The notes below the pieces were generated by a model. The model saw nothing but the letters and a program-made list of their open reading frames with translations. It was not told where the DNA came from and made no database searches. A DNA stretch of 64,000 bases. Origin: Icerya purchasi. Lineage: Eukaryota; Arthropoda; Insecta; Hemiptera; Monophlebidae. How positions within the stretch are numbered: position 1 is the first letter of the stretch; every line of letters starts with the position of its first letter. The stretch is taken from positions 201,027,117 to 201,091,116 of the forward strand of contig CM077116.1 of assembly GCA_039619475.1 (NCBI GenBank), read 5' to 3'. Of this stretch, positions 1 through 64,000 are shown in pieces. The position numbers and the translations under genes were made by a program.

Positions 1-1315
1 TTAATGAGCAATATATGAAAAAAGAGATAAATAAAAAAGATAGCAGAGAAGCATAAAGGTAAAGAGGAAAGTACAAACCATGGATAACGATACTAAAACT
101 GATGGGGAAAGCAGGAGAAAATATAAATCGAAATGAATACAACAAAATACGATACTTGATAAATAGAGAAGCGAAAAAGGCAAAAGACAAGTTGATTGAA
201 CAAAAATGTGATGAAATAAATACAAATTTGAAAAACGAAAACACTATGAAAGGGCCTTCAAAAACATAAGAAGACAATTTCCGGACAGAAGGAAGAAATT
301 AAGTAATATTAAAAATAAGAACGGCAAAGTGTTCATTAGTAGCGAAGAAATACAAGAACAATGGAAGCAATACATTGAAAAACTTTACGAGGATGAACTG
401 CTTAACAATTACCTAATAGAAGCAGAAAACCAAGTACTTGAGAATAATTCAGGACCTATGATATTAAGAATAGAATTCGAGAAATCCTTGGATGATTTGA
501 AACCTAAGAAAATGCCCGGAATAGATCACGCAACAGGGAAACTTCTCCAAAGTATAGGAAATAGAGCAAAAGATGCAATATTTCGACTTATGAACAAAAT
601 ATATACCACCGGAATTACTCCAAAAGACTTTCAAATAATTGCAATACCAAAGAAAACGAATGCGCAAACGTGCGAGGAAACTCTAAGTCATATTTCAAAA
701 ATTCTAACAAAGATTATGTATATTGCCGTATACCAAATAAGATAAAACAAAATGTATCAAATAAGCCAATTCGGATTTAGGAAAGACAAAAAAAAGAATA
801 GCACAAGCTAAAAATGCTTTTAACAGAAAGAAAAATCCCTTACTATCGAAAAATGTCTCTCAACATGTTATCAGGAAATTGTTCATTAAGACATTTGTAC
901 AGAGCGTCGCGTCATGCGAAATCTAGACAATTTCGAAAAAAGGAAAGATTAAAACTACAAGCTTTCGAAATTTGGTGTTATCGAAGGATGCTGAAAATAT
1001 CACAAATGGACAAAGTCACAAACAAGAAATTATTCGAAAGGATAAAAGAACAACAAGAGATAATCTACCATTGAAAAGAGAAGAAACGGTATTATCGGTT
1101 ATCAAATCAGACCATTTCCAGCAGCTCAAAAACTTAATAGAAAGAAAACCAAACAGGAAACTACGAAAAGGAAGACCAAGGACCCCGATTTATGGACGCC
1201 ATAATAAAAGATCAAACCTATGCAAAGATAAAAGACACTGTGCCCAAGTCAGGATTTCGCTGTATACAAGCCATGTTGCCCACCAATCAAACGAAAACGG
1301 TTGAGGAGAAATGAT
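1..1315 (+). mobile_element. Decayed RTE-like LINE, internal part and 3' end
   Basis: Frame-broken reverse-transcriptase polyprotein. Positions 329-745 encode the linker and start of the RT domain, with a conserved block like KPKKMPGIDHATGKLL followed by an IPKKTNAQTCEE-like block. Positions 890-1304 encode the C-terminal region with FEIWCYRRMLKI and GRPRTP-like blocks. The same order occurs in the long LINE ORF at 49812-52814, so this is a relative of that family. The catalytic FADD region should lie between about 780 and 880 but is deleted. No open frame spans it; it is a fossil. The 5' part runs off the window. Confidence 0.8.
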
Positions 1316-1439
1316 GATGATGTTGCAAACATTGGCAGCACGATAAATATCATCATTCAAAATAAATTGATCATTGTCCGAGTATAATATCATCTACAGC
1401 GCCGAGCAACATAGCAAACATAAAACTGACACGACATTG

Positions 1440-1900
1440 GCATCATAGGATAATAGTGTTAAAACAAGGGGAATTTATCACAGATTAATATACTCGATTC
1501 GTATGAAAAATTGTATACGGATGCATCAAATACGAACAAAGTTGCTGGCTGTTTCATTACACATCGAGACATCATCATTGATTTTTCAGTGCTGTCAACA
1601 GAACTAACAGCAAAAAAAGCTGGCCATCAATTTAGCTAAAAGTCTAATCATACAGTGAATAGTTATTTTTATTGATGTACCTTGTGTATTGACTTTGACC
1701 GCATGAAATCTAACCATCCGATAGTCCGAAATATTGACTTATCAGCGACCCAACATCTACATGAAGCTATTATATATTGAATTCTGTCGTATTTGATCAT
1801 AGAAACAAACTATAAAGACAAATCCAGGTAGTGCCTATCCGTGTATGTTACATGTCAAATATTACTATTGCGCATAACACAAAGAATGCGTAATTGTTTT
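1440..1900 (+). mobile_element. Fragment of an RNase H-coding LINE, degenerate
   Basis: Around 1510-1640 the plus strand reads LYTDASNTNKVAGCFITH and then LSTELTAKKAGH, which resembles the start and middle of the RNase H domain of I-clade-type LINEs (YTD...TELxA). Stops and frameshifts follow. The boundaries are not defined. Confidence 0.45.
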
Positions 1901-2142
1901 ACGTTTTCGCTTTTAAATATTTTTTAATTTAATATTTTGGTACTTTAATATTTATAAATAAATGAATTAGAACTGATTTAATTTAAAATACGAATATGTA
2001 TTCAATTTTAATGATTACCTGATAAGAAAGTGCTTAAATGACCATATTGAGAAGATACCCAATTGTTAAATAGAAAAAAAAAAAAAAATAGTCATAGTAC
2101 GTGTGCAAAGATGTTAAATTAATGATAAATTTTTATACATAG

Positions 2143-4691
2143 TAGATTAATGCCTTTTTTTATTATCTATTTAATTAATCTAGAATTAGAATTGTTAACC
2201 CCGCCGCTAAATGGGTTAATTTACCCGGGAATTGAAAGAGCTTCAATAATTGAATTAGCGAAATTGTGGAAGATAAATGTCAAAGAAGAAGAAATTACCA
2301 TGTCTGCTCTCGCAAATTTGATCGAAAAAAATAAAGTAAGTTCTTTTACAGCTTATTTTTAAAAATTCAAATACTTAAATTTCGAAATGCTGCTACATTA
2401 AAAAACATTAAAGTCGAACGAAGTTACGAAATAATTTAAAATACGGCATAATTTGAAATATCACCCGCTGTTATGCTGCGATATAAACTCATAAAAAAAA
2501 TATTAATAATAATTATTATCCGGAAGAAAAATCAATTATCCAGGCCATACATTCAAAGGCGCACGCAGGATTTTTTTTTGGTCGGGGCTAGAATTTAGAA
2601 GATGAGTTAGGGGGTGGTAACTCGGTACCTCGACTAAGTACCCATCTATTTCCGTGGTTTGTAAATTAAAATAAAAAAAAATAAAAAAAAAATACAAAAT
2701 TAACGAATATTATTTTTAAAAAAGTTACAAAACTGACGAATTTTATTTAAAAAAAAAAAAAAATAATAGAAACGTAACATTATGTTTGTAATAAGCACAA
2801 ATTAGATAAGCATACGAATTTTATTTAAGTAAAACAAAACATTTCAAAACAAAATTAAGATTTCGAAGATTTTTTGGGGGGAGCAATGGCCCCGTGGCAC
2901 CCCCCTTGGGTACGCCAATGCATACATTATGCGAGGAGACAAATATGAGCTGCTGCAATTACTACTACAAGGCAAAGTAGACGGAAAACGAAAACGTGGT
3001 AGACCGAGAATGTCCTGGCTACACAACATAAAGAGCTGGATAGGTATCAACAATACTATAAGGGGAAACTAATGGATGTGGCGCGTAATAGGGAATCATT
3101 GAACACATTGGTCGTCAACGTTCGCTAAGCGGATAAGACGAAAGAAGAAGAAGAATTATCCGGAAGAAATAAATTTTTCGTTATAAAAAAAGTTAAAAAG
3201 GAAAACTAAAATATACTCTTTCAAAAACAAATTATAACACTACCCCCCCCCCCCCAGACAATTATGAAGTATCAAAATTAAAATTAAAAAATGCAGAATC
3301 ATCCGCATTTACTTAAATTTTGGATTACAAGTGAACTGGGAATAAAAATTACCAAAGTTCCGTGAATATTAGTGATGTAAAAACCTCTACTGTGAGTAAC
3401 ATTCGAAAAGTCAATACAAAAATTCCAAAAACCAGCTGATACAACAGCCGTTTAATTCTGCTGTAAAAAGGGAAAAATAGGAAATTCCGCTTATCAAACT
3501 TGGACCAAACAAAAAAAAGAAAAGTGTCGTAAAATTTTTGAAATCTAGAAGGACGTAACTGTGTACCATATGTTCCTATGGAGAATAGGGCAATTCTTTT
3601 ACTTCCAATTAGGCATGAGATGATTTGAAAGAGAACTGTGAAACTAAGAAGTCATGGATTATACTACAAAAGGTAGCGTCGATCGTACAGATAAACTGCG
3701 CGCAAACTGATGGTTGATTATTAATTTACTCGTACGTTTGCCATGTTTGATATCACGGTCACAATGAAACCGAAAGCAATTTTTCCTTTACTTCTATATT
3801 TCCAAAAATGGGAATTGTTCATTTGTTTAATTCTAGTTGATTCTTACGAAATATATTAAGTATGTTAATCTAAAAAATCAGTAAATGTTTTTCCAAACGA
3901 ATTCCGCGATTTCCGATATGCGATATTACATTAAGTAAATTATTAAAAACGAAAGCAATGAGGTAAAGGAAATTTTTAAAAAATAGCGAATTTACAGTGT
4001 CCTCTTATGGATGCGAAAAAAAAACAGTCATAAAATACATATACTACCTCCTACTGATCGATATGGTGCACCAAGAACATTCACTGCTAAATAAATTCTA
4101 TCGAACATGGTATGTGATAAAAATTATCATGCTATAAATCGCAGAGTAACGCCAAAAGTGCGTCTCTGTCGTTGTATTTCCCTCTTTTTTTCTTAGAGAC
4201 ATTTTATAGATCATATAAGAAATGGACTATACGTGCCAACACATACTCCAGACATATAAGCGAGTTATGTCAACATCAAAAGTGGCAAAAAAATTTGTCA
4301 GCTTTGTGAGATTTCGATTATAATAATAGGTGTTACCGATAATACTTCCGTGATTCAAAAAATGTATTTATTTATTTATTTATTTTGGAGTGGGAGGTCC
4401 AGGCCATCAGGACCCTCCTCTTAGCCACGTCACTGACTAGCATTTTTATGTTTAATGTTTCAGTTACTGGAAATGTTCGGTTGCGGCAGCGCTAATGTTA
4501 TCTCTCCAGTTTCTCAAATCATTTATAAAGGACAGTTACTTAAAATCAGAACGGTAAAGCACAATACACCATTATACTTCAAGTTTTATGACGCATTTAT
4601 AAAAATGCTATACGGTAAAGTACGTCATCATCGTTGGACACCGGTGATTGACGTCGGCTTATACGATATAAAATACAAATCCGCGCAATAA
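2143..4691 (+). CDS. Branched-chain amino-acid aminotransferase, last two exons (partial)
   Basis: Two exons of a BCAT-family (PLP fold type IV) enzyme, which interconverts Leu/Ile/Val and their 2-oxo acids. Exon A ends at 2335 with donor GTAAGT and starts at a nearby AG (2143 or 2146). It encodes ELLTPPLNGLIYPGIERASI, matching the ELVTPPLxGxIxPGxTRxS block of the family. Exon B, 4464-4691 after TTTCAG, encodes EMFGCGSANVISPV...IYKGQLL and YGKVRHHRWTPVID, matching the EMFGSGTAxxVxPV and C-terminal YGxxxHxW blocks, then stops with TAA. The intron is phase 0. The catalytic lysine lies in upstream exons outside the window. The family's usual GSGTA is GCGSA here, and the first ~12 residues of exon A match poorly, so either a divergent functional gene or an ageing copy is possible. 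The intron holds a LINE and a MITE. Confidence 0.8.
2530..3154 (+). mobile_element. 5'-truncated RTE-like LINE with 15-bp target duplication
   Basis: The 3' end of an RTE-like LINE. Joined across the MITE at 2554-2920, the frame reads MRGDKYELLQLLLQGKVDGK then GRPRMSWLHNIKSW, the C-terminal block seen also at the end of the 49.8-52.8 kb LINE. It ends in an AAGAAGAAG tail. The 15-bp direct repeat ATTATCCGGAAGAAA at 2515-2529 and 3155-3169 flanks it exactly, so this is one 5'-truncated retroposition inside the BCAT intron. Confidence 0.85.
2554..2920. mobile_element. hAT-type MITE nested in the LINE
   Basis: A 367-bp insert with 8-bp duplications CATACATT at 2546-2553 and 2921-2928. Its ends are imperfect inverted repeats, CAAAGGCGCACGCAGG and, from the other end, CATTGGCGTACCCAAGG. 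It has no coding capacity. Removing it with one TSD restores the LINE reading frame. Confidence 0.8.
3170..4463. other. BCAT intron, no further feature
   Basis: AT-rich intron sequence with a C run at 3243 and a TTTA microsatellite at 4368-4384. I see no gene or intact transposon here. Confidence 0.5.
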
Positions 4692-6539
4692 TACTTTTCT
4701 GCGATATTTTGATCGATAATAACTGTCTTGGTTAAACTATTTAATAATAATATTTTTTTTATTGAAGTGTTTATTCCTTTTTTTTTTTTTTTATTTTATT
4801 CGGTGAAAATATAAAACGATAATTTCTACAAAAAAAGCAATTTAATTTTGTGACACATTCAACCATAAGTAGAGATTTTCTAAAGGAGGCCTTTTCATCG
4901 GGAATTGTAAACGTACTGAGACGAGTTAACACCAAATCAATAATTTCTCAACTATATAAATATCTGTACTGAAAATTCGGCGTGTACTGAAAATATATTA
5001 ACACCTAAACATAAACTCAAAACCCATAAACAATTTTTTATAGTGTTTTTCCAAATGCTCCGTACTTTTTTTACACCTGCATCAAATTGAAGCTGGGTTG
5101 ATCAACTTGATATTCAAACTTGATTCTTTAGTTAGTTTTTAAGAAATAACTAAATTACTTTTTTCACGTTTTCTTAACCCAGTACAATCCTTGCGGAAGG
5201 ATTTAAAACAGAGTGATATAATTAATGTTTTACACGTAGTTTCGGAGGTTTGTAATAATAGCAGCACTATACAGTGTTAGTGTAATAGTTTGAGACTGTG
5301 AGTATGAAAAAAAATAAAAATAAAAGTGACAAATATGCATTATTTCGGTTGTATACAGGTCGTGAACAGATTGAAACAATTCTAAAAAAAAAAAAAAATG
5401 CAGGGTTATCTGGGTTAAATTACCCAAAAATCTCGAAATCAAATTTGCTCAAAATTAAATAGTCTCGATTCTTTACATCAATAAGCCTTTCGCGATATCA
5501 ACAGGAAATGTAAACAGTATCATTTTTTTGAGAATAACGTATTACAAAATTTTGTCTAGGCAGGCTAGTAGTGGTTTCATTAGCTAAATATCTTGCTCCT
5601 GATAACCACTTTAAAAAGTACACTATTAAAAATTAATTTAAGCGTGATTAATATATTTTCAATTCAACTATTAATTAATAACCGATCCAAACAAGACTGA
5701 ATACAAAAGAATATGTATTTCTAAATATTGACACTTTTTTCGTTACATAAAGAATCACTTGGGAAAGACTTTTTCATATGCACAATTTATTATTTATTAT
5801 TTATAATTAAGTTAATAAATTAAGGATAAGATATACGATGGATGTCGAATGAATACCGAAATACAAAAAATGAAAAAAATAAAAAAACAATACATACTAA
5901 ATTTAAAATTAATCTACTTATTGATGAAGACAGAGATTACACTGACTACGGAAAATTGCATGAAGTTAGATTTACCAAAATCTCAAATGATCGTTAAGAT
6001 ACTGCTAGAAAATTGCATAAGAAAATAAATTCTAAATAGAAAGTTAAACTGTCAGTTGCAGGAGAAAGATGATTTTAAGAAAACAGTATTAATAAAATAA
6101 AAAATACTGTCTCGAAAAACAAGATTATCAAATAAGTCATGTATAGATTTATGCGTGTAGTTATATAAAACATGCAAAGAGAGTTATTTTTTTGTCAACT
6201 TACAAAAGCTATTTTAAATTGTATTGTAAAACACAGACTTTCTTATTGTTTTTTTTAAAGGATTTTTATGTGTATATGTATATAAGTGTTTGGTTACAGC
6301 GGCTATTGCAGTACGCGAGATGTGTGGATTTGTTGTTCTTATAAATAGTTGATTATTCCGCTATTTTTAATGGAATCTGTAGCGGATGCAAAATCGAGTC
6401 GAGGAATTCTCAAAGATGTTAACAACTGTTTTATTATTTATAAAAGGGGATCGATGAAGTAAGATTGTTGATTAATCACAAAGTATGTAGGAAGTAGAGA
6501 GGACAATAATGAGGGGTACTTAAAAAATAAAATTATGCG
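4692..6539. other. AT-rich intergenic DNA
   Basis: Downstream of the BCAT stop. Only short chance frames; nothing recognisable. Confidence 0.5.
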
Positions 6540-7469
6540 ACAAGGCTATGTGCTCTGTGCGTAGACGACTAAGGGCGCAGAAATCTCTACGGGAAATGCC
6601 CTTTTTGGCCACCATAGCTCGATTCAGAGTTTAATTAGCTTTAAGAAGAGCGTTTTTTATGAGAATGTGAAGATTATTTAAAATTACGACTGATAGATAT
6701 GACGGAGAGGGGAATTATTAGGCAGGGAACAACGTACGGTTCACCGAGCGGCCACATCAATACGTTCATTTCCAGGAATCCCAGCATGACTGGGCACTCA
6801 CACAAATGCAATGGGTTATACCCTCTTAATAAATGTATACACTATCTGCTAGGATTGGATCACTAAAGGATGTTTGGTGAGAGGATTAGAGGTTATCGAT
6901 AGAACAGTGGATGAGTCAGACATTACCGGAGTCCTCAGAGATAACGGTTTTAGGGGAAGAAAATATTCCAAATCGAATACTTCTTCACAGATTTCAGCGT
7001 CCAATATCGAACAACTATCACTGAGTCGTATATATTTTGTTGTGTTACAAGCTTCAAAGAGCCGACATTTGAAGACAATCTAGCCTCTGGGGTAGCTTTG
7101 GCGGAGTCCATAAAGAAAACAAAATGATTGGACTATTTCTGAATTGTTGCCGCTATCATCTGAACAATATTCGGCTATAAAGGTTTATTGTATTTCATCA
7201 AAACGAAATCAATGGTCAAAGAGTCTTATAGTAGTATCAAAGAGCTGAGGACCAGATCGGAGAGAGAAATTATGTTTATATTGTGATGCGATAAAAGATC
7301 CAGAATTTATGACAATGGATCATTAGGGAATTCTGGGGTATTAGAAAAGTAATTATATGGATAGGGAAAGAACGATTATGAGAAAAAAATGGTGAAGATC
7401 TCCCGTTGACAATAAAAGTCTCTGAAGTATTTTAATGGAAGAGTACCTAGCAAGGCACATAAACTAACT
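6540..7469 (-). mobile_element. RNase H-coding LINE relic, distal part
   Basis: Minus-strand remnant of a LINE with a C-terminal RNase H. Near 6745-6815 it reads VPSHAGIPGNERIDVAAR, the classic end of LINE RNase H domains. Near 7000-7060 it reads like LSDSCSILDAEI. At 7400-7469 it reads PSVSLCALLGTLPLKYF, the RT-to-RNase H linker. The upstream half of the same relic lies at 38418-38660, on the other side of the giant element, so the LINE was already in place and decaying when the element inserted. Confidence 0.75.
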
Positions 7470-7475
7470 GACGGG
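7470..7475. repeat. 6-bp target-site duplication, left
   Basis: GACGGG immediately before the AGTAGAGGG terminus; the identical hexamer follows the CCCTCTACT terminus at 38412-38417. Confidence 0.85.
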
Positions 7476-7740
7476 AGTAGAGGGAAAATGTGACTATAAG
7501 GACAAAGGATGCCGCCACCGCTAATTAAGGCCTTCCAGAGCCGTTTCCGGAGCGTCTCGGACCGCGGAACCGCATTCCATTTGATTGTCGATCCCTTAAT
7601 TACCGCACACACATGTAAATGTACGTGTATATACGTCTGCACACACATGTAAAAATCACCATCATCATCACCATCGCGGTAAATTCGTACGCGTGCCATC
7701 GCAAGTGACCTTGTACCTGTCAATCAATTGGTCGATGCAT
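7476..7740. repeat. GC-richer terminal segment of the element, left
   Basis: The outermost ~260 bp is clearly less AT-rich than the interior, with blocks such as CGGACCGCGGAACCGC. It is mirrored exactly at 38147-38411. A compositionally distinct end suggests a transposase/integrase or replication recognition region, though that is inference. Confidence 0.5.
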
Positions 7741-8577
7741 GCCTTTGCTTGTACGTAAATTACCGTTATTCGGTAGCGACTGGTTTTGGAGGATTACGCA
7801 CACACACACAATGATGTATATACGGTTACGAGCGTTCGTAACATATGTAAAATTAGTTATTATCATTATTGATTTTCGTTGTTATCAATATTATCAGTGG
7901 TCAGTCTGCAGGAATCGCGGTAAAATACAGGTTTTCACCGTTCCGGTATTTCTAGGAATCGCGAAGATTTTCGTTCGGTCAGTTGCGTAAAACTTTTCTT
8001 TGTCCGATACATTATGTACGGGGGGTAAGTCTCTATCTCACACATCGCAAAAGCGAAAATGCTTCTCTCATAGCGCTACACGTAAATGCTAACGCAACCG
8101 TTGAAACCGGATCTTAACATTCTTATACTTTCTATTACAGTCTATGTCATATTGTAGATGGATACACCCTACATGTACACACTAACACAAAAACATACTC
8201 ATACTCAAAGCTCATGACTACTTTATTCAATGCGCATATGTAACCAACTATTCCTGACGGAATGACATTTTTCTGACGTAATATTTCCACTGCCACAACT
8301 GATTTAAACCAAGTAAAAGCGCATGCATCGTTCTCGCACACATGTCGATCGTTAGCGATATCGTAATTTTTTTTTAAATTAACCAAAGTATAATATTTAA
8401 AGCATAAAACTAACGTGAGCTCCCTATTCCCTGCTTTATACCATTCAAATGTATTTTTTAATTTTTTTATTTTTTCCATGCCTAAGCATTATAAAAATTG
8501 GTCTAAGTATATTTCTCATTTTCTACGGTTCCGAAAATTTTTTCTTTATTCTCCGATCGTTACAAAAACGTACTGAC

Positions 8578-8911
8578 TAGTGATGGGAAACTTCGAAATG
8601 TTTCATTCGAATTATTCGATTGTTCGATAACTTCGAATGCATTCGATTGTTCCACAGTTGCATTCGAAATGTTATTTCATTCGTATAATTCATTCGTATT
8701 CACATCAATCATTCGAATCAAAATCATTCGAATTAAAATCATTCGAATCAAAAATCATTCAAATCAAAATCATTCGAATTAAAATCATTCGAATCAAAAT
8801 CATTCAAATTAAAATCATTTGAATCAAAATCATTCGATTGTTTTTTGTTTTTTTTTTTGACGATTGTTGATTGTTTCGATTGTAAAAACATTTCGAAATC
8901 GCACATCACTA
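8578..8911. mobile_element. hAT-like MITE, tandem copy 1
   Basis: Begins TAGTGATGGG and ends CATCACTA; the ends are inverted (TAGTGATGGGAAACTTCG versus TAGTGATGTGCGATTTCG). Flanks are GTACTGAC (8570-8577) and GCACTGAC (8912-8919), an 8-bp TSD with one change. Its body is the AT-rich ATTCGAAT minisatellite and it has no gene. Confidence 0.7.
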
Positions 8912-9194
8912 GCACTGACAGATCACACGCTTATATCTACCATAGTGTTAGCCACCACGAAAGCGAACCATTCGATCCCGTGCACACTCTGCTCTCGATA
9001 GTTTCCCTATCGTTCATAATAATTTTTCAAAGCCTAAGTATCATAGAATTAGTGCAAGTATATTTATTATTTTTTCTCACTTACGATTATTTTTCCGTCC
9101 GTAAGTATTATAAAATTAGTCTAAGTATATTTCTCATTTTCTACGGTTCCAAAAATTTTTCCTTATTCTCCGATCGTTACAAAAGCGCACTAAC

Positions 9195-9526
9195 TAGTGA
9201 TGGGCAACTTCGAAATGATTCATTCGAATTATTCGATTGTTCGATAACTTCGAATGCATTCGATTGTTCCACAGTTACATTCGAAATGTTATTTCATTCG
9301 AATAATTCATTTGTATTCACAACAATCATTCGAATTAAAATCATTCGAATTAAAATCATTTGAATCAAAATCATTTGAATCAAAATCATTCGAATTAAAA
9401 TCATTCGAATCAAAATCATTCAAATTAAAATCATTTGAATCAAAATCATTCGATTGTTTTTTGTTTTTTTTTTTTTGACGATTGTTGATTGTTTCGATTG
9501 TAAAAACATTTCGACGCACATCGCTA
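9195..9526. mobile_element. hAT-like MITE, tandem copy 2
   Basis: Same MITE amplified with the tandem unit. Flanks GCACTAAC (9187-9194) and GCACTGGC (9527-9534) are mutated versions of one TSD. Confidence 0.65.
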
Positions 9527-9809
9527 GCACTGGCAGATCACACGCTTATATCTACCATAGCGTTAGCCACCACGAAAGCGAACCATTCGATCCCGTGCAC
9601 ACTCTGCTCTCGATAGTTTCCCTATCATTCATAATAATTTTTCAAAGCCTAAGTATCATAGAATTAGTGCAAGTATATTTATTATTTTTTCTCACTTACG
9701 ATTATTTTTCCGTCCGTAAGTATTATAAAATTAGTCTAAGTATATTTCTCATTTTCTACGGTTCCAAAAATTTTTCCTTATTCTCCGATCGTTACAAAAG
9801 CGCACTGAC

Positions 9810-10120
9810 TAGTGATGGGCAACTTCGAAATGATTCATTCGAATTATTCGATTGTTCGATAACTTCGAATACATTCGATTGTTCCACAGTTACATTCGAA
9901 ATGTTATTTCATTCGAATAATTCATTTGTATTCACAACAATCATTCGAATTAAAATCATTCGAATTAAAATCATTTGAATCAAAATCATTTGAATTAAAA
10001 TCATTCAAATTAAAATCATTCGAATCAAATCATTCGAATGAAAATCATTTGATTGTTTTTTTTTTTTTTTGACGATTGTTGATTGTTTCGATTGTAAAAA
10101 CATTTCGACGCACATCACTA
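9810..10120. mobile_element. hAT-like MITE, tandem copy 3
   Basis: Third copy, flanked by GCACTGAC (9802-9809) and GCACTGGC (10121-10128), slightly shorter because of a contracted minisatellite. Confidence 0.65.
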
Positions 10121-11429
10121 GCACTGGCAGATCACACGCTTATATCTACCATAGCGTTAGCCACCACGAAAGCGAACCATTCGATCCCGTGCACACTCTG
10201 CTCTCGATAGTTTCCCTATCGTTCATAATAATTTTTCCAAGCCTAAGTATTATAGAATTAGTCTAAGTATATTTATTATTTTTTCTCACTTACGATTACT
10301 TTTCCATCCATAAGTATTTATGTATGTTTTCCCCGATTCTAAAAATAAATCTATCGATGTCTCGCCCCTCAACGAAAGCACACGCATCATTCTCACACAC
10401 GTGTCATTCGTTCGCGTTACCACTTTTTTTCAAAATTAACCCAAGTATATTTTATTATTTTTCTCATTACGATTATTTTCAGTCCGTAAGTATTTCTGTA
10501 TGTTTTCCGAGGTTTTAAAAATTAATCCGAACAAACATTCAGACTGTTGTGAAAGCATACTATCTATCCCCCCCCGCACAGATTCTATATTACTCTATTA
10601 CGAGTTCTTCAAAAATTGATTCGAATATGTTTTTCATTTTTTTTTTTCAATCCTAAAAATTCATTCTTTCTACCCCACCCCACACATCTAAAATTACTGA
10701 TCTTTCGCAATCTTTATTTATTTTATCGATTCTAAAAATTAATCAATGATTCACTCGAAAGCGTACCGCACATTCCCACACAATTATCTTCTATCACGAA
10801 TTTCCCTATTGATCATGAACATTTTTTCAACGTTAGACACAATAGCATATCACATTGATCTCGCATATGTACCACATGCAGTTCTATATGTTTATTTTTT
10901 TATTAACGATCTTTATTTTTTTTTGTACCTGTATTACTTTTCCCTACACATTCATGTCATTATATACTCTTAACATTATCAAAAATAATTTTAACCTTTC
11001 GAGAAAGAAAAATCTCCGATCAATAAAAAATATTTATTAACATCACAATTATTTTTAATATTATTCGTTTCGCTATAAACATAATTTTTTTATTTAATAA
11101 ACTCATCCGTATCATCGATCGTTTCAAGATATTATTGTTTCGAACGTCAATCCCTGTTTTCCAAGAATCGATAACCTCTGCAGGTATATACATATCTCGT
11201 CATCGCAACAACCTTTACCTGCATGACTCGCATACCTTCAAGACCACTTGTACATTGCTCGCACGCTATTTCCCATTATTCGGTACAAGAATATTTTTCA
11301 CACTCCTTCACATATGCGTATACACTCAAAGTCCTCGATTACTTTGTTTGTATACAAATATATTCAGCTTTCTCCGACGGAACAACATTTTTCTGACGTA
11401 ACATTTCCACTGCCACAACCGATTCAAAG

Positions 11430-11651
11430 GTAGCTAATGAGATAGACTATCGAACGGAATCATTCAAGCGGTCAGTATTAGTTTTATGTTAAACATGTAT
11501 ATTTTATCGAATCTGTGTTCACGCATTATTAAAAAATTTACGTCAACGTTAAAGAAAATAATTTCCTACGTTTTTTCTCTTTTTTTCTCTATCATTTTTT
11601 TCTGTCTTTTATCTTTCCTTTTTCTCTTTCTTTTTCTCTGTATTTTTTTAG
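11430..11651 (+). other. Probable 5'-UTR intron of the 332-codon gene
   Basis: A long pyrimidine tract (11565-11650) ends in TTTTTTTAG just 30 bp before the ATG at 11682, a strong splice acceptor. The nearest reasonable donor is AAAG|GTAGCT at 11430. Suggests a spliced eukaryotic-type transcript. Mirrored at 34236-34457. Confidence 0.45.
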
Positions 11652-11681
11652 TGAAAAGTTTGAAATACATATTATTCAATC

Positions 11682-12680
11682 ATGAATGTTAATATAGTTA
11701 ACGTAAGCAGCAACTCAAGATCAATTAAGGACATTGCAAGTGATAGCGACTCACATACGTCTTCGTCACTTCAATTACCGCAATCAGATGGTGGTTATTC
11801 TTCAACAGAATCAACATCTTCTACACATAAAATCGTTGGTCCAGTATTATTGTCAGATCAGATGGATATAGCGGAATATTTTGTAGATTTCAGCTTCCAT
11901 AAGGATTCTGATTATGGTTTTCTAGTAACCGAACTAGCGATGATTGATATGTCTGGCGGGAGGTGTTTACATACGCTATACAAGCCAAGCAGAGCATGGT
12001 CTGCATCAAAAATGCCTCATTTACAATGCTCTTCCGTGAGTCATTACTTGAAAAACCCCTCATTATTTCCATGTCGAGAAGAAATATTCATGACACGTGA
12101 TGTATTCACAATACTGTCTGAAAAACCGAAGGTTCGCGTATATATTTTAACCACTTATGCAAAACTTATATTATGGGAACTTAATGAAAAGTCTGAATTG
12201 TTGCGTGACTTGGACTACGAACTCGTTAATATGGAGAAAGTCTTTCGAGTACCTAGTATTGATGATTTATATCAAGAATACTCCGGTATAAGCAATCTGG
12301 TAACTTGTAAGCACCATTATAAGAATGATATTTTTCATTGTGCGATGAAAAATGTTATGGTGATGAAGACGTGGCACGATCACGTTATCCGTCCGCTGAA
12401 GCTTATGAACAATCTCAATATAAATGATTTAAGCCAGTTGTTCATTACAGCCACCAAAGAAATGATAATTACATTATTTCCAAGTTGCATCGGGGACATT
12501 TATATATTTTTACCGGACAGATTAAAACAGGATGATACGATAAAATCATTTCTACCATGCTACGATCACGAACATGATAAAGAATATTATATCGATGGTG
12601 ATACATTACACAGGAGTACTCGAAATTGTGTCAAAGTAAAAGATTGCGACGACTGTCAACATTCAATTCATACGGATTAA
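11682..12680 (+). CDS. Element gene A, 332 residues, function unknown (arm 1)
   Basis: Longest open frame of the element. Residues 1-50 are Ser/Thr-rich and probably disordered. Residues 60-330 look folded: an acidic start (EYFVDFSF), LVTELAMIDMSGG, LYKPSRAW, then a CKHH(x)9CAMKNVxxxKTW block near residue 209-233 and a CxxC-like tail (DCDDCQH) near the end. The pattern 'FV(D/K)E(L/I)AI.D..G...H..(F/Y)KP...W' followed by 'C..H...CA..NV..L..W' reminds me of an uncharacterised, transposon-associated insect protein family with a possible DEDD/RNase H-like core; this is recollection, not a search, and I give it low weight. AATAAA at 12687-12692 follows the stop directly. Intact in both complete arms. 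Confidence 0.75.
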   Translation: MNVNIVNVSSNSRSIKDIASDSDSHTSSSLQLPQSDGGYSSTESTSSTHKIVGPVLLSDQMDIAEYFVDFSFHKDSDYGFLVTELAMIDMSGGRCLHTLYKPSRAWSASKMPHLQCSSVSHYLKNPSLFPCREEIFMTRDVFTILSEKPKVRVYILTTYAKLILWELNEKSELLRDLDYELVNMEKVFRVPSIDDLYQEYSGISNLVTCKHHYKNDIFHCAMKNVMVMKTWHDHVIRPLKLMNNLNINDLSQLFITATKEMIITLFPSCIGDIYIFLPDRLKQDDTIKSFLPCYDHEHDKEYYIDGDTLHRSTRNCVKVKDCDDCQHSIHTD

Positions 12681-12692
12681 AAATTCAATAAA

Positions 12693-14626
12693 AGACGTGG
12701 AATTTGAAAGCTGGAGTTGTCTAGATCCTACGAAAGTTGAATATGAACATAATAATTACCTTTCAATGTACCAAAGTCAATTGTCGCGTAGTATGTATAA
12801 TATGTGAAATAAAACCATATTTTTTCTTTTACTCGCATTTTTTATTTTTATTATTTCAAAATCTTTTACATTGTTTCACATAAATTATAATGTATGTATG
12901 TATATATGTATGGAATTTTAATATGTAATAATATACATTTCATACATTTTATTTTATTTCATGGTCGTATAATTACTTTAAAATTATTTAGATACACCGC
13001 AGATATTATAGTACCGAACACATCATTTATTATTCCATTCTATTTCAGTTAATATGTTGTATGGATGAAATCAAATCAATTTATGTAACTGTTTATTTAA
13101 ATTTAAATAATCTTTTTCTTTTTTTTTTTTATCTCTCAGCATATGCATGCGTGTATATGCTTACATATACAAGTATGAAAAAATTATTTTTTTATTTTTT
13201 CCTCGATATGAATGGTAAATCTACGAATTTATTTGAAAAACGGTCAAAACCTAATACATAGATTTCAAACTTTGATGGAAATTTCCGTAAAACGTTCAAT
13301 TTACACTTATTATCTTAAAAAAAAAATTTTTTCATTATTATTATTCATATCATTTAAATAGACTGATACGACAGAGAGAGAAAATAAAAAGCTAAATTAT
13401 TTTTACACGTGAGGGAGGGAGCTGATGAAAACGTACGAGTCTTATTATTTGGAATACAGATTATGAAGGAAATTTTTATTCAATGTTTCGTTCTAAGATT
13501 TTTCATTTTTTACATTTAAAATTTTTCAATACGAAAATATTTCGAAATCTACAGGAACGTCTACGAATAGTCTTCGTCATTATAGAAGCACCTGCAGATC
13601 ATGTATCGACACTGCAGGCGCGTAAGGGTGAGTAAATATGTGTGATCATGTGTGTGTATGTATGCTTGAAATGTGCGAAATGGCTAATAAGAAACAACCG
13701 TTGAATCGCAACGACAGGTAGAGATCCGCTTATAGAATAAGAGAGTGAGAGTGAGATAAATTATGTACCTTTATTATTGCAGAACTGCACTGTAGTGGCA
13801 GACATGAAATATCCGTTAGCATCCTTTTCGAGACAGTTTTATAAAAAAGGCCGAAAATTAACTTTAAAACTGGATGAATGAGATAGTTGATAATAAACAT
13901 ACCATTAAGACCGGTATACATGTATGTGGACATGTGTGTGAGCGCACGGTTAAATGAATGACAAAAGATTATTAACTGCATAGGCATTGTTAAATATAAC
14001 TATACTGATTTATCCGTAAAACTAACAAATTTTACCGTTGTTTTCTTTCCTTTTTTTTCTTTCGCGTTTTACAAAAAATTCATGTTAGTTCTAAAAATAT
14101 TGCTAAATTCAAATTAAATCGATCATGTTATTTTATTTTTATTTTTGTTTCTTTAAACAATGTGTTACGATCGTATTTATCTTACTCAATCTTTTACCTA
14201 ATATTCTAACGGTTTTAGACAACAGCAGAAATATGCAAGTTACCTTGGATGTATTATATTTTATTCATGTTTCTATACAAGCACATGCAAACATCGGATG
14301 CCGGAAATGTATGATAATATAATTTTTAAATCAATGATTAACGTATTATTATTATTTTTTTTTTTCACCATGTGATATACAAAATAACATCATACTTGCT
14401 TTTACAACAATATTTAAATTCTACATTAACATGTTGAAAATCTAATGATTTTTAAATGATTCGTTCGACATATTTATATTCCTCGAAAAAAGGGGAAATC
14501 GCTAACAATGTTTTATAATTATGTGTAAGGAATTGTATTATTAAGTTAGTATTGGTTAAAATTGACTAGAATGATTTTTAAAAAAGCTTCATATTTTATT
14601 ACAAAAATAAAAAAAATAATAAAAAA
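12693..14626. other. Space between convergent genes, arm 1
   Basis: Lies between the poly(A) signals of gene A (plus) and gene C (minus). Contains several weak frames: 66 codons at 13061, 65 at 14125, 85 at 13730-13987 minus. The 85-codon frame ends beside a possible donor (AAAG|GTACAT), so a spliced gene cannot be excluded. No domain recognised. The N gap lies within the arm 2/arm 3 equivalents of this stretch. Confidence 0.4.
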
Positions 14627-15437
14627 CTAATCAATTATGATAACACCATCATCATCATCATCATCGTCTATCACAATTATATTATCCATTTGTTCTTCTT
14701 CTTCTTCTTCATCATCATCATCATCAATGAAGGTTGATGCATTATTGAATGATCTATATATTAATGAAATAACATATACATAAGTTTTGAATGAAGTTAT
14801 TCATAATATAAATTCACTAATGTATACACTCTGTTAAAATTTCTATACAATATTTACTTACGAACTAGAGTTCGACGAATAAGATTGTATATCTGATGAC
14901 TGATCTAAATCATATAATTGAATTCGATAATTCTCGTAGTCAATCCGCAAATTCGTTATGGCATTGTTGATGTTCATTGATGGGGGGTGTCTCTCAACAT
15001 ATTCACCCCTCCGAACATGATCGAGTACTTCTATAAATTCACCGAAGGGGCATTGTCTCAAGCTAGCCTCCCAAGCTTCTTTGGTAGTCCAAAATTGTAG
15101 TACTCCTTTCACCGTTACTCCATTTATAATTTTTAAATATATTTCGGGGCTAACGTGTTGTATTATAATCTATAGTAAATAATAGATTTTATTTTCATAT
15201 ATTAAAATCATGTAAAAATGAATTGGTGATCTTATAGAGATCGAACTTTTCTTAATTTTCAAGCATTAACATATGAGTAAAAATCATGTGCATAAGCAGA
15301 TAATATTATAAAAATGGAAAAAATTTTTTGTATTTTTTAATTAATAGTTTTCTTACCATTGCTTCCGGTAATCCTATAGGTGCACTTGGAATGATGTTAA
15401 ATGTTATATTTGTAGACTTTCTGCGTATATTATCCAT
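14627..15437 (-). CDS. Element gene C, three exons, 171 residues with acidic tail (arm 1)
   Basis: Spliced model on the minus strand: exons 15437-15357, 15169-14862 and 14753-14627. The ATG exon encodes MDNIRRKSTNITFNIIPSAP and ends GCAATG|GTAAGA. Exon 2 begins after CTATAG and encodes QHVSPEIYLKIINGVTVKG, LQFWTTKEAWEASL and a basic/aromatic middle, ending TTC|GTAAGT. Exon 3 begins after ATATAG and encodes a tail of D5E6 and later D7 from GAT/GAA trinucleotide runs, then stop. All junctions are GT-AG and the frame is continuous. AATAAA follows the stop within about 30 bp. Function unknown. An acidic tail is common in histone-binding or DNA-mimic proteins, but that is only a suggestion. Confidence 0.7.
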
Positions 15438-15611
15438 ATCCTTTTTTTTATTGTAGAAAAAAATATATGATTAGAAAAAAAAATTTTTTCACCTACAACT
15501 TTTGATGATCTAGTGATAAAAATAAAAAATAAAAAAATAAAATATTGAGTACTAAATATAAATAATGCTTGTTTAAAAAAAATAAATAAATAAATAAATA
15601 AATAAATGAAT

Positions 15612-16217
15612 CTATAAAGGAAGCTTTTTTGAACCAATGAGGTTAGCTTTTAAAGAGAACACTCGTTGTGGATTTGTAATCTGTCTAAAGGGAATACTAT
15701 ATATTTCTCTGTTTATTACAAATAACGTTACGTTACGAATGGAATTTTTATAGCCTATACTAAGTTGTTTACATCTAGCATGACAATTTTTTGTTTTTAA
15801 CTTTAAATATTTTTTTTTAAATTTTTCAGTTGTAAATATATAAAGCTCTGGGGCGAAGTACTTTTTATAAATTGTTGCTAAATTGAGCCATTGAACTTCA
15901 ATGGGGGGTATGTCATTGATAAAGCAATTGGAAAATGTTTCCAGCTCATTATGTATATCACTCGTTTGTTTTAGTTTCTGTTCTAACGATAATACTACTT
16001 GCAGACTCTCCTGATAGCACATCTCGAATGATTTAATATATCGACTATTGTTTATAACATTTGTAAAAATTAACTTATTCGGATGAAATGTAATTTGTTT
16101 TTTACAGAATATTTCCGAAACACCGGTGTAACAATAAACAGTTGCCTGTGGATAAATGCTATTTGCGAAATCAATTCCTAAATTTTCTTTAATGACATCA
16201 TTATCCACGAAATACAT
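15612..16217 (-). CDS. Element gene B, 201 residues, function unknown (arm 1)
   Basis: Uninterrupted frame beginning MYFVDNDVIKENLG. No signal peptide, no membrane segment. A coiled-coil-like stretch lies at about residues 70-95 (LQVVLSLEQKLKQ), followed by IEVQWLNLATIYKKYF and a Lys-rich region with a C-x3-C pair (NCHARC) near residue 143-148. I do not recognise a family. Lies upstream of gene C on the same strand with 174 bp between them; AATAAA sits just before gene C's ATG. A leader exon is likely: donor GG|TAAG-type site at 17253 and acceptor TTTAG before 16243, an intron of about 1 kb. The identical frame occurs four times in the assembly. Confidence 0.7.
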   Translation of the reverse strand: MYFVDNDVIKENLGIDFANSIYPQATVYCYTGVSEIFCKKQITFHPNKLIFTNVINNSRYIKSFEMCYQESLQVVLSLEQKLKQTSDIHNELETFSNCFINDIPPIEVQWLNLATIYKKYFAPELYIFTTEKFKKKYLKLKTKNCHARCKQLSIGYKNSIRNVTLFVINREIYSIPFRQITNPQRVFSLKANLIGSKKLPL

Positions 16218-16243
16218 ATCTATCTGTCTTTCTTTTTTGTTTT

Positions 16244-17252
16244 CTAAACAAAATAAATAAATGATTGTTAAAAGAAATGTATTAAAAAAATTACACTTCT
16301 ACAGAATGATAGACTGTGTTAGTAATATTATATATTCAGAGAATTTAAACAGAAAAATATCATTAAAAATTTTTATTACATCCGAATGGATGGTGCAGAG
16401 CATATTTATACTTTAAAGAAACAAATCTCGAAATAATCTATACTTTTTTAGAATGGAATAGAAACATGCTTTACCCATTTCATTATTTGAAATGAATGTA
16501 TTTATTTTTTTAACAAGTTACTTTGAGTATTAATAATTCATAAATAATAGTAATAAATTATGAAATGTAGTTTTTATTGAGTATATATTATCGGGGGCGG
16601 CGAGAATAATGAGTATAATTTAATGAAATTATTGATAGAAATGGAGAAATTTTACTAAAAAATAGTATGAAAAGTAAAAATCTTCGAATACTATTCTTTA
16701 AATTGTTTAAATTAATACTATTGAAGAAATAAAATCTCCGATTTTCTATATTTTAAAAAATGGGGCGGGGATTTTCATTAATAAATTTTTATCTCACTTA
16801 AATATATTTAATCCATTATTTTTTGAAAGAAAAATTCATTTCATTACATAAAATCAATCTGATAATACTAAATAAATTAATATTGATACTCTACAATATA
16901 TATCTGTAAAAATCTATTATGAAAATTTTGAATACAGAAAAATAAATTGAGAGAGTCTAAGAAAAAAAGGAAAATTCATTTGCATTGAATGAAATAAACT
17001 ACACTAAACATTTTTTTATTTAGGATTTAAACAAAGAATAATATAATATATGAGGAATTATTGAAATATTTAGGAAATAAAGCAGAAAATAAAAAAAAAT
17101 TTCAAAAATCATTTTGAGAATAAAATTTTTTGAAAAAAATTATTACGAGGGGGTGAATGATCAAATCAATTGTGAGTATATATGAAAAAACGCGAATAAT
17201 TAAAATGAATAAATAAATAAATAAAAATATATGAATGTATTATATTACTTAC
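16244..17252 (-). other. Probable leader intron of gene B, arm 1
   Basis: On the minus strand a T-rich stretch ends GGTAAGTAA (donor at 17252-17251) and the acceptor TTGTTTAG lies just 26 bp before the gene B ATG. The interval is ~80% AT without any open frame, as expected for an intron. Splice use is inferred only. Confidence 0.4.
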
Positions 17253-17879
17253 CAAAAAAAAAAAAAAAAATAAATATGATGACTGATGAAAGGATTTAGA
17301 AAATTTTTAACTTTAACAAAACTCTAAAGAGTATAATATTCAAGAAAGCAAACAATGAACACTCGAAGACTTTTAAGTTTCAACTGATCATACTACTCAA
17401 ATTCGCAAATGCTTTATAGCTAAAAACTTTGCGATTTTATTATTATTATTATCTTTAGCTAAAGTGGTTTTTCAAAAGTAGATTTGTAAATAGCATTAAA
17501 ATATCATTTATTCGAACCATTTTTCGGGTATTCAAGCATTAAGCACGTTCACATATTTCTATTGTTGGTAGTGAACATTTCAACGGTAGTGTTTTGACCA
17601 CCTCATTAGGGATGTTTTACCATTTTACGATTCAACATAATGTTGCGGTTCATCATAATGTTGCGGTTGCTTAATTAGTTATCCGTTGTGACATTTAAAA
17701 GGATGATTTTAAACAGTGATTTTCGCAATATATCGCTTACACACGTTAATCGTTAGCCAAACAGCATTTATATCATCCGTTTTACCACACGCATCGAATG
17801 TGTAAATGCATATTCCGGTATCTGTCTAAAGTATTTTAACAGTCTTAAACTAATTTTTCATAATGATAATGGATATCCG
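17253..17879. promoter_or_regulatory. Axis-proximal region, probable promoter of gene B
   Basis: This ~630 bp between the palindrome axis and the putative leader exon must hold the start site of gene B. Because of the palindrome it faces its own mirror image, making a symmetric ~1.25-kb divergent promoter region for two identical genes (17253-18506). Contains paired phrases CAACATAATGTTGCGGTT and CATCATAATGTTGCGGTT at 17630-17670. No TATA box picked with confidence. Confidence 0.4.
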
Positions 17880-17891
17880 CGAATATCCATT
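17868..17891. repeat. Palindrome axis 1
   Basis: AATGGATAT, then a 6-nt spacer CCGCGA, then ATATCCATT. Either side, 5-10 kb of sequence is mirrored. A minimal asymmetric spacer is what fold-back (snap-back) DNA synthesis leaves. Confidence 0.9.
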
Positions 17892-19541
17892 ATCATTATG
17901 AAAAATTAGTTTAAGACTGTTAAAATACTTTAGACAGATACCGGAATATGCATTTACACATTCGATGCGTGTGGTAAAACGGATGATATAAATGCTGTTT
18001 GGCTAACGATTAACGTGTGTAAGCGATATATTGCGAAAATCACTGTTTAAAATCATCCTTTTAAATGTCACAACGGATAACTAATTAAGCAACCGCAACA
18101 TTATGATGAACCGCAACATTATGTTGAATCGTAAAATGGTAAAACATCCCTAATGAGGTGGTCAAAACACTACCGTTGAAATGTTCACTACCAACAATAG
18201 AAATATGTGAACGTGCTTAATGCTTGAATACCCGAAAAATGGTTCGAATAAATGATATTTTAATGCTATTTACAAATCTACTTTTGAAAAACCACTTTAG
18301 CTAAAGATAATAATAATAATAAAATCGCAAAGTTTTTAGCTATAAAGCATTTGCGAATTTGAGTAGTATGATCAGTTGAAACTTAAAAGTCTTCGAGTGT
18401 TCATTGTTTGCTTTCTTGAATATTATACTCTTTAGAGTTTTGTTAAAGTTAAAAATTTTCTAAATCCTTTCATCAGTCATCATATTTATTTTTTTTTTTT
18501 TTTTTGGTAAGTAATATAATACATTCATATATTTTTATTTATTTATTTATTCATTTTAATTATTCGCGTTTTTTCATATATACTCACAATTGATTTGATC
18601 ATTCACCCCCTCGTAATAATTTTTTTCAAAAAATTTTATTCTCAAAATGATTTTTGAAATTTTTTTTTATTTTCTGCTTTATTTCCTAAATATTTCAATA
18701 ATTCCTCATATATTATATTATTCTTTGTTTAAATCCTAAATAAAAAAATGTTTAGTGTAGTTTATTTCATTCAATGCAAATGAATTTTCCTTTTTTTCTT
18801 AGACTCTCTCAATTTATTTTTCTGTATTCAAAATTTTCATAATAGATTTTTACAGATATATATTGTAGAGTATCAATATTAATTTATTTAGTATTATCAG
18901 ATTGATTTTATGTAATGAAATGAATTTTTCTTTCAAAAAATAATGGATTAAATATATTTAAGTGAGATAAAAATTTATTAATGAAAATCCCCGCCCCATT
19001 TTTTAAAATATAGAAAATCGGAGATTTTATTTCTTCAATAGTATTAATTTAAACAATTTAAAGAATAGTATTCGAAGATTTTTACTTTTCATACTATTTT
19101 TTAGTAAAATTTCTCCATTTCTATCAATAATTTCATTAAATTATACTCATTATTCTCGCCGCCCCCGATAATATATACTCAATAAAAACTACATTTCATA
19201 ATTTATTACTATTATTTATGAATTATTAATACTCAAAGTAACTTGTTAAAAAAATAAATACATTCATTTCAAATAATGAAATGGGTAAAGCATGTTTCTA
19301 TTCCATTCTAAAAAAGTATAGATTATTTCGAGATTTGTTTCTTTAAAGTATAAATATGCTCTGCACCATCCATTCGGATGTAATAAAAATTTTTAATGAT
19401 ATTTTTCTGTTTAAATTCTCTGAATATATAATATTACTAACACAGTCTATCATTCTGTAGAAGTGTAATTTTTTTAATACATTTCTTTTAACAATCATTT
19501 ATTTATTTTGTTTAGAAAACAAAAAAGAAAGACAGATAGAT

Positions 19542-20147
19542 ATGTATTTCGTGGATAATGATGTCATTAAAGAAAATTTAGGAATTGATTTCGCAAATAG
19601 CATTTATCCACAGGCAACTGTTTATTGTTACACCGGTGTTTCGGAAATATTCTGTAAAAAACAAATTACATTTCATCCGAATAAGTTAATTTTTACAAAT
19701 GTTATAAACAATAGTCGATATATTAAATCATTCGAGATGTGCTATCAGGAGAGTCTGCAAGTAGTATTATCGTTAGAACAGAAACTAAAACAAACGAGTG
19801 ATATACATAATGAGCTGGAAACATTTTCCAATTGCTTTATCAATGACATACCCCCCATTGAAGTTCAATGGCTCAATTTAGCAACAATTTATAAAAAGTA
19901 CTTCGCCCCAGAGCTTTATATATTTACAACTGAAAAATTTAAAAAAAAATATTTAAAGTTAAAAACAAAAAATTGTCATGCTAGATGTAAACAACTTAGT
20001 ATAGGCTATAAAAATTCCATTCGTAACGTAACGTTATTTGTAATAAACAGAGAAATATATAGTATTCCCTTTAGACAGATTACAAATCCACAACGAGTGT
20101 TCTCTTTAAAAGCTAACCTCATTGGTTCAAAAAAGCTTCCTTTATAG
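19542..20147 (+). CDS. Element gene B (arm 2)
   Basis: Mirror copy of 15612-16217, identical at the protein level. Probably the real second-arm copy of the palindrome, with the copies at 25740 and 29670 being assembly duplicates of the two. Confidence 0.7.
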   Translation: MYFVDNDVIKENLGIDFANSIYPQATVYCYTGVSEIFCKKQITFHPNKLIFTNVINNSRYIKSFEMCYQESLQVVLSLEQKLKQTSDIHNELETFSNCFINDIPPIEVQWLNLATIYKKYFAPELYIFTTEKFKKKYLKLKTKNCHARCKQLSIGYKNSIRNVTLFVINREIYSIPFRQITNPQRVFSLKANLIGSKKLPL

Positions 20148-20321
20148 ATTCATTTATTTATTTATTTATTTATTTATTTTTTTTAAACAAGCATTATTTA
20201 TATTTAGTACTCAATATTTTATTTTTTTATTTTTTATTTTTATCACTAGATCATCAAAAGTTGTAGGTGAAAAAATTTTTTTTTCTAATCATATATTTTT
20301 TTCTACAATAAAAAAAAGGAT

Positions 20322-21132
20322 ATGGATAATATACGCAGAAAGTCTACAAATATAACATTTAACATCATTCCAAGTGCACCTATAGGATTACCGGAAGCAA
20401 TGGTAAGAAAACTATTAATTAAAAAATACAAAAAATTTTTTCCATTTTTATAATATTATCTGCTTATGCACATGATTTTTACTCATATGTTAATGCTTGA
20501 AAATTAAGAAAAGTTCGATCTCTATAAGATCACCAATTCATTTTTACATGATTTTAATATATGAAAATAAAATCTATTATTTACTATAGATTATAATACA
20601 ACACGTTAGCCCCGAAATATATTTAAAAATTATAAATGGAGTAACGGTGAAAGGAGTACTACAATTTTGGACTACCAAAGAAGCTTGGGAGGCTAGCTTG
20701 AGACAATGCCCCTTCGGTGAATTTATAGAAGTACTCGATCATGTTCGGAGGGGTGAATATGTTGAGAGACACCCCCCATCAATGAACATCAACAATGCCA
20801 TAACGAATTTGCGGATTGACTACGAGAATTATCGAATTCAATTATATGATTTAGATCAGTCATCAGATATACAATCTTATTCGTCGAACTCTAGTTCGTA
20901 AGTAAATATTGTATAGAAATTTTAACAGAGTGTATACATTAGTGAATTTATATTATGAATAACTTCATTCAAAACTTATGTATATGTTATTTCATTAATA
21001 TATAGATCATTCAATAATGCATCAACCTTCATTGATGATGATGATGATGAAGAAGAAGAAGAAGAACAAATGGATAATATAATTGTGATAGACGATGATG
21101 ATGATGATGATGGTGTTATCATAATTGATTAG
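20322..21132 (+). CDS. Element gene C, three exons (arm 2)
   Basis: Mirror copy of 14627-15437. Exons 20322-20402, 20590-20897 and 21006-21132; introns of 187 and 108 bp, phases 0 and 2. AATAAA at 21159. Same 171-residue product. Confidence 0.7.
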
Positions 21133-23002
21133 TTTTTTATTATTTTTTTTATTTTTGTAATAAAATATGAAGCTTTTTTAAAAATCATTCTAGTCAATTT
21201 TAACCAATACTAACTTAATAATACAATTCCTTACACATAATTATAAAACATTGTTAGCGATTTCCCCTTTTTTCGAGGAATATAAATATGTCGAACGAAT
21301 CATTTAAAAATCATTAGATTTTCAACATGTTAATGTAGAATTTAAATATTGTTGTAAAAGCAAGTATGATGTTATTTTGTATATCACATGGTGAAAAAAA
21401 AAAATAATAATAATACGTTAATCATTGATTTAAAAATTATATTATCATACATTTCCGGCATCCGATGTTTGCATGTGCTTGTATAGAAACATGAATAAAA
21501 TATAATACATCCAAGGTAACTTGCATATTTCTGCTGTTGTCTAAAACCGTTAGAATATTAGGTAAAAGATTGAGTAAGATAAATACGATCGTAACACATT
21601 GTTTAAAGAAACAAAAATAAAAATAAAATAACATGATCGATTTAATTTGAATTTAGCAATATTTTTAGAACTAACATGAATTTTTTGTAAAACGCGAAAG
21701 AAAAAAAAGGAAAGAAAACAACGGTAAAATTTGTTAGTTTTACGGATAAATCAGTATAGTTATATTTAACAATGCCTATGCAGTTAATAATCTTTTGTCA
21801 TTCATTTAACCGTGCGCTCACACACATGTCCACATACATGTATACCGGTCTTAATGGTATGTTTATTATCAACTATCTCATTCATCCAGTTTTAAAGTTA
21901 ATTTTCGGCCTTTTTTATAAAACTGTCTCGAAAAGGATGCTAACGGATATTTCATGTCTGCCACTACAGTGCAGTTCTGCAATAATAAAGGTACATAATT
22001 TATCTCACTCTCACTCTCTTATTCTATAAGCGGATCTCTACCTGTCGTTGCGATTCAACGGTTGTTTCTTATTAGCCATTTCGCACATTTCAAGCATACA
22101 TACACACACATGATCACACATATTTACTCACCCTTACGCGCCTGCAGTGTCGATACATGATCTGCAGGTGCTTCTATAATGACGAAGACTATTCGTAGAC
22201 GTTCCTGTAGATTTCGAAATATTTTCGTATTGAAAAATTTTAAATGTAAAAAATGAAAAATCTTAGAACGAAACATTGAATAAAAATTTCCTTCATAATC
22301 TGTATTCCAAATAATAAGACTCGTACGTTTTCATCAGCTCCCTCCCTCACGTGTAAAAATAATTTAGCTTTTTATTTTCTCTCTCTGTCGTATCAGTCTA
22401 TTTAAATGATATGAATAATAATAATGAAAAAATTTTTTTTTTAAGATAATAAGTGTAAATTGAACGTTTTACGGAAATTTCCATCAAAGTTTGAAATCTA
22501 TGTATTAGGTTTTGACCGTTTTTCAAATAAATTCGTAGATTTACCATTCATATCGAGGAAAAAATAAAAAAATAATTTTTTCATACTTGTATATGTAAGC
22601 ATATACACGCATGCATATGCTGAGAGATAAAAAAAAAAAAGAAAAAGATTATTTAAATTTAAATAAACAGTTACATAAATTGATTTGATTTCATCCATAC
22701 AACATATTAACTGAAATAGAATGGAATAATAAATGATGTGTTCGGTACTATAATATCTGCGGTGTATCTAAATAATTTTAAAGTAATTATACGACCATGA
22801 AATAAAATAAAATGTATGAAATGTATATTATTACATATTAAAATTCCATACATATATACATACATACATTATAATTTATGTGAAACAATGTAAAAGATTT
22901 TGAAATAATAAAAATAAAAAATGCGAGTAAAAGAAAAAATATGGTTTTATTTCACATATTATACATACTACGCGACAATTGACTTTGGTACATTGAAAGG
23001 TA

Positions 23003-23102
23003 NNNNNNNNNNNNNNNNNNNNNNNNNNNNNNNNNNNNNNNNNNNNNNNNNNNNNNNNNNNNNNNNNNNNNNNNNNNNNNNNNNNNNNNNNNNNNNNNNN
23101 NN
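23003..23102. other. 100-N scaffold gap, probably false
   Basis: Exactly 100 Ns, a conventional placeholder for unknown gap size. The contig on the left ends at the mirror of 12757 and the contig on the right starts at the equivalent of 12974. Both ends lie inside the same palindrome, as expected if two contigs that truly overlap were joined end to end. Confidence 0.8.
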
Positions 23103-24754
23103 TACTTTAAAATTATTTAGATACACCGCAGATATTATAGTACCGAACACATCATTTATTATTCCATTCTATTTCAGTTAATATGTTGTATGGATGAAAT
23201 CAAATCAATTTATGTAACTGTTTATTTAAATTTAAATAATCTTTTTCTTTTTTTTTTTATCTCTCAGCATATGCATGCGTGTATATGCTTACATATACAA
23301 GTATGAAAAAATTATTTTTTTATTTTTTCCTCGATATGAATGGTAAATCTACGAATTTATTTGAAAAACGGTCAAAACCTAATACATAGATTTCAAACTT
23401 TGATGGAAATTTCCGTAAAACGTTCAATTTACACTTATTATCTTAAAAAAAAAATTTTTTCATTATTATTATTCATATCATTTAAATAGACTGATACGAC
23501 AGAGAGAGAAAATAAAAAGCTAAATTATTTTTACACGTGAGGGAGGGAGCTGATGAAAACGTACGAGTCTTATTATTTGGAATACAGATTATGAAGGAAA
23601 TTTTTATTCAATGTTTCGTTCTAAGATTTTTCATTTTTTACATTTAAAATTTTTCAATACGAAAATATTTCGAAATCTACAGGAACGTCTACGAATAGTC
23701 TTCGTCATTATAGAAGCACCTGCAGATCATGTATCGACACTGCAGGCGCGTAAGGGTGAGTAAATATGTGTGATCATGTGTGTGTATGTATGCTTGAAAT
23801 GTGCGAAATGGCTAATAAGAAACAACCGTTGAATCGCAACGACAGGTAGAGATCCGCTTATAGAATAAGAGAGTGAGAGTGAGATAAATTATGTACCTTT
23901 ATTATTGCAGAACTGCACTGTAGTGGCAGACATGAAATATCCGTTAGCATCCTTTTCGAGACAGTTTTATAAAAAAGGCCGAAAATTAACTTTAAAACTG
24001 GATGAATGAGATAGTTGATAATAAACATACCATTAAGACCGGTATACATGTATGTGGACATGTGTGTGAGCGCACGGTTAAATGAATGACAAAAGATTAT
24101 TAACTGCATAGGCATTGTTAAATATAACTATACTGATTTATCCGTAAAACTAACAAATTTTACCGTTGTTTTCTTTCCTTTTTTTTCTTTCGCGTTTTAC
24201 AAAAAATTCATGTTAGTTCTAAAAATATTGCTAAATTCAAATTAAATCGATCATGTTATTTTATTTTTATTTTTGTTTCTTTAAACAATGTGTTACGATC
24301 GTATTTATCTTACTCAATCTTTTACCTAATATTCTAACGGTTTTAGACAACAGCAGAAATATGCAAGTTACCTTGGATGTATTATATTTTATTCATGTTT
24401 CTATACAAGCACATGCAAACATCGGATGCCGGAAATGTATGATAATATAATTTTTAAATCAATGATTAACGTATTATTATTATTTTTTTTTTTCACCATG
24501 TGATATACAAAATAACATCATACTTGCTTTTACAACAATATTTAAATTCTACATTAACATGTTGAAAATCTAATGATTTTTAAATGATTCGTTCGACATA
24601 TTTATATTCCTCGAAAAAAGGGGAAATCGCTAACAATGTTTTATAATTATGTGTAAGGAATTGTATTATTAAGTTAGTATTGGTTAAAATTGACTAGAAT
24701 GATTTTTAAAAAAGCTTCATATTTTATTACAAAAATAAAAAAAATAATAAAAAA

Positions 24755-25565
24755 CTAATCAATTATGATAACACCATCATCATCATCATCATCGTCTATC
24801 ACAATTATATTATCCATTTGTTCTTCTTCTTCTTCTTCATCATCATCATCATCAATGAAGGTTGATGCATTATTGAATGATCTATATATTAATGAAATAA
24901 CATATACATAAGTTTTGAATGAAGTTATTCATAATATAAATTCACTAATGTATACACTCTGTTAAAATTTCTATACAATATTTACTTACGAACTAGAGTT
25001 CGACGAATAAGATTGTATATCTGATGACTGATCTAAATCATATAATTGAATTCGATAATTCTCGTAGTCAATCCGCAAATTCGTTATGGCATTGTTGATG
25101 TTCATTGATGGGGGGTGTCTCTCAACATATTCACCCCTCCGAACATGATCGAGTACTTCTATAAATTCACCGAAGGGGCATTGTCTCAAGCTAGCCTCCC
25201 AAGCTTCTTTGGTAGTCCAAAATTGTAGTACTCCTTTCACCGTTACTCCATTTATAATTTTTAAATATATTTCGGGGCTAACGTGTTGTATTATAATCTA
25301 TAGTAAATAATAGATTTTATTTTCATATATTAAAATCATGTAAAAATGAATTGGTGATCTTATAGAGATCGAACTTTTCTTAATTTTCAAGCATTAACAT
25401 ATGAGTAAAAATCATGTGCATAAGCAGATAATATTATAAAAATGGAAAAAATTTTTTGTATTTTTTAATTAATAGTTTTCTTACCATTGCTTCCGGTAAT
25501 CCTATAGGTGCACTTGGAATGATGTTAAATGTTATATTTGTAGACTTTCTGCGTATATTATCCAT
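24755..25565 (-). CDS. Element gene C, three exons (arm 3)
   Basis: Direct copy of 14627-15437 shifted by 10128 bp. Same splice sites and product. Possibly an assembly duplicate of the arm 1 copy. Confidence 0.55.
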
Positions 25566-25739
25566 ATCCTTTTTTTTATTGTAGAAAAAAATATATGATT
25601 AGAAAAAAAAATTTTTTCACCTACAACTTTTGATGATCTAGTGATAAAAATAAAAAATAAAAAAATAAAATATTGAGTACTAAATATAAATAATGCTTGT
25701 TTAAAAAAAATAAATAAATAAATAAATAAATAAATGAAT

Positions 25740-26345
25740 CTATAAAGGAAGCTTTTTTGAACCAATGAGGTTAGCTTTTAAAGAGAACACTCGTTGTGGA
25801 TTTGTAATCTGTCTAAAGGGAATACTATATATTTCTCTGTTTATTACAAATAACGTTACGTTACGAATGGAATTTTTATAGCCTATACTAAGTTGTTTAC
25901 ATCTAGCATGACAATTTTTTGTTTTTAACTTTAAATATTTTTTTTTAAATTTTTCAGTTGTAAATATATAAAGCTCTGGGGCGAAGTACTTTTTATAAAT
26001 TGTTGCTAAATTGAGCCATTGAACTTCAATGGGGGGTATGTCATTGATAAAGCAATTGGAAAATGTTTCCAGCTCATTATGTATATCACTCGTTTGTTTT
26101 AGTTTCTGTTCTAACGATAATACTACTTGCAGACTCTCCTGATAGCACATCTCGAATGATTTAATATATCGACTATTGTTTATAACATTTGTAAAAATTA
26201 ACTTATTCGGATGAAATGTAATTTGTTTTTTACAGAATATTTCCGAAACACCGGTGTAACAATAAACAGTTGCCTGTGGATAAATGCTATTTGCGAAATC
26301 AATTCCTAAATTTTCTTTAATGACATCATTATCCACGAAATACAT
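25740..26345 (-). CDS. Element gene B (arm 3)
   Basis: Direct copy of 15612-16217; identical protein. Possibly an assembly duplicate. Confidence 0.55.
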   Translation of the reverse strand: MYFVDNDVIKENLGIDFANSIYPQATVYCYTGVSEIFCKKQITFHPNKLIFTNVINNSRYIKSFEMCYQESLQVVLSLEQKLKQTSDIHNELETFSNCFINDIPPIEVQWLNLATIYKKYFAPELYIFTTEKFKKKYLKLKTKNCHARCKQLSIGYKNSIRNVTLFVINREIYSIPFRQITNPQRVFSLKANLIGSKKLPL

Positions 26346-27995
26346 ATCTATCTGTCTTTCTTTTTTGTTTTCTAAACAAAATAAATAAATGATTGTTAAA
26401 AGAAATGTATTAAAAAAATTACACTTCTACAGAATGATAGACTGTGTTAGTAATATTATATATTCAGAGAATTTAAACAGAAAAATATCATTAAAAATTT
26501 TTATTACATCCGAATGGATGGTGCAGAGCATATTTATACTTTAAAGAAACAAATCTCGAAATAATCTATACTTTTTTAGAATGGAATAGAAACATGCTTT
26601 ACCCATTTCATTATTTGAAATGAATGTATTTATTTTTTTAACAAGTTACTTTGAGTATTAATAATTCATAAATAATAGTAATAAATTATGAAATGTAGTT
26701 TTTATTGAGTATATATTATCGGGGGCGGCGAGAATAATGAGTATAATTTAATGAAATTATTGATAGAAATGGAGAAATTTTACTAAAAAATAGTATGAAA
26801 AGTAAAAATCTTCGAATACTATTCTTTAAATTGTTTAAATTAATACTATTGAAGAAATAAAATCTCCGATTTTCTATATTTTAAAAAATGGGGCGGGGAT
26901 TTTCATTAATAAATTTTTATCTCACTTAAATATATTTAATCCATTATTTTTTGAAAGAAAAATTCATTTCATTACATAAAATCAATCTGATAATACTAAA
27001 TAAATTAATATTGATACTCTACAATATATATCTGTAAAAATCTATTATGAAAATTTTGAATACAGAAAAATAAATTGAGAGAGTCTAAGAAAAAAAGGAA
27101 AATTCATTTGCATTGAATGAAATAAACTACACTAAACATTTTTTTATTTAGGATTTAAACAAAGAATAATATAATATATGAGGAATTATTGAAATATTTA
27201 GGAAATAAAGCAGAAAATAAAAAAAAATTTCAAAAATCATTTTGAGAATAAAATTTTTTGAAAAAAATTATTACGAGGGGGTGAATGATCAAATCAATTG
27301 TGAGTATATATGAAAAAACGCGAATAATTAAAATGAATAAATAAATAAATAAAAATATATGAATGTATTATATTACTTACCAAAAAAAAAAAAAAAAATA
27401 AATATGATGACTGATGAAAGGATTTAGAAAATTTTTAACTTTAACAAAACTCTAAAGAGTATAATATTCAAGAAAGCAAACAATGAACACTCGAAGACTT
27501 TTAAGTTTCAACTGATCATACTACTCAAATTCGCAAATGCTTTATAGCTAAAAACTTTGCGATTTTATTATTATTATTATCTTTAGCTAAAGTGGTTTTT
27601 CAAAAGTAGATTTGTAAATAGCATTAAAATATCATTTATTCGAACCATTTTTCGGGTATTCAAGCATTAAGCACGTTCACATATTTCTATTGTTGGTAGT
27701 GAACATTTCAACGGTAGTGTTTTGACCACCTCATTAGGGATGTTTTACCATTTTACGATTCAACATAATGTTGCGGTTCATCATAATGTTGCGGTTGCTT
27801 AATTAGTTATCCGTTGTGACATTTAAAAGGATGATTTTAAACAGTGATTTTCGCAATATATCGCTTACACACGTTAATCGTTAGCCAAACAGCATTTATA
27901 TCATCCGTTTTACCACACGCATCGAATGTGTAAATGCATATTCCGGTATCTGTCTAAAGTATTTTAACAGTCTTAAACTAATTTTTCATAATGAT

Positions 27996-28019
27996 AATGG
28001 ATATCCGCGAATATCCATT
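27996..28019. repeat. Palindrome axis 2
   Basis: Same sequence and same 6-nt CCGCGA spacer as axis 1. Two independent fold-back events would not choose the same nucleotide, so axes 1 and 2 are either one site assembled twice or a later duplication. Confidence 0.9.
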
Positions 28020-29669
28020 ATCATTATGAAAAATTAGTTTAAGACTGTTAAAATACTTTAGACAGATACCGGAATATGCATTTACACATTCGATGCGTGT
28101 GGTAAAACGGATGATATAAATGCTGTTTGGCTAACGATTAACGTGTGTAAGCGATATATTGCGAAAATCACTGTTTAAAATCATCCTTTTAAATGTCACA
28201 ACGGATAACTAATTAAGCAACCGCAACATTATGATGAACCGCAACATTATGTTGAATCGTAAAATGGTAAAACATCCCTAATGAGGTGGTCAAAACACTA
28301 CCGTTGAAATGTTCACTACCAACAATAGAAATATGTGAACGTGCTTAATGCTTGAATACCCGAAAAATGGTTCGAATAAATGATATTTTAATGCTATTTA
28401 CAAATCTACTTTTGAAAAACCACTTTAGCTAAAGATAATAATAATAATAAAATCGCAAAGTTTTTAGCTATAAAGCATTTGCGAATTTGAGTAGTATGAT
28501 CAGTTGAAACTTAAAAGTCTTCGAGTGTTCATTGTTTGCTTTCTTGAATATTATACTCTTTAGAGTTTTGTTAAAGTTAAAAATTTTCTAAATCCTTTCA
28601 TCAGTCATCATATTTATTTTTTTTTTTTTTTTTGGTAAGTAATATAATACATTCATATATTTTTATTTATTTATTTATTCATTTTAATTATTCGCGTTTT
28701 TTCATATATACTCACAATTGATTTGATCATTCACCCCCTCGTAATAATTTTTTTCAAAAAATTTTATTCTCAAAATGATTTTTGAAATTTTTTTTTATTT
28801 TCTGCTTTATTTCCTAAATATTTCAATAATTCCTCATATATTATATTATTCTTTGTTTAAATCCTAAATAAAAAAATGTTTAGTGTAGTTTATTTCATTC
28901 AATGCAAATGAATTTTCCTTTTTTTCTTAGACTCTCTCAATTTATTTTTCTGTATTCAAAATTTTCATAATAGATTTTTACAGATATATATTGTAGAGTA
29001 TCAATATTAATTTATTTAGTATTATCAGATTGATTTTATGTAATGAAATGAATTTTTCTTTCAAAAAATAATGGATTAAATATATTTAAGTGAGATAAAA
29101 ATTTATTAATGAAAATCCCCGCCCCATTTTTTAAAATATAGAAAATCGGAGATTTTATTTCTTCAATAGTATTAATTTAAACAATTTAAAGAATAGTATT
29201 CGAAGATTTTTACTTTTCATACTATTTTTTAGTAAAATTTCTCCATTTCTATCAATAATTTCATTAAATTATACTCATTATTCTCGCCGCCCCCGATAAT
29301 ATATACTCAATAAAAACTACATTTCATAATTTATTACTATTATTTATGAATTATTAATACTCAAAGTAACTTGTTAAAAAAATAAATACATTCATTTCAA
29401 ATAATGAAATGGGTAAAGCATGTTTCTATTCCATTCTAAAAAAGTATAGATTATTTCGAGATTTGTTTCTTTAAAGTATAAATATGCTCTGCACCATCCA
29501 TTCGGATGTAATAAAAATTTTTAATGATATTTTTCTGTTTAAATTCTCTGAATATATAATATTACTAACACAGTCTATCATTCTGTAGAAGTGTAATTTT
29601 TTTAATACATTTCTTTTAACAATCATTTATTTATTTTGTTTAGAAAACAAAAAAGAAAGACAGATAGAT

Positions 29670-30275
29670 ATGTATTTCGTGGATAATGATGTCATTAAAG
29701 AAAATTTAGGAATTGATTTCGCAAATAGCATTTATCCACAGGCAACTGTTTATTGTTACACCGGTGTTTCGGAAATATTCTGTAAAAAACAAATTACATT
29801 TCATCCGAATAAGTTAATTTTTACAAATGTTATAAACAATAGTCGATATATTAAATCATTCGAGATGTGCTATCAGGAGAGTCTGCAAGTAGTATTATCG
29901 TTAGAACAGAAACTAAAACAAACGAGTGATATACATAATGAGCTGGAAACATTTTCCAATTGCTTTATCAATGACATACCCCCCATTGAAGTTCAATGGC
30001 TCAATTTAGCAACAATTTATAAAAAGTACTTCGCCCCAGAGCTTTATATATTTACAACTGAAAAATTTAAAAAAAAATATTTAAAGTTAAAAACAAAAAA
30101 TTGTCATGCTAGATGTAAACAACTTAGTATAGGCTATAAAAATTCCATTCGTAACGTAACGTTATTTGTAATAAACAGAGAAATATATAGTATTCCCTTT
30201 AGACAGATTACAAATCCACAACGAGTGTTCTCTTTAAAAGCTAACCTCATTGGTTCAAAAAAGCTTCCTTTATAG
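29670..30275 (+). CDS. Element gene B (arm 4)
   Basis: Mirror of 15612-16217 (coordinates sum to 45887); identical protein. Confidence 0.7.
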   Translation: MYFVDNDVIKENLGIDFANSIYPQATVYCYTGVSEIFCKKQITFHPNKLIFTNVINNSRYIKSFEMCYQESLQVVLSLEQKLKQTSDIHNELETFSNCFINDIPPIEVQWLNLATIYKKYFAPELYIFTTEKFKKKYLKLKTKNCHARCKQLSIGYKNSIRNVTLFVINREIYSIPFRQITNPQRVFSLKANLIGSKKLPL

Positions 30276-30449
30276 ATTCATTTATTTATTTATTTATTTA
30301 TTTATTTTTTTTAAACAAGCATTATTTATATTTAGTACTCAATATTTTATTTTTTTATTTTTTATTTTTATCACTAGATCATCAAAAGTTGTAGGTGAAA
30401 AAATTTTTTTTTCTAATCATATATTTTTTTCTACAATAAAAAAAAGGAT

Positions 30450-31260
30450 ATGGATAATATACGCAGAAAGTCTACAAATATAACATTTAACATCATTCCA
30501 AGTGCACCTATAGGATTACCGGAAGCAATGGTAAGAAAACTATTAATTAAAAAATACAAAAAATTTTTTCCATTTTTATAATATTATCTGCTTATGCACA
30601 TGATTTTTACTCATATGTTAATGCTTGAAAATTAAGAAAAGTTCGATCTCTATAAGATCACCAATTCATTTTTACATGATTTTAATATATGAAAATAAAA
30701 TCTATTATTTACTATAGATTATAATACAACACGTTAGCCCCGAAATATATTTAAAAATTATAAATGGAGTAACGGTGAAAGGAGTACTACAATTTTGGAC
30801 TACCAAAGAAGCTTGGGAGGCTAGCTTGAGACAATGCCCCTTCGGTGAATTTATAGAAGTACTCGATCATGTTCGGAGGGGTGAATATGTTGAGAGACAC
30901 CCCCCATCAATGAACATCAACAATGCCATAACGAATTTGCGGATTGACTACGAGAATTATCGAATTCAATTATATGATTTAGATCAGTCATCAGATATAC
31001 AATCTTATTCGTCGAACTCTAGTTCGTAAGTAAATATTGTATAGAAATTTTAACAGAGTGTATACATTAGTGAATTTATATTATGAATAACTTCATTCAA
31101 AACTTATGTATATGTTATTTCATTAATATATAGATCATTCAATAATGCATCAACCTTCATTGATGATGATGATGATGAAGAAGAAGAAGAAGAACAAATG
31201 GATAATATAATTGTGATAGACGATGATGATGATGATGATGGTGTTATCATAATTGATTAG
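30450..31260 (+). CDS. Element gene C, three exons (arm 4)
   Basis: Mirror of 14627-15437: exons 30450-30530, 30718-31025 and 31134-31260. Same product. Confidence 0.7.
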
Positions 31261-33206
31261 TTTTTTATTATTTTTTTTATTTTTGTAATAAAATATGAAG
31301 CTTTTTTAAAAATCATTCTAGTCAATTTTAACCAATACTAACTTAATAATACAATTCCTTACACATAATTATAAAACATTGTTAGCGATTTCCCCTTTTT
31401 TCGAGGAATATAAATATGTCGAACGAATCATTTAAAAATCATTAGATTTTCAACATGTTAATGTAGAATTTAAATATTGTTGTAAAAGCAAGTATGATGT
31501 TATTTTGTATATCACATGGTGAAAAAAAAAAATAATAATAATACGTTAATCATTGATTTAAAAATTATATTATCATACATTTCCGGCATCCGATGTTTGC
31601 ATGTGCTTGTATAGAAACATGAATAAAATATAATACATCCAAGGTAACTTGCATATTTCTGCTGTTGTCTAAAACCGTTAGAATATTAGGTAAAAGATTG
31701 AGTAAGATAAATACGATCGTAACACATTGTTTAAAGAAACAAAAATAAAAATAAAATAACATGATCGATTTAATTTGAATTTAGCAATATTTTTAGAACT
31801 AACATGAATTTTTTGTAAAACGCGAAAGAAAAAAAAGGAAAGAAAACAACGGTAAAATTTGTTAGTTTTACGGATAAATCAGTATAGTTATATTTAACAA
31901 TGCCTATGCAGTTAATAATCTTTTGTCATTCATTTAACCGTGCGCTCACACACATGTCCACATACATGTATACCGGTCTTAATGGTATGTTTATTATCAA
32001 CTATCTCATTCATCCAGTTTTAAAGTTAATTTTCGGCCTTTTTTATAAAACTGTCTCGAAAAGGATGCTAACGGATATTTCATGTCTGCCACTACAGTGC
32101 AGTTCTGCAATAATAAAGGTACATAATTTATCTCACTCTCACTCTCTTATTCTATAAGCGGATCTCTACCTGTCGTTGCGATTCAACGGTTGTTTCTTAT
32201 TAGCCATTTCGCACATTTCAAGCATACATACACACACATGATCACACATATTTACTCACCCTTACGCGCCTGCAGTGTCGATACATGATCTGCAGGTGCT
32301 TCTATAATGACGAAGACTATTCGTAGACGTTCCTGTAGATTTCGAAATATTTTCGTATTGAAAAATTTTAAATGTAAAAAATGAAAAATCTTAGAACGAA
32401 ACATTGAATAAAAATTTCCTTCATAATCTGTATTCCAAATAATAAGACTCGTACGTTTTCATCAGCTCCCTCCCTCACGTGTAAAAATAATTTAGCTTTT
32501 TATTTTCTCTCTCTGTCGTATCAGTCTATTTAAATGATATGAATAATAATAATGAAAAAATTTTTTTTTTAAGATAATAAGTGTAAATTGAACGTTTTAC
32601 GGAAATTTCCATCAAAGTTTGAAATCTATGTATTAGGTTTTGACCGTTTTTCAAATAAATTCGTAGATTTACCATTCATATCGAGGAAAAAATAAAAAAA
32701 TAATTTTTTCATACTTGTATATGTAAGCATATACACGCATGCATATGCTGAGAGATAAAAAAAAAAAAGAAAAAGATTATTTAAATTTAAATAAACAGTT
32801 ACATAAATTGATTTGATTTCATCCATACAACATATTAACTGAAATAGAATGGAATAATAAATGATGTGTTCGGTACTATAATATCTGCGGTGTATCTAAA
32901 TAATTTTAAAGTAATTATACGACCATGAAATAAAATAAAATGTATGAAATGTATATTATTACATATTAAAATTCCATACATATATACATACATACATTAT
33001 AATTTATGTGAAACAATGTAAAAGATTTTGAAATAATAAAAATAAAAAATGCGAGTAAAAGAAAAAATATGGTTTTATTTCACATATTATACATACTACG
33101 CGACAATTGACTTTGGTACATTGAAAGGTAATTATTATGTTCATATTCAACTTTCGTAGGATCTAGACAACTCCAGCTTTCAAATTCCACGTCTTTTATT
33201 GAATTT

Positions 33207-34205
33207 TTAATCCGTATGAATTGAATGTTGACAGTCGTCGCAATCTTTTACTTTGACACAATTTCGAGTACTCCTGTGTAATGTATCACCATCGATATAA
33301 TATTCTTTATCATGTTCGTGATCGTAGCATGGTAGAAATGATTTTATCGTATCATCCTGTTTTAATCTGTCCGGTAAAAATATATAAATGTCCCCGATGC
33401 AACTTGGAAATAATGTAATTATCATTTCTTTGGTGGCTGTAATGAACAACTGGCTTAAATCATTTATATTGAGATTGTTCATAAGCTTCAGCGGACGGAT
33501 AACGTGATCGTGCCACGTCTTCATCACCATAACATTTTTCATCGCACAATGAAAAATATCATTCTTATAATGGTGCTTACAAGTTACCAGATTGCTTATA
33601 CCGGAGTATTCTTGATATAAATCATCAATACTAGGTACTCGAAAGACTTTCTCCATATTAACGAGTTCGTAGTCCAAGTCACGCAACAATTCAGACTTTT
33701 CATTAAGTTCCCATAATATAAGTTTTGCATAAGTGGTTAAAATATATACGCGAACCTTCGGTTTTTCAGACAGTATTGTGAATACATCACGTGTCATGAA
33801 TATTTCTTCTCGACATGGAAATAATGAGGGGTTTTTCAAGTAATGACTCACGGAAGAGCATTGTAAATGAGGCATTTTTGATGCAGACCATGCTCTGCTT
33901 GGCTTGTATAGCGTATGTAAACACCTCCCGCCAGACATATCAATCATCGCTAGTTCGGTTACTAGAAAACCATAATCAGAATCCTTATGGAAGCTGAAAT
34001 CTACAAAATATTCCGCTATATCCATCTGATCTGACAATAATACTGGACCAACGATTTTATGTGTAGAAGATGTTGATTCTGTTGAAGAATAACCACCATC
34101 TGATTGCGGTAATTGAAGTGACGAAGACGTATGTGAGTCGCTATCACTTGCAATGTCCTTAATTGATCTTGAGTTGCTGCTTACGTTAACTATATTAACA
34201 TTCAT
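33207..34205 (-). CDS. Element gene A, 332 residues (arm 4)
   Basis: Mirror of 11682-12680; identical protein and identical pyrimidine-tract acceptor upstream. Only two copies of gene A are assembled because arms 2 and 3 stop at the gap just short of it. Confidence 0.75.
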   Translation of the reverse strand: MNVNIVNVSSNSRSIKDIASDSDSHTSSSLQLPQSDGGYSSTESTSSTHKIVGPVLLSDQMDIAEYFVDFSFHKDSDYGFLVTELAMIDMSGGRCLHTLYKPSRAWSASKMPHLQCSSVSHYLKNPSLFPCREEIFMTRDVFTILSEKPKVRVYILTTYAKLILWELNEKSELLRDLDYELVNMEKVFRVPSIDDLYQEYSGISNLVTCKHHYKNDIFHCAMKNVMVMKTWHDHVIRPLKLMNNLNINDLSQLFITATKEMIITLFPSCIGDIYIFLPDRLKQDDTIKSFLPCYDHEHDKEYYIDGDTLHRSTRNCVKVKDCDDCQHSIHTD

Positions 34206-35566
34206 GATTGAATAATATGTATTTCAAACTTTTCACTAAAAAAATACAGAGAAAAAGAAAGAGAAAAAGGAAAGATAAAAGACAGAAAAAAATGATAGAG
34301 AAAAAAAGAGAAAAAACGTAGGAAATTATTTTCTTTAACGTTGACGTAAATTTTTTAATAATGCGTGAACACAGATTCGATAAAATATACATGTTTAACA
34401 TAAAACTAATACTGACCGCTTGAATGATTCCGTTCGATAGTCTATCTCATTAGCTACCTTTGAATCGGTTGTGGCAGTGGAAATGTTACGTCAGAAAAAT
34501 GTTGTTCCGTCGGAGAAAGCTGAATATATTTGTATACAAACAAAGTAATCGAGGACTTTGAGTGTATACGCATATGTGAAGGAGTGTGAAAAATATTCTT
34601 GTACCGAATAATGGGAAATAGCGTGCGAGCAATGTACAAGTGGTCTTGAAGGTATGCGAGTCATGCAGGTAAAGGTTGTTGCGATGACGAGATATGTATA
34701 TACCTGCAGAGGTTATCGATTCTTGGAAAACAGGGATTGACGTTCGAAACAATAATATCTTGAAACGATCGATGATACGGATGAGTTTATTAAATAAAAA
34801 AATTATGTTTATAGCGAAACGATTAATATTAAAAATAATTGTGATGTTAATAAATATTTTTTATTGATCGGAGATTTTTCTTTCTCGAAAGGTTAAAATT
34901 ATTTTTGATAATGTTAAGAGTATATAATGACATGAATGTGTAGGGAAAAGTAATACAGGTACAAAAAAAAATAAAGATCGTTAATAAAAAAATAAACATA
35001 TAGAACTGCATGTGGTACATATGCGAGATCAATGTGATATGCTATTGTGTCTAACGTTGAAAAAATGTTCATGATCAATAGGGAAATTCGTGATAGAAGA
35101 TAATTGTGTGGGAATGTGCGGTACGCTTTCGAGTGAATCATTGATTAATTTTTAGAATCGATAAAATAAATAAAGATTGCGAAAGATCAGTAATTTTAGA
35201 TGTGTGGGGTGGGGTAGAAAGAATGAATTTTTAGGATTGAAAAAAAAAAATGAAAAACATATTCGAATCAATTTTTGAAGAACTCGTAATAGAGTAATAT
35301 AGAATCTGTGCGGGGGGGGATAGATAGTATGCTTTCACAACAGTCTGAATGTTTGTTCGGATTAATTTTTAAAACCTCGGAAAACATACAGAAATACTTA
35401 CGGACTGAAAATAATCGTAATGAGAAAAATAATAAAATATACTTGGGTTAATTTTGAAAAAAAGTGGTAACGCGAACGAATGACACGTGTGTGAGAATGA
35501 TGCGTGTGCTTTCGTTGAGGGGCGAGACATCGATAGATTTATTTTTAGAATCGGGGAAAACATACA

Positions 35567-37407
35567 TAAATACTTATGGATGGAAAAGTAATCGTAAGTG
35601 AGAAAAAATAATAAATATACTTAGACTAATTCTATAATACTTAGGCTTGGAAAAATTATTATGAACGATAGGGAAACTATCGAGAGCAGAGTGTGCACGG
35701 GATCGAATGGTTCGCTTTCGTGGTGGCTAACGCTATGGTAGATATAAGCGTGTGATCTGCCAGTGCTAGTGATGTGCGTCGAAATGTTTTTACAATCGAA
35801 ACAATCAACAATCGTCAAAAAAAAAAAAAAACAATCAAATGATTTTCATTCGAATGATTTGATTCGAATGATTTTAATTTGAATGATTTTAATTCAAATG
35901 ATTTTGATTCAAATGATTTTAATTCGAATGATTTTAATTCGAATGATTGTTGTGAATACAAATGAATTATTCGAATGAAATAACATTTCGAATGTAACTG
36001 TGGAACAATCGAATGTATTCGAAGTTATCGAACAATCGAATAATTCGAATGAATCATTTCGAAGTTGCCCATCACTAGTCAGTGCGCTTTTGTAACGATC
36101 GGAGAATAAGGAAAAATTTTTGGAACCGTAGAAAATGAGAAATATACTTAGACTAATTTTATAATACTTACGGACGGAAAAATAATCGTAAGTGAGAAAA
36201 AATAATAAATATACTTGCACTAATTCTATGATACTTAGGCTTTGAAAAATTATTATGAATGATAGGGAAACTATCGAGAGCAGAGTGTGCACGGGATCGA
36301 ATGGTTCGCTTTCGTGGTGGCTAACGCTATGGTAGATATAAGCGTGTGATCTGCCAGTGCTAGCGATGTGCGTCGAAATGTTTTTACAATCGAAACAATC
36401 AACAATCGTCAAAAAAAAAAAAACAAAAAACAATCGAATGATTTTGATTCAAATGATTTTAATTTGAATGATTTTGATTCGAATGATTTTAATTCGAATG
36501 ATTTTGATTCAAATGATTTTGATTCAAATGATTTTAATTCGAATGATTTTAATTCGAATGATTGTTGTGAATACAAATGAATTATTCGAATGAAATAACA
36601 TTTCGAATGTAACTGTGGAACAATCGAATGCATTCGAAGTTATCGAACAATCGAATAATTCGAATGAATCATTTCGAAGTTGCCCATCACTAGTTAGTGC
36701 GCTTTTGTAACGATCGGAGAATAAGGAAAAATTTTTGGAACCGTAGAAAATGAGAAATATACTTAGACTAATTTTATAATACTTACGGACGGAAAAATAA
36801 TCGTAAGTGAGAAAAAATAATAAATATACTTGCACTAATTCTATGATACTTAGGCTTTGAAAAATTATTATGAACGATAGGGAAACTATCGAGAGCAGAG
36901 TGTGCACGGGATCGAATGGTTCGCTTTCGTGGTGGCTAACACTATGGTAGATATAAGCGTGTGATCTGTCAGTGCTAGTGATGTGCGATTTCGAAATGTT
37001 TTTACAATCGAAACAATCAACAATCGTCAAAAAAAAAAACAAAAAACAATCGAATGATTTTGATTCAAATGATTTTAATTTGAATGATTTTGATTCGAAT
37101 GATTTTAATTCGAATGATTTTGATTTGAATGATTTTTGATTCGAATGATTTTAATTCGAATGATTTTGATTCGAATGATTGATGTGAATACGAATGAATT
37201 ATACGAATGAAATAACATTTCGAATGCAACTGTGGAACAATCGAATGCATTCGAAGTTATCGAACAATCGAATAATTCGAATGAAACATTTCGAAGTTTC
37301 CCATCACTAGTCAGTACGTTTTTGTAACGATCGGAGAATAAAGAAAAAATTTTCGGAACCGTAGAAAATGAGAAATATACTTAGACCAATTTTTATAATG
37401 CTTAGGC
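35567..37407. repeat. Three ~616-bp tandem repeats with MITEs (arm 4)
   Basis: Mirror of 8480-10320. MITE copies at 36976-37309, 36361-36692 and 35767-36077. Presence in both outer arms shows the MITE insertion and the triplication predate the fold-back duplication. Confidence 0.8.
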
Positions 37408-38411
37408 ATGGAAAAAATAAAAAAATTAAAAAATACATTTGAATGGTATAAAGCAGGGAATAGGGAGCTCACGTTAGTTTTATGCTTTAAATATTATACT
37501 TTGGTTAATTTAAAAAAAAATTACGATATCGCTAACGATCGACATGTGTGCGAGAACGATGCATGCGCTTTTACTTGGTTTAAATCAGTTGTGGCAGTGG
37601 AAATATTACGTCAGAAAAATGTCATTCCGTCAGGAATAGTTGGTTACATATGCGCATTGAATAAAGTAGTCATGAGCTTTGAGTATGAGTATGTTTTTGT
37701 GTTAGTGTGTACATGTAGGGTGTATCCATCTACAATATGACATAGACTGTAATAGAAAGTATAAGAATGTTAAGATCCGGTTTCAACGGTTGCGTTAGCA
37801 TTTACGTGTAGCGCTATGAGAGAAGCATTTTCGCTTTTGCGATGTGTGAGATAGAGACTTACCCCCCGTACATAATGTATCGGACAAAGAAAAGTTTTAC
37901 GCAACTGACCGAACGAAAATCTTCGCGATTCCTAGAAATACCGGAACGGTGAAAACCTGTATTTTACCGCGATTCCTGCAGACTGACCACTGATAATATT
38001 GATAACAACGAAAATCAATAATGATAATAACTAATTTTACATATGTTACGAACGCTCGTAACCGTATATACATCATTGTGTGTGTGTGCGTAATCCTCCA
38101 AAACCAGTCGCTACCGAATAACGGTAATTTACGTACAAGCAAAGGCATGCATCGACCAATTGATTGACAGGTACAAGGTCACTTGCGATGGCACGCGTAC
38201 GAATTTACCGCGATGGTGATGATGATGGTGATTTTTACATGTGTGTGCAGACGTATATACACGTACATTTACATGTGTGTGCGGTAATTAAGGGATCGAC
38301 AATCAAATGGAATGCGGTTCCGCGGTCCGAGACGCTCCGGAAACGGCTCTGGAAGGCCTTAATTAGCGGTGGCGGCATCCTTTGTCCTTATAGTCACATT
38401 TTCCCTCTACT

Positions 38412-38417
38412 GACGGG
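38412..38417. repeat. 6-bp target-site duplication, right
   Basis: GACGGG, identical to 7470-7475. Confidence 0.85.
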
Positions 38418-38660
38418 GGAGAGGAGATCTGTGTACACCAAGTATCGTGCGAAGAGCCGTGTGGCGCACTGAACTAAGGGATTTAAGTAAGGAAGAACTA
38501 GTTGATGAGTATGCTTGGGATTCGTAATTGATTCTAGAAAGGACTAACGTTTCGTACGTAAAAGGGAGAGTTTTCGGCAGTACTTTATATTTTACGTTTG
38601 ATAAATACTTAACCGTAGGTAGAAGCACGGGCGAATTCATATAGCTTTTCATTGGGAGGG
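38418..38660 (-). mobile_element. RNase H-coding LINE relic, RT C-terminal part
   Basis: The minus strand reads VLSRINYESQAYSS, SLLKSLSSVRHTALRTILGV and HRSPLP, the typical end of the RT region of I/Jockey-type LINEs. It continues at 7469 downward as SVSLCALLGTLPLKYF, with a one-base frame change at the junction, so this was one LINE before the giant element inserted. Confidence 0.8.
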
Positions 38661-38879
38661 GGGTTCAAATCTGAAATTTTCATAATCATTTTTTAAGCAA
38701 AATAAAACAGTAGGTTTTTCTATGTTATTATATTATATTATTATTTATTCTATTAAATAATAAAATCTTATTTCATTCTTTGCTTATATTTTTACACAAT
38801 AATATTATTATAATAATATATTAAGAATGTAATTTAAAATTGAGTCGTTTACGTCTTATTGCCAACTTATTTACAATTT

Positions 38880-40965
38880 CTTTAGAATCTAGTTTTACCG
38901 TTCGGTCGCGGTAAATGCTCATAAAGGTAAGACCAATGTTTTTTCGTCACCCATTCGATTCCTAATATGGGTTCTTAATTGGAGAAACATCTTTCTGGGG
39001 TCGCAGTGGTCACTAAAATTGTGGTTAATATAATAAGAAGCTTTTTTATCAAAGGAAAAGACTGTTCATTTTAATGATCAATAACTTCTACTGCAGTGGT
39101 AGGTTTTCGCGTAGCAGATTTCCATATTCACTTACAAATATTGTGCCTTAATTTTCACCAAGAAATATTTGTACTAATTTTTTCACACTTTCTTGTGTGC
39201 TAGAGTCATTATTCGTCTTCTCAGATAGAAACATTTGAATCTCTTCGATGGTTTCTTCATGTAGTTTAAATCGGACATCGAGTTCTGTAGTGACATGGTC
39301 AACAAAGGGATTGAATACATTTTGGCGGTATTGTATTTTGGCCGTTTCTCTCGGTACATTACTACACTGGGTTTTCTATCTGTTCGTTTTTGAAATAACT
39401 ATGTCATTTGAGTTCATCTGCTTTGCTTGTTCGAAAAGGACTGAGAATTAACTTCTATTTCAAATATTTTGTAATATCGTTTTTATAGTTTTTACAAAAC
39501 TGAAAATATTGGTCAAGTTTCATTTCTTTGTTTAGGCTTGTTGTATGAGAAAATTTTTCTCAGTATAACTAGCAACACAACAAATTAGCTATTTTCTATG
39601 ACGGTTTGCAGTCGGTATGCTTGAGCGGCAACATCCCTAACAGCAACTTCTTGCAGTGCCTCAAGTGATGCACGTATTATGGGAAGCATTTGTGCAAACC
39701 GTTCTACAGTCGTATGCTTTCGGATCTACCGTATCCCACAAAGAGAAATAAATGTTGAATAAGATTGATTAATCTGATCAGCAATTTTCTTCAAAAGGCT
39801 GCCTCGAAATGAAAATTGTCGAAAAAAGTTTATTGCATGTTTTATGATCCCTATACAGTAGGTACCCTACATGAATGCGCTAGAACTAAGTTGAGAATGT
39901 GAGCTACACAGTGCACAAATTGTGCTCTCGGGTATTTCCCTACGATTATTGTTCTCACGCTTCGTAATCGACCACTCAGTACTGCAGCTTCATCAAATCC
40001 TTGCTTAATGAATGTTATCTATATCTAAATTACGGAATAAGAGATGCATTATAATTTTCGTCACCAATGTTTGAGCTGAAACATCTACAAAGATAAATTC
40101 AAGAAAATCCCCCCGAATAACTGATTTTTCAAAGGAGCAGTCTACATATCACAAACATAACGCTAGTTGTTCTCTCCAAAATATGTCTTGAGTTTCGTCT
40201 GCCAATACCGTAAAAAAAACAGCCTCTTTGACCCTTTTAAGTACATGCGCTTGAATAACATTACCGCATAGTTCGATTACTTCATTCTAAATTCCCGATA
40301 CAAAGTATACACATAGCTCTACTATGCATGCCTCGTGTGTAAGTAAATGACTCTTAAATGCTTCATTACCAGATCGGGCACGAAGATGAAGAAGTACTTG
40401 AATCATTTTGAGCAGGTTCGTTTACTCCAACTTAATAATCGCGGCTTCCTCTTAGGATATTTCCTGTCTTCTGCACAAACGAACTATTTCTGCAATAACT
40501 TTTAATCTCTCGTGGTTATCTGCAGCAATTTTATGACCTTCCAGGTAGATTTGCCTTCCGCGAACTATATAAAGTTTGCTGCTTGCTCTAAAGTGAATTT
40601 ATGGTATTTTGTATTTGTGTGACGACCAAAGCCCTCTAAAGCGTTTTTCCAGTTAGTAAATGGCTTATTAACAAAGGCTCCAAGATCCTGATAAACACGT
40701 CCGCCTTGCGCCGTTCCAAGTAGAACACATATTTCGCAAAGTGTTCCCTACATGATATTTGAATACACAAGTCATGAGTGATTTGCAGTCCAACGAAGTT
40801 GAAAAGAAAAATTCCTCTTGCCAGTGACTGGAAACTTGAAAGTATCCGGTAGGTCCCAAGGCTCTTTTAAGGCTTTCAGCTTTTCCTCATCATTATTCGA
40901 AGGACTAGAGACAATATAATATACCTTTTGACAAATTAGCTTAGACATTCTTTACTACTCAAGTA
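38880..40965 (-). pseudogene. Decayed hAT transposase, ZMYM1-like
   Basis: The minus strand carries, in order and in broken frames: FPVTGKRNFSFQLRW with LVYSNIM and LCEICVLLGTAQ (TTF-type zinc finger); FVNKPFTNWKNALEGFGRH and TKYHKFTLEQA (~40600); FTVLADETQDIFWREQLALC (~40150-40230, DDE-side block); then FDEAAVLSG...AQFVHCVAHILNLVLAHSC (~39880-40000). Domain order is that of hAT transposases related to zinc finger MYM-type protein 1. Many stops and frameshifts; no terminal repeats found with confidence. Confidence 0.8.
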
Positions 40966-41309
40966 ACCTAAATCGAGACATAAAAAGATTCGAACTATTT
41001 AAAATCCAATCCAAAGCGATAATGCGAAGTCATATACTACGATAGTGTATTCGGTTAATATTTGGGCTCTTGCGTGAGTTAAGTGTGGGGGGGGAGTCAA
41101 ACCCCCAAAACCCCCTTTCATATATCTTGGTGAGTAGAAGGTTATGATATTTAACTTTAAGAGTGCCAAGTAATTCGTAAAATTAAGTAGTAGTCCAAGG
41201 AACTTAGCAGTGGAATGGAAATGGAACGAGCAGTTTTTAAAATTTAAGGGGTGGTTTAACGCCCGTTATAAAAAATCCAGATTATTAGGATGTTATTATT
41301 ACACCAAAA

Positions 41310-41570
41310 TTACAATTTGATAATAGTTTTTTGTGGAATTTTTTGAGCATTTGCTGGAAAACAGGAAGATAAGGAAATATTTAAGTCGAAGTAAAGCCGG
41401 ACAATAACAGGCGGAGTAACACATTTAGTTATATCATTGATAAAGGAAATAAACAAAATTGCACTACGGGCCGAGCTGTATGGCACGTCATTCTCAGTTT
41501 CAATGGTTATCGATGTTGACGAACCAATCTGACATGGAACGATTAAAAAATTATTCAGATAATTGGCCAT
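41310..41570 (-). mobile_element. LINE reverse-transcriptase fragment, mutated active site
   Basis: The 86-codon frame contains ENDVPYSSARSAILFISFIND followed by VIVRLYFDLNIS. It aligns by eye with the GVPQGSxLGPLLFxxFINDI...LYADDLKI block of Jockey-type RTs, with the catalytic YADD changed to YFDL. Confidence 0.6.
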
Positions 41571-42380
41571 ATTTGCAATTATGCCAGCTCATGTCAGCTT
41601 AACTAAAAGAACATACCGCCATCAAACGCTTTTTCTACATTGGAAAAGACAGAACATAATCGTATATGTTGGTACCAGTTTATTTGCTACAGTTTTGTTT
41701 ATGGCGAAAAAATTATGCGATATTGATAGCAATTGTGCTGTGTTTATTATGTATTTAAATAATAAATTAAATAAAAAGTTATTTTATTATTTATTAAACA
41801 TTATAAAATAGCGACAAAGATGGAATATTAGTATACTGACTGCAATATTTTTATTCGCGATTTTGCGTGTAAAATTCACTTTACTTCGTCCAAAAATAAC
41901 GAACATTGCTTTTAAAACGGCAAGACATTTATTCCAATTTCTATATTAATTTTACATATCGACGTTTACTGAAAATAAATAACGAGTTTGTTGTTTTTAT
42001 TTTTGAGAAAAATGGTTCAATTTAATTTTAACTTTAGTTGGAAAATATTTGGGCAAAGTAACGTAATTCCGTTTGCTGTGAACGTTACCGTTTTCAAGCT
42101 AAAGGAAATTCTAATTGCCCAATTTCATATTGCTGCGTAAGCAATATTAGGTTTGCGAATGATTGTGTCAAATAGAAGCAGACGTTGAAATTTTACATTA
42201 CAGCCGAGAAAATTACCAACGCAAACAGACCAAATTACTCCTGCTCGGCGTCTCAGAATTACAGGAACTGTACTTTTCTATGTCATTTGTAACTGACATT
42301 TTACACAATTACAATGCATAACAAAAATTGCGGCAAAAAGCACGAACGGCATATATTAAGAGCGAGTCAGTTTCAGTTTT
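41571..42380. other. AT-rich intergenic DNA
   Basis: No gene or clear repeat seen; the 82-codon frame at 41563 is low-complexity towards its end and has no recognisable content. Confidence 0.4.
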
Positions 42381-42388
42381 TATCACAC

Positions 42389-43258
42389 CAGGGATGAATA
42401 CAGTGGGGGTTCTGAGAGGCATTGCCCCCCCAGAACTTAATACAAGTTGTTTAAGAATGCAGCAATTTAATAGGAAATAAAATTCTTTTTATTCACTTTG
42501 TTTACAGTTATGTCAAAAGTTTCTGCCAAAACATTTTGAAATGGTTCAATTAGTCGTATCAAAATTACGAGATTTATTTTTGACGCAAAAATGAAACTTC
42601 ATAAAATAACAATAAAGAAAAATGATCATTTAAAATTTTACTTGGACGTTTGCCTGTTATTCTATGAAAAAAGTTGATATGTTTTCCATTACAAACGTGC
42701 GAAAGATGTAAAATACCCGCGAGCTGAAAAAAATATTAGCTGCAGTTCGTACTTTTTGTCAGCCTTAAAAGGGGAAATATCACGGTTCACGTCGATGATC
42801 CATTTATCATTAATATCAATAAATTGTATTAAAAGGTTTCTCTTTTCGGTTTTCATTTATTCTTTTTTTAAAGCAACATGATCTATAGACAACTCATTTC
42901 GAGGTCTCTGTTGCTTTTTTCTTGTTTTTTATTTCCAAGAAAAGTCCATTTAATGAACCCGTTAGAATGTTTTTGCAACATGTTCTTTAATGCCACAATT
43001 AGAATTAATCATTTTAAAACCAATCGAGGAAACATTGTTGTTTATTATCGGGGTTATTTTACTTAAAATTTATTGTTTACACTTGCTTTCTCATCATTTT
43101 AAATTACATTATAAATCATTTTCCACATATTTGGTTTTATTTAGGAATATCCCTAAAAAATTTTCTCATTGAAAATATAAAAAGAATCTTTCCCCCTCCT
43201 TCTCCCCTTCAAGAACATAAATTGGCCTCCCGGAATCAGATTCTTGAATTCATCCCTG
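42389..43258. mobile_element. 870-bp non-autonomous hAT element with 8-bp TSD
   Basis: Starts CAGGGATGAATACAG and ends with the inverted CAGGGATGAATTCAAG (read from the right). TATCACAC is duplicated at 42381-42388 and 43259-43266. The interior has no transposase. Exact TSD indicates a fairly recent insertion. Confidence 0.9.
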
Positions 43259-43738
43259 TATCACACGAATTCCATTCAGTGATTGTTCTGTACTCGAAGA
43301 GTCAATCTCCCTGCAAACTATTAAAGATTATTATGTTGGTAATGACTTCCATAATAATTCGAATAAGATAATATTACGATTAATCAAGTAGAAAGACTGA
43401 CTAAGACGCTAGCGTATCCCAGCAAAACGAGCATAATAACTGGATATTTCAGTTTTTCACGATCATTTAGCAATTGTATTGATACATGTCGCACGCATCC
43501 AAAAAAACCATTAAAGAAAGACATGAGAACTAAGGAACTTCATAATGATTTGATCTCTACAAAAATTATTTGTTTCTATTCTTAATACGGTAGGTGGTGA
43601 ATATAAAAAGTTCAGTCATGATGTTTCACACGATGTAAGTCTATAAAAGACGAAAGGTCTATTCGCAAATGAATTTAGGTTTATATAATACTAAATTCAA
43701 AATAAAAAAAACCTGATTTTTCACGCTATAAAGAAGGA

Positions 43739-44190
43739 GAGGTATGTGATTTTTTGCGATTTTTTTAAGTTTTCGCCAACTTTGAAGGTTTCATTAAGGA
43801 AATGAAATACGGCTACGTTTCCGACAAACGGCGTTCTTTCCAAAAATATATCACGTGCCCGGGAAAAAAAAAAAAATTTTTTTCAAAAATTTTGAGCCTT
43901 CGACGCCCCGAGGGCCTTACTTTAACGCTGGACACTCGGATGTTTCGAACTAGAGAAATATACGAGGGTGCGTGTTTTTTTTTAAACATGTTCAAAATTT
44001 TTAGCTATAATACTCGCAACGAAAAAGGAGGACACGTCATTTTTCGCGCTTTTTTGAACTTTTCGTCAACTTTGAAAGTTTCGTTAAGAAAATAAAATAT
44101 CGTTTCGTTCCCGACAAATAGATACCTTTTCAACGATATATCACATGTCCGGGAAAAATAAAAATTTTCCAAAACTTTCGAGCTCTCAGC
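43739..44190. repeat. Two diverged ~288-bp tandem units
   Basis: The unit beginning GAGGTATGTGATTTTTTGCG (43739) recurs at ~44027 (GGACACGTCATTTTTCGCGC). Both run through CAACTTTGAA, TTTC-GACAAA and a CACGTGCCCGGGAAAA-like block to a CGCCCCG-GGGC phrase. The 97-codon frame over it is an accident of the repeat. Confidence 0.75.
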
Positions 44191-44199
44191 GCCCCGTGG

Positions 44200-44480
44200 G
44201 CTTAAAAATAAATTTGTAAGCGGGGCTATACTTTTCCTATAAAACGATCCTTTATGCATATGTTTGAGATACGTTTTGGTTTCCCTAACTTTGTTACTAG
44301 GGCTATTTCTTACGTGAACTCCGTTTTTTTTGGTGTTTTCGACCCCAAAGGTGGGGTCTGTATAATTTCTTAACCGTAATTTTTTGATTTTATAAAAGAG
44401 CTTGTGCGTTTTGTTCTTTATTTTGAATTTCACTTTTAAAAGGTTATCTGGTGATGAATTATGAATTTTTTAAGGGTGAT
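44200..44480. repeat. Dispersed repeat D1, copy 1
   Basis: Shares order and phrases with 55430-55740 (GGCTATACTTTT..., ATGCTTGAGA/ATGTTTGAGATACG, GGGCTATT/GGCTATT, TTTCACTTTTAAA, ATGAATTTTT). Unnamed, non-coding, clearly diverged. Confidence 0.55.
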
Positions 44481-44489
44481 TTTGTAACG

Positions 44490-44746
44490 AAAAAATGTCT
44501 CAATTTTATGTAACGTTTGTTATTACTTTAATTTTGACCGACTTTATATATAATAATTACAACGTAATTTTTAAGCCACCAAAGTTAAATGTTAGTATAG
44601 GATTTTGTTATTATATTCATATGGACCAATTTAGAATTACGTTGTAAATTTTGATCATTTTATATAAAGTATAGAAGAGAAAGAGACAGAACTGTAAACA
44701 AGAAGGGTGAAGGGGGCACAGCCCCTTGCGAGGTCAAAATGGCCGA

Positions 44747-44794
<48 letters not shown>

Positions 44795-44840
44795 ATATTT
44801 ACATATATATATATATATAAAGCTGCAAGGCCAAAAATCG
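44490..44840. repeat. Dispersed repeat D2 with (TA)n end, copy 1
   Basis: Inverted relative of 56560-56812: AATTACAACGTAATT, ATATTCATATGGACC, TATAAAGTATAGAAGAGAAA and GCCCCTTGCGAGG, then a (TA)n run at 44749-44784. Confidence 0.65.
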
Positions 44841-46725
44841 TACATCCCGTTTTCCTTGAGTTAATTTTTTCATAATCGACGTATTTTCTTCATAAAGTTA
44901 TGAAAAAATTATGAAATCCTAAAAATTGTAAAATTAAAGAGCTCAAATTTTGAAAAAAATGTGAATGTTTTTAGAAAAAATTGTTTGGGGAATTCCACAC
45001 TGCCTATTCCATAATAATTAAGAATTTTTTTTTTTTTTAATCGGCATATTTTCATCCTTGGATGTAAGACCGGAAACTAAACAAAAATCCACAGCGCTTT
45101 CCAAAGCCTCAGCAGTTATACAAAACCCGCAAATCAATAACTAATATATAAAATAATATAAAAATAAATACGCGATAATTATGAAAAATGAAAAAAAAAC
45201 ATTACTTCTATATCTACGAGTACATGATTGGAAAAAAAGTACAGAGTAGTTTCATAGCAGATGGAAGGTTATGTTTTTTTTTAATTGATATTTTTTCGTC
45301 ATTAGAATATAAAACAAAAATACAAAACCCTCTATATCTAATTTTAAAATTTAAAAGTACAAATTTTGAATGATTGAAGCAATGGTCAACATGACTAAAA
45401 ATATTATTGCTTAGATTCTAAGAAAGGAAATGAATTTGATCGTTGCAGGGTAAGTTTAATGGAATAGGTACTGTCAATATCTCACATTAAAACGAGTTAA
45501 ATGTAACATCTTCATCGCACATATATTGCCCCGCTAGCGGTTTTAGTTTTTGAGATATCTGAATTCAAATTTACCATTTTTTAATTAACTCATTCGTGTC
45601 TTTAGAAAAAAAAAAAAAAAAAAGAATAAAAATAAACATCATACGAACGCCGCAATCCTTTTTAAAGATTCACCGAGTAAAACAATTGAAAATCTGAAGG
45701 AACCCTGTGTATATATTTTTATACGCCAGGCGTAATATAAAAGAAACGTGTAATTCGAGTTGTAATAAAAATTGTTACGTAAACTAATTTTTTTTTCAAT
45801 TTTTAAAAATGACGAATTCCTTCTTTTATAACTATTATAGAATAACTAGCATCTGGAGGTCCCAGGGCCGTCTGCATGGTGAAGCCCGAAGCATCGAAAG
45901 TACATACATACACAACCATGTTTAAATTATACAGAATTTCAAAATCACTTTGTAACTGGTACGACCATTAAACGTACTAATATTTATATGCATTACAAAT
46001 AAGAAATAATAACCTGACTAGAAAGCAACTACTCCGGTAAATTCAAAAATTATCTTCTCCTAACAATAGTCGCCCGAAACATTTTTTTATTAGAATATTT
46101 TTTTATTAGAATATTTTTTCTTTTTTTCCGTTTTCTTTTTTTTCCCGTTTTATTTACATAATATTTTAAAAAGTGCACATTATCACTAACAGCGGAATTA
46201 TTATCGCTGGAAAGCGGCGAAGCTAAATTATAATTTATTACAGTACGATCGGCGACAAGAAAGATTGGTTTAATGGGAAAAAAACAAAGTAGTTGCGAAT
46301 CGTTTTCGTTCCTGAGCAGTTTCTAAATTGAAAACAAACGTAAAATCCGCATCAGCCCTAATGAATACTGACGTGATGAGATTTGCGAGAAAAAACAGTA
46401 CTGATCGGAGGGCTTATGTAGTTGACAAGAGATTTTTACATGATATTACCAGGAACAACGGTCGCAATGTCACCAACATTAAAGGCAAAATAACGATTAG
46501 TGGATGTAAAAAAACAGAACAAGAAACAATTTGGTCGAAAGCGCGACAAAAAACGGGTAACATTAAAGTCTCCTGCCGGCGAAGGCTAGTTTTCAAAAAT
46601 CATCAATATTCATTATACTTAACTTCTTAGTAAAAACTGAAATAAATTCTTTGCCCACACGCGCGCGCACATTCACCCACTATCCGCCAAATAGATATAT
46701 ACCTATACAAATATATACATACAAA
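44841..46725. other. AT-rich DNA upstream of the pyrokinin first exon
   Basis: No gene recognised. A 100-codon frame at 46328-46630 lacks any feature I know and no splice logic supports it. A poly(A) tract lies at 45607-45622. Confidence 0.4.
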
Positions 46726-46735
46726 TATATATAAA
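46726..46735 (+). promoter_or_regulatory. Candidate TATA box of the pyrokinin gene
   Basis: TATATATAAA about 80 bp before the proposed initiator ATG at 46817, preceded by a GC-richer CACGCGCGCGCAC stretch. Fits a short 5' leader, but TATA-like strings are common in this DNA. Confidence 0.3.
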
Positions 46736-46816
46736 CAATTCGCCGGAAGGAATTTCTTCATTTGCTTACATTGAACAGGTTCAAGAAACAACACCACAAA
46801 ATTTCCTATAGTCGCA

Positions 46817-47109
46817 ATGGTGTTGCTCAGCGGTATGTTGTTTCACGAAACAACTTTAATAATCATCGGATATTACGCGTGCTCAAATTTGCAATACGTT
46901 TCAGGTATAAAATGTTTATATACGTATAGATACATTAAAAATAAGAAAAAAAAAACTAAAATAATAATATCCGTAACAACAATGCGTTATATTTTACGCA
47001 ATACAAAATTAGAAAGTACGTTTTATGAACTACATAACAATGTATTACAGTATTAAACTTTTTTTTTAACACATTTATTATTTATAAAAGAGAGCACAAA
47101 CGTACATAT

Positions 47110-47147
<38 letters not shown>

Positions 47148-50100
47148 GTGTGTACAATATTTTATATGCTCAAACAATTGTATTGTATATTCATAAATTT
47201 AAATACAAATAAAAATGAACATTAGCATACTTAATTCATAATAAGATTAAAGTAAATATAATTAAAGAAATAGCAAATAGAAACGGTATACTTATAATAA
47301 TATACTTATTCTCAGGAACGTTTTTGGACCTAACCCATCATCAGCTAAAAGTGGAAACCTACTGAGGTATATTGAAATTAGTTGACGATGGCTAAACCCG
47401 AAAACGTTCGTGAGGATAAGTATATTATTATACACCGTTTCTGTTTGCTATTTCGGTAATTATATTTATTTTAATATAATATAATTCTAGTAGAACAGGT
47501 TGGTTAAATTCTCTTTAAACAAATAATTAAGAAAAAAGGAATTACAAATAATCTTCATAAACCGTATAACATATAGGACAAAATCGCTAATATAGTATTT
47601 TATTGTTTGTTTTGGAAAAGTATTAATACATTAATACAAAAATATACATGTCGCACGTTTCAATTAATATTAATAATTAAGTTATGCCAATGACTATGCC
47701 ACTTTTAGCCCGGGGTACACTACAGAAAATGGCCCATTACAATGTCCGTCACAATGTATATAAGGTAGACAACAGCCCAGTTATGTGGACTAGCCGAATT
47801 TCCGACTTATTTATATAAGACGGCAAAGAATGACGTAATCAGTTGAAAACGATTCTTCTAAAAACAATTTAGGAGAAAAGAGATAGGGGGGTCAAGGAGT
47901 TTTGCCTCTTTGCGAGGCCCCAGGGACCGAATTTATATATATAAAACTCGGCCATTTTGGCCGCCTCGCAAGGGGCTATGCTCCAATGATCCCTCTTGCT
48001 TACATTTCAGTTTCTTTCTTTTCTATACTTTGCGTAAAATGATCAAAATTAACAACGTAAATCTTAGGTCGACTCCCATTAGATGTTATTACGAAAAAAT
48101 GTCCCAATTTTATATAATAAAAAAGGTAAAATTTTATTTGGAAGTCGATAACTAAGTTACATTTCCGTGGTAATTTTGCAAATTGATAGTATTTTAAGTC
48201 AACCGCCTCTGTTATACTAATAAGAAATAATAAGAAAAATATATTATCCAAAAGAACCACATTTTTTCAAGTTTTTTGACGAATACTCAATTTATGTTCA
48301 TCGATTTTCATCATTACTCACATGGTACCCAAGTGATGAATGGTACTCTTTCTAATGGTCAAAGAATCAGTAAAATCGGTCTATATAAATATGAGTTATG
48401 CTTGAACAAATATATAAAAAAACAAAAAAAACATACGCGACGAACTTCTTTTTGGAAGTCGTTAAATGGGTGGACCAACACTTAAGGTAGTACAGACATA
48501 CGGAATACATTGCAAAGAAAATTAGGGCAACATTACCAGCATTATACACTTTAAAGAAATATGCAACAAATAAAACTTTAAAAATCTAGTGGAATCGAGA
48601 ATCAGATATGGAATTCAGACATGGGGAATGGCTAGGAAAACATACGTGGGGAAAATAAGTAAACTGGCAATAAAATGCTTGAAATTAATATCAGATCATA
48701 AATACGAGACCGAAAATGGAATAATACAAAAAGAAGACGTACTGAGCGTTAGAGGAATGTATTTATTCAAAAAGATATAGGAATACATAATGACAGAGAA
48801 GGAAATAGAATTTGAAGAAAGAATAAAAATAGAATACGAGGTGAGGGAAAACTATTTGTACAAACTTCCGTTAGCTAAAACAAAGATGGGGGAGCAAATA
48901 GACAAATACATTATAACGAAGTTGTTTAGAGGGGGGAAAATGGGATGAAAAAGAAGAAAATGAAGGGAATGTTAAAAGAAAAGAGGGAAATATAGGAACA
49001 GTAATAAGCATTAGATAAGAGAAGAGGGTACGGAAATAGTGATAAACAAAAGTGAAAAAAAAGGGAAGGAAGAGGGACGGAATAAAATAAATAAATAAAT
49101 AAAATAAACAATAGGTATTAGTCATAGCTAAGTTAGAAATAAAGAAAAATAAATGATTTGCGATGAGATTGTATCGTATATAAGTAGTATAGTGTAGAAA
49201 TATTTAGATGTAAGAAAACTCGCCCACAGGCATCTAGTATGACGAGGAAATGTGTAAATATTAATAAATATCGATATATATTTTCAAAAAAAAAAAATTA
49301 AAATATAACAAACGTTACGTTAAATTGGGGGGCATTTTTTCTAATGGGGGACGGCCTAAGAATTACGTTGTAATTAATAAATATGTATACACGTAATGGT
49401 AACTTGATAACGCATTAGTTACGGTGTTTGGCTAGCAAACTTGATGTCACGAGTTTTAGTGTTGTTTCATTCTGCATTCAAGTCGCTCCCAATTTTATCT
49501 AGCCTGAAATAATTAGATCCTAGAGAAATCTGAGAAAATAAAGTCGTCTGGGAGAAAGTAACGAGCCCTCTGCTTTTATCAGTGTCATTAGGTTTGGTCT
49601 ATTGTGCACCTTAACTTTATAATACTCGACAATTCACCAAGAGTTTGGCACTCACTTAATTTTATATTCTTCTTCTTCTCGTGCCACCCGATTCGGGTAT
49701 TGCTTAATCATCATGTATGGATTGGATTATCTGCTGGAATTGATTTCGATCTTTTGCTATTCTGCCTAGATCTTCTGTTTTCTTAATTCCGGTCCATTTT
49801 TTTATATTATCCTACCAAGCGGTCTTTCTTCTTCCTTCTATCATGCCCATTATTATTGTTTGTAGTAATTTGTATTTTTCACCTCTCATGAAGTGTCCAA
49901 AAAATTGTATCTTCCTTCTTTTTACTATAGTCATTAATATTCGGTCAGTTCCCATTAGTTCCAGTACTTTCTCATTTTTTAACTTTTTGGTCCACGGTAT
50001 TTTCCACATTCTTCTGTAGCACCACATTTCAAATGATGATATACGCTTCCTCATATTTTCCTTTATGGTCCATGTCTCGCTTCCATACAGTAGAACTGAC

Positions 50101-53100
50101 CATACGTAACATTGCAATATCTTGTTCTTGATCCTTAGGCTTAATTTCCTATCGCAAAGGGTGTTTTTTAATTTCATAAATGTGTTTCTGGCCATCTCTA
50201 TACGAGTACGTATTTCCATATCAGAATCATTACTTTGTGTTATCCAGCTACCTAAATATTTATATTTTTCCGTTCGTTCAATTTCTTCGCTGTCTAAAAA
50301 TAATTTTTCATTTAGATTAGGCTGTCTTGCAACTACCATGAATTTTGTTTTTTTAGTATTTATACTGACTCCTTTCTTCTTGCTTTCTACTGCAACTATG
50401 TCTAGTAGCCTTTGTAGGTCTGTTACATTTTCCGCCAGTAGTGCAGTATCGTCAGCAAAGCGAATCACTGAAATTCTTTCGCCTGCAATTTTTATCCCTT
50501 CACTACGTTCATCTAATGCTTGAGCAAAAATTGCCTCAGAATACAGATTGAATAGTACCGGCGACAATACGCATCCTTGCCTAACCCCTCGTTTTATTGG
50601 TATTTGATCTGTTAATTGTTCATCTATTAATATTCTTGCATGTTGTTTTTCATAAAGCGTTTGTATAATCTTAATATCCGACTGGCAAATACCTATATCT
50701 TTTAATGTTTTTATTAGTTCCGTGTGCCATACCTTGTCGAAAGCTTTGTAATAGTCTGTAAAACAAATGTATACTGATTTTCCGAACTCCAGTTGTCTTT
50801 GGATTAATGTTTTCATACAAAATAATGCTTCTCTTGTACCCATTCCGTTACAGAAACCGAACTGGTTCCATTTCATGTTTTCTTCGCATATTTTAATTAT
50901 GCGTCGATGAATTACCCGCAGAAATATTTTTAGAACGTGGCTCATTAGACTAATTAATCTATATTCATCACATCTATATGCATTTGTTGTTTTTGGTATG
51001 GTAATGAACCTTGATTCTAGCCAATCTTCCGGTATTTTACCATTTTTATAGATTACATTGAAAAAGCCAGTAACTTTCTTGTTTTCCATAGGACCCAACA
51101 TTTTTAATATCTCTATTGGTACCTCATCAGGTCCTACCGCCTTCCGTACTTTAGCTTGCTTGATTGCCATCTCCACCTCAGATTCCAAGATTGGCAACGT
51201 ATCCCCTTCTTCTTGCTGTGGCATCCTTTCTTCTTGATCATCAAACAGCGTTTTCACATACTGCTCCCATGTTTTTACCTTTTTAGCAGTATCCGTTATG
51301 ATATCTCCGTTCTCCTTCCTTAGAAAAGTTATATGTCTTTTTTTATATGTATGCGTCGTTTCTTTAATCTTCCTATGTATGTTAAATTCATCATGTTTGC
51401 TATGTAATTGCTCAATCTCTTTACACTGTTCATTCAACCATTCTTCCTTTGCTTGTATGATCTTTTTTCTGATGCTTTTGTTAATTTCTTTATATTTAAG
51501 CGGGTTATTTTTCCACTTTCTTCTATACTCCATTAGGTCTAATATTTCGCTGGTCATCCAGTTCTTGTGTTTTCTGTTTTGTTTCCTTGTAAGTTGCTCT
51601 TTTGTTATCGTATTAATTGTAGATTTTATTTTTCTCCAGTCTTCTTCAATATTTCCAGTGTCTCTCATATTTCGTATTTGATCATTCACCTGCTCTTTTA
51701 TTTTTTCCCGTATTTCATGGTTCTGTAGAATTTGTAGATCTAATCCTATTTTCTTAGTTTTTTGGATTTTCTTTACTCTTATGCGTATCTTTGCTTGTAG
51801 CAGGTTGTGGTCTGTATTCGCATCAGCACTTGGCATAGTCTTTACAGATAATACGCTATTTCTAAAACGCTTATTGGCAATTATAAAATCAATCTGATTT
51901 CGGATTGTTGTTCCCGGTGTATCGGCAGGAGATTTCCATGTATATAACCTTCTCGTGGGTAACTTGAAGTATGTGTTCATAATAGTTAAGTCATTTTGTT
52001 GGCAAAACTGTACTAAGAGATCCCCTCTGTCGTTTCTGACTCCCAATCCAAATGGTCCCGTTATCTCTTTTGTAATTGCATTTCCCACTTTGGCGTTGAA
52101 ATCTCCTATGATGTATGTGGCTTCTTGTTTCTTACAGCTTTTTAGTACTGTTTCAATATCCACGTAAAATTCTTCAAGCTCTTCCATAGTTGCTTCAGTT
52201 GTAGGTGCATATATTTGTATAATGTTTATGTTCACTGGCTGTGCTTTTATCTTGAGTGCTATTATTCGATCATTGTAAGGAACACAAGATATAACGTTTT
52301 TATCCCATTCTTTATCAATTATTATAGCAACTCCTCTATGATGATTTCCATTTTTGTCACCTGAATAATACACTGCCATATTCCCTGTTGCAATCTTTCC
52401 ATTTCCAGGCCATCTTACCTCGCTGAGGCCAAGTATATTCAATTTTAGTCTTTTCATTTCCAGAATCACATTTGATAATTTCCCCGGTTCGTATAATGTG
52501 CGCACATTCCATGTACCCATAATAGTTTCCTTTGTATGATTTGTATTTCTTCGCCCCATTGTTTTGCCTTCCCGGAATCTTAATGTCCCATTCCTCTGTT
52601 CAGACGTCTTATCGCAAAACTGTCGGAAATTTTTTCTTTCGTGTGCTGTTATTCCACTTGTGTTATTGTCCAGTCTCTCAATTTCCACACTAGACCTGGG
52701 ATCCATCATAGCATGGCCAGTCGCATATTTCCCATTACCAAGCCTGGAAACTTGATAACGCCGGGCGCCAGCCGGACCGTATGGCATATATATCCTTTCC
52801 TTTTTTACTTTCATGATGATATTTCTTGGGATGATACTGCAGTGGTTTCCCGTTGCCTTCTGCAGGATTTTCTGTCGGGGTTTACTCCCCTAGCCAAAAA
52901 GACCCCGTTTTAGGGCGCGGGATGCTCGCCTACTCGCTCTAGATTGATGTTCACCAATCCGACTGGGGCACATACGTCTCGAGCGAGTTGCTGATAGTCT
53001 GCTGTTATAATTGCAGTAAAAAGCTTAACGGTATTTATTGGCAGGCAAACCTTCGGTAAGTGAACCTCCCTCTGTTTTCCCATCAGCAGTATAATGTGAG

Positions 53101-53289
53101 TTCTGATTTAGCTTTCCTGATCAGCGCTTAGCCCGCCGAACAGAAAATTACCACCCTGCACGACGTGGACGTACAGAACTCACATGGTTGTTGTTTCGTT
53201 TCTCCGTCGGCGGGACTAGCACCATTTGACGGTCGAGTGACTACTTACTAGAGAAGGTAACTCTAGTTACAACAACCTGTGCCCCGCAT

Positions 53290-53343
<54 letters not shown>

Positions 53344-56300
53344 AACCCCATAGCCTTAAATGCTAATAAAGTGACCCTATGGGCAAATAACTCCTAAAAA
53401 TAAAATAGCGGTAATATAAGAATTCACAATTGTTAAGATACAGTTAAAGTTATACGAAAAGTACTTATTATTAATAAATAATTTTTTCAAAAAAATGGAA
53501 TATTATACATCCGTATGTTTGAACTAAATAAAGTAGTTCTGAATACACTTTAAAAAATACCTTATTTCGTGTAAGAACCTAGAAGGGAAATATCAAAGTT
53601 ATAACAAGTATCAAATTTCACACTTCTGAATTGGTCATCGTTTTAGATTTGTCGTTTCCTTTTTTTCCAGTATATAAATAGTCATCCACGTTAAAGCGTA
53701 ACTGACTTTTTTCTTTTTCTTTTTTGGCTATTTTTTTAAATTATAAAAATAAATGAAACTCGAAGCATCTCTATTCAAAAAAAAAAAAATTAGATAAAAA
53801 TACACAAACATTTATGCTTTATCAAAAAACTTTTTTACCTTTCCTATTTTTCCAAAAAAGCAACTGCTTTTTTTCCCATTGATCGAAAAGTTTTACATTC
53901 AGTAATTTAAAAAAAAAATTTGATTTTTATAAAATCTCTAATTAGTTACCTGGTAAGTAACTCTCATTTTAAGTCTAACCAGTGGCGTAGCGTGAATTTC
54001 AGAACTGGGGAAGCGCCACGATCAAATATTTTTTTTACATAAAAATAAGCATGCGTAAAATTCGGTTAAATACAGAGCAGAATTAAAAATGAATTAAGAG
54101 GATCGAAATGTCTCATTTTTTTGTAAATTAATTCAATTTTTCGGTTCTTGTTTGCGAAAGTGTCAATTACATCATCACGGAAAGATGGTAATTTTCTAAT
54201 GTTTGATAATAATTCTTTTTCAATACTAAAAAAAGCTAATGAAGATTTTGATTTTGTAATCAAATTTTCTAAACTAGGCGTTGGTTTATCATTTGGAATA
54301 CTATTCATTTTTTCTTGAAAACTTAATGAACTAAAACTAATCATTGGAAGTTTTTCAATAATACATATACAATTGCATGTAGTCTCAATTTCAAAAGTGT
54401 TTGCATTTTAACAGACTGTGGTACATTTGCAGTTGCGTAAATAAGATAAACAAGCCGGTATAGTTTCTTCTGTCGTATATCAAAACAGACTGAAAATCGC
54501 GACCCATGACTATCGCTTCCAGTTCCGCTGTTAGTAAATGACAGCGTATCTAAAACGATCCAAAGAAAATCTACTGCAAATACCGCACTACCCTATGCTC
54601 ATACATACACTGACTTCACAAAAATCGCGCTTTATGATCGGTGTACGTAACCGTGAAGTAATTTGACTCAGCGCTTCCAGGCTGAAGATGCGTGCGCATT
54701 TTTCCTTCGCTCTCGATACACATTACTTTGGAATCGCACGGATAAAAATTCACGCAAATGATGTGATTTTGAAGCAACACAACCTGGCGCTTCCAAATTG
54801 AATATGCGTGCGCAACCTTTTTCTACCATCGGGGTACGCAGCAGATCATTCAGAGACAACTCTAGGCAGTAGTAACGTGAAATAGTAAGCTATTTCTGTC
54901 GCTGGCTCTTTCATTTAGCGCTGCTCTTTTTCTAATAATTTTTAATTCTGGCACTTAAATTCAACAAGTTACTTCATCTTTTTTCTGAGGTTCGCATTCT
55001 TTTCGCAAATAGTAAAAAACAATTTCGTACTAATTTGTTAGGGGAAGCGGCGCTTCCATCGCTTCCATTGACGCTACGCCCCTGAGTCTAACCCTTATAG
55101 ACATCTTATCATTAGGTTTGGTCTATTGTGCACCTTAACTTTATAATACTTGACAATTCACCAAGAGTTTGGCACTCACTTAATTTTATATACACACGCA
55201 CATATATATATATATATGTACATGTATAACCCCATAGCCTTAAATGCTAATAAAGTGACCCTATGGGCAAATAACTCCTAAAAATAAAATAGCGGTAATA
55301 TAAGAATTCACAATTATATCACTTTGTTATACTACTTTTCTCACCTTTTCATACGTTTTCTCTAATTTTTAAAAATGAAAAAAATCATTAAAAACATCCG
55401 AAAATTACAATTTATTTATCGCAAATCATTTTTCAAAATCTGGACCCGAGGATTTTGAAGTTGTAATATCGGCTATACTTTTTCTTTAAGGCTCCTCTTT
55501 ATGTTCATGCTTGAGACGTATTTCTTCCTTTTTTCAACTTCTTCACTCTGGCTATTACTGCACTTCTTTTTTTGTTTAAAAGAGAAGGAGCTTAAATAAT
55601 TTTTTAACGGTAGTTTTTTCTATTTCATGAAAGAATTCCCGCTTTTGTTTTATATTTTTATTTCACTTTTAAAGGATTACACCTAATTATAAGTTATGAA
55701 TTTTTAAATGACTTCTGTAGTCGTTTTAAATTCCATATTATAAATTCTTGACAATTTTTTTGTGATTTTCGGCTCCACGAGTAGTCGATTGTCCTAAAAT
55801 TATATGTTATCGTAAAAAAAATTTTAATTCTGATTTATAATCCAAATTTTAAGGTTTATACGTCAAACTGTTCCTGACTTACTGAATTTTATTTAGTATT
55901 TATGTAGTTTCAGAACTATCTTATTATTATATACGTATGCATGAAATTCTAAAAAGCAGAAATCAAATGGTATTGAGAACAACTGAAGGAATTTTAGGGA
56001 ACTATAAATATACGAATCCCTCATAATTACTTGCGTTACAACAGAAAACTACGATAAAATCAAAAAGTGCGTCGGAGTACGCAAATTACGTCGGTTTACC
56101 ATGAATGAAGTTTTTTTTGGTTTTATATTAAAGTAAATTGTATTTTAAAAATTTAATGTTTTCCGTCTTTTTCTTACGTTTTTCACACATTTACATGTGT
56201 AATTTCTGGCTCATGTACTAATAACACTCAGGTGTATATACAATTCACAACTGAAATAAACAAAAAGTAATAAAATGAAAAAATAAACTTTAGTAAATAT

Positions 56301-56530
56301 ACCGATTAATTGAAATGTTGAAGCAGTAGAAAGAAATAAGAGCTTGGAATTAAAAGAAACTTAAAAAGGGATTATACGAATTTATCAGATTGCATATGTC
56401 AAAAACATAAATATGTCAAATAATTATACATTATCGTGATCCACACTATAAGGGCATTTTTAACTTCTTTTTATATTATACAACGCACGTGACATACACA
56501 CACTTTACATTTTAATATGAGCAATAATTG

Positions 56531-56573
<43 letters not shown>

Positions 56574-59500
56574 CGACCATTTTGGCCTCGCAAGGGACGG
56601 TGCCCCTTGACCCCTCTTGTTTACATTTCTATCTCTTTCTCTTCTATACTTTGTATAAAATGATTAAAATTTACAACGTAATTCTAAATCGGTCCATATG
56701 AATATAATAACATAATTATGGAAATCCTATAAAATATAACAAACATTACATAAAATTGGGACATTTTTTGGGATTAGCCGAAGAATTACGTTGTAATTAA
56801 TATATATAATTGGGTTCTTGAAAACGGCTCTTACGACTTTGATGAAATTCACGAATTAAGGGCTTTTAGGGTCTAGAAAGTAATTGGTCAAATGTTTAAG
56901 AAAATTCTATGAAAAGAGCAACTGAAAAGGGGGGGGGGTGCGACCAATGTTTAAGTGATTATCGAATTTTTAGGTTTTATTAAAAAGTAACAAATCGCTT
57001 ATTTAAATTTATTTTTACCATGGTTGAAAATAGATGAAGGCATAATATATCTTTGTTTCGTGAAGAAATATATTTATTCGCGCTTTACACAACGGATTTA
57101 AATATTAAATTAACCTGAATATAGAGAACTTCATTACAGAGTTATACAGATAATAATTTATAGTAATATTTCTGACTTATGAATTTTGGATCTGTTTCAC
57201 TTTTTTGTAAGGCGAGAATGCTTCAACATAAAAACGTATAATGCAATATACACAAAAATGTAGTTTTCATGTCATGTGCATATTACTGTTAAATATTTGA
57301 CATACTATTTTTTTGAACCCTTCCAAGACATAACTACAGTTATGTCGTGTTTCTCGATGGTCATCTAATCTTTTTAGAATTTTTCTTCTTTCAATAGCAG
57401 CTTTTTTGAATTTAGCGTTCCATCCCATAGCTCATCGAAGCCAGAGCCACATTGAACTTTCCGTGAATGATTTACAAAATCAACTAGTTCTTTACAATCG
57501 TAAAAATTTAGAGTCTTCTTCATAGTGTTTGATTTAAAAATTCGATCTTCTCAAAAATGCTTATAAAGTCATTAAGCGGGAAATATATTTTAAATGCCAT
57601 TAGCCTGGAAAAAAAATCTGTTTGATTGAATTTGCACATTTTTCGTTTCTTACTTATTCGAGTAATATATCTTTCACAAGCAGTTTTGCAAGAAACGTGT
57701 TGGGCAAGGCCGCGTCTACGGGGGGGGGGGTTAACCCCCCCCCATGAGAACTGAAATAGTTATTATAAACCTACAAAAATCTGAAAAAAATCATAAATTT
57801 AAAATAAATATTGATGATTTTTTAGGATGTTCTTACGTACTCTTAAAAGAAAAAAGAAAAAATATGCTCCATATTTTTTTTTTTTTTTTTTTTATATATA
57901 TCTTGCTATTTTACACCTAGTCTTATCAACTATTTGGTAATCTATGGAATAAGTTAAAATGACATAGTGAAGGGTGCTAAAATTAACTTATATATGTGTA
58001 TACAAAATGCATACACACATATTTTTACATTCTTATGGACACATACATACCATCACACACGCAAGAATTTGCTTATAAAGAAGCAACTTGTTTTCAAGAG
58101 ATACTATTGATCTCTTACCCAACAGCCAGTACAGTTGCCGCAGCTTGATGTTCAACTCATTTCACTTTGTTGTAATGTGCTTCCTCCAAGTCTTTTAGGT
58201 ACTTCATTAATATGTTATGCAAAATTTTTTATAACGAGTATAATTAATAACGTATGTAATTTTTATTAATGTTCATATTGGGGGTAATTCATTTATGTGA
58301 ATTATTAATACATATAAATCAAAATGATGGAAATTATTAATAGCACGAATATTAGTGAAAAATGTATTGTTATTTATAGAATAAATTTACAAAGAAAAAT
58401 TTCAAACCCCCCCTTTCCAAAATTCTGGGCACGGGCCTGGTGTTGGGCTAAAGGTTGATTATTTTTTTTAAGTGAGCTATTCAGTAGATTAGAACACATA
58501 ATAATCAATTATCATCATTTCATTGACTTCATCTAAAAAGAAGTAGAACTGAAAATAACAAACCGTTTCAGAAACTCTTTAGAAATGTTATTTGGTCAAG
58601 CATTGTTATTTCAAATGAGTGACCAGCTGCGGTATTCTTCACACGCGTTTCTTGAACTAATAAATTAGGACGATGAGCGTTGCAATGTACAAAAAATGCA
58701 GACTGTGTTACTTGTTTAATTCTTTCTTGAAGACTGTGAAACTTACACTAACCGCTGCTGCACCATCATTGGTCTGTCCTTTGTATTTCTGTGCATTTAA
58801 AACGTATTCTGAAAAAACTATTTTAATAATCTGGAAAATGATTATCATCAGTGTTATAAAAATCGATTAAGTCTTCATTAATTTCATTATTATTAGAAAA
58901 TACAGTTTGAATACATATCACTCATTAAATACAATGACGTCATAGCTCAAGAAATAGCGAATTTGAGTTATATGTACAGTCAGAATGCATTTTATGAGTA
59001 CAGCTAGAGGTTAGAACGCCATATTTGTAAATAAGAAACTTGACAACATAAGCAATACTCTTGGAAAGTGTACACCGTTCAAATCACAGTAAATGTTAAT
59101 TTGCGTTTTCTACGAAATAGCGTTTTTTGAGTTATGACGTTATTGTATTTAATGAGCGATACGCTATCTTGTCCTTTAATAGGATATATCGGTTATCTCG
59201 ACGAGCATTATTGTAAAAAACTCACATTTTCGAATTTTATTTCGGGTTTAATCGCATACAGTTACTCTGAGCATATGCAAACTTTCATCAACATTATGAC
59301 CAAGCTGCTTAAGCTCTTACAGTTCTCTCAAGCATTAAATGTCTAATTGTTATCAACTATCATTTCTTAATTTAAATAACTATTCTAAATTTGAAGTGCG
59401 CTTAATGAGCCTTCTAATCGCAAGGACTTGATTTGTAAGAAATTTAAGTACTGAAAAAATTAAGGATACGACTTACTCCGGTATTCTTGGAATACTCGTT

Positions 59501-62500
59501 CTCCTTCGTTGCTAGAACTTACTGTCACCTATATAATGTAAAAAACATTCAAAATTACAAAAGGAAAAATAAAATGAATAAATTATTTCGTTCAAGTTTT
59601 AGTCCTATTTTCTACGCAGAAAGAGAAAATATATTTTTCCTATCGCTGTTGAATTTCATTTATATTTATTATAATACACCGATAGAACAGAATATCGTTT
59701 TATTGTTTTTCTCAGTGTAAAGAAATAAAGTTTAAAAGTTTGTGTTTTTGTTTTGCTGAAAAAATTGTAAAAATACACACAGCTACTTCTTGCTCTGAGC
59801 TCATTAATTTCTTTCCAAATTTATTATTTGCTCTCTGAACAAATATCAAAACTGAGAAAAACAATAATAATTACAATCAAAATTATTCTCACCTATATAT
59901 ATTTTTTATCACGATCATTAGACACAGGTAGGTTAGGATTCTCTGACTCAGAACTGCATGGTAATGGTAATACATTAGATTCTGTAAAGGATCACATTGC
60001 ATCATAAGAATGATTGTTTTCGATAAGGTGAAAACGGTTATAAGTTTAACTGGTTTAATCTTTTGCTATAAGAAATAATTGAACACCGTAATTACTTCTT
60101 GCACCTATTATAATCGGTTACGGTATCTAATTAATCAATTGTAACGACAATAGTGAGCAGAGAAGAGAGAGTAGCATTAATGTTTACAATTAAAGCTTAG
60201 CAATTGCCCTATATCAAATAACAAACTAAAAAGTATTTCTGTAAAAAACAACAAACTTACCGGTTTTATTTAATTCATAGGGAACTTTGCTTTTTATTTT
60301 AGAACTAGTTTAATATTAAATTATTTTCGAAAAAAAATTATGAATTGATTACTTCAGTTTTTCGAAATTGACGCTTAAAAGACATATTTTTATTATTGAT
60401 AAAATCTATTGATACACATACATACATATATCCTGTTAAAGTAATCATCGATTGTTAAAGAACAATCTCGATAATGGCTTTAATAGTAAATTATTAAGAA
60501 TATAAAATTACGATATATTTTTACAGATTAGATATCTTTTTGGTAAAACAAAATGTTAAAGCCTAAAATATATCAAAATTTTTAATAGCAAATCACCGGA
60601 CTGAAATTAAAATAACATTATCAGTTATCAATTATTATTGAAAAAAAAAATACCCATGAGCCAATATATGGTCATGACAGCTTCCGTTTTGGGCGAGAGC
60701 CTCTTGACACACGCGTACTAGGCACCAATGCACATACACGACACATATATACATAAATGTGAAAATATAAAAATAAACTGTTTTATAGTAATTAACAATC
60801 AAATTAAAAATAGAATGATACGTACTAGCAAAGAAAATTTCGGTCTAATAATTAAAAAATGTTATTCGTTTATTAATAATGATTTTATGTATGGTTTACT
60901 TTTAGTGGTATGAAAAATTAAACATCAAAATGAATCAACGGTAAAAATTTCATTAACTTACACAATAACAATTAAAACTTCAATCATTTAGTCAAGTTCG
61001 CGTATTAAAATCACGGGCAATGAAATTATTATTGTAGTTTTCTCAATGTTTCTTAGACAATATCCTTTTATTTTCTTTATTTTCGAATGAAGTAAAATAC
61101 TGAAACATATCAAAAAGTACATTTTGAAATATCTATTAAATTAATTAAGTTATATTTAATTACAAATTAAACTTGCACAGTAATAAAAGAATGTAAGTTT
61201 TAAATGCGAATGCATATTATTTAAAAGTACTTTAAAAAAAAAAAAAAACTGGGGAGCAGTGATTCGCGTAATTTTAGAACAATTGAATTGGAAAACTAGT
61301 ATCGTAAGTAACAATTGTTTAAATATTCTGAACATTTCGCATATAAAATATAATGAGAATTAAATCATTAGTGCAGTTAATACCCAAATACAAAATATTT
61401 CCTAAATTCAATAATTATTCGTGCAAATGAATTATTTTATTAATGATTATATAATGCAAAAGTGAATTTTGGAAAATATTTTGTACTTGTTTTTTAATTA
61501 CATCTTTCCTTATGTTTTAATTAATTTTTTATTCTATCCACACAAACATAGATGTTCTTGTTGTGAATGTAAAAATTGGTTATGAAGATTATTTTTCAAT
61601 TAATATATTTATATTTAAGTATTAAACAAAATGCAATATTTCATGTATTATTATTCCAAAAATACGTATATTATGTATAAACTGATTGTTTAACTAAAAG
61701 AAATAAAATATTAACTAGAATTTTTCAAGTATACCTGAATTATTTCTATGTTGGTTGTTCGTAAAATACCTACTTTCATTAGTATATTACCAAAAAAATA
61801 TTTCAACGGAAAATGTTCCTGAAGTGATCAGGTGTTTAAAAAAGATTTATTTATGTATGTACGTAATATTACTTCCCGAAATTAGGTATAAAATTAAAAG
61901 TTAACAACGGTGAATATGATTTAAATGGAAACGAAATTGGAAATAATCATGTAAAAAGACCAAGTGCAGATGAATATGGCGATGATGATTCCAACCTACA
62001 GGTATTCGATGAAGGACTTTTCAACATCATTAAAAATTTCCCATGGACATTGATACCGGCATCAAGCACAAATCGAGGTATACCATTTCATTTTAAAGTG
62101 AATAATCGTTATAAAATGTAAAAAGAAACAAATATAACAATTATAAAACTGTACCTACTTATTAAAAAAACTTTTCATAATTTTGAAGCATATTAACACA
62201 ATGCCATTATAATAGCGATAAATTTAAATGATAAACTACTGCTTATTAAAAATAGTTTATTAATACAATTAGCTTTTTATTATAGGAAGTACAAAAATAG
62301 CATGTATTATATTAGAACATTTCATAGAAATGTCTACAATCATAATCTAAATCTTATTTTACAAAATTTAAATATTTCATCAACATGTGCATCTTAAATC
62401 TGAAACTTACCAATATTACGCACAAAATTTACAGCACATACATTTATTTCAGGTGAATTTCTGTTACCTCCTGAGAGTAGAGTTTCCAAGCAAGCTGTTT

Positions 62501-62694
62501 TAAAATATGACACAGAACATGAAGAAAAAATGTTGCATATACCAGCTCCACCGTTCTCACCTAGACTGGGAAGACGCAACGAAATAATAAAACCTAGATT
62601 AAATCGAGAAAACCATGTGGATGCCGGTTTATTTAAACCTCGGCTCGGCAGAGCAGGAATGTGGGATTTTCCTGATAACGTGAACAATTTATAA
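46817..62694 (+). CDS. Pyrokinin/PBAN-type neuropeptide precursor, three exons
   Basis: Exons 46817-46904, 61886-62077 and 62453-62694 join in phase 1 to 173 residues. Exon 1 gives a signal-peptide-like start (MVLLSGMLFHETTLIIIGYY). Exon 2 holds a KR cleavage site at residues 53-54 and an acidic spacer. Exon 3 holds PAPPFSPRLGRR (124-135) and GLFKPRLGR (152-160): C-terminal FxPRL followed by the amidation Gly and basic cleavage residues, diagnostic of the pyrokinin family, secreted peptides acting on GPCRs (muscle, ecdysis, pheromone or feeding control). A third unit, IIKPRLNR (138-145), lacks the amidation Gly. Exons 2 and 3 are firm. Exon 1 is inferred from matching phase and donor CAG|GTATAA across a ~15-kb intron. 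AATAAA at 62777-62782. Confidence 0.75.
47115..47142. repeat. (TA)n microsatellite
   Basis: Pure TA run within the pyrokinin intron, followed by a short TG run. Confidence 0.8.
47246..47475. repeat. 230-bp hairpin-forming inverted repeat
   Basis: Arms 47246-47345 and 47376-47475 are near-complements about the axis 47360/47361. Examples: AAATAGCAAATAGAAACGG against CCGTTTCTGTTTGCTATTT, and AGGAACGTTTT against GAAAACGTTCG. Loop ~30 bp. Either a fold-back MITE or a hairpin-RNA source; no TSD found. Confidence 0.75.
47880..48120. repeat. Dispersed repeat D2, copy 2 (rearranged)
   Basis: CTCGGCCATTTTGGCC, CCTCGCAAGGGGC, TTTCTTTTCTATACTTTG and CAACGTAAATCTTAGG match 56560-56700. An inverted scrap (GCGAGGCCCC...ACCGAATTTATATATA) precedes it at 47880-47935. 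Confidence 0.6.
48410..49297 (+). mobile_element. 5'-truncated LINE, RT C-terminus and 3' tail
   Basis: Encodes YIAKKIRATLPALYTLKKYA, LVESRIRYGIQTWGMARKTY and KLPLAKTKMG, the region downstream of the RT core in Jockey/CR1-like LINEs, with one stop at 48778. An A-rich tail (49286-49297) ends it. It sits between two parts of dispersed repeat D2. Confidence 0.7.
49300..49378. repeat. Dispersed repeat D2, distal part
   Basis: AAAATATAACAAACGTTACG and AGAATTACGTTGTAATTAAT match 56730-56812 directly, so the LINE at 48410-49297 may have inserted into a D2 copy. Confidence 0.6.
49586..49667. repeat. Repeat X copy 1, left part
   Basis: CATTAGGTTTGGTCTATTGT through CACTTAATTTTATAT, one mismatch from 55110-55191. 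The RTE-like LINE begins immediately after; the rest of X resumes at 53288. Confidence 0.85.
49668..53287 (-). mobile_element. Nearly full-length RTE-like LINE, 3.6 kb
   Basis: Minus-strand element: 5' leader from 53287 to 52815, one long ORF, and a short 3' end finishing in (GAA)n at 49668-49680. It splits repeat X, whose uninterrupted copy at 55110-55315 gives the empty site; the target duplication is at most a few AT bases. The leader is GC-richer than the surroundings. Confidence 0.85.
49812..52814 (-). CDS. LINE endonuclease/reverse transcriptase, 1000 codons
   Basis: Single ORF of a non-LTR retrotransposon of the kind often labelled 'craniofacial development protein 2-like' in insects. 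Residues from ~99 form an apurinic-type endonuclease: MGTWNVRTL, LSEVRWPG, IGDFNAKVG and TDHNLL (catalytic His block). The RT domain follows, with FTDYYKAFDKVWH, GVRQGCVLSPVLFNLYSE and the catalytic FADDTALL near residue 790. The C-terminal block FEMWCYRRMWKIPW...FFGHFMRGEKYKLL precedes the stop. The terminal TGG TAG GAT probably marks a nonsense change: beyond the stop the frame continues DNIKKWTGIK, as in the relative at 2530-3154. Otherwise intact, so the copy is young and may have moved recently. Confidence 0.9.
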   Translation of the reverse strand: MKVKKERIYMPYGPAGARRYQVSRLGNGKYATGHAMMDPRSSVEIERLDNNTSGITAHERKNFRQFCDKTSEQRNGTLRFREGKTMGRRNTNHTKETIMGTWNVRTLYEPGKLSNVILEMKRLKLNILGLSEVRWPGNGKIATGNMAVYYSGDKNGNHHRGVAIIIDKEWDKNVISCVPYNDRIIALKIKAQPVNINIIQIYAPTTEATMEELEEFYVDIETVLKSCKKQEATYIIGDFNAKVGNAITKEITGPFGLGVRNDRGDLLVQFCQQNDLTIMNTYFKLPTRRLYTWKSPADTPGTTIRNQIDFIIANKRFRNSVLSVKTMPSADANTDHNLLQAKIRIRVKKIQKTKKIGLDLQILQNHEIREKIKEQVNDQIRNMRDTGNIEEDWRKIKSTINTITKEQLTRKQNRKHKNWMTSEILDLMEYRRKWKNNPLKYKEINKSIRKKIIQAKEEWLNEQCKEIEQLHSKHDEFNIHRKIKETTHTYKKRHITFLRKENGDIITDTAKKVKTWEQYVKTLFDDQEERMPQQEEGDTLPILESEVEMAIKQAKVRKAVGPDEVPIEILKMLGPMENKKVTGFFNVIYKNGKIPEDWLESRFITIPKTTNAYRCDEYRLISLMSHVLKIFLRVIHRRIIKICEENMKWNQFGFCNGMGTREALFCMKTLIQRQLEFGKSVYICFTDYYKAFDKVWHTELIKTLKDIGICQSDIKIIQTLYEKQHARILIDEQLTDQIPIKRGVRQGCVLSPVLFNLYSEAIFAQALDERSEGIKIAGERISVIRFADDTALLAENVTDLQRLLDIVAVESKKKGVSINTKKTKFMVVARQPNLNEKLFLDSEEIERTEKYKYLGSWITQSNDSDMEIRTRIEMARNTFMKLKNTLCDRKLSLRIKNKILQCYVWSVLLYGSETWTIKENMRKRISSFEMWCYRRMWKIPWTKKLKNEKVLELMGTDRILMTIVKRRKIQFFGHFMRGEKYKLLQTIIMGMIEGRRKTAW
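53288..53431. repeat. Repeat X copy 1, right part, with (TA)n
   Basis: ATACACACACATATATA, a TA run (53297-53336), then CCCCATAGCCTTAAATGC through AATTCACAATT, identical to 55224-55315. Confidence 0.85.
53980..55084 (-). mobile_element. 1.1-kb internally deleted hAT with 8-bp TSD
   Basis: Inverted ends CAGTGGCGTAGCGT and CAGGGGCGTAGCGT (read inward), each followed by an AAGCGCC phrase. AGTCTAAC is duplicated at 53972-53979 and 55085-55092. Inside on the minus strand, 54066-54344, a 92-codon frame (FFSIEKELLSNI...VIDTFANKNRKIELIY) resembles the C-terminal dimerisation end of a hAT transposase; the rest of the transposase is missing. Two diverged copies of a GCGCTTCCA...TGCGTGCGCA motif lie at 54671 and 54784. 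Confidence 0.85.
55110..55315. repeat. Repeat X copy 2, uninterrupted
   Basis: About 205 bp containing a short TA run. Near-identical to the two parts at 49586-49667 and 53288-53431. Its presence 1.7 kb away implies a local duplication before the LINE landed in copy 1. Confidence 0.8.
55430..55740. repeat. Dispersed repeat D1, copy 2
   Basis: Diverged relative of 44200-44480; see there. Confidence 0.5.
56560..56812. repeat. Dispersed repeat D2, fullest copy
   Basis: Starts after a (TA)n run (56537-56568) with ACTCGACCATTTTGGCCTCG and ends AATTACGTTGTAATTAATAT. No coding capacity and no TSD recognised. At least three relatives occur in the window. Confidence 0.65.
57330..58866 (-). pseudogene. 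Second decayed hAT transposase, interrupted by a MITE
   Basis: Minus-strand fragments: GQTNDGAAAVSVSFTVFKKE near 58720-58790 (the GQxYDGA block of ZMYM1-like hAT proteins), then FFVHCNAHRPNLLVQETRV near 58640-58700 (VHCxAHxLNL block). Beyond the MITE, DCKELVDFVNHSRKVQCGSG near 57450-57510 is unassigned. Frames are broken throughout. Ends not found. Confidence 0.6.
57705..58439. mobile_element. 735-bp hAT-type MITE
   Basis: GTGTTGGG is duplicated at 57697-57704 and 58440-58447. Ends are CAAGGCCGCGTC and, from the right, CAGGCCCGTGCC (8 of 12 bases shared). G- and C-runs lie just inside both ends. No gene inside. Confidence 0.8.
58867..61885. other. Distal part of the pyrokinin first intron
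   Basis: Very AT-rich, only chance frames of up to 77 codons. No recognisable repeat or gene. Confidence 0.45.
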
Positions 62695-62717
62695 GTTTTT
62701 TTCCTTTTCTTTTTTCC

Positions 62718-62750
<33 letters not shown>

Positions 62751-62776
62751 TGCAAATGTAATAATAATACATGCAA

Positions 62777-62782
62777 AATAAA
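62777..62782 (+). terminator. Polyadenylation signal of the pyrokinin gene
   Basis: AATAAA 82 bp after the TAA stop, following a ~30-nt T run. Confidence 0.6.
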
Positions 62783-64000
62783 TACGTTAAGCTAAACACA
62801 AATTTATTACTTCCTTTAATGTTATTCAAAAAAAAAAAAGGTAAATGAAGCTAACATATTTTCTTAAATTCTACCTAAAAGTGCTGATTTATTGATTACA
62901 AGTTATATGGTTATAGTTGTGTCAAGTACTGACAGATACCTTAATTAAAAAATTTGACTAAAAATGTTTTATTGATAATAGTGATCTTACACGATGAAAA
63001 ATCAGTGTTCTAGAAAATAATAGGACTAATTATATCATTATACCTTTACCTACTGGTATGCATTTCAAAAAATAAATATAACTAAATCACTACATTGTGT
63101 AGTATAAAAAAATAAAAAAAGAACAGTTCCGTAAGTTCTTAATTATTAATGGCTTATTTTTCAAAATTAGACAAAAGAACAACTTAATTTCAAGATTTCG
63201 TAATTTCAGAGGAAAAATTAATATTAGCTGTTGGCATGTAAACAATTATAATTTGATTCTTTCACTATATTCAATAGTTTACATACAGAAACTTAACATT
63301 ATGTTGTAAGTTTGATTCGTAGATTAAAAAAGTTACAAAAATGCAAACAAGTTTACACCTTTTATTTACGATAATTATGAAAAGTGACATTTCGCGAATC
63401 GTCGCATCACACTTATCGTAAATTATTACGTTAAATTCGGCATACGTAACGCATGCATCTAGTGGCGTATTTTTGGGGAGTTTTGGGGCTCCTTCCCCCA
63501 TACACGAAATTTTGGAGAGATTTGATCACAGAAAAATGAACAACTGCTCAGAGCGGTACAGTTTGAGGAGCGGAATTATATTTATTATACTTAAACTGTA
63601 ATGGAATTGTTTTTTAAAATGATACGCCTTATAATACTGGGTTATAAGCGAAATACTTTGCCTTTATCATTTATGTTTAATTAAATTTTGTTTATAAACT
63701 AACTGTGTCGTTCATTGTTTTCTTTTTTTTTTTTTTAATCGCTTTATAGCGAGGGTAAAAATAGTTCAGTACGAAATATTTTTTTACTTTTCTTACAATA
63801 AATAACGAACAAATAAAGATTCTTAATTTTTCACTCGGAGACAATTCTCGTTTTCTCGCTAGCGCAATAAACTTGAAATTCAAGCGAACTACTGGAAAGA
63901 TTTTTGTTAATCATATTTGTTTCATTTTTCATGCTACAGCTTTTTAATTTGTACGGGAGTGCGTAGAAAAAATATTTACGGATTCCGGAAATCAGTGCAC
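62783..64000. other. 3' flank, no gene seen
   Basis: AT-rich. A TAGTGGCGTATTTTTGGGG phrase at 63461 resembles hAT-type termini in this window but no partner end or TSD is visible before the window stops. Confidence 0.4.

What the first reader, a model, noticed from the sequence alone, without database searches (positions are those of the whole stretch)
7476..38411. Giant near-perfect palindrome with Polinton-like termini and 6-bp TSD
Seen: inverted termini AGTAGAGGG/CCCTCTACT, GACGGG duplicated on both sides, arms of exactly 10,404 bp from each terminus to an axis, with virtually no differences. Known: Polintons/Mavericks make 6-bp TSDs and start with 5'-AG; their own inverted repeats are usually under ~1 kb. 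Inferred: this is a Polinton-type linear genome in which one half has been replaced by a mirror image of the other, giving two identical 'left' ends that integrase can use. The 20.8-kb total falls near normal full-length Polinton size. I know of no described element whose arms take up the entire length.
Basis: partly seen in the sequence, partly recalled or inferred. Interest (0 to 1): 0.92.

Follow-up and report, generated by a model that had tools for sequence, protein, structure and literature searches.

The report
Mirror-image satellite of a Polinton transposon
The huge mirror-image DNA stretch is real: it belongs to a large family of mobile elements made of two head-to-head copies of a gene-poor Polinton (virus-like transposon), apparently born when replicating DNA folded back on itself, which has spread beside intact Polintons in the same genome.

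Summary
The palindrome is real: one ~20.8-kb element (arms 10,404 bp, two differing positions, 6-bp TSD GACGGG) assembled as two overlapping contigs around a 100-N gap. It is not unique. A 37-mer of its main gene occurs 381 times on + and 380 on -; 88 of the 100 listed places form inverted pairs. Its termini are shared with co-resident full-length Polintons with ~660-bp TIRs and 6-bp TSDs; the one read for genes encodes PolB, integrase, A32 ATPase and double-jelly-roll capsid. A PolB 38-mer of that family occurs 39 times. The window arm lacks those genes; it carries a 332-aa gene that looks constrained. Its axis sits on a short hairpin that two of three full-length copies still have unpalindromised, ATGGATAT-6 nt-ATATTCAT. 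At least four axes occur among eleven sampled palindromes, and inverted PolB pairs occur in other Polinton lineages. Best explanation: snap-back replication of linear Polinton DNA, then mobilisation in trans by intact Polintons, with length kept near one genome unit. New variant of a known kind; no description of palindromic Polintons turned up in the ten literature searches made.

The parts
7470..7475 (.). 6-bp target-site duplication, left copy (GACGGG)
38412..38417 (.). 6-bp target-site duplication, right copy (GACGGG)
7476..17879 (+). Left arm, 10,404 bp, terminus AGTAGAGGG to axis
28008..38411 (-). Right arm, 10,404 bp, mirror of the left arm (2 of 10,404 positions differ)
7476..8306 (+). 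Terminal region shared with full-length Polintons (about 660-bp TIR plus left-end extension to arm position 831); mirrored at 37581-38411
   Evidence: 95.7% to L010 (c91 left end) to position 831, 99.7% to the c91 right end to position 666
8467..10318 (+). About three ~617-bp direct repeats containing arrays of a 15-bp unit; mirrored at 35569-37420
11682..12680 (+). 332-aa gene (338-aa stop-to-stop ORF), distant paralogue of two Polinton genes beside the capsid gene; mirrored at 33207-34205 (-)
15615..16298 (-). 228-aa ORF, 40-45% aa identity to an ORF near PolB and the axis in three other Polintons of this genome; mirrored in the right arm at 29589-30272 (+)
14861..15169 (-). 103-aa ORF, possibly an exon of a spliced gene together with part of 15309-15470 (-); no relative found; weak
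   Evidence: splice sites judged by eye
17343..17876 (+). Axis-proximal ~530 bp, homologous (77-80% nt) to the right (PolB-side) subterminal region of full-length Polintons, reading towards their terminus
17869..17890 (.). Axis A: ATGGATAT-CCGCGA-ATATCCAT; c91 and c176 have ATGGATAT-TTACGG (or TCACGG)-ATATTCAT at the same place
17880..23002 (-). Second half as read through by the left contig (the same DNA as part of 28008-38411)
23003..23102 (.). 100-N scaffold gap
23103..28007 (+). First half as read through by the right contig (the same DNA as part of 7476-17879), ending at its copy of the axis

Best explanation
This is a non-autonomous, satellite-like Polinton whose linear genome is a near-perfect palindrome. 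Shown: shared ends and TSD with co-resident complete Polintons; no recognisable replication, integration or capsid gene in the window arm; hundreds of gene copies, 88 of 100 listed ones in inverted pairs; different axes in different copies; and an axis lying on a short inverted repeat that two of three complete Polintons still have. Inferred: during protein-primed strand-displacement replication, a displaced or unfinished strand of a shortened Polinton lost its right end, folded back at a small hairpin and primed its own copying back to the left end, which gave a duplex with two left ends. Integrase and PolB of intact Polintons then replicate and insert it in trans. Arms stay identical through replication (hairpin mismatch correction, arm exchange or renewed snap-back). 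Lengths near one full Polinton suggest a packaging limit, as for a virus particle; that step is inference.
For: Termini and 6-bp TSDs: perfect in 10 of 13 palindromes examined (446 has 5 of 6; C1:18.7 none; at C1:0.43 my coordinates missed the ends) and in 5 of 5 full-length elements. c91: rve integrase with a below-cut-off chromodomain hit, A32 ATPase, PLA2, DJR capsid, PolB by PF03175 at 95.6 bits against a cut-off of 25.8 and by motifs. Of the 18 inverted terminus pairs, 11 are palindromic and 7 are not. Gene 37-mer 381+/380-; PolB 38-mer 39. In a shared 3.8-kb region the arms of one element differ by 0-1 substitution in each of five elements, elements of the same axis type by 2-6, and elements of different types by 89-109. 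Whole arms differ by 1/10,000, 0/9,800, 1/8,571, 3/8,088 and 14/8,077 aligned bases, gaps left out. Six further elements: 99.9-100% between arms in 1-kb samples. c114 has the same 10-bp insertion in its gene in both arms. Axis-A hairpin in c91 and c176: 7 of 8 pairs, 6-nt loop; in c91's right 2.5 kb 4 of 2,480 centres have such a stem with a 6-nt loop, 34 of 2,480 with any loop of 3-12 nt. Lengths: 10 palindromes 16,963-21,429 bp, 7 full-length 20,995-24,479 bp.
Against: The third full-length copy aligned at axis A (c268) has an indel there and no such hairpin. Axis B (c7) shows a 30-nt loop and no stem homology in its relative c114. Axis C cannot be judged: c114 and 446 carry its loop and a few bases beyond, but they may be type-C palindromes with a one-sided loss of about 700 bp; if so, an unequal centre was passed on, which simple renewed snap-back in every cycle would not do. 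No non-palindromic progenitor carrying the 332-aa gene was found. The arm interior (831-9868) has little nucleotide similarity to the c91 family, so the direct parent is another, unidentified lineage. A terminus 32-mer gives 174+/168- hits, fewer than half of the 761 gene copies, so many palindromes have other or decayed ends. Mobilisation in trans and packaging were not tested. pN/pS between 440 and 238 or 392 exceeds 1 (1 synonymous against 6 or 5 non-synonymous). No reads were available.
Confidence: 0.78

Rival explanations
1. Assembly artefact: the mirror image was made by chimeric (missed-adapter) reads or by the scaffolder.
For: The window is gap-split and the same element is counted twice over about 10 kb; C1:427.2 has a 100-N gap between two copies of its axis, and C1:349.8 and C2:392.8 show two copies of the axis in one long terminus pair.
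Against: N-free stretches cross the axis in c5, c220, c7, 342, 269, 440 and 238. The axis-A 42-mer recurs at four loci. 10 of 13 palindromes have their own perfect 6-bp TSD. Different copies have different axes.
Confidence: 0.03
2. Head-to-head dimer by end joining: two shortened linear molecules, or the strands of a hairpin-capped right end, were fused, instead of fold-back priming.
For: Axis B has no homology at the junction. Axes A, D and E lie roughly 0.6-1.2 kb inside the lost terminus as judged by the parents.
Against: Joining two molecules at the same base would be needed each time. Axis A lies on a pre-existing 7-of-8-bp hairpin with a 6-nt loop (4 of 2,480 centres, or 34 of 2,480 with any loop of 3-12 nt), and the loop is single-copy, as fold-back predicts.
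Confidence: 0.14
3. Chromosomal inverted duplication of an integrated Polinton by host break repair.
For: Fold-back repair with stems as short as 4 bp is known in yeast (PMC7467729, passages seen).
Against: A chromosomal event would duplicate flanking host DNA and would not place a second left terminus next to the same 6-bp TSD. 10 of 13 palindromes have perfect TSDs and both termini.
Confidence: 0.03
4. Ongoing chromosomal gene conversion between arms, not replication, keeps the arms identical.
For: Arms can become unequal in structure yet stay identical in bases: c220 and c7 arms differ by about one ~617-bp repeat unit and c114 has a one-sided loss near the centre, while substitutions within the shared 3.8 kb number 0-1.
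Against: 0-1 substitution within against 89-109 between axis types in 3.8 kb would need very efficient conversion in every insertion. Within-element TIR identity of three full-length elements (99.7-100% over about 660 bp) is as high, which points to recent insertion instead.
Confidence: 0.25

Closest known systems
Polinton/Maverick (polintovirus, adintovirus)
   Same: Termini beginning AGT, 6-bp TSD, total length about 20 kb; the TIR is shared with resident elements, of which c91 encodes PolB, rve integrase, A32 ATPase and DJR capsid. For intact vertebrate Mavericks PMC8097293 (passages, section 7) gives 6-bp TSDs, (AGT)2 or (AG)3 ends and sizes of 12.7-24.6 kb.
   Different: The inverted repeat takes up the whole element (10.4-kb arms) instead of the 46-1,447 bp given in that paper, and the window element has none of the defining genes.
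Snap-back defective or satellite genomes of AAV
   Same: A self-complementary genome in snap-back configuration that coexists with complete genomes (PMC8235507, abstract and outline only).
   Different: AAV is a parvovirus with another replication mode, and its snap-back genomes were found in virions; here they are transposon copies in a nuclear genome.
Symmetric left-end-duplicated adenovirus defective genomes, and multimerising undersized adenovirus vectors
   Same: Linear protein-primed replicon, duplicated end, restoration of unit length (recalled; the searches did not return such papers).
   Different: Not integrated, not inherited, no TSD (recalled).
Foldback transposons (e.g. Drosophila FB, Tetris)
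   Same: Long inverted repeats (recalled; Tetris seen only as a reference title).
   Different: Other termini and TSD lengths (recalled); here the ends and TSD are those of Polintons.

Membership tests
Polinton/Maverick | 6-bp target-site duplication | tested here: met
   Window GACGGG; 10 of 13 palindromes perfect, 5 of 5 full-length elements
Polinton/Maverick | AG/AGT termini and terminal inverted repeats | tested here: met
   AGTAGAGGG...CCCTCTACT; terminal sequence shared with full-length elements
Polinton/Maverick | Protein-primed PolB encoded by the element | tested here: not met
   No credible Pfam hit in the six longest arm ORFs; PolB is in the full-length relatives, so the window element is a non-autonomous derivative, not a self-synthesising Polinton
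Polinton/Maverick | Retroviral-type integrase encoded by the element | tested here: not met
   None in the window arm ORFs; present in c91; fragmentary similarity to the integrase-side region in other palindromes (c114, 440)
Polinton/Maverick | Capsid and packaging ATPase genes | tested here: not met
   None in the window arm ORFs; DJR MCP and A32 ATPase in c91
Snap-back (fold-back) genome | Near-perfect self-complementarity with a short single-copy loop | tested here: met
   Arms 2 of 10,404 differing; 6-nt loop CCGCGA
Snap-back (fold-back) genome | Axis at an inverted repeat that exists in the non-palindromic parent | tested here: inconclusive
   Met for axis A in c91 and c176, not in c268; axis B has none; axis C cannot be judged; D and E not tested
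Snap-back (fold-back) genome | Extrachromosomal replicating form | not testable with these tools
   Needs DNA from the organism
Satellite or defective element mobilised in trans | Depends on the helper's enzymes and ends | tested here: inconclusive
   Shared ends, no own enzymes found, copy excess over the c91 family; no functional test

The most novel reading that the evidence does not exclude
Palindromisation is a general life-style of Polintons in this genome. Complementary half-genomes, a PolB-side palindrome and a capsid-side palindrome, together with satellite palindromes, are kept as unit-length segments that are replicated and packaged in virus particles: a multipartite, palindromic Polinton virus system and a possible route from Polintons to segmented viruses such as bidnaviruses. 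Supporting observations: inverted PolB pairs with mirrored centres at C1:475.54, C1:427.2, C1:284.1, C2:168.0 and C1:540.6, inverted capsid-gene pairs at C2:167.09, C1:471.58 and C2:115.86 (not tested at sequence level), and unit-length sizes in the window's family.
Probability: 0.18. Interest if true: 0.93.

Novelty: new variant of a known kind. Interest (0 to 1): 0.82.

Why it matters
Whether Polintons replicate outside the chromosome and form particles is open: no particles have been seen (PMC8097293, abstract). A palindrome with two identical ends and a TSD must have existed as linear DNA before integration, and fold-back junctions would be direct traces of strand-displacement replication. 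Gene copies in the hundreds against 39 PolB copies of the resident family, a gene that looks constrained, and lengths near one genome unit make it a natural satellite/helper system in which replication and packaging signals could be tested. Large palindromes are regarded as fragile and unstable (abstract starts of PMC7999016 and PMC4057610 in the listing), so a large family of them in one genome is a resource for that question, and a warning for assemblies, which count some of them twice.

Tried and rejected
Tried without result. Pfam and PHROGs on arm ORFs: one hit at E 0.078, nothing credible. PDB sequence search with the 338-aa ORF: best E 0.034, not credible. AlphaFold of that ORF from a single sequence: pLDDT 31.8, unusable (pending; result in 37). 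Viral-contig scans with three arm ORFs, the terminus and the c91 capsid: nothing. Rfam and tRNA scans: nothing. PDB search with the PolB ORF: nothing. Literature; no title or abstract start listed there describes palindromic Polintons. Of the papers I saw listings, abstracts or passages, and one section (PMC8097293); most subscription papers are not held.

Rejected: an assembly artefact; a chromosomal inverted duplication; a different transposon superfamily (ends and TSD match PolB-bearing elements); a one-off event. The search for a non-palindromic element carrying the 332-aa gene was inconclusive. Of four copies without a listed partner that I read (two, two), three have an inverted partner at the expected distance and the fourth (C1:48.27 Mb) is a shortened, partly inverted copy.

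Results against the reading: axis B has no stem; c268 lacks the axis-A hairpin; axis C is ambiguous; C1:18.7 Mb has two different termini and no TSD; the c114 gene is broken in both arms; some low-count comparisons have pN/pS above 1; terminus hits are fewer than half the gene copies.
Full report
Observation. The window holds a terminus AGTAGAGGG at 7476 and its mirror at 38403-38411, each flanked by GACGGG. From each terminus 10,404 bp run to an axis; the two arms differ at two positions, one of them in the 6-nt loop. A 100-N gap lies at 23003-23102. Both contigs cross the axis, so the window shows one ~20.8-kb palindrome twice over about 10 kb. The joined host flanks show a single GACGGG site.

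The same ends elsewhere. The genome (1.10 Gb; two contigs of 602 and 497 Mb among 41) was searched with the first 600 bp. 40 of 594 candidates were scored; all 40 match at 96-100%, and 36 of them form 18 inverted pairs, 16 of these 17-24.5 kb apart and two gap-split ones 31 and 35 kb. Of the 18 pairs, eleven are giant palindromes (window, c5, c220, c114, c7, 342, 269, 446, 440, 238, 392) and seven have non-matching interiors (c91, c268, c176, 357, 522, 367, 589). Of these seven, the three read in full have 660-677 bp of terminal repeat. Perfect 6-bp TSDs were found in 10 of 13 palindromes examined and 5 of 5 full-length elements.

The parents are Polintons. c91 encodes an rve integrase with a below-cut-off chromodomain hit, an A32-type ATPase, a PLA2-domain protein and a double-jelly-roll capsid protein. 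Its 1,225-aa ORF has polymerase motifs (motif names recalled) and scores 95.6 bits with PF03175 in the genome search; hmmscan of the same ORF did not report that family, and I cannot say why.

What an arm is. The window arm shares with c91 the first 831 bp at the left end (only 666 bp at the right) and its last ~530 bp, 80% identical to the parent's right subterminal region and reading towards the lost right terminus. So the arm looks like a shortened Polinton monomer doubled at its right end. It has a 332-aa gene that is a distant paralogue (25-28% aa) of two genes next to the parent's capsid gene, and a 228-aa ORF 40-45% identical to an ORF near PolB and the axis in three other Polintons of this genome. 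No replication, integration or capsid gene was found in the six ORFs tested. c7 and c114 share the outer arm but have other interiors, with a homologue (about 55% aa) of a parent gene; c114 and 440 also show fragments similar to the parent's integrase-side region. Parts of the first ~2 kb of c114 match the parent's left end closely (a 221-aa ORF at 90%, an 87-aa stretch at 100%), which suggests recombination with it.

Numbers and sizes. A 37-mer of the 332-aa gene with up to two mismatches occurs 381 times on + and 380 on -. Of the 100 listed places (all exact, on C1) 88 form 44 inverted pairs. Gap-split copies are counted twice, so about 380 elements is an upper estimate. A PolB 38-mer of the c91 family occurs 39 times with up to two mismatches. 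A terminus 32-mer occurs 174 times on + and 168 on -, fewer than half the gene copies, so many palindromes must have other or decayed ends. Of the terminus hits 100 were listed, all on C1; they give 43 pairs within 45 kb. Thirteen pairs hold at least two listed gene copies and no PolB hit: eleven measure 18.95-21.2 kb, and two of 33 and 35 kb carry five and four gene copies. Eight pairs hold a PolB hit (20.2-25.5 kb); the gene list reached only to 276 Mb, so absence of the gene was assessed for three of these eight. Two pairs held neither (7.2 and 34 kb) and 20 lay beyond the gene list. In the 18-pair set, 10 palindromes have median 20.7 kb (c220 and c114 19.0, c7 17.0) and 7 full-length elements median 21.7 kb (gap-split 392 left out, the window taken as 20,808).

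Selection. Between palindromes the gene mostly shows pN/pS of 0.15-0.3: window/c7 10 synonymous and 9 non-synonymous changes, window/238 11 and 9 (Fisher on approximate site counts p = 0.0015 and 0.0003). Pairs with few changes are uninformative; 440 against 238 or 392 exceeds 1. The whole gene is open in both arms of window, c5, c220 and c7; in c114 it carries the same 10-bp insertion in both arms; in the other copies only its 3' part was read.

Concerted arms. In a shared 3.8-kb region, the arms of one element differ by 0-1 substitution in each of five elements; elements of the same axis type (window, c5, c220) differ by 2-6, those of different types by 89-109. Whole arms differ at 1/10,000 (window), 0/9,800 (c5), 1/8,571 (c220), 3/8,088 (c114) and 14/8,077 (c7) aligned bases, gaps left out. 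Six others are 99.9-100% between arms in 1-kb samples and differ from the window by 11-46 substitutions per kb in the five aligned. Arms are thus copied from one another, or corrected, in the mobile phase or afterwards; chromosomal conversion is not excluded.

How the axis arose. In c91 and c176 the site of axis A reads ATGGATAT-TTACGG or TCACGG-ATATTCAT, a 7-of-8 hairpin 1.18 kb from the right terminus of c91; the palindrome reads ATGGATAT-CCGCGA-ATATCCAT. c268 has an indel there and no such hairpin. In c91's right 2.5 kb, 4 of 2,480 centres have such a stem with a 6-nt loop, 34 with any loop of 3-12 nt. Axis B (c7) folds with a 30-nt loop; c114 reads on unpalindromised there and shows no stem. 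Axis C (342, 269) has an 8-nt loop; c114 and 446 carry that loop and then differ, which can be read either as an independent fold with a ~710-nt loop or as a type-C palindrome with a one-sided loss of about 700 bp; c114 has lost a further 1.6 kb on one side. Axes D (440) and E (238, 392) lie in a tandem array just inside the other end's repeat and may be one event. So four to six axes occur among eleven palindromes.

Beyond this family. PF03175 finds further PolB lineages (91 of 638 candidates scored). Five places with inverted PolB pairs have mirrored sequence in the central 3 kb read: C1:475.54 and C1:427.2 meet at an axis; C1:284.1, C2:168.0 and C1:540.6 have spacers of about 0.2-1.4 kb. 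For C1:427.2 the outermost 3 kb read are 100% mirrored about 10 kb from the axis, and the terminus was not reached. Three inverted capsid-gene pairs were listed but not read.

Mechanism and status. Shown: structure, copy excess, shared ends and TSD, the hairpin at axis A in two of three parents, codon-level constraint on the gene. Inferred: fold-back priming during strand-displacement replication, use of helper PolB and integrase in trans, and a packaging-size limit. Since two identical left ends are flanked by one TSD, the palindrome existed before integration. I file it as a non-autonomous palindromic derivative of Polintons, not as a self-synthesising Polinton.

Noticed in passing
G000 C1:247222611-247235988: Four direct copies of the 332-aa gene 4,447 bp apart within one 33-kb terminal pair, followed by one inverted copy: a tandem amplification inside one arm, or an assembly effect.
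   Followed up: no
G000 C2:113548237 and C2:113553697: Two direct (same-strand) copies of the 332-aa gene 5.5 kb apart without a listed inverted partner among the 40 scored.
   Followed up: no
L013/L014 (c220) and L024/L025 (c7): The two arms of c220, and those of c7, seem to differ by about one unit of the ~617-bp tandem repeat while otherwise nearly identical.
   Followed up: partly
L080/L081 (C1:18.70 Mb): Paired copy with two different terminal variants (AGTAGATGT and AGTAGAGGG) and no TSD, possibly a recombinant between two insertions.
   Followed up: no
G000 C2:167085480/167088090, C1:471578025/471579249, C2:115858096/115861309: Inverted pairs of capsid (DJR) genes 1-4 kb apart with equal scores, which may be capsid-side palindromes complementary to the PolB-side ones.
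   Followed up: no
G000 C1:61705828-61713010: The only short (7.2 kb) pair of these termini among the 43 found on C1; possibly a conventional deletion derivative.
   Followed up: no
window 49815-52889 (-): 1,025-aa open frame with endonuclease and reverse transcriptase domains: a non-LTR retrotransposon with an intact frame.
   Followed up: no
the window, G000 C1:427.20-427.23 Mb, and probably C1:349.78-349.82 and C2:392.78-392.82 Mb: Palindromic elements appear as gap-split double copies in the scaffolds, inflating the assembly by about 10 kb each; the gap itself was seen only in the window and at C1:427.2.
   Followed up: partly
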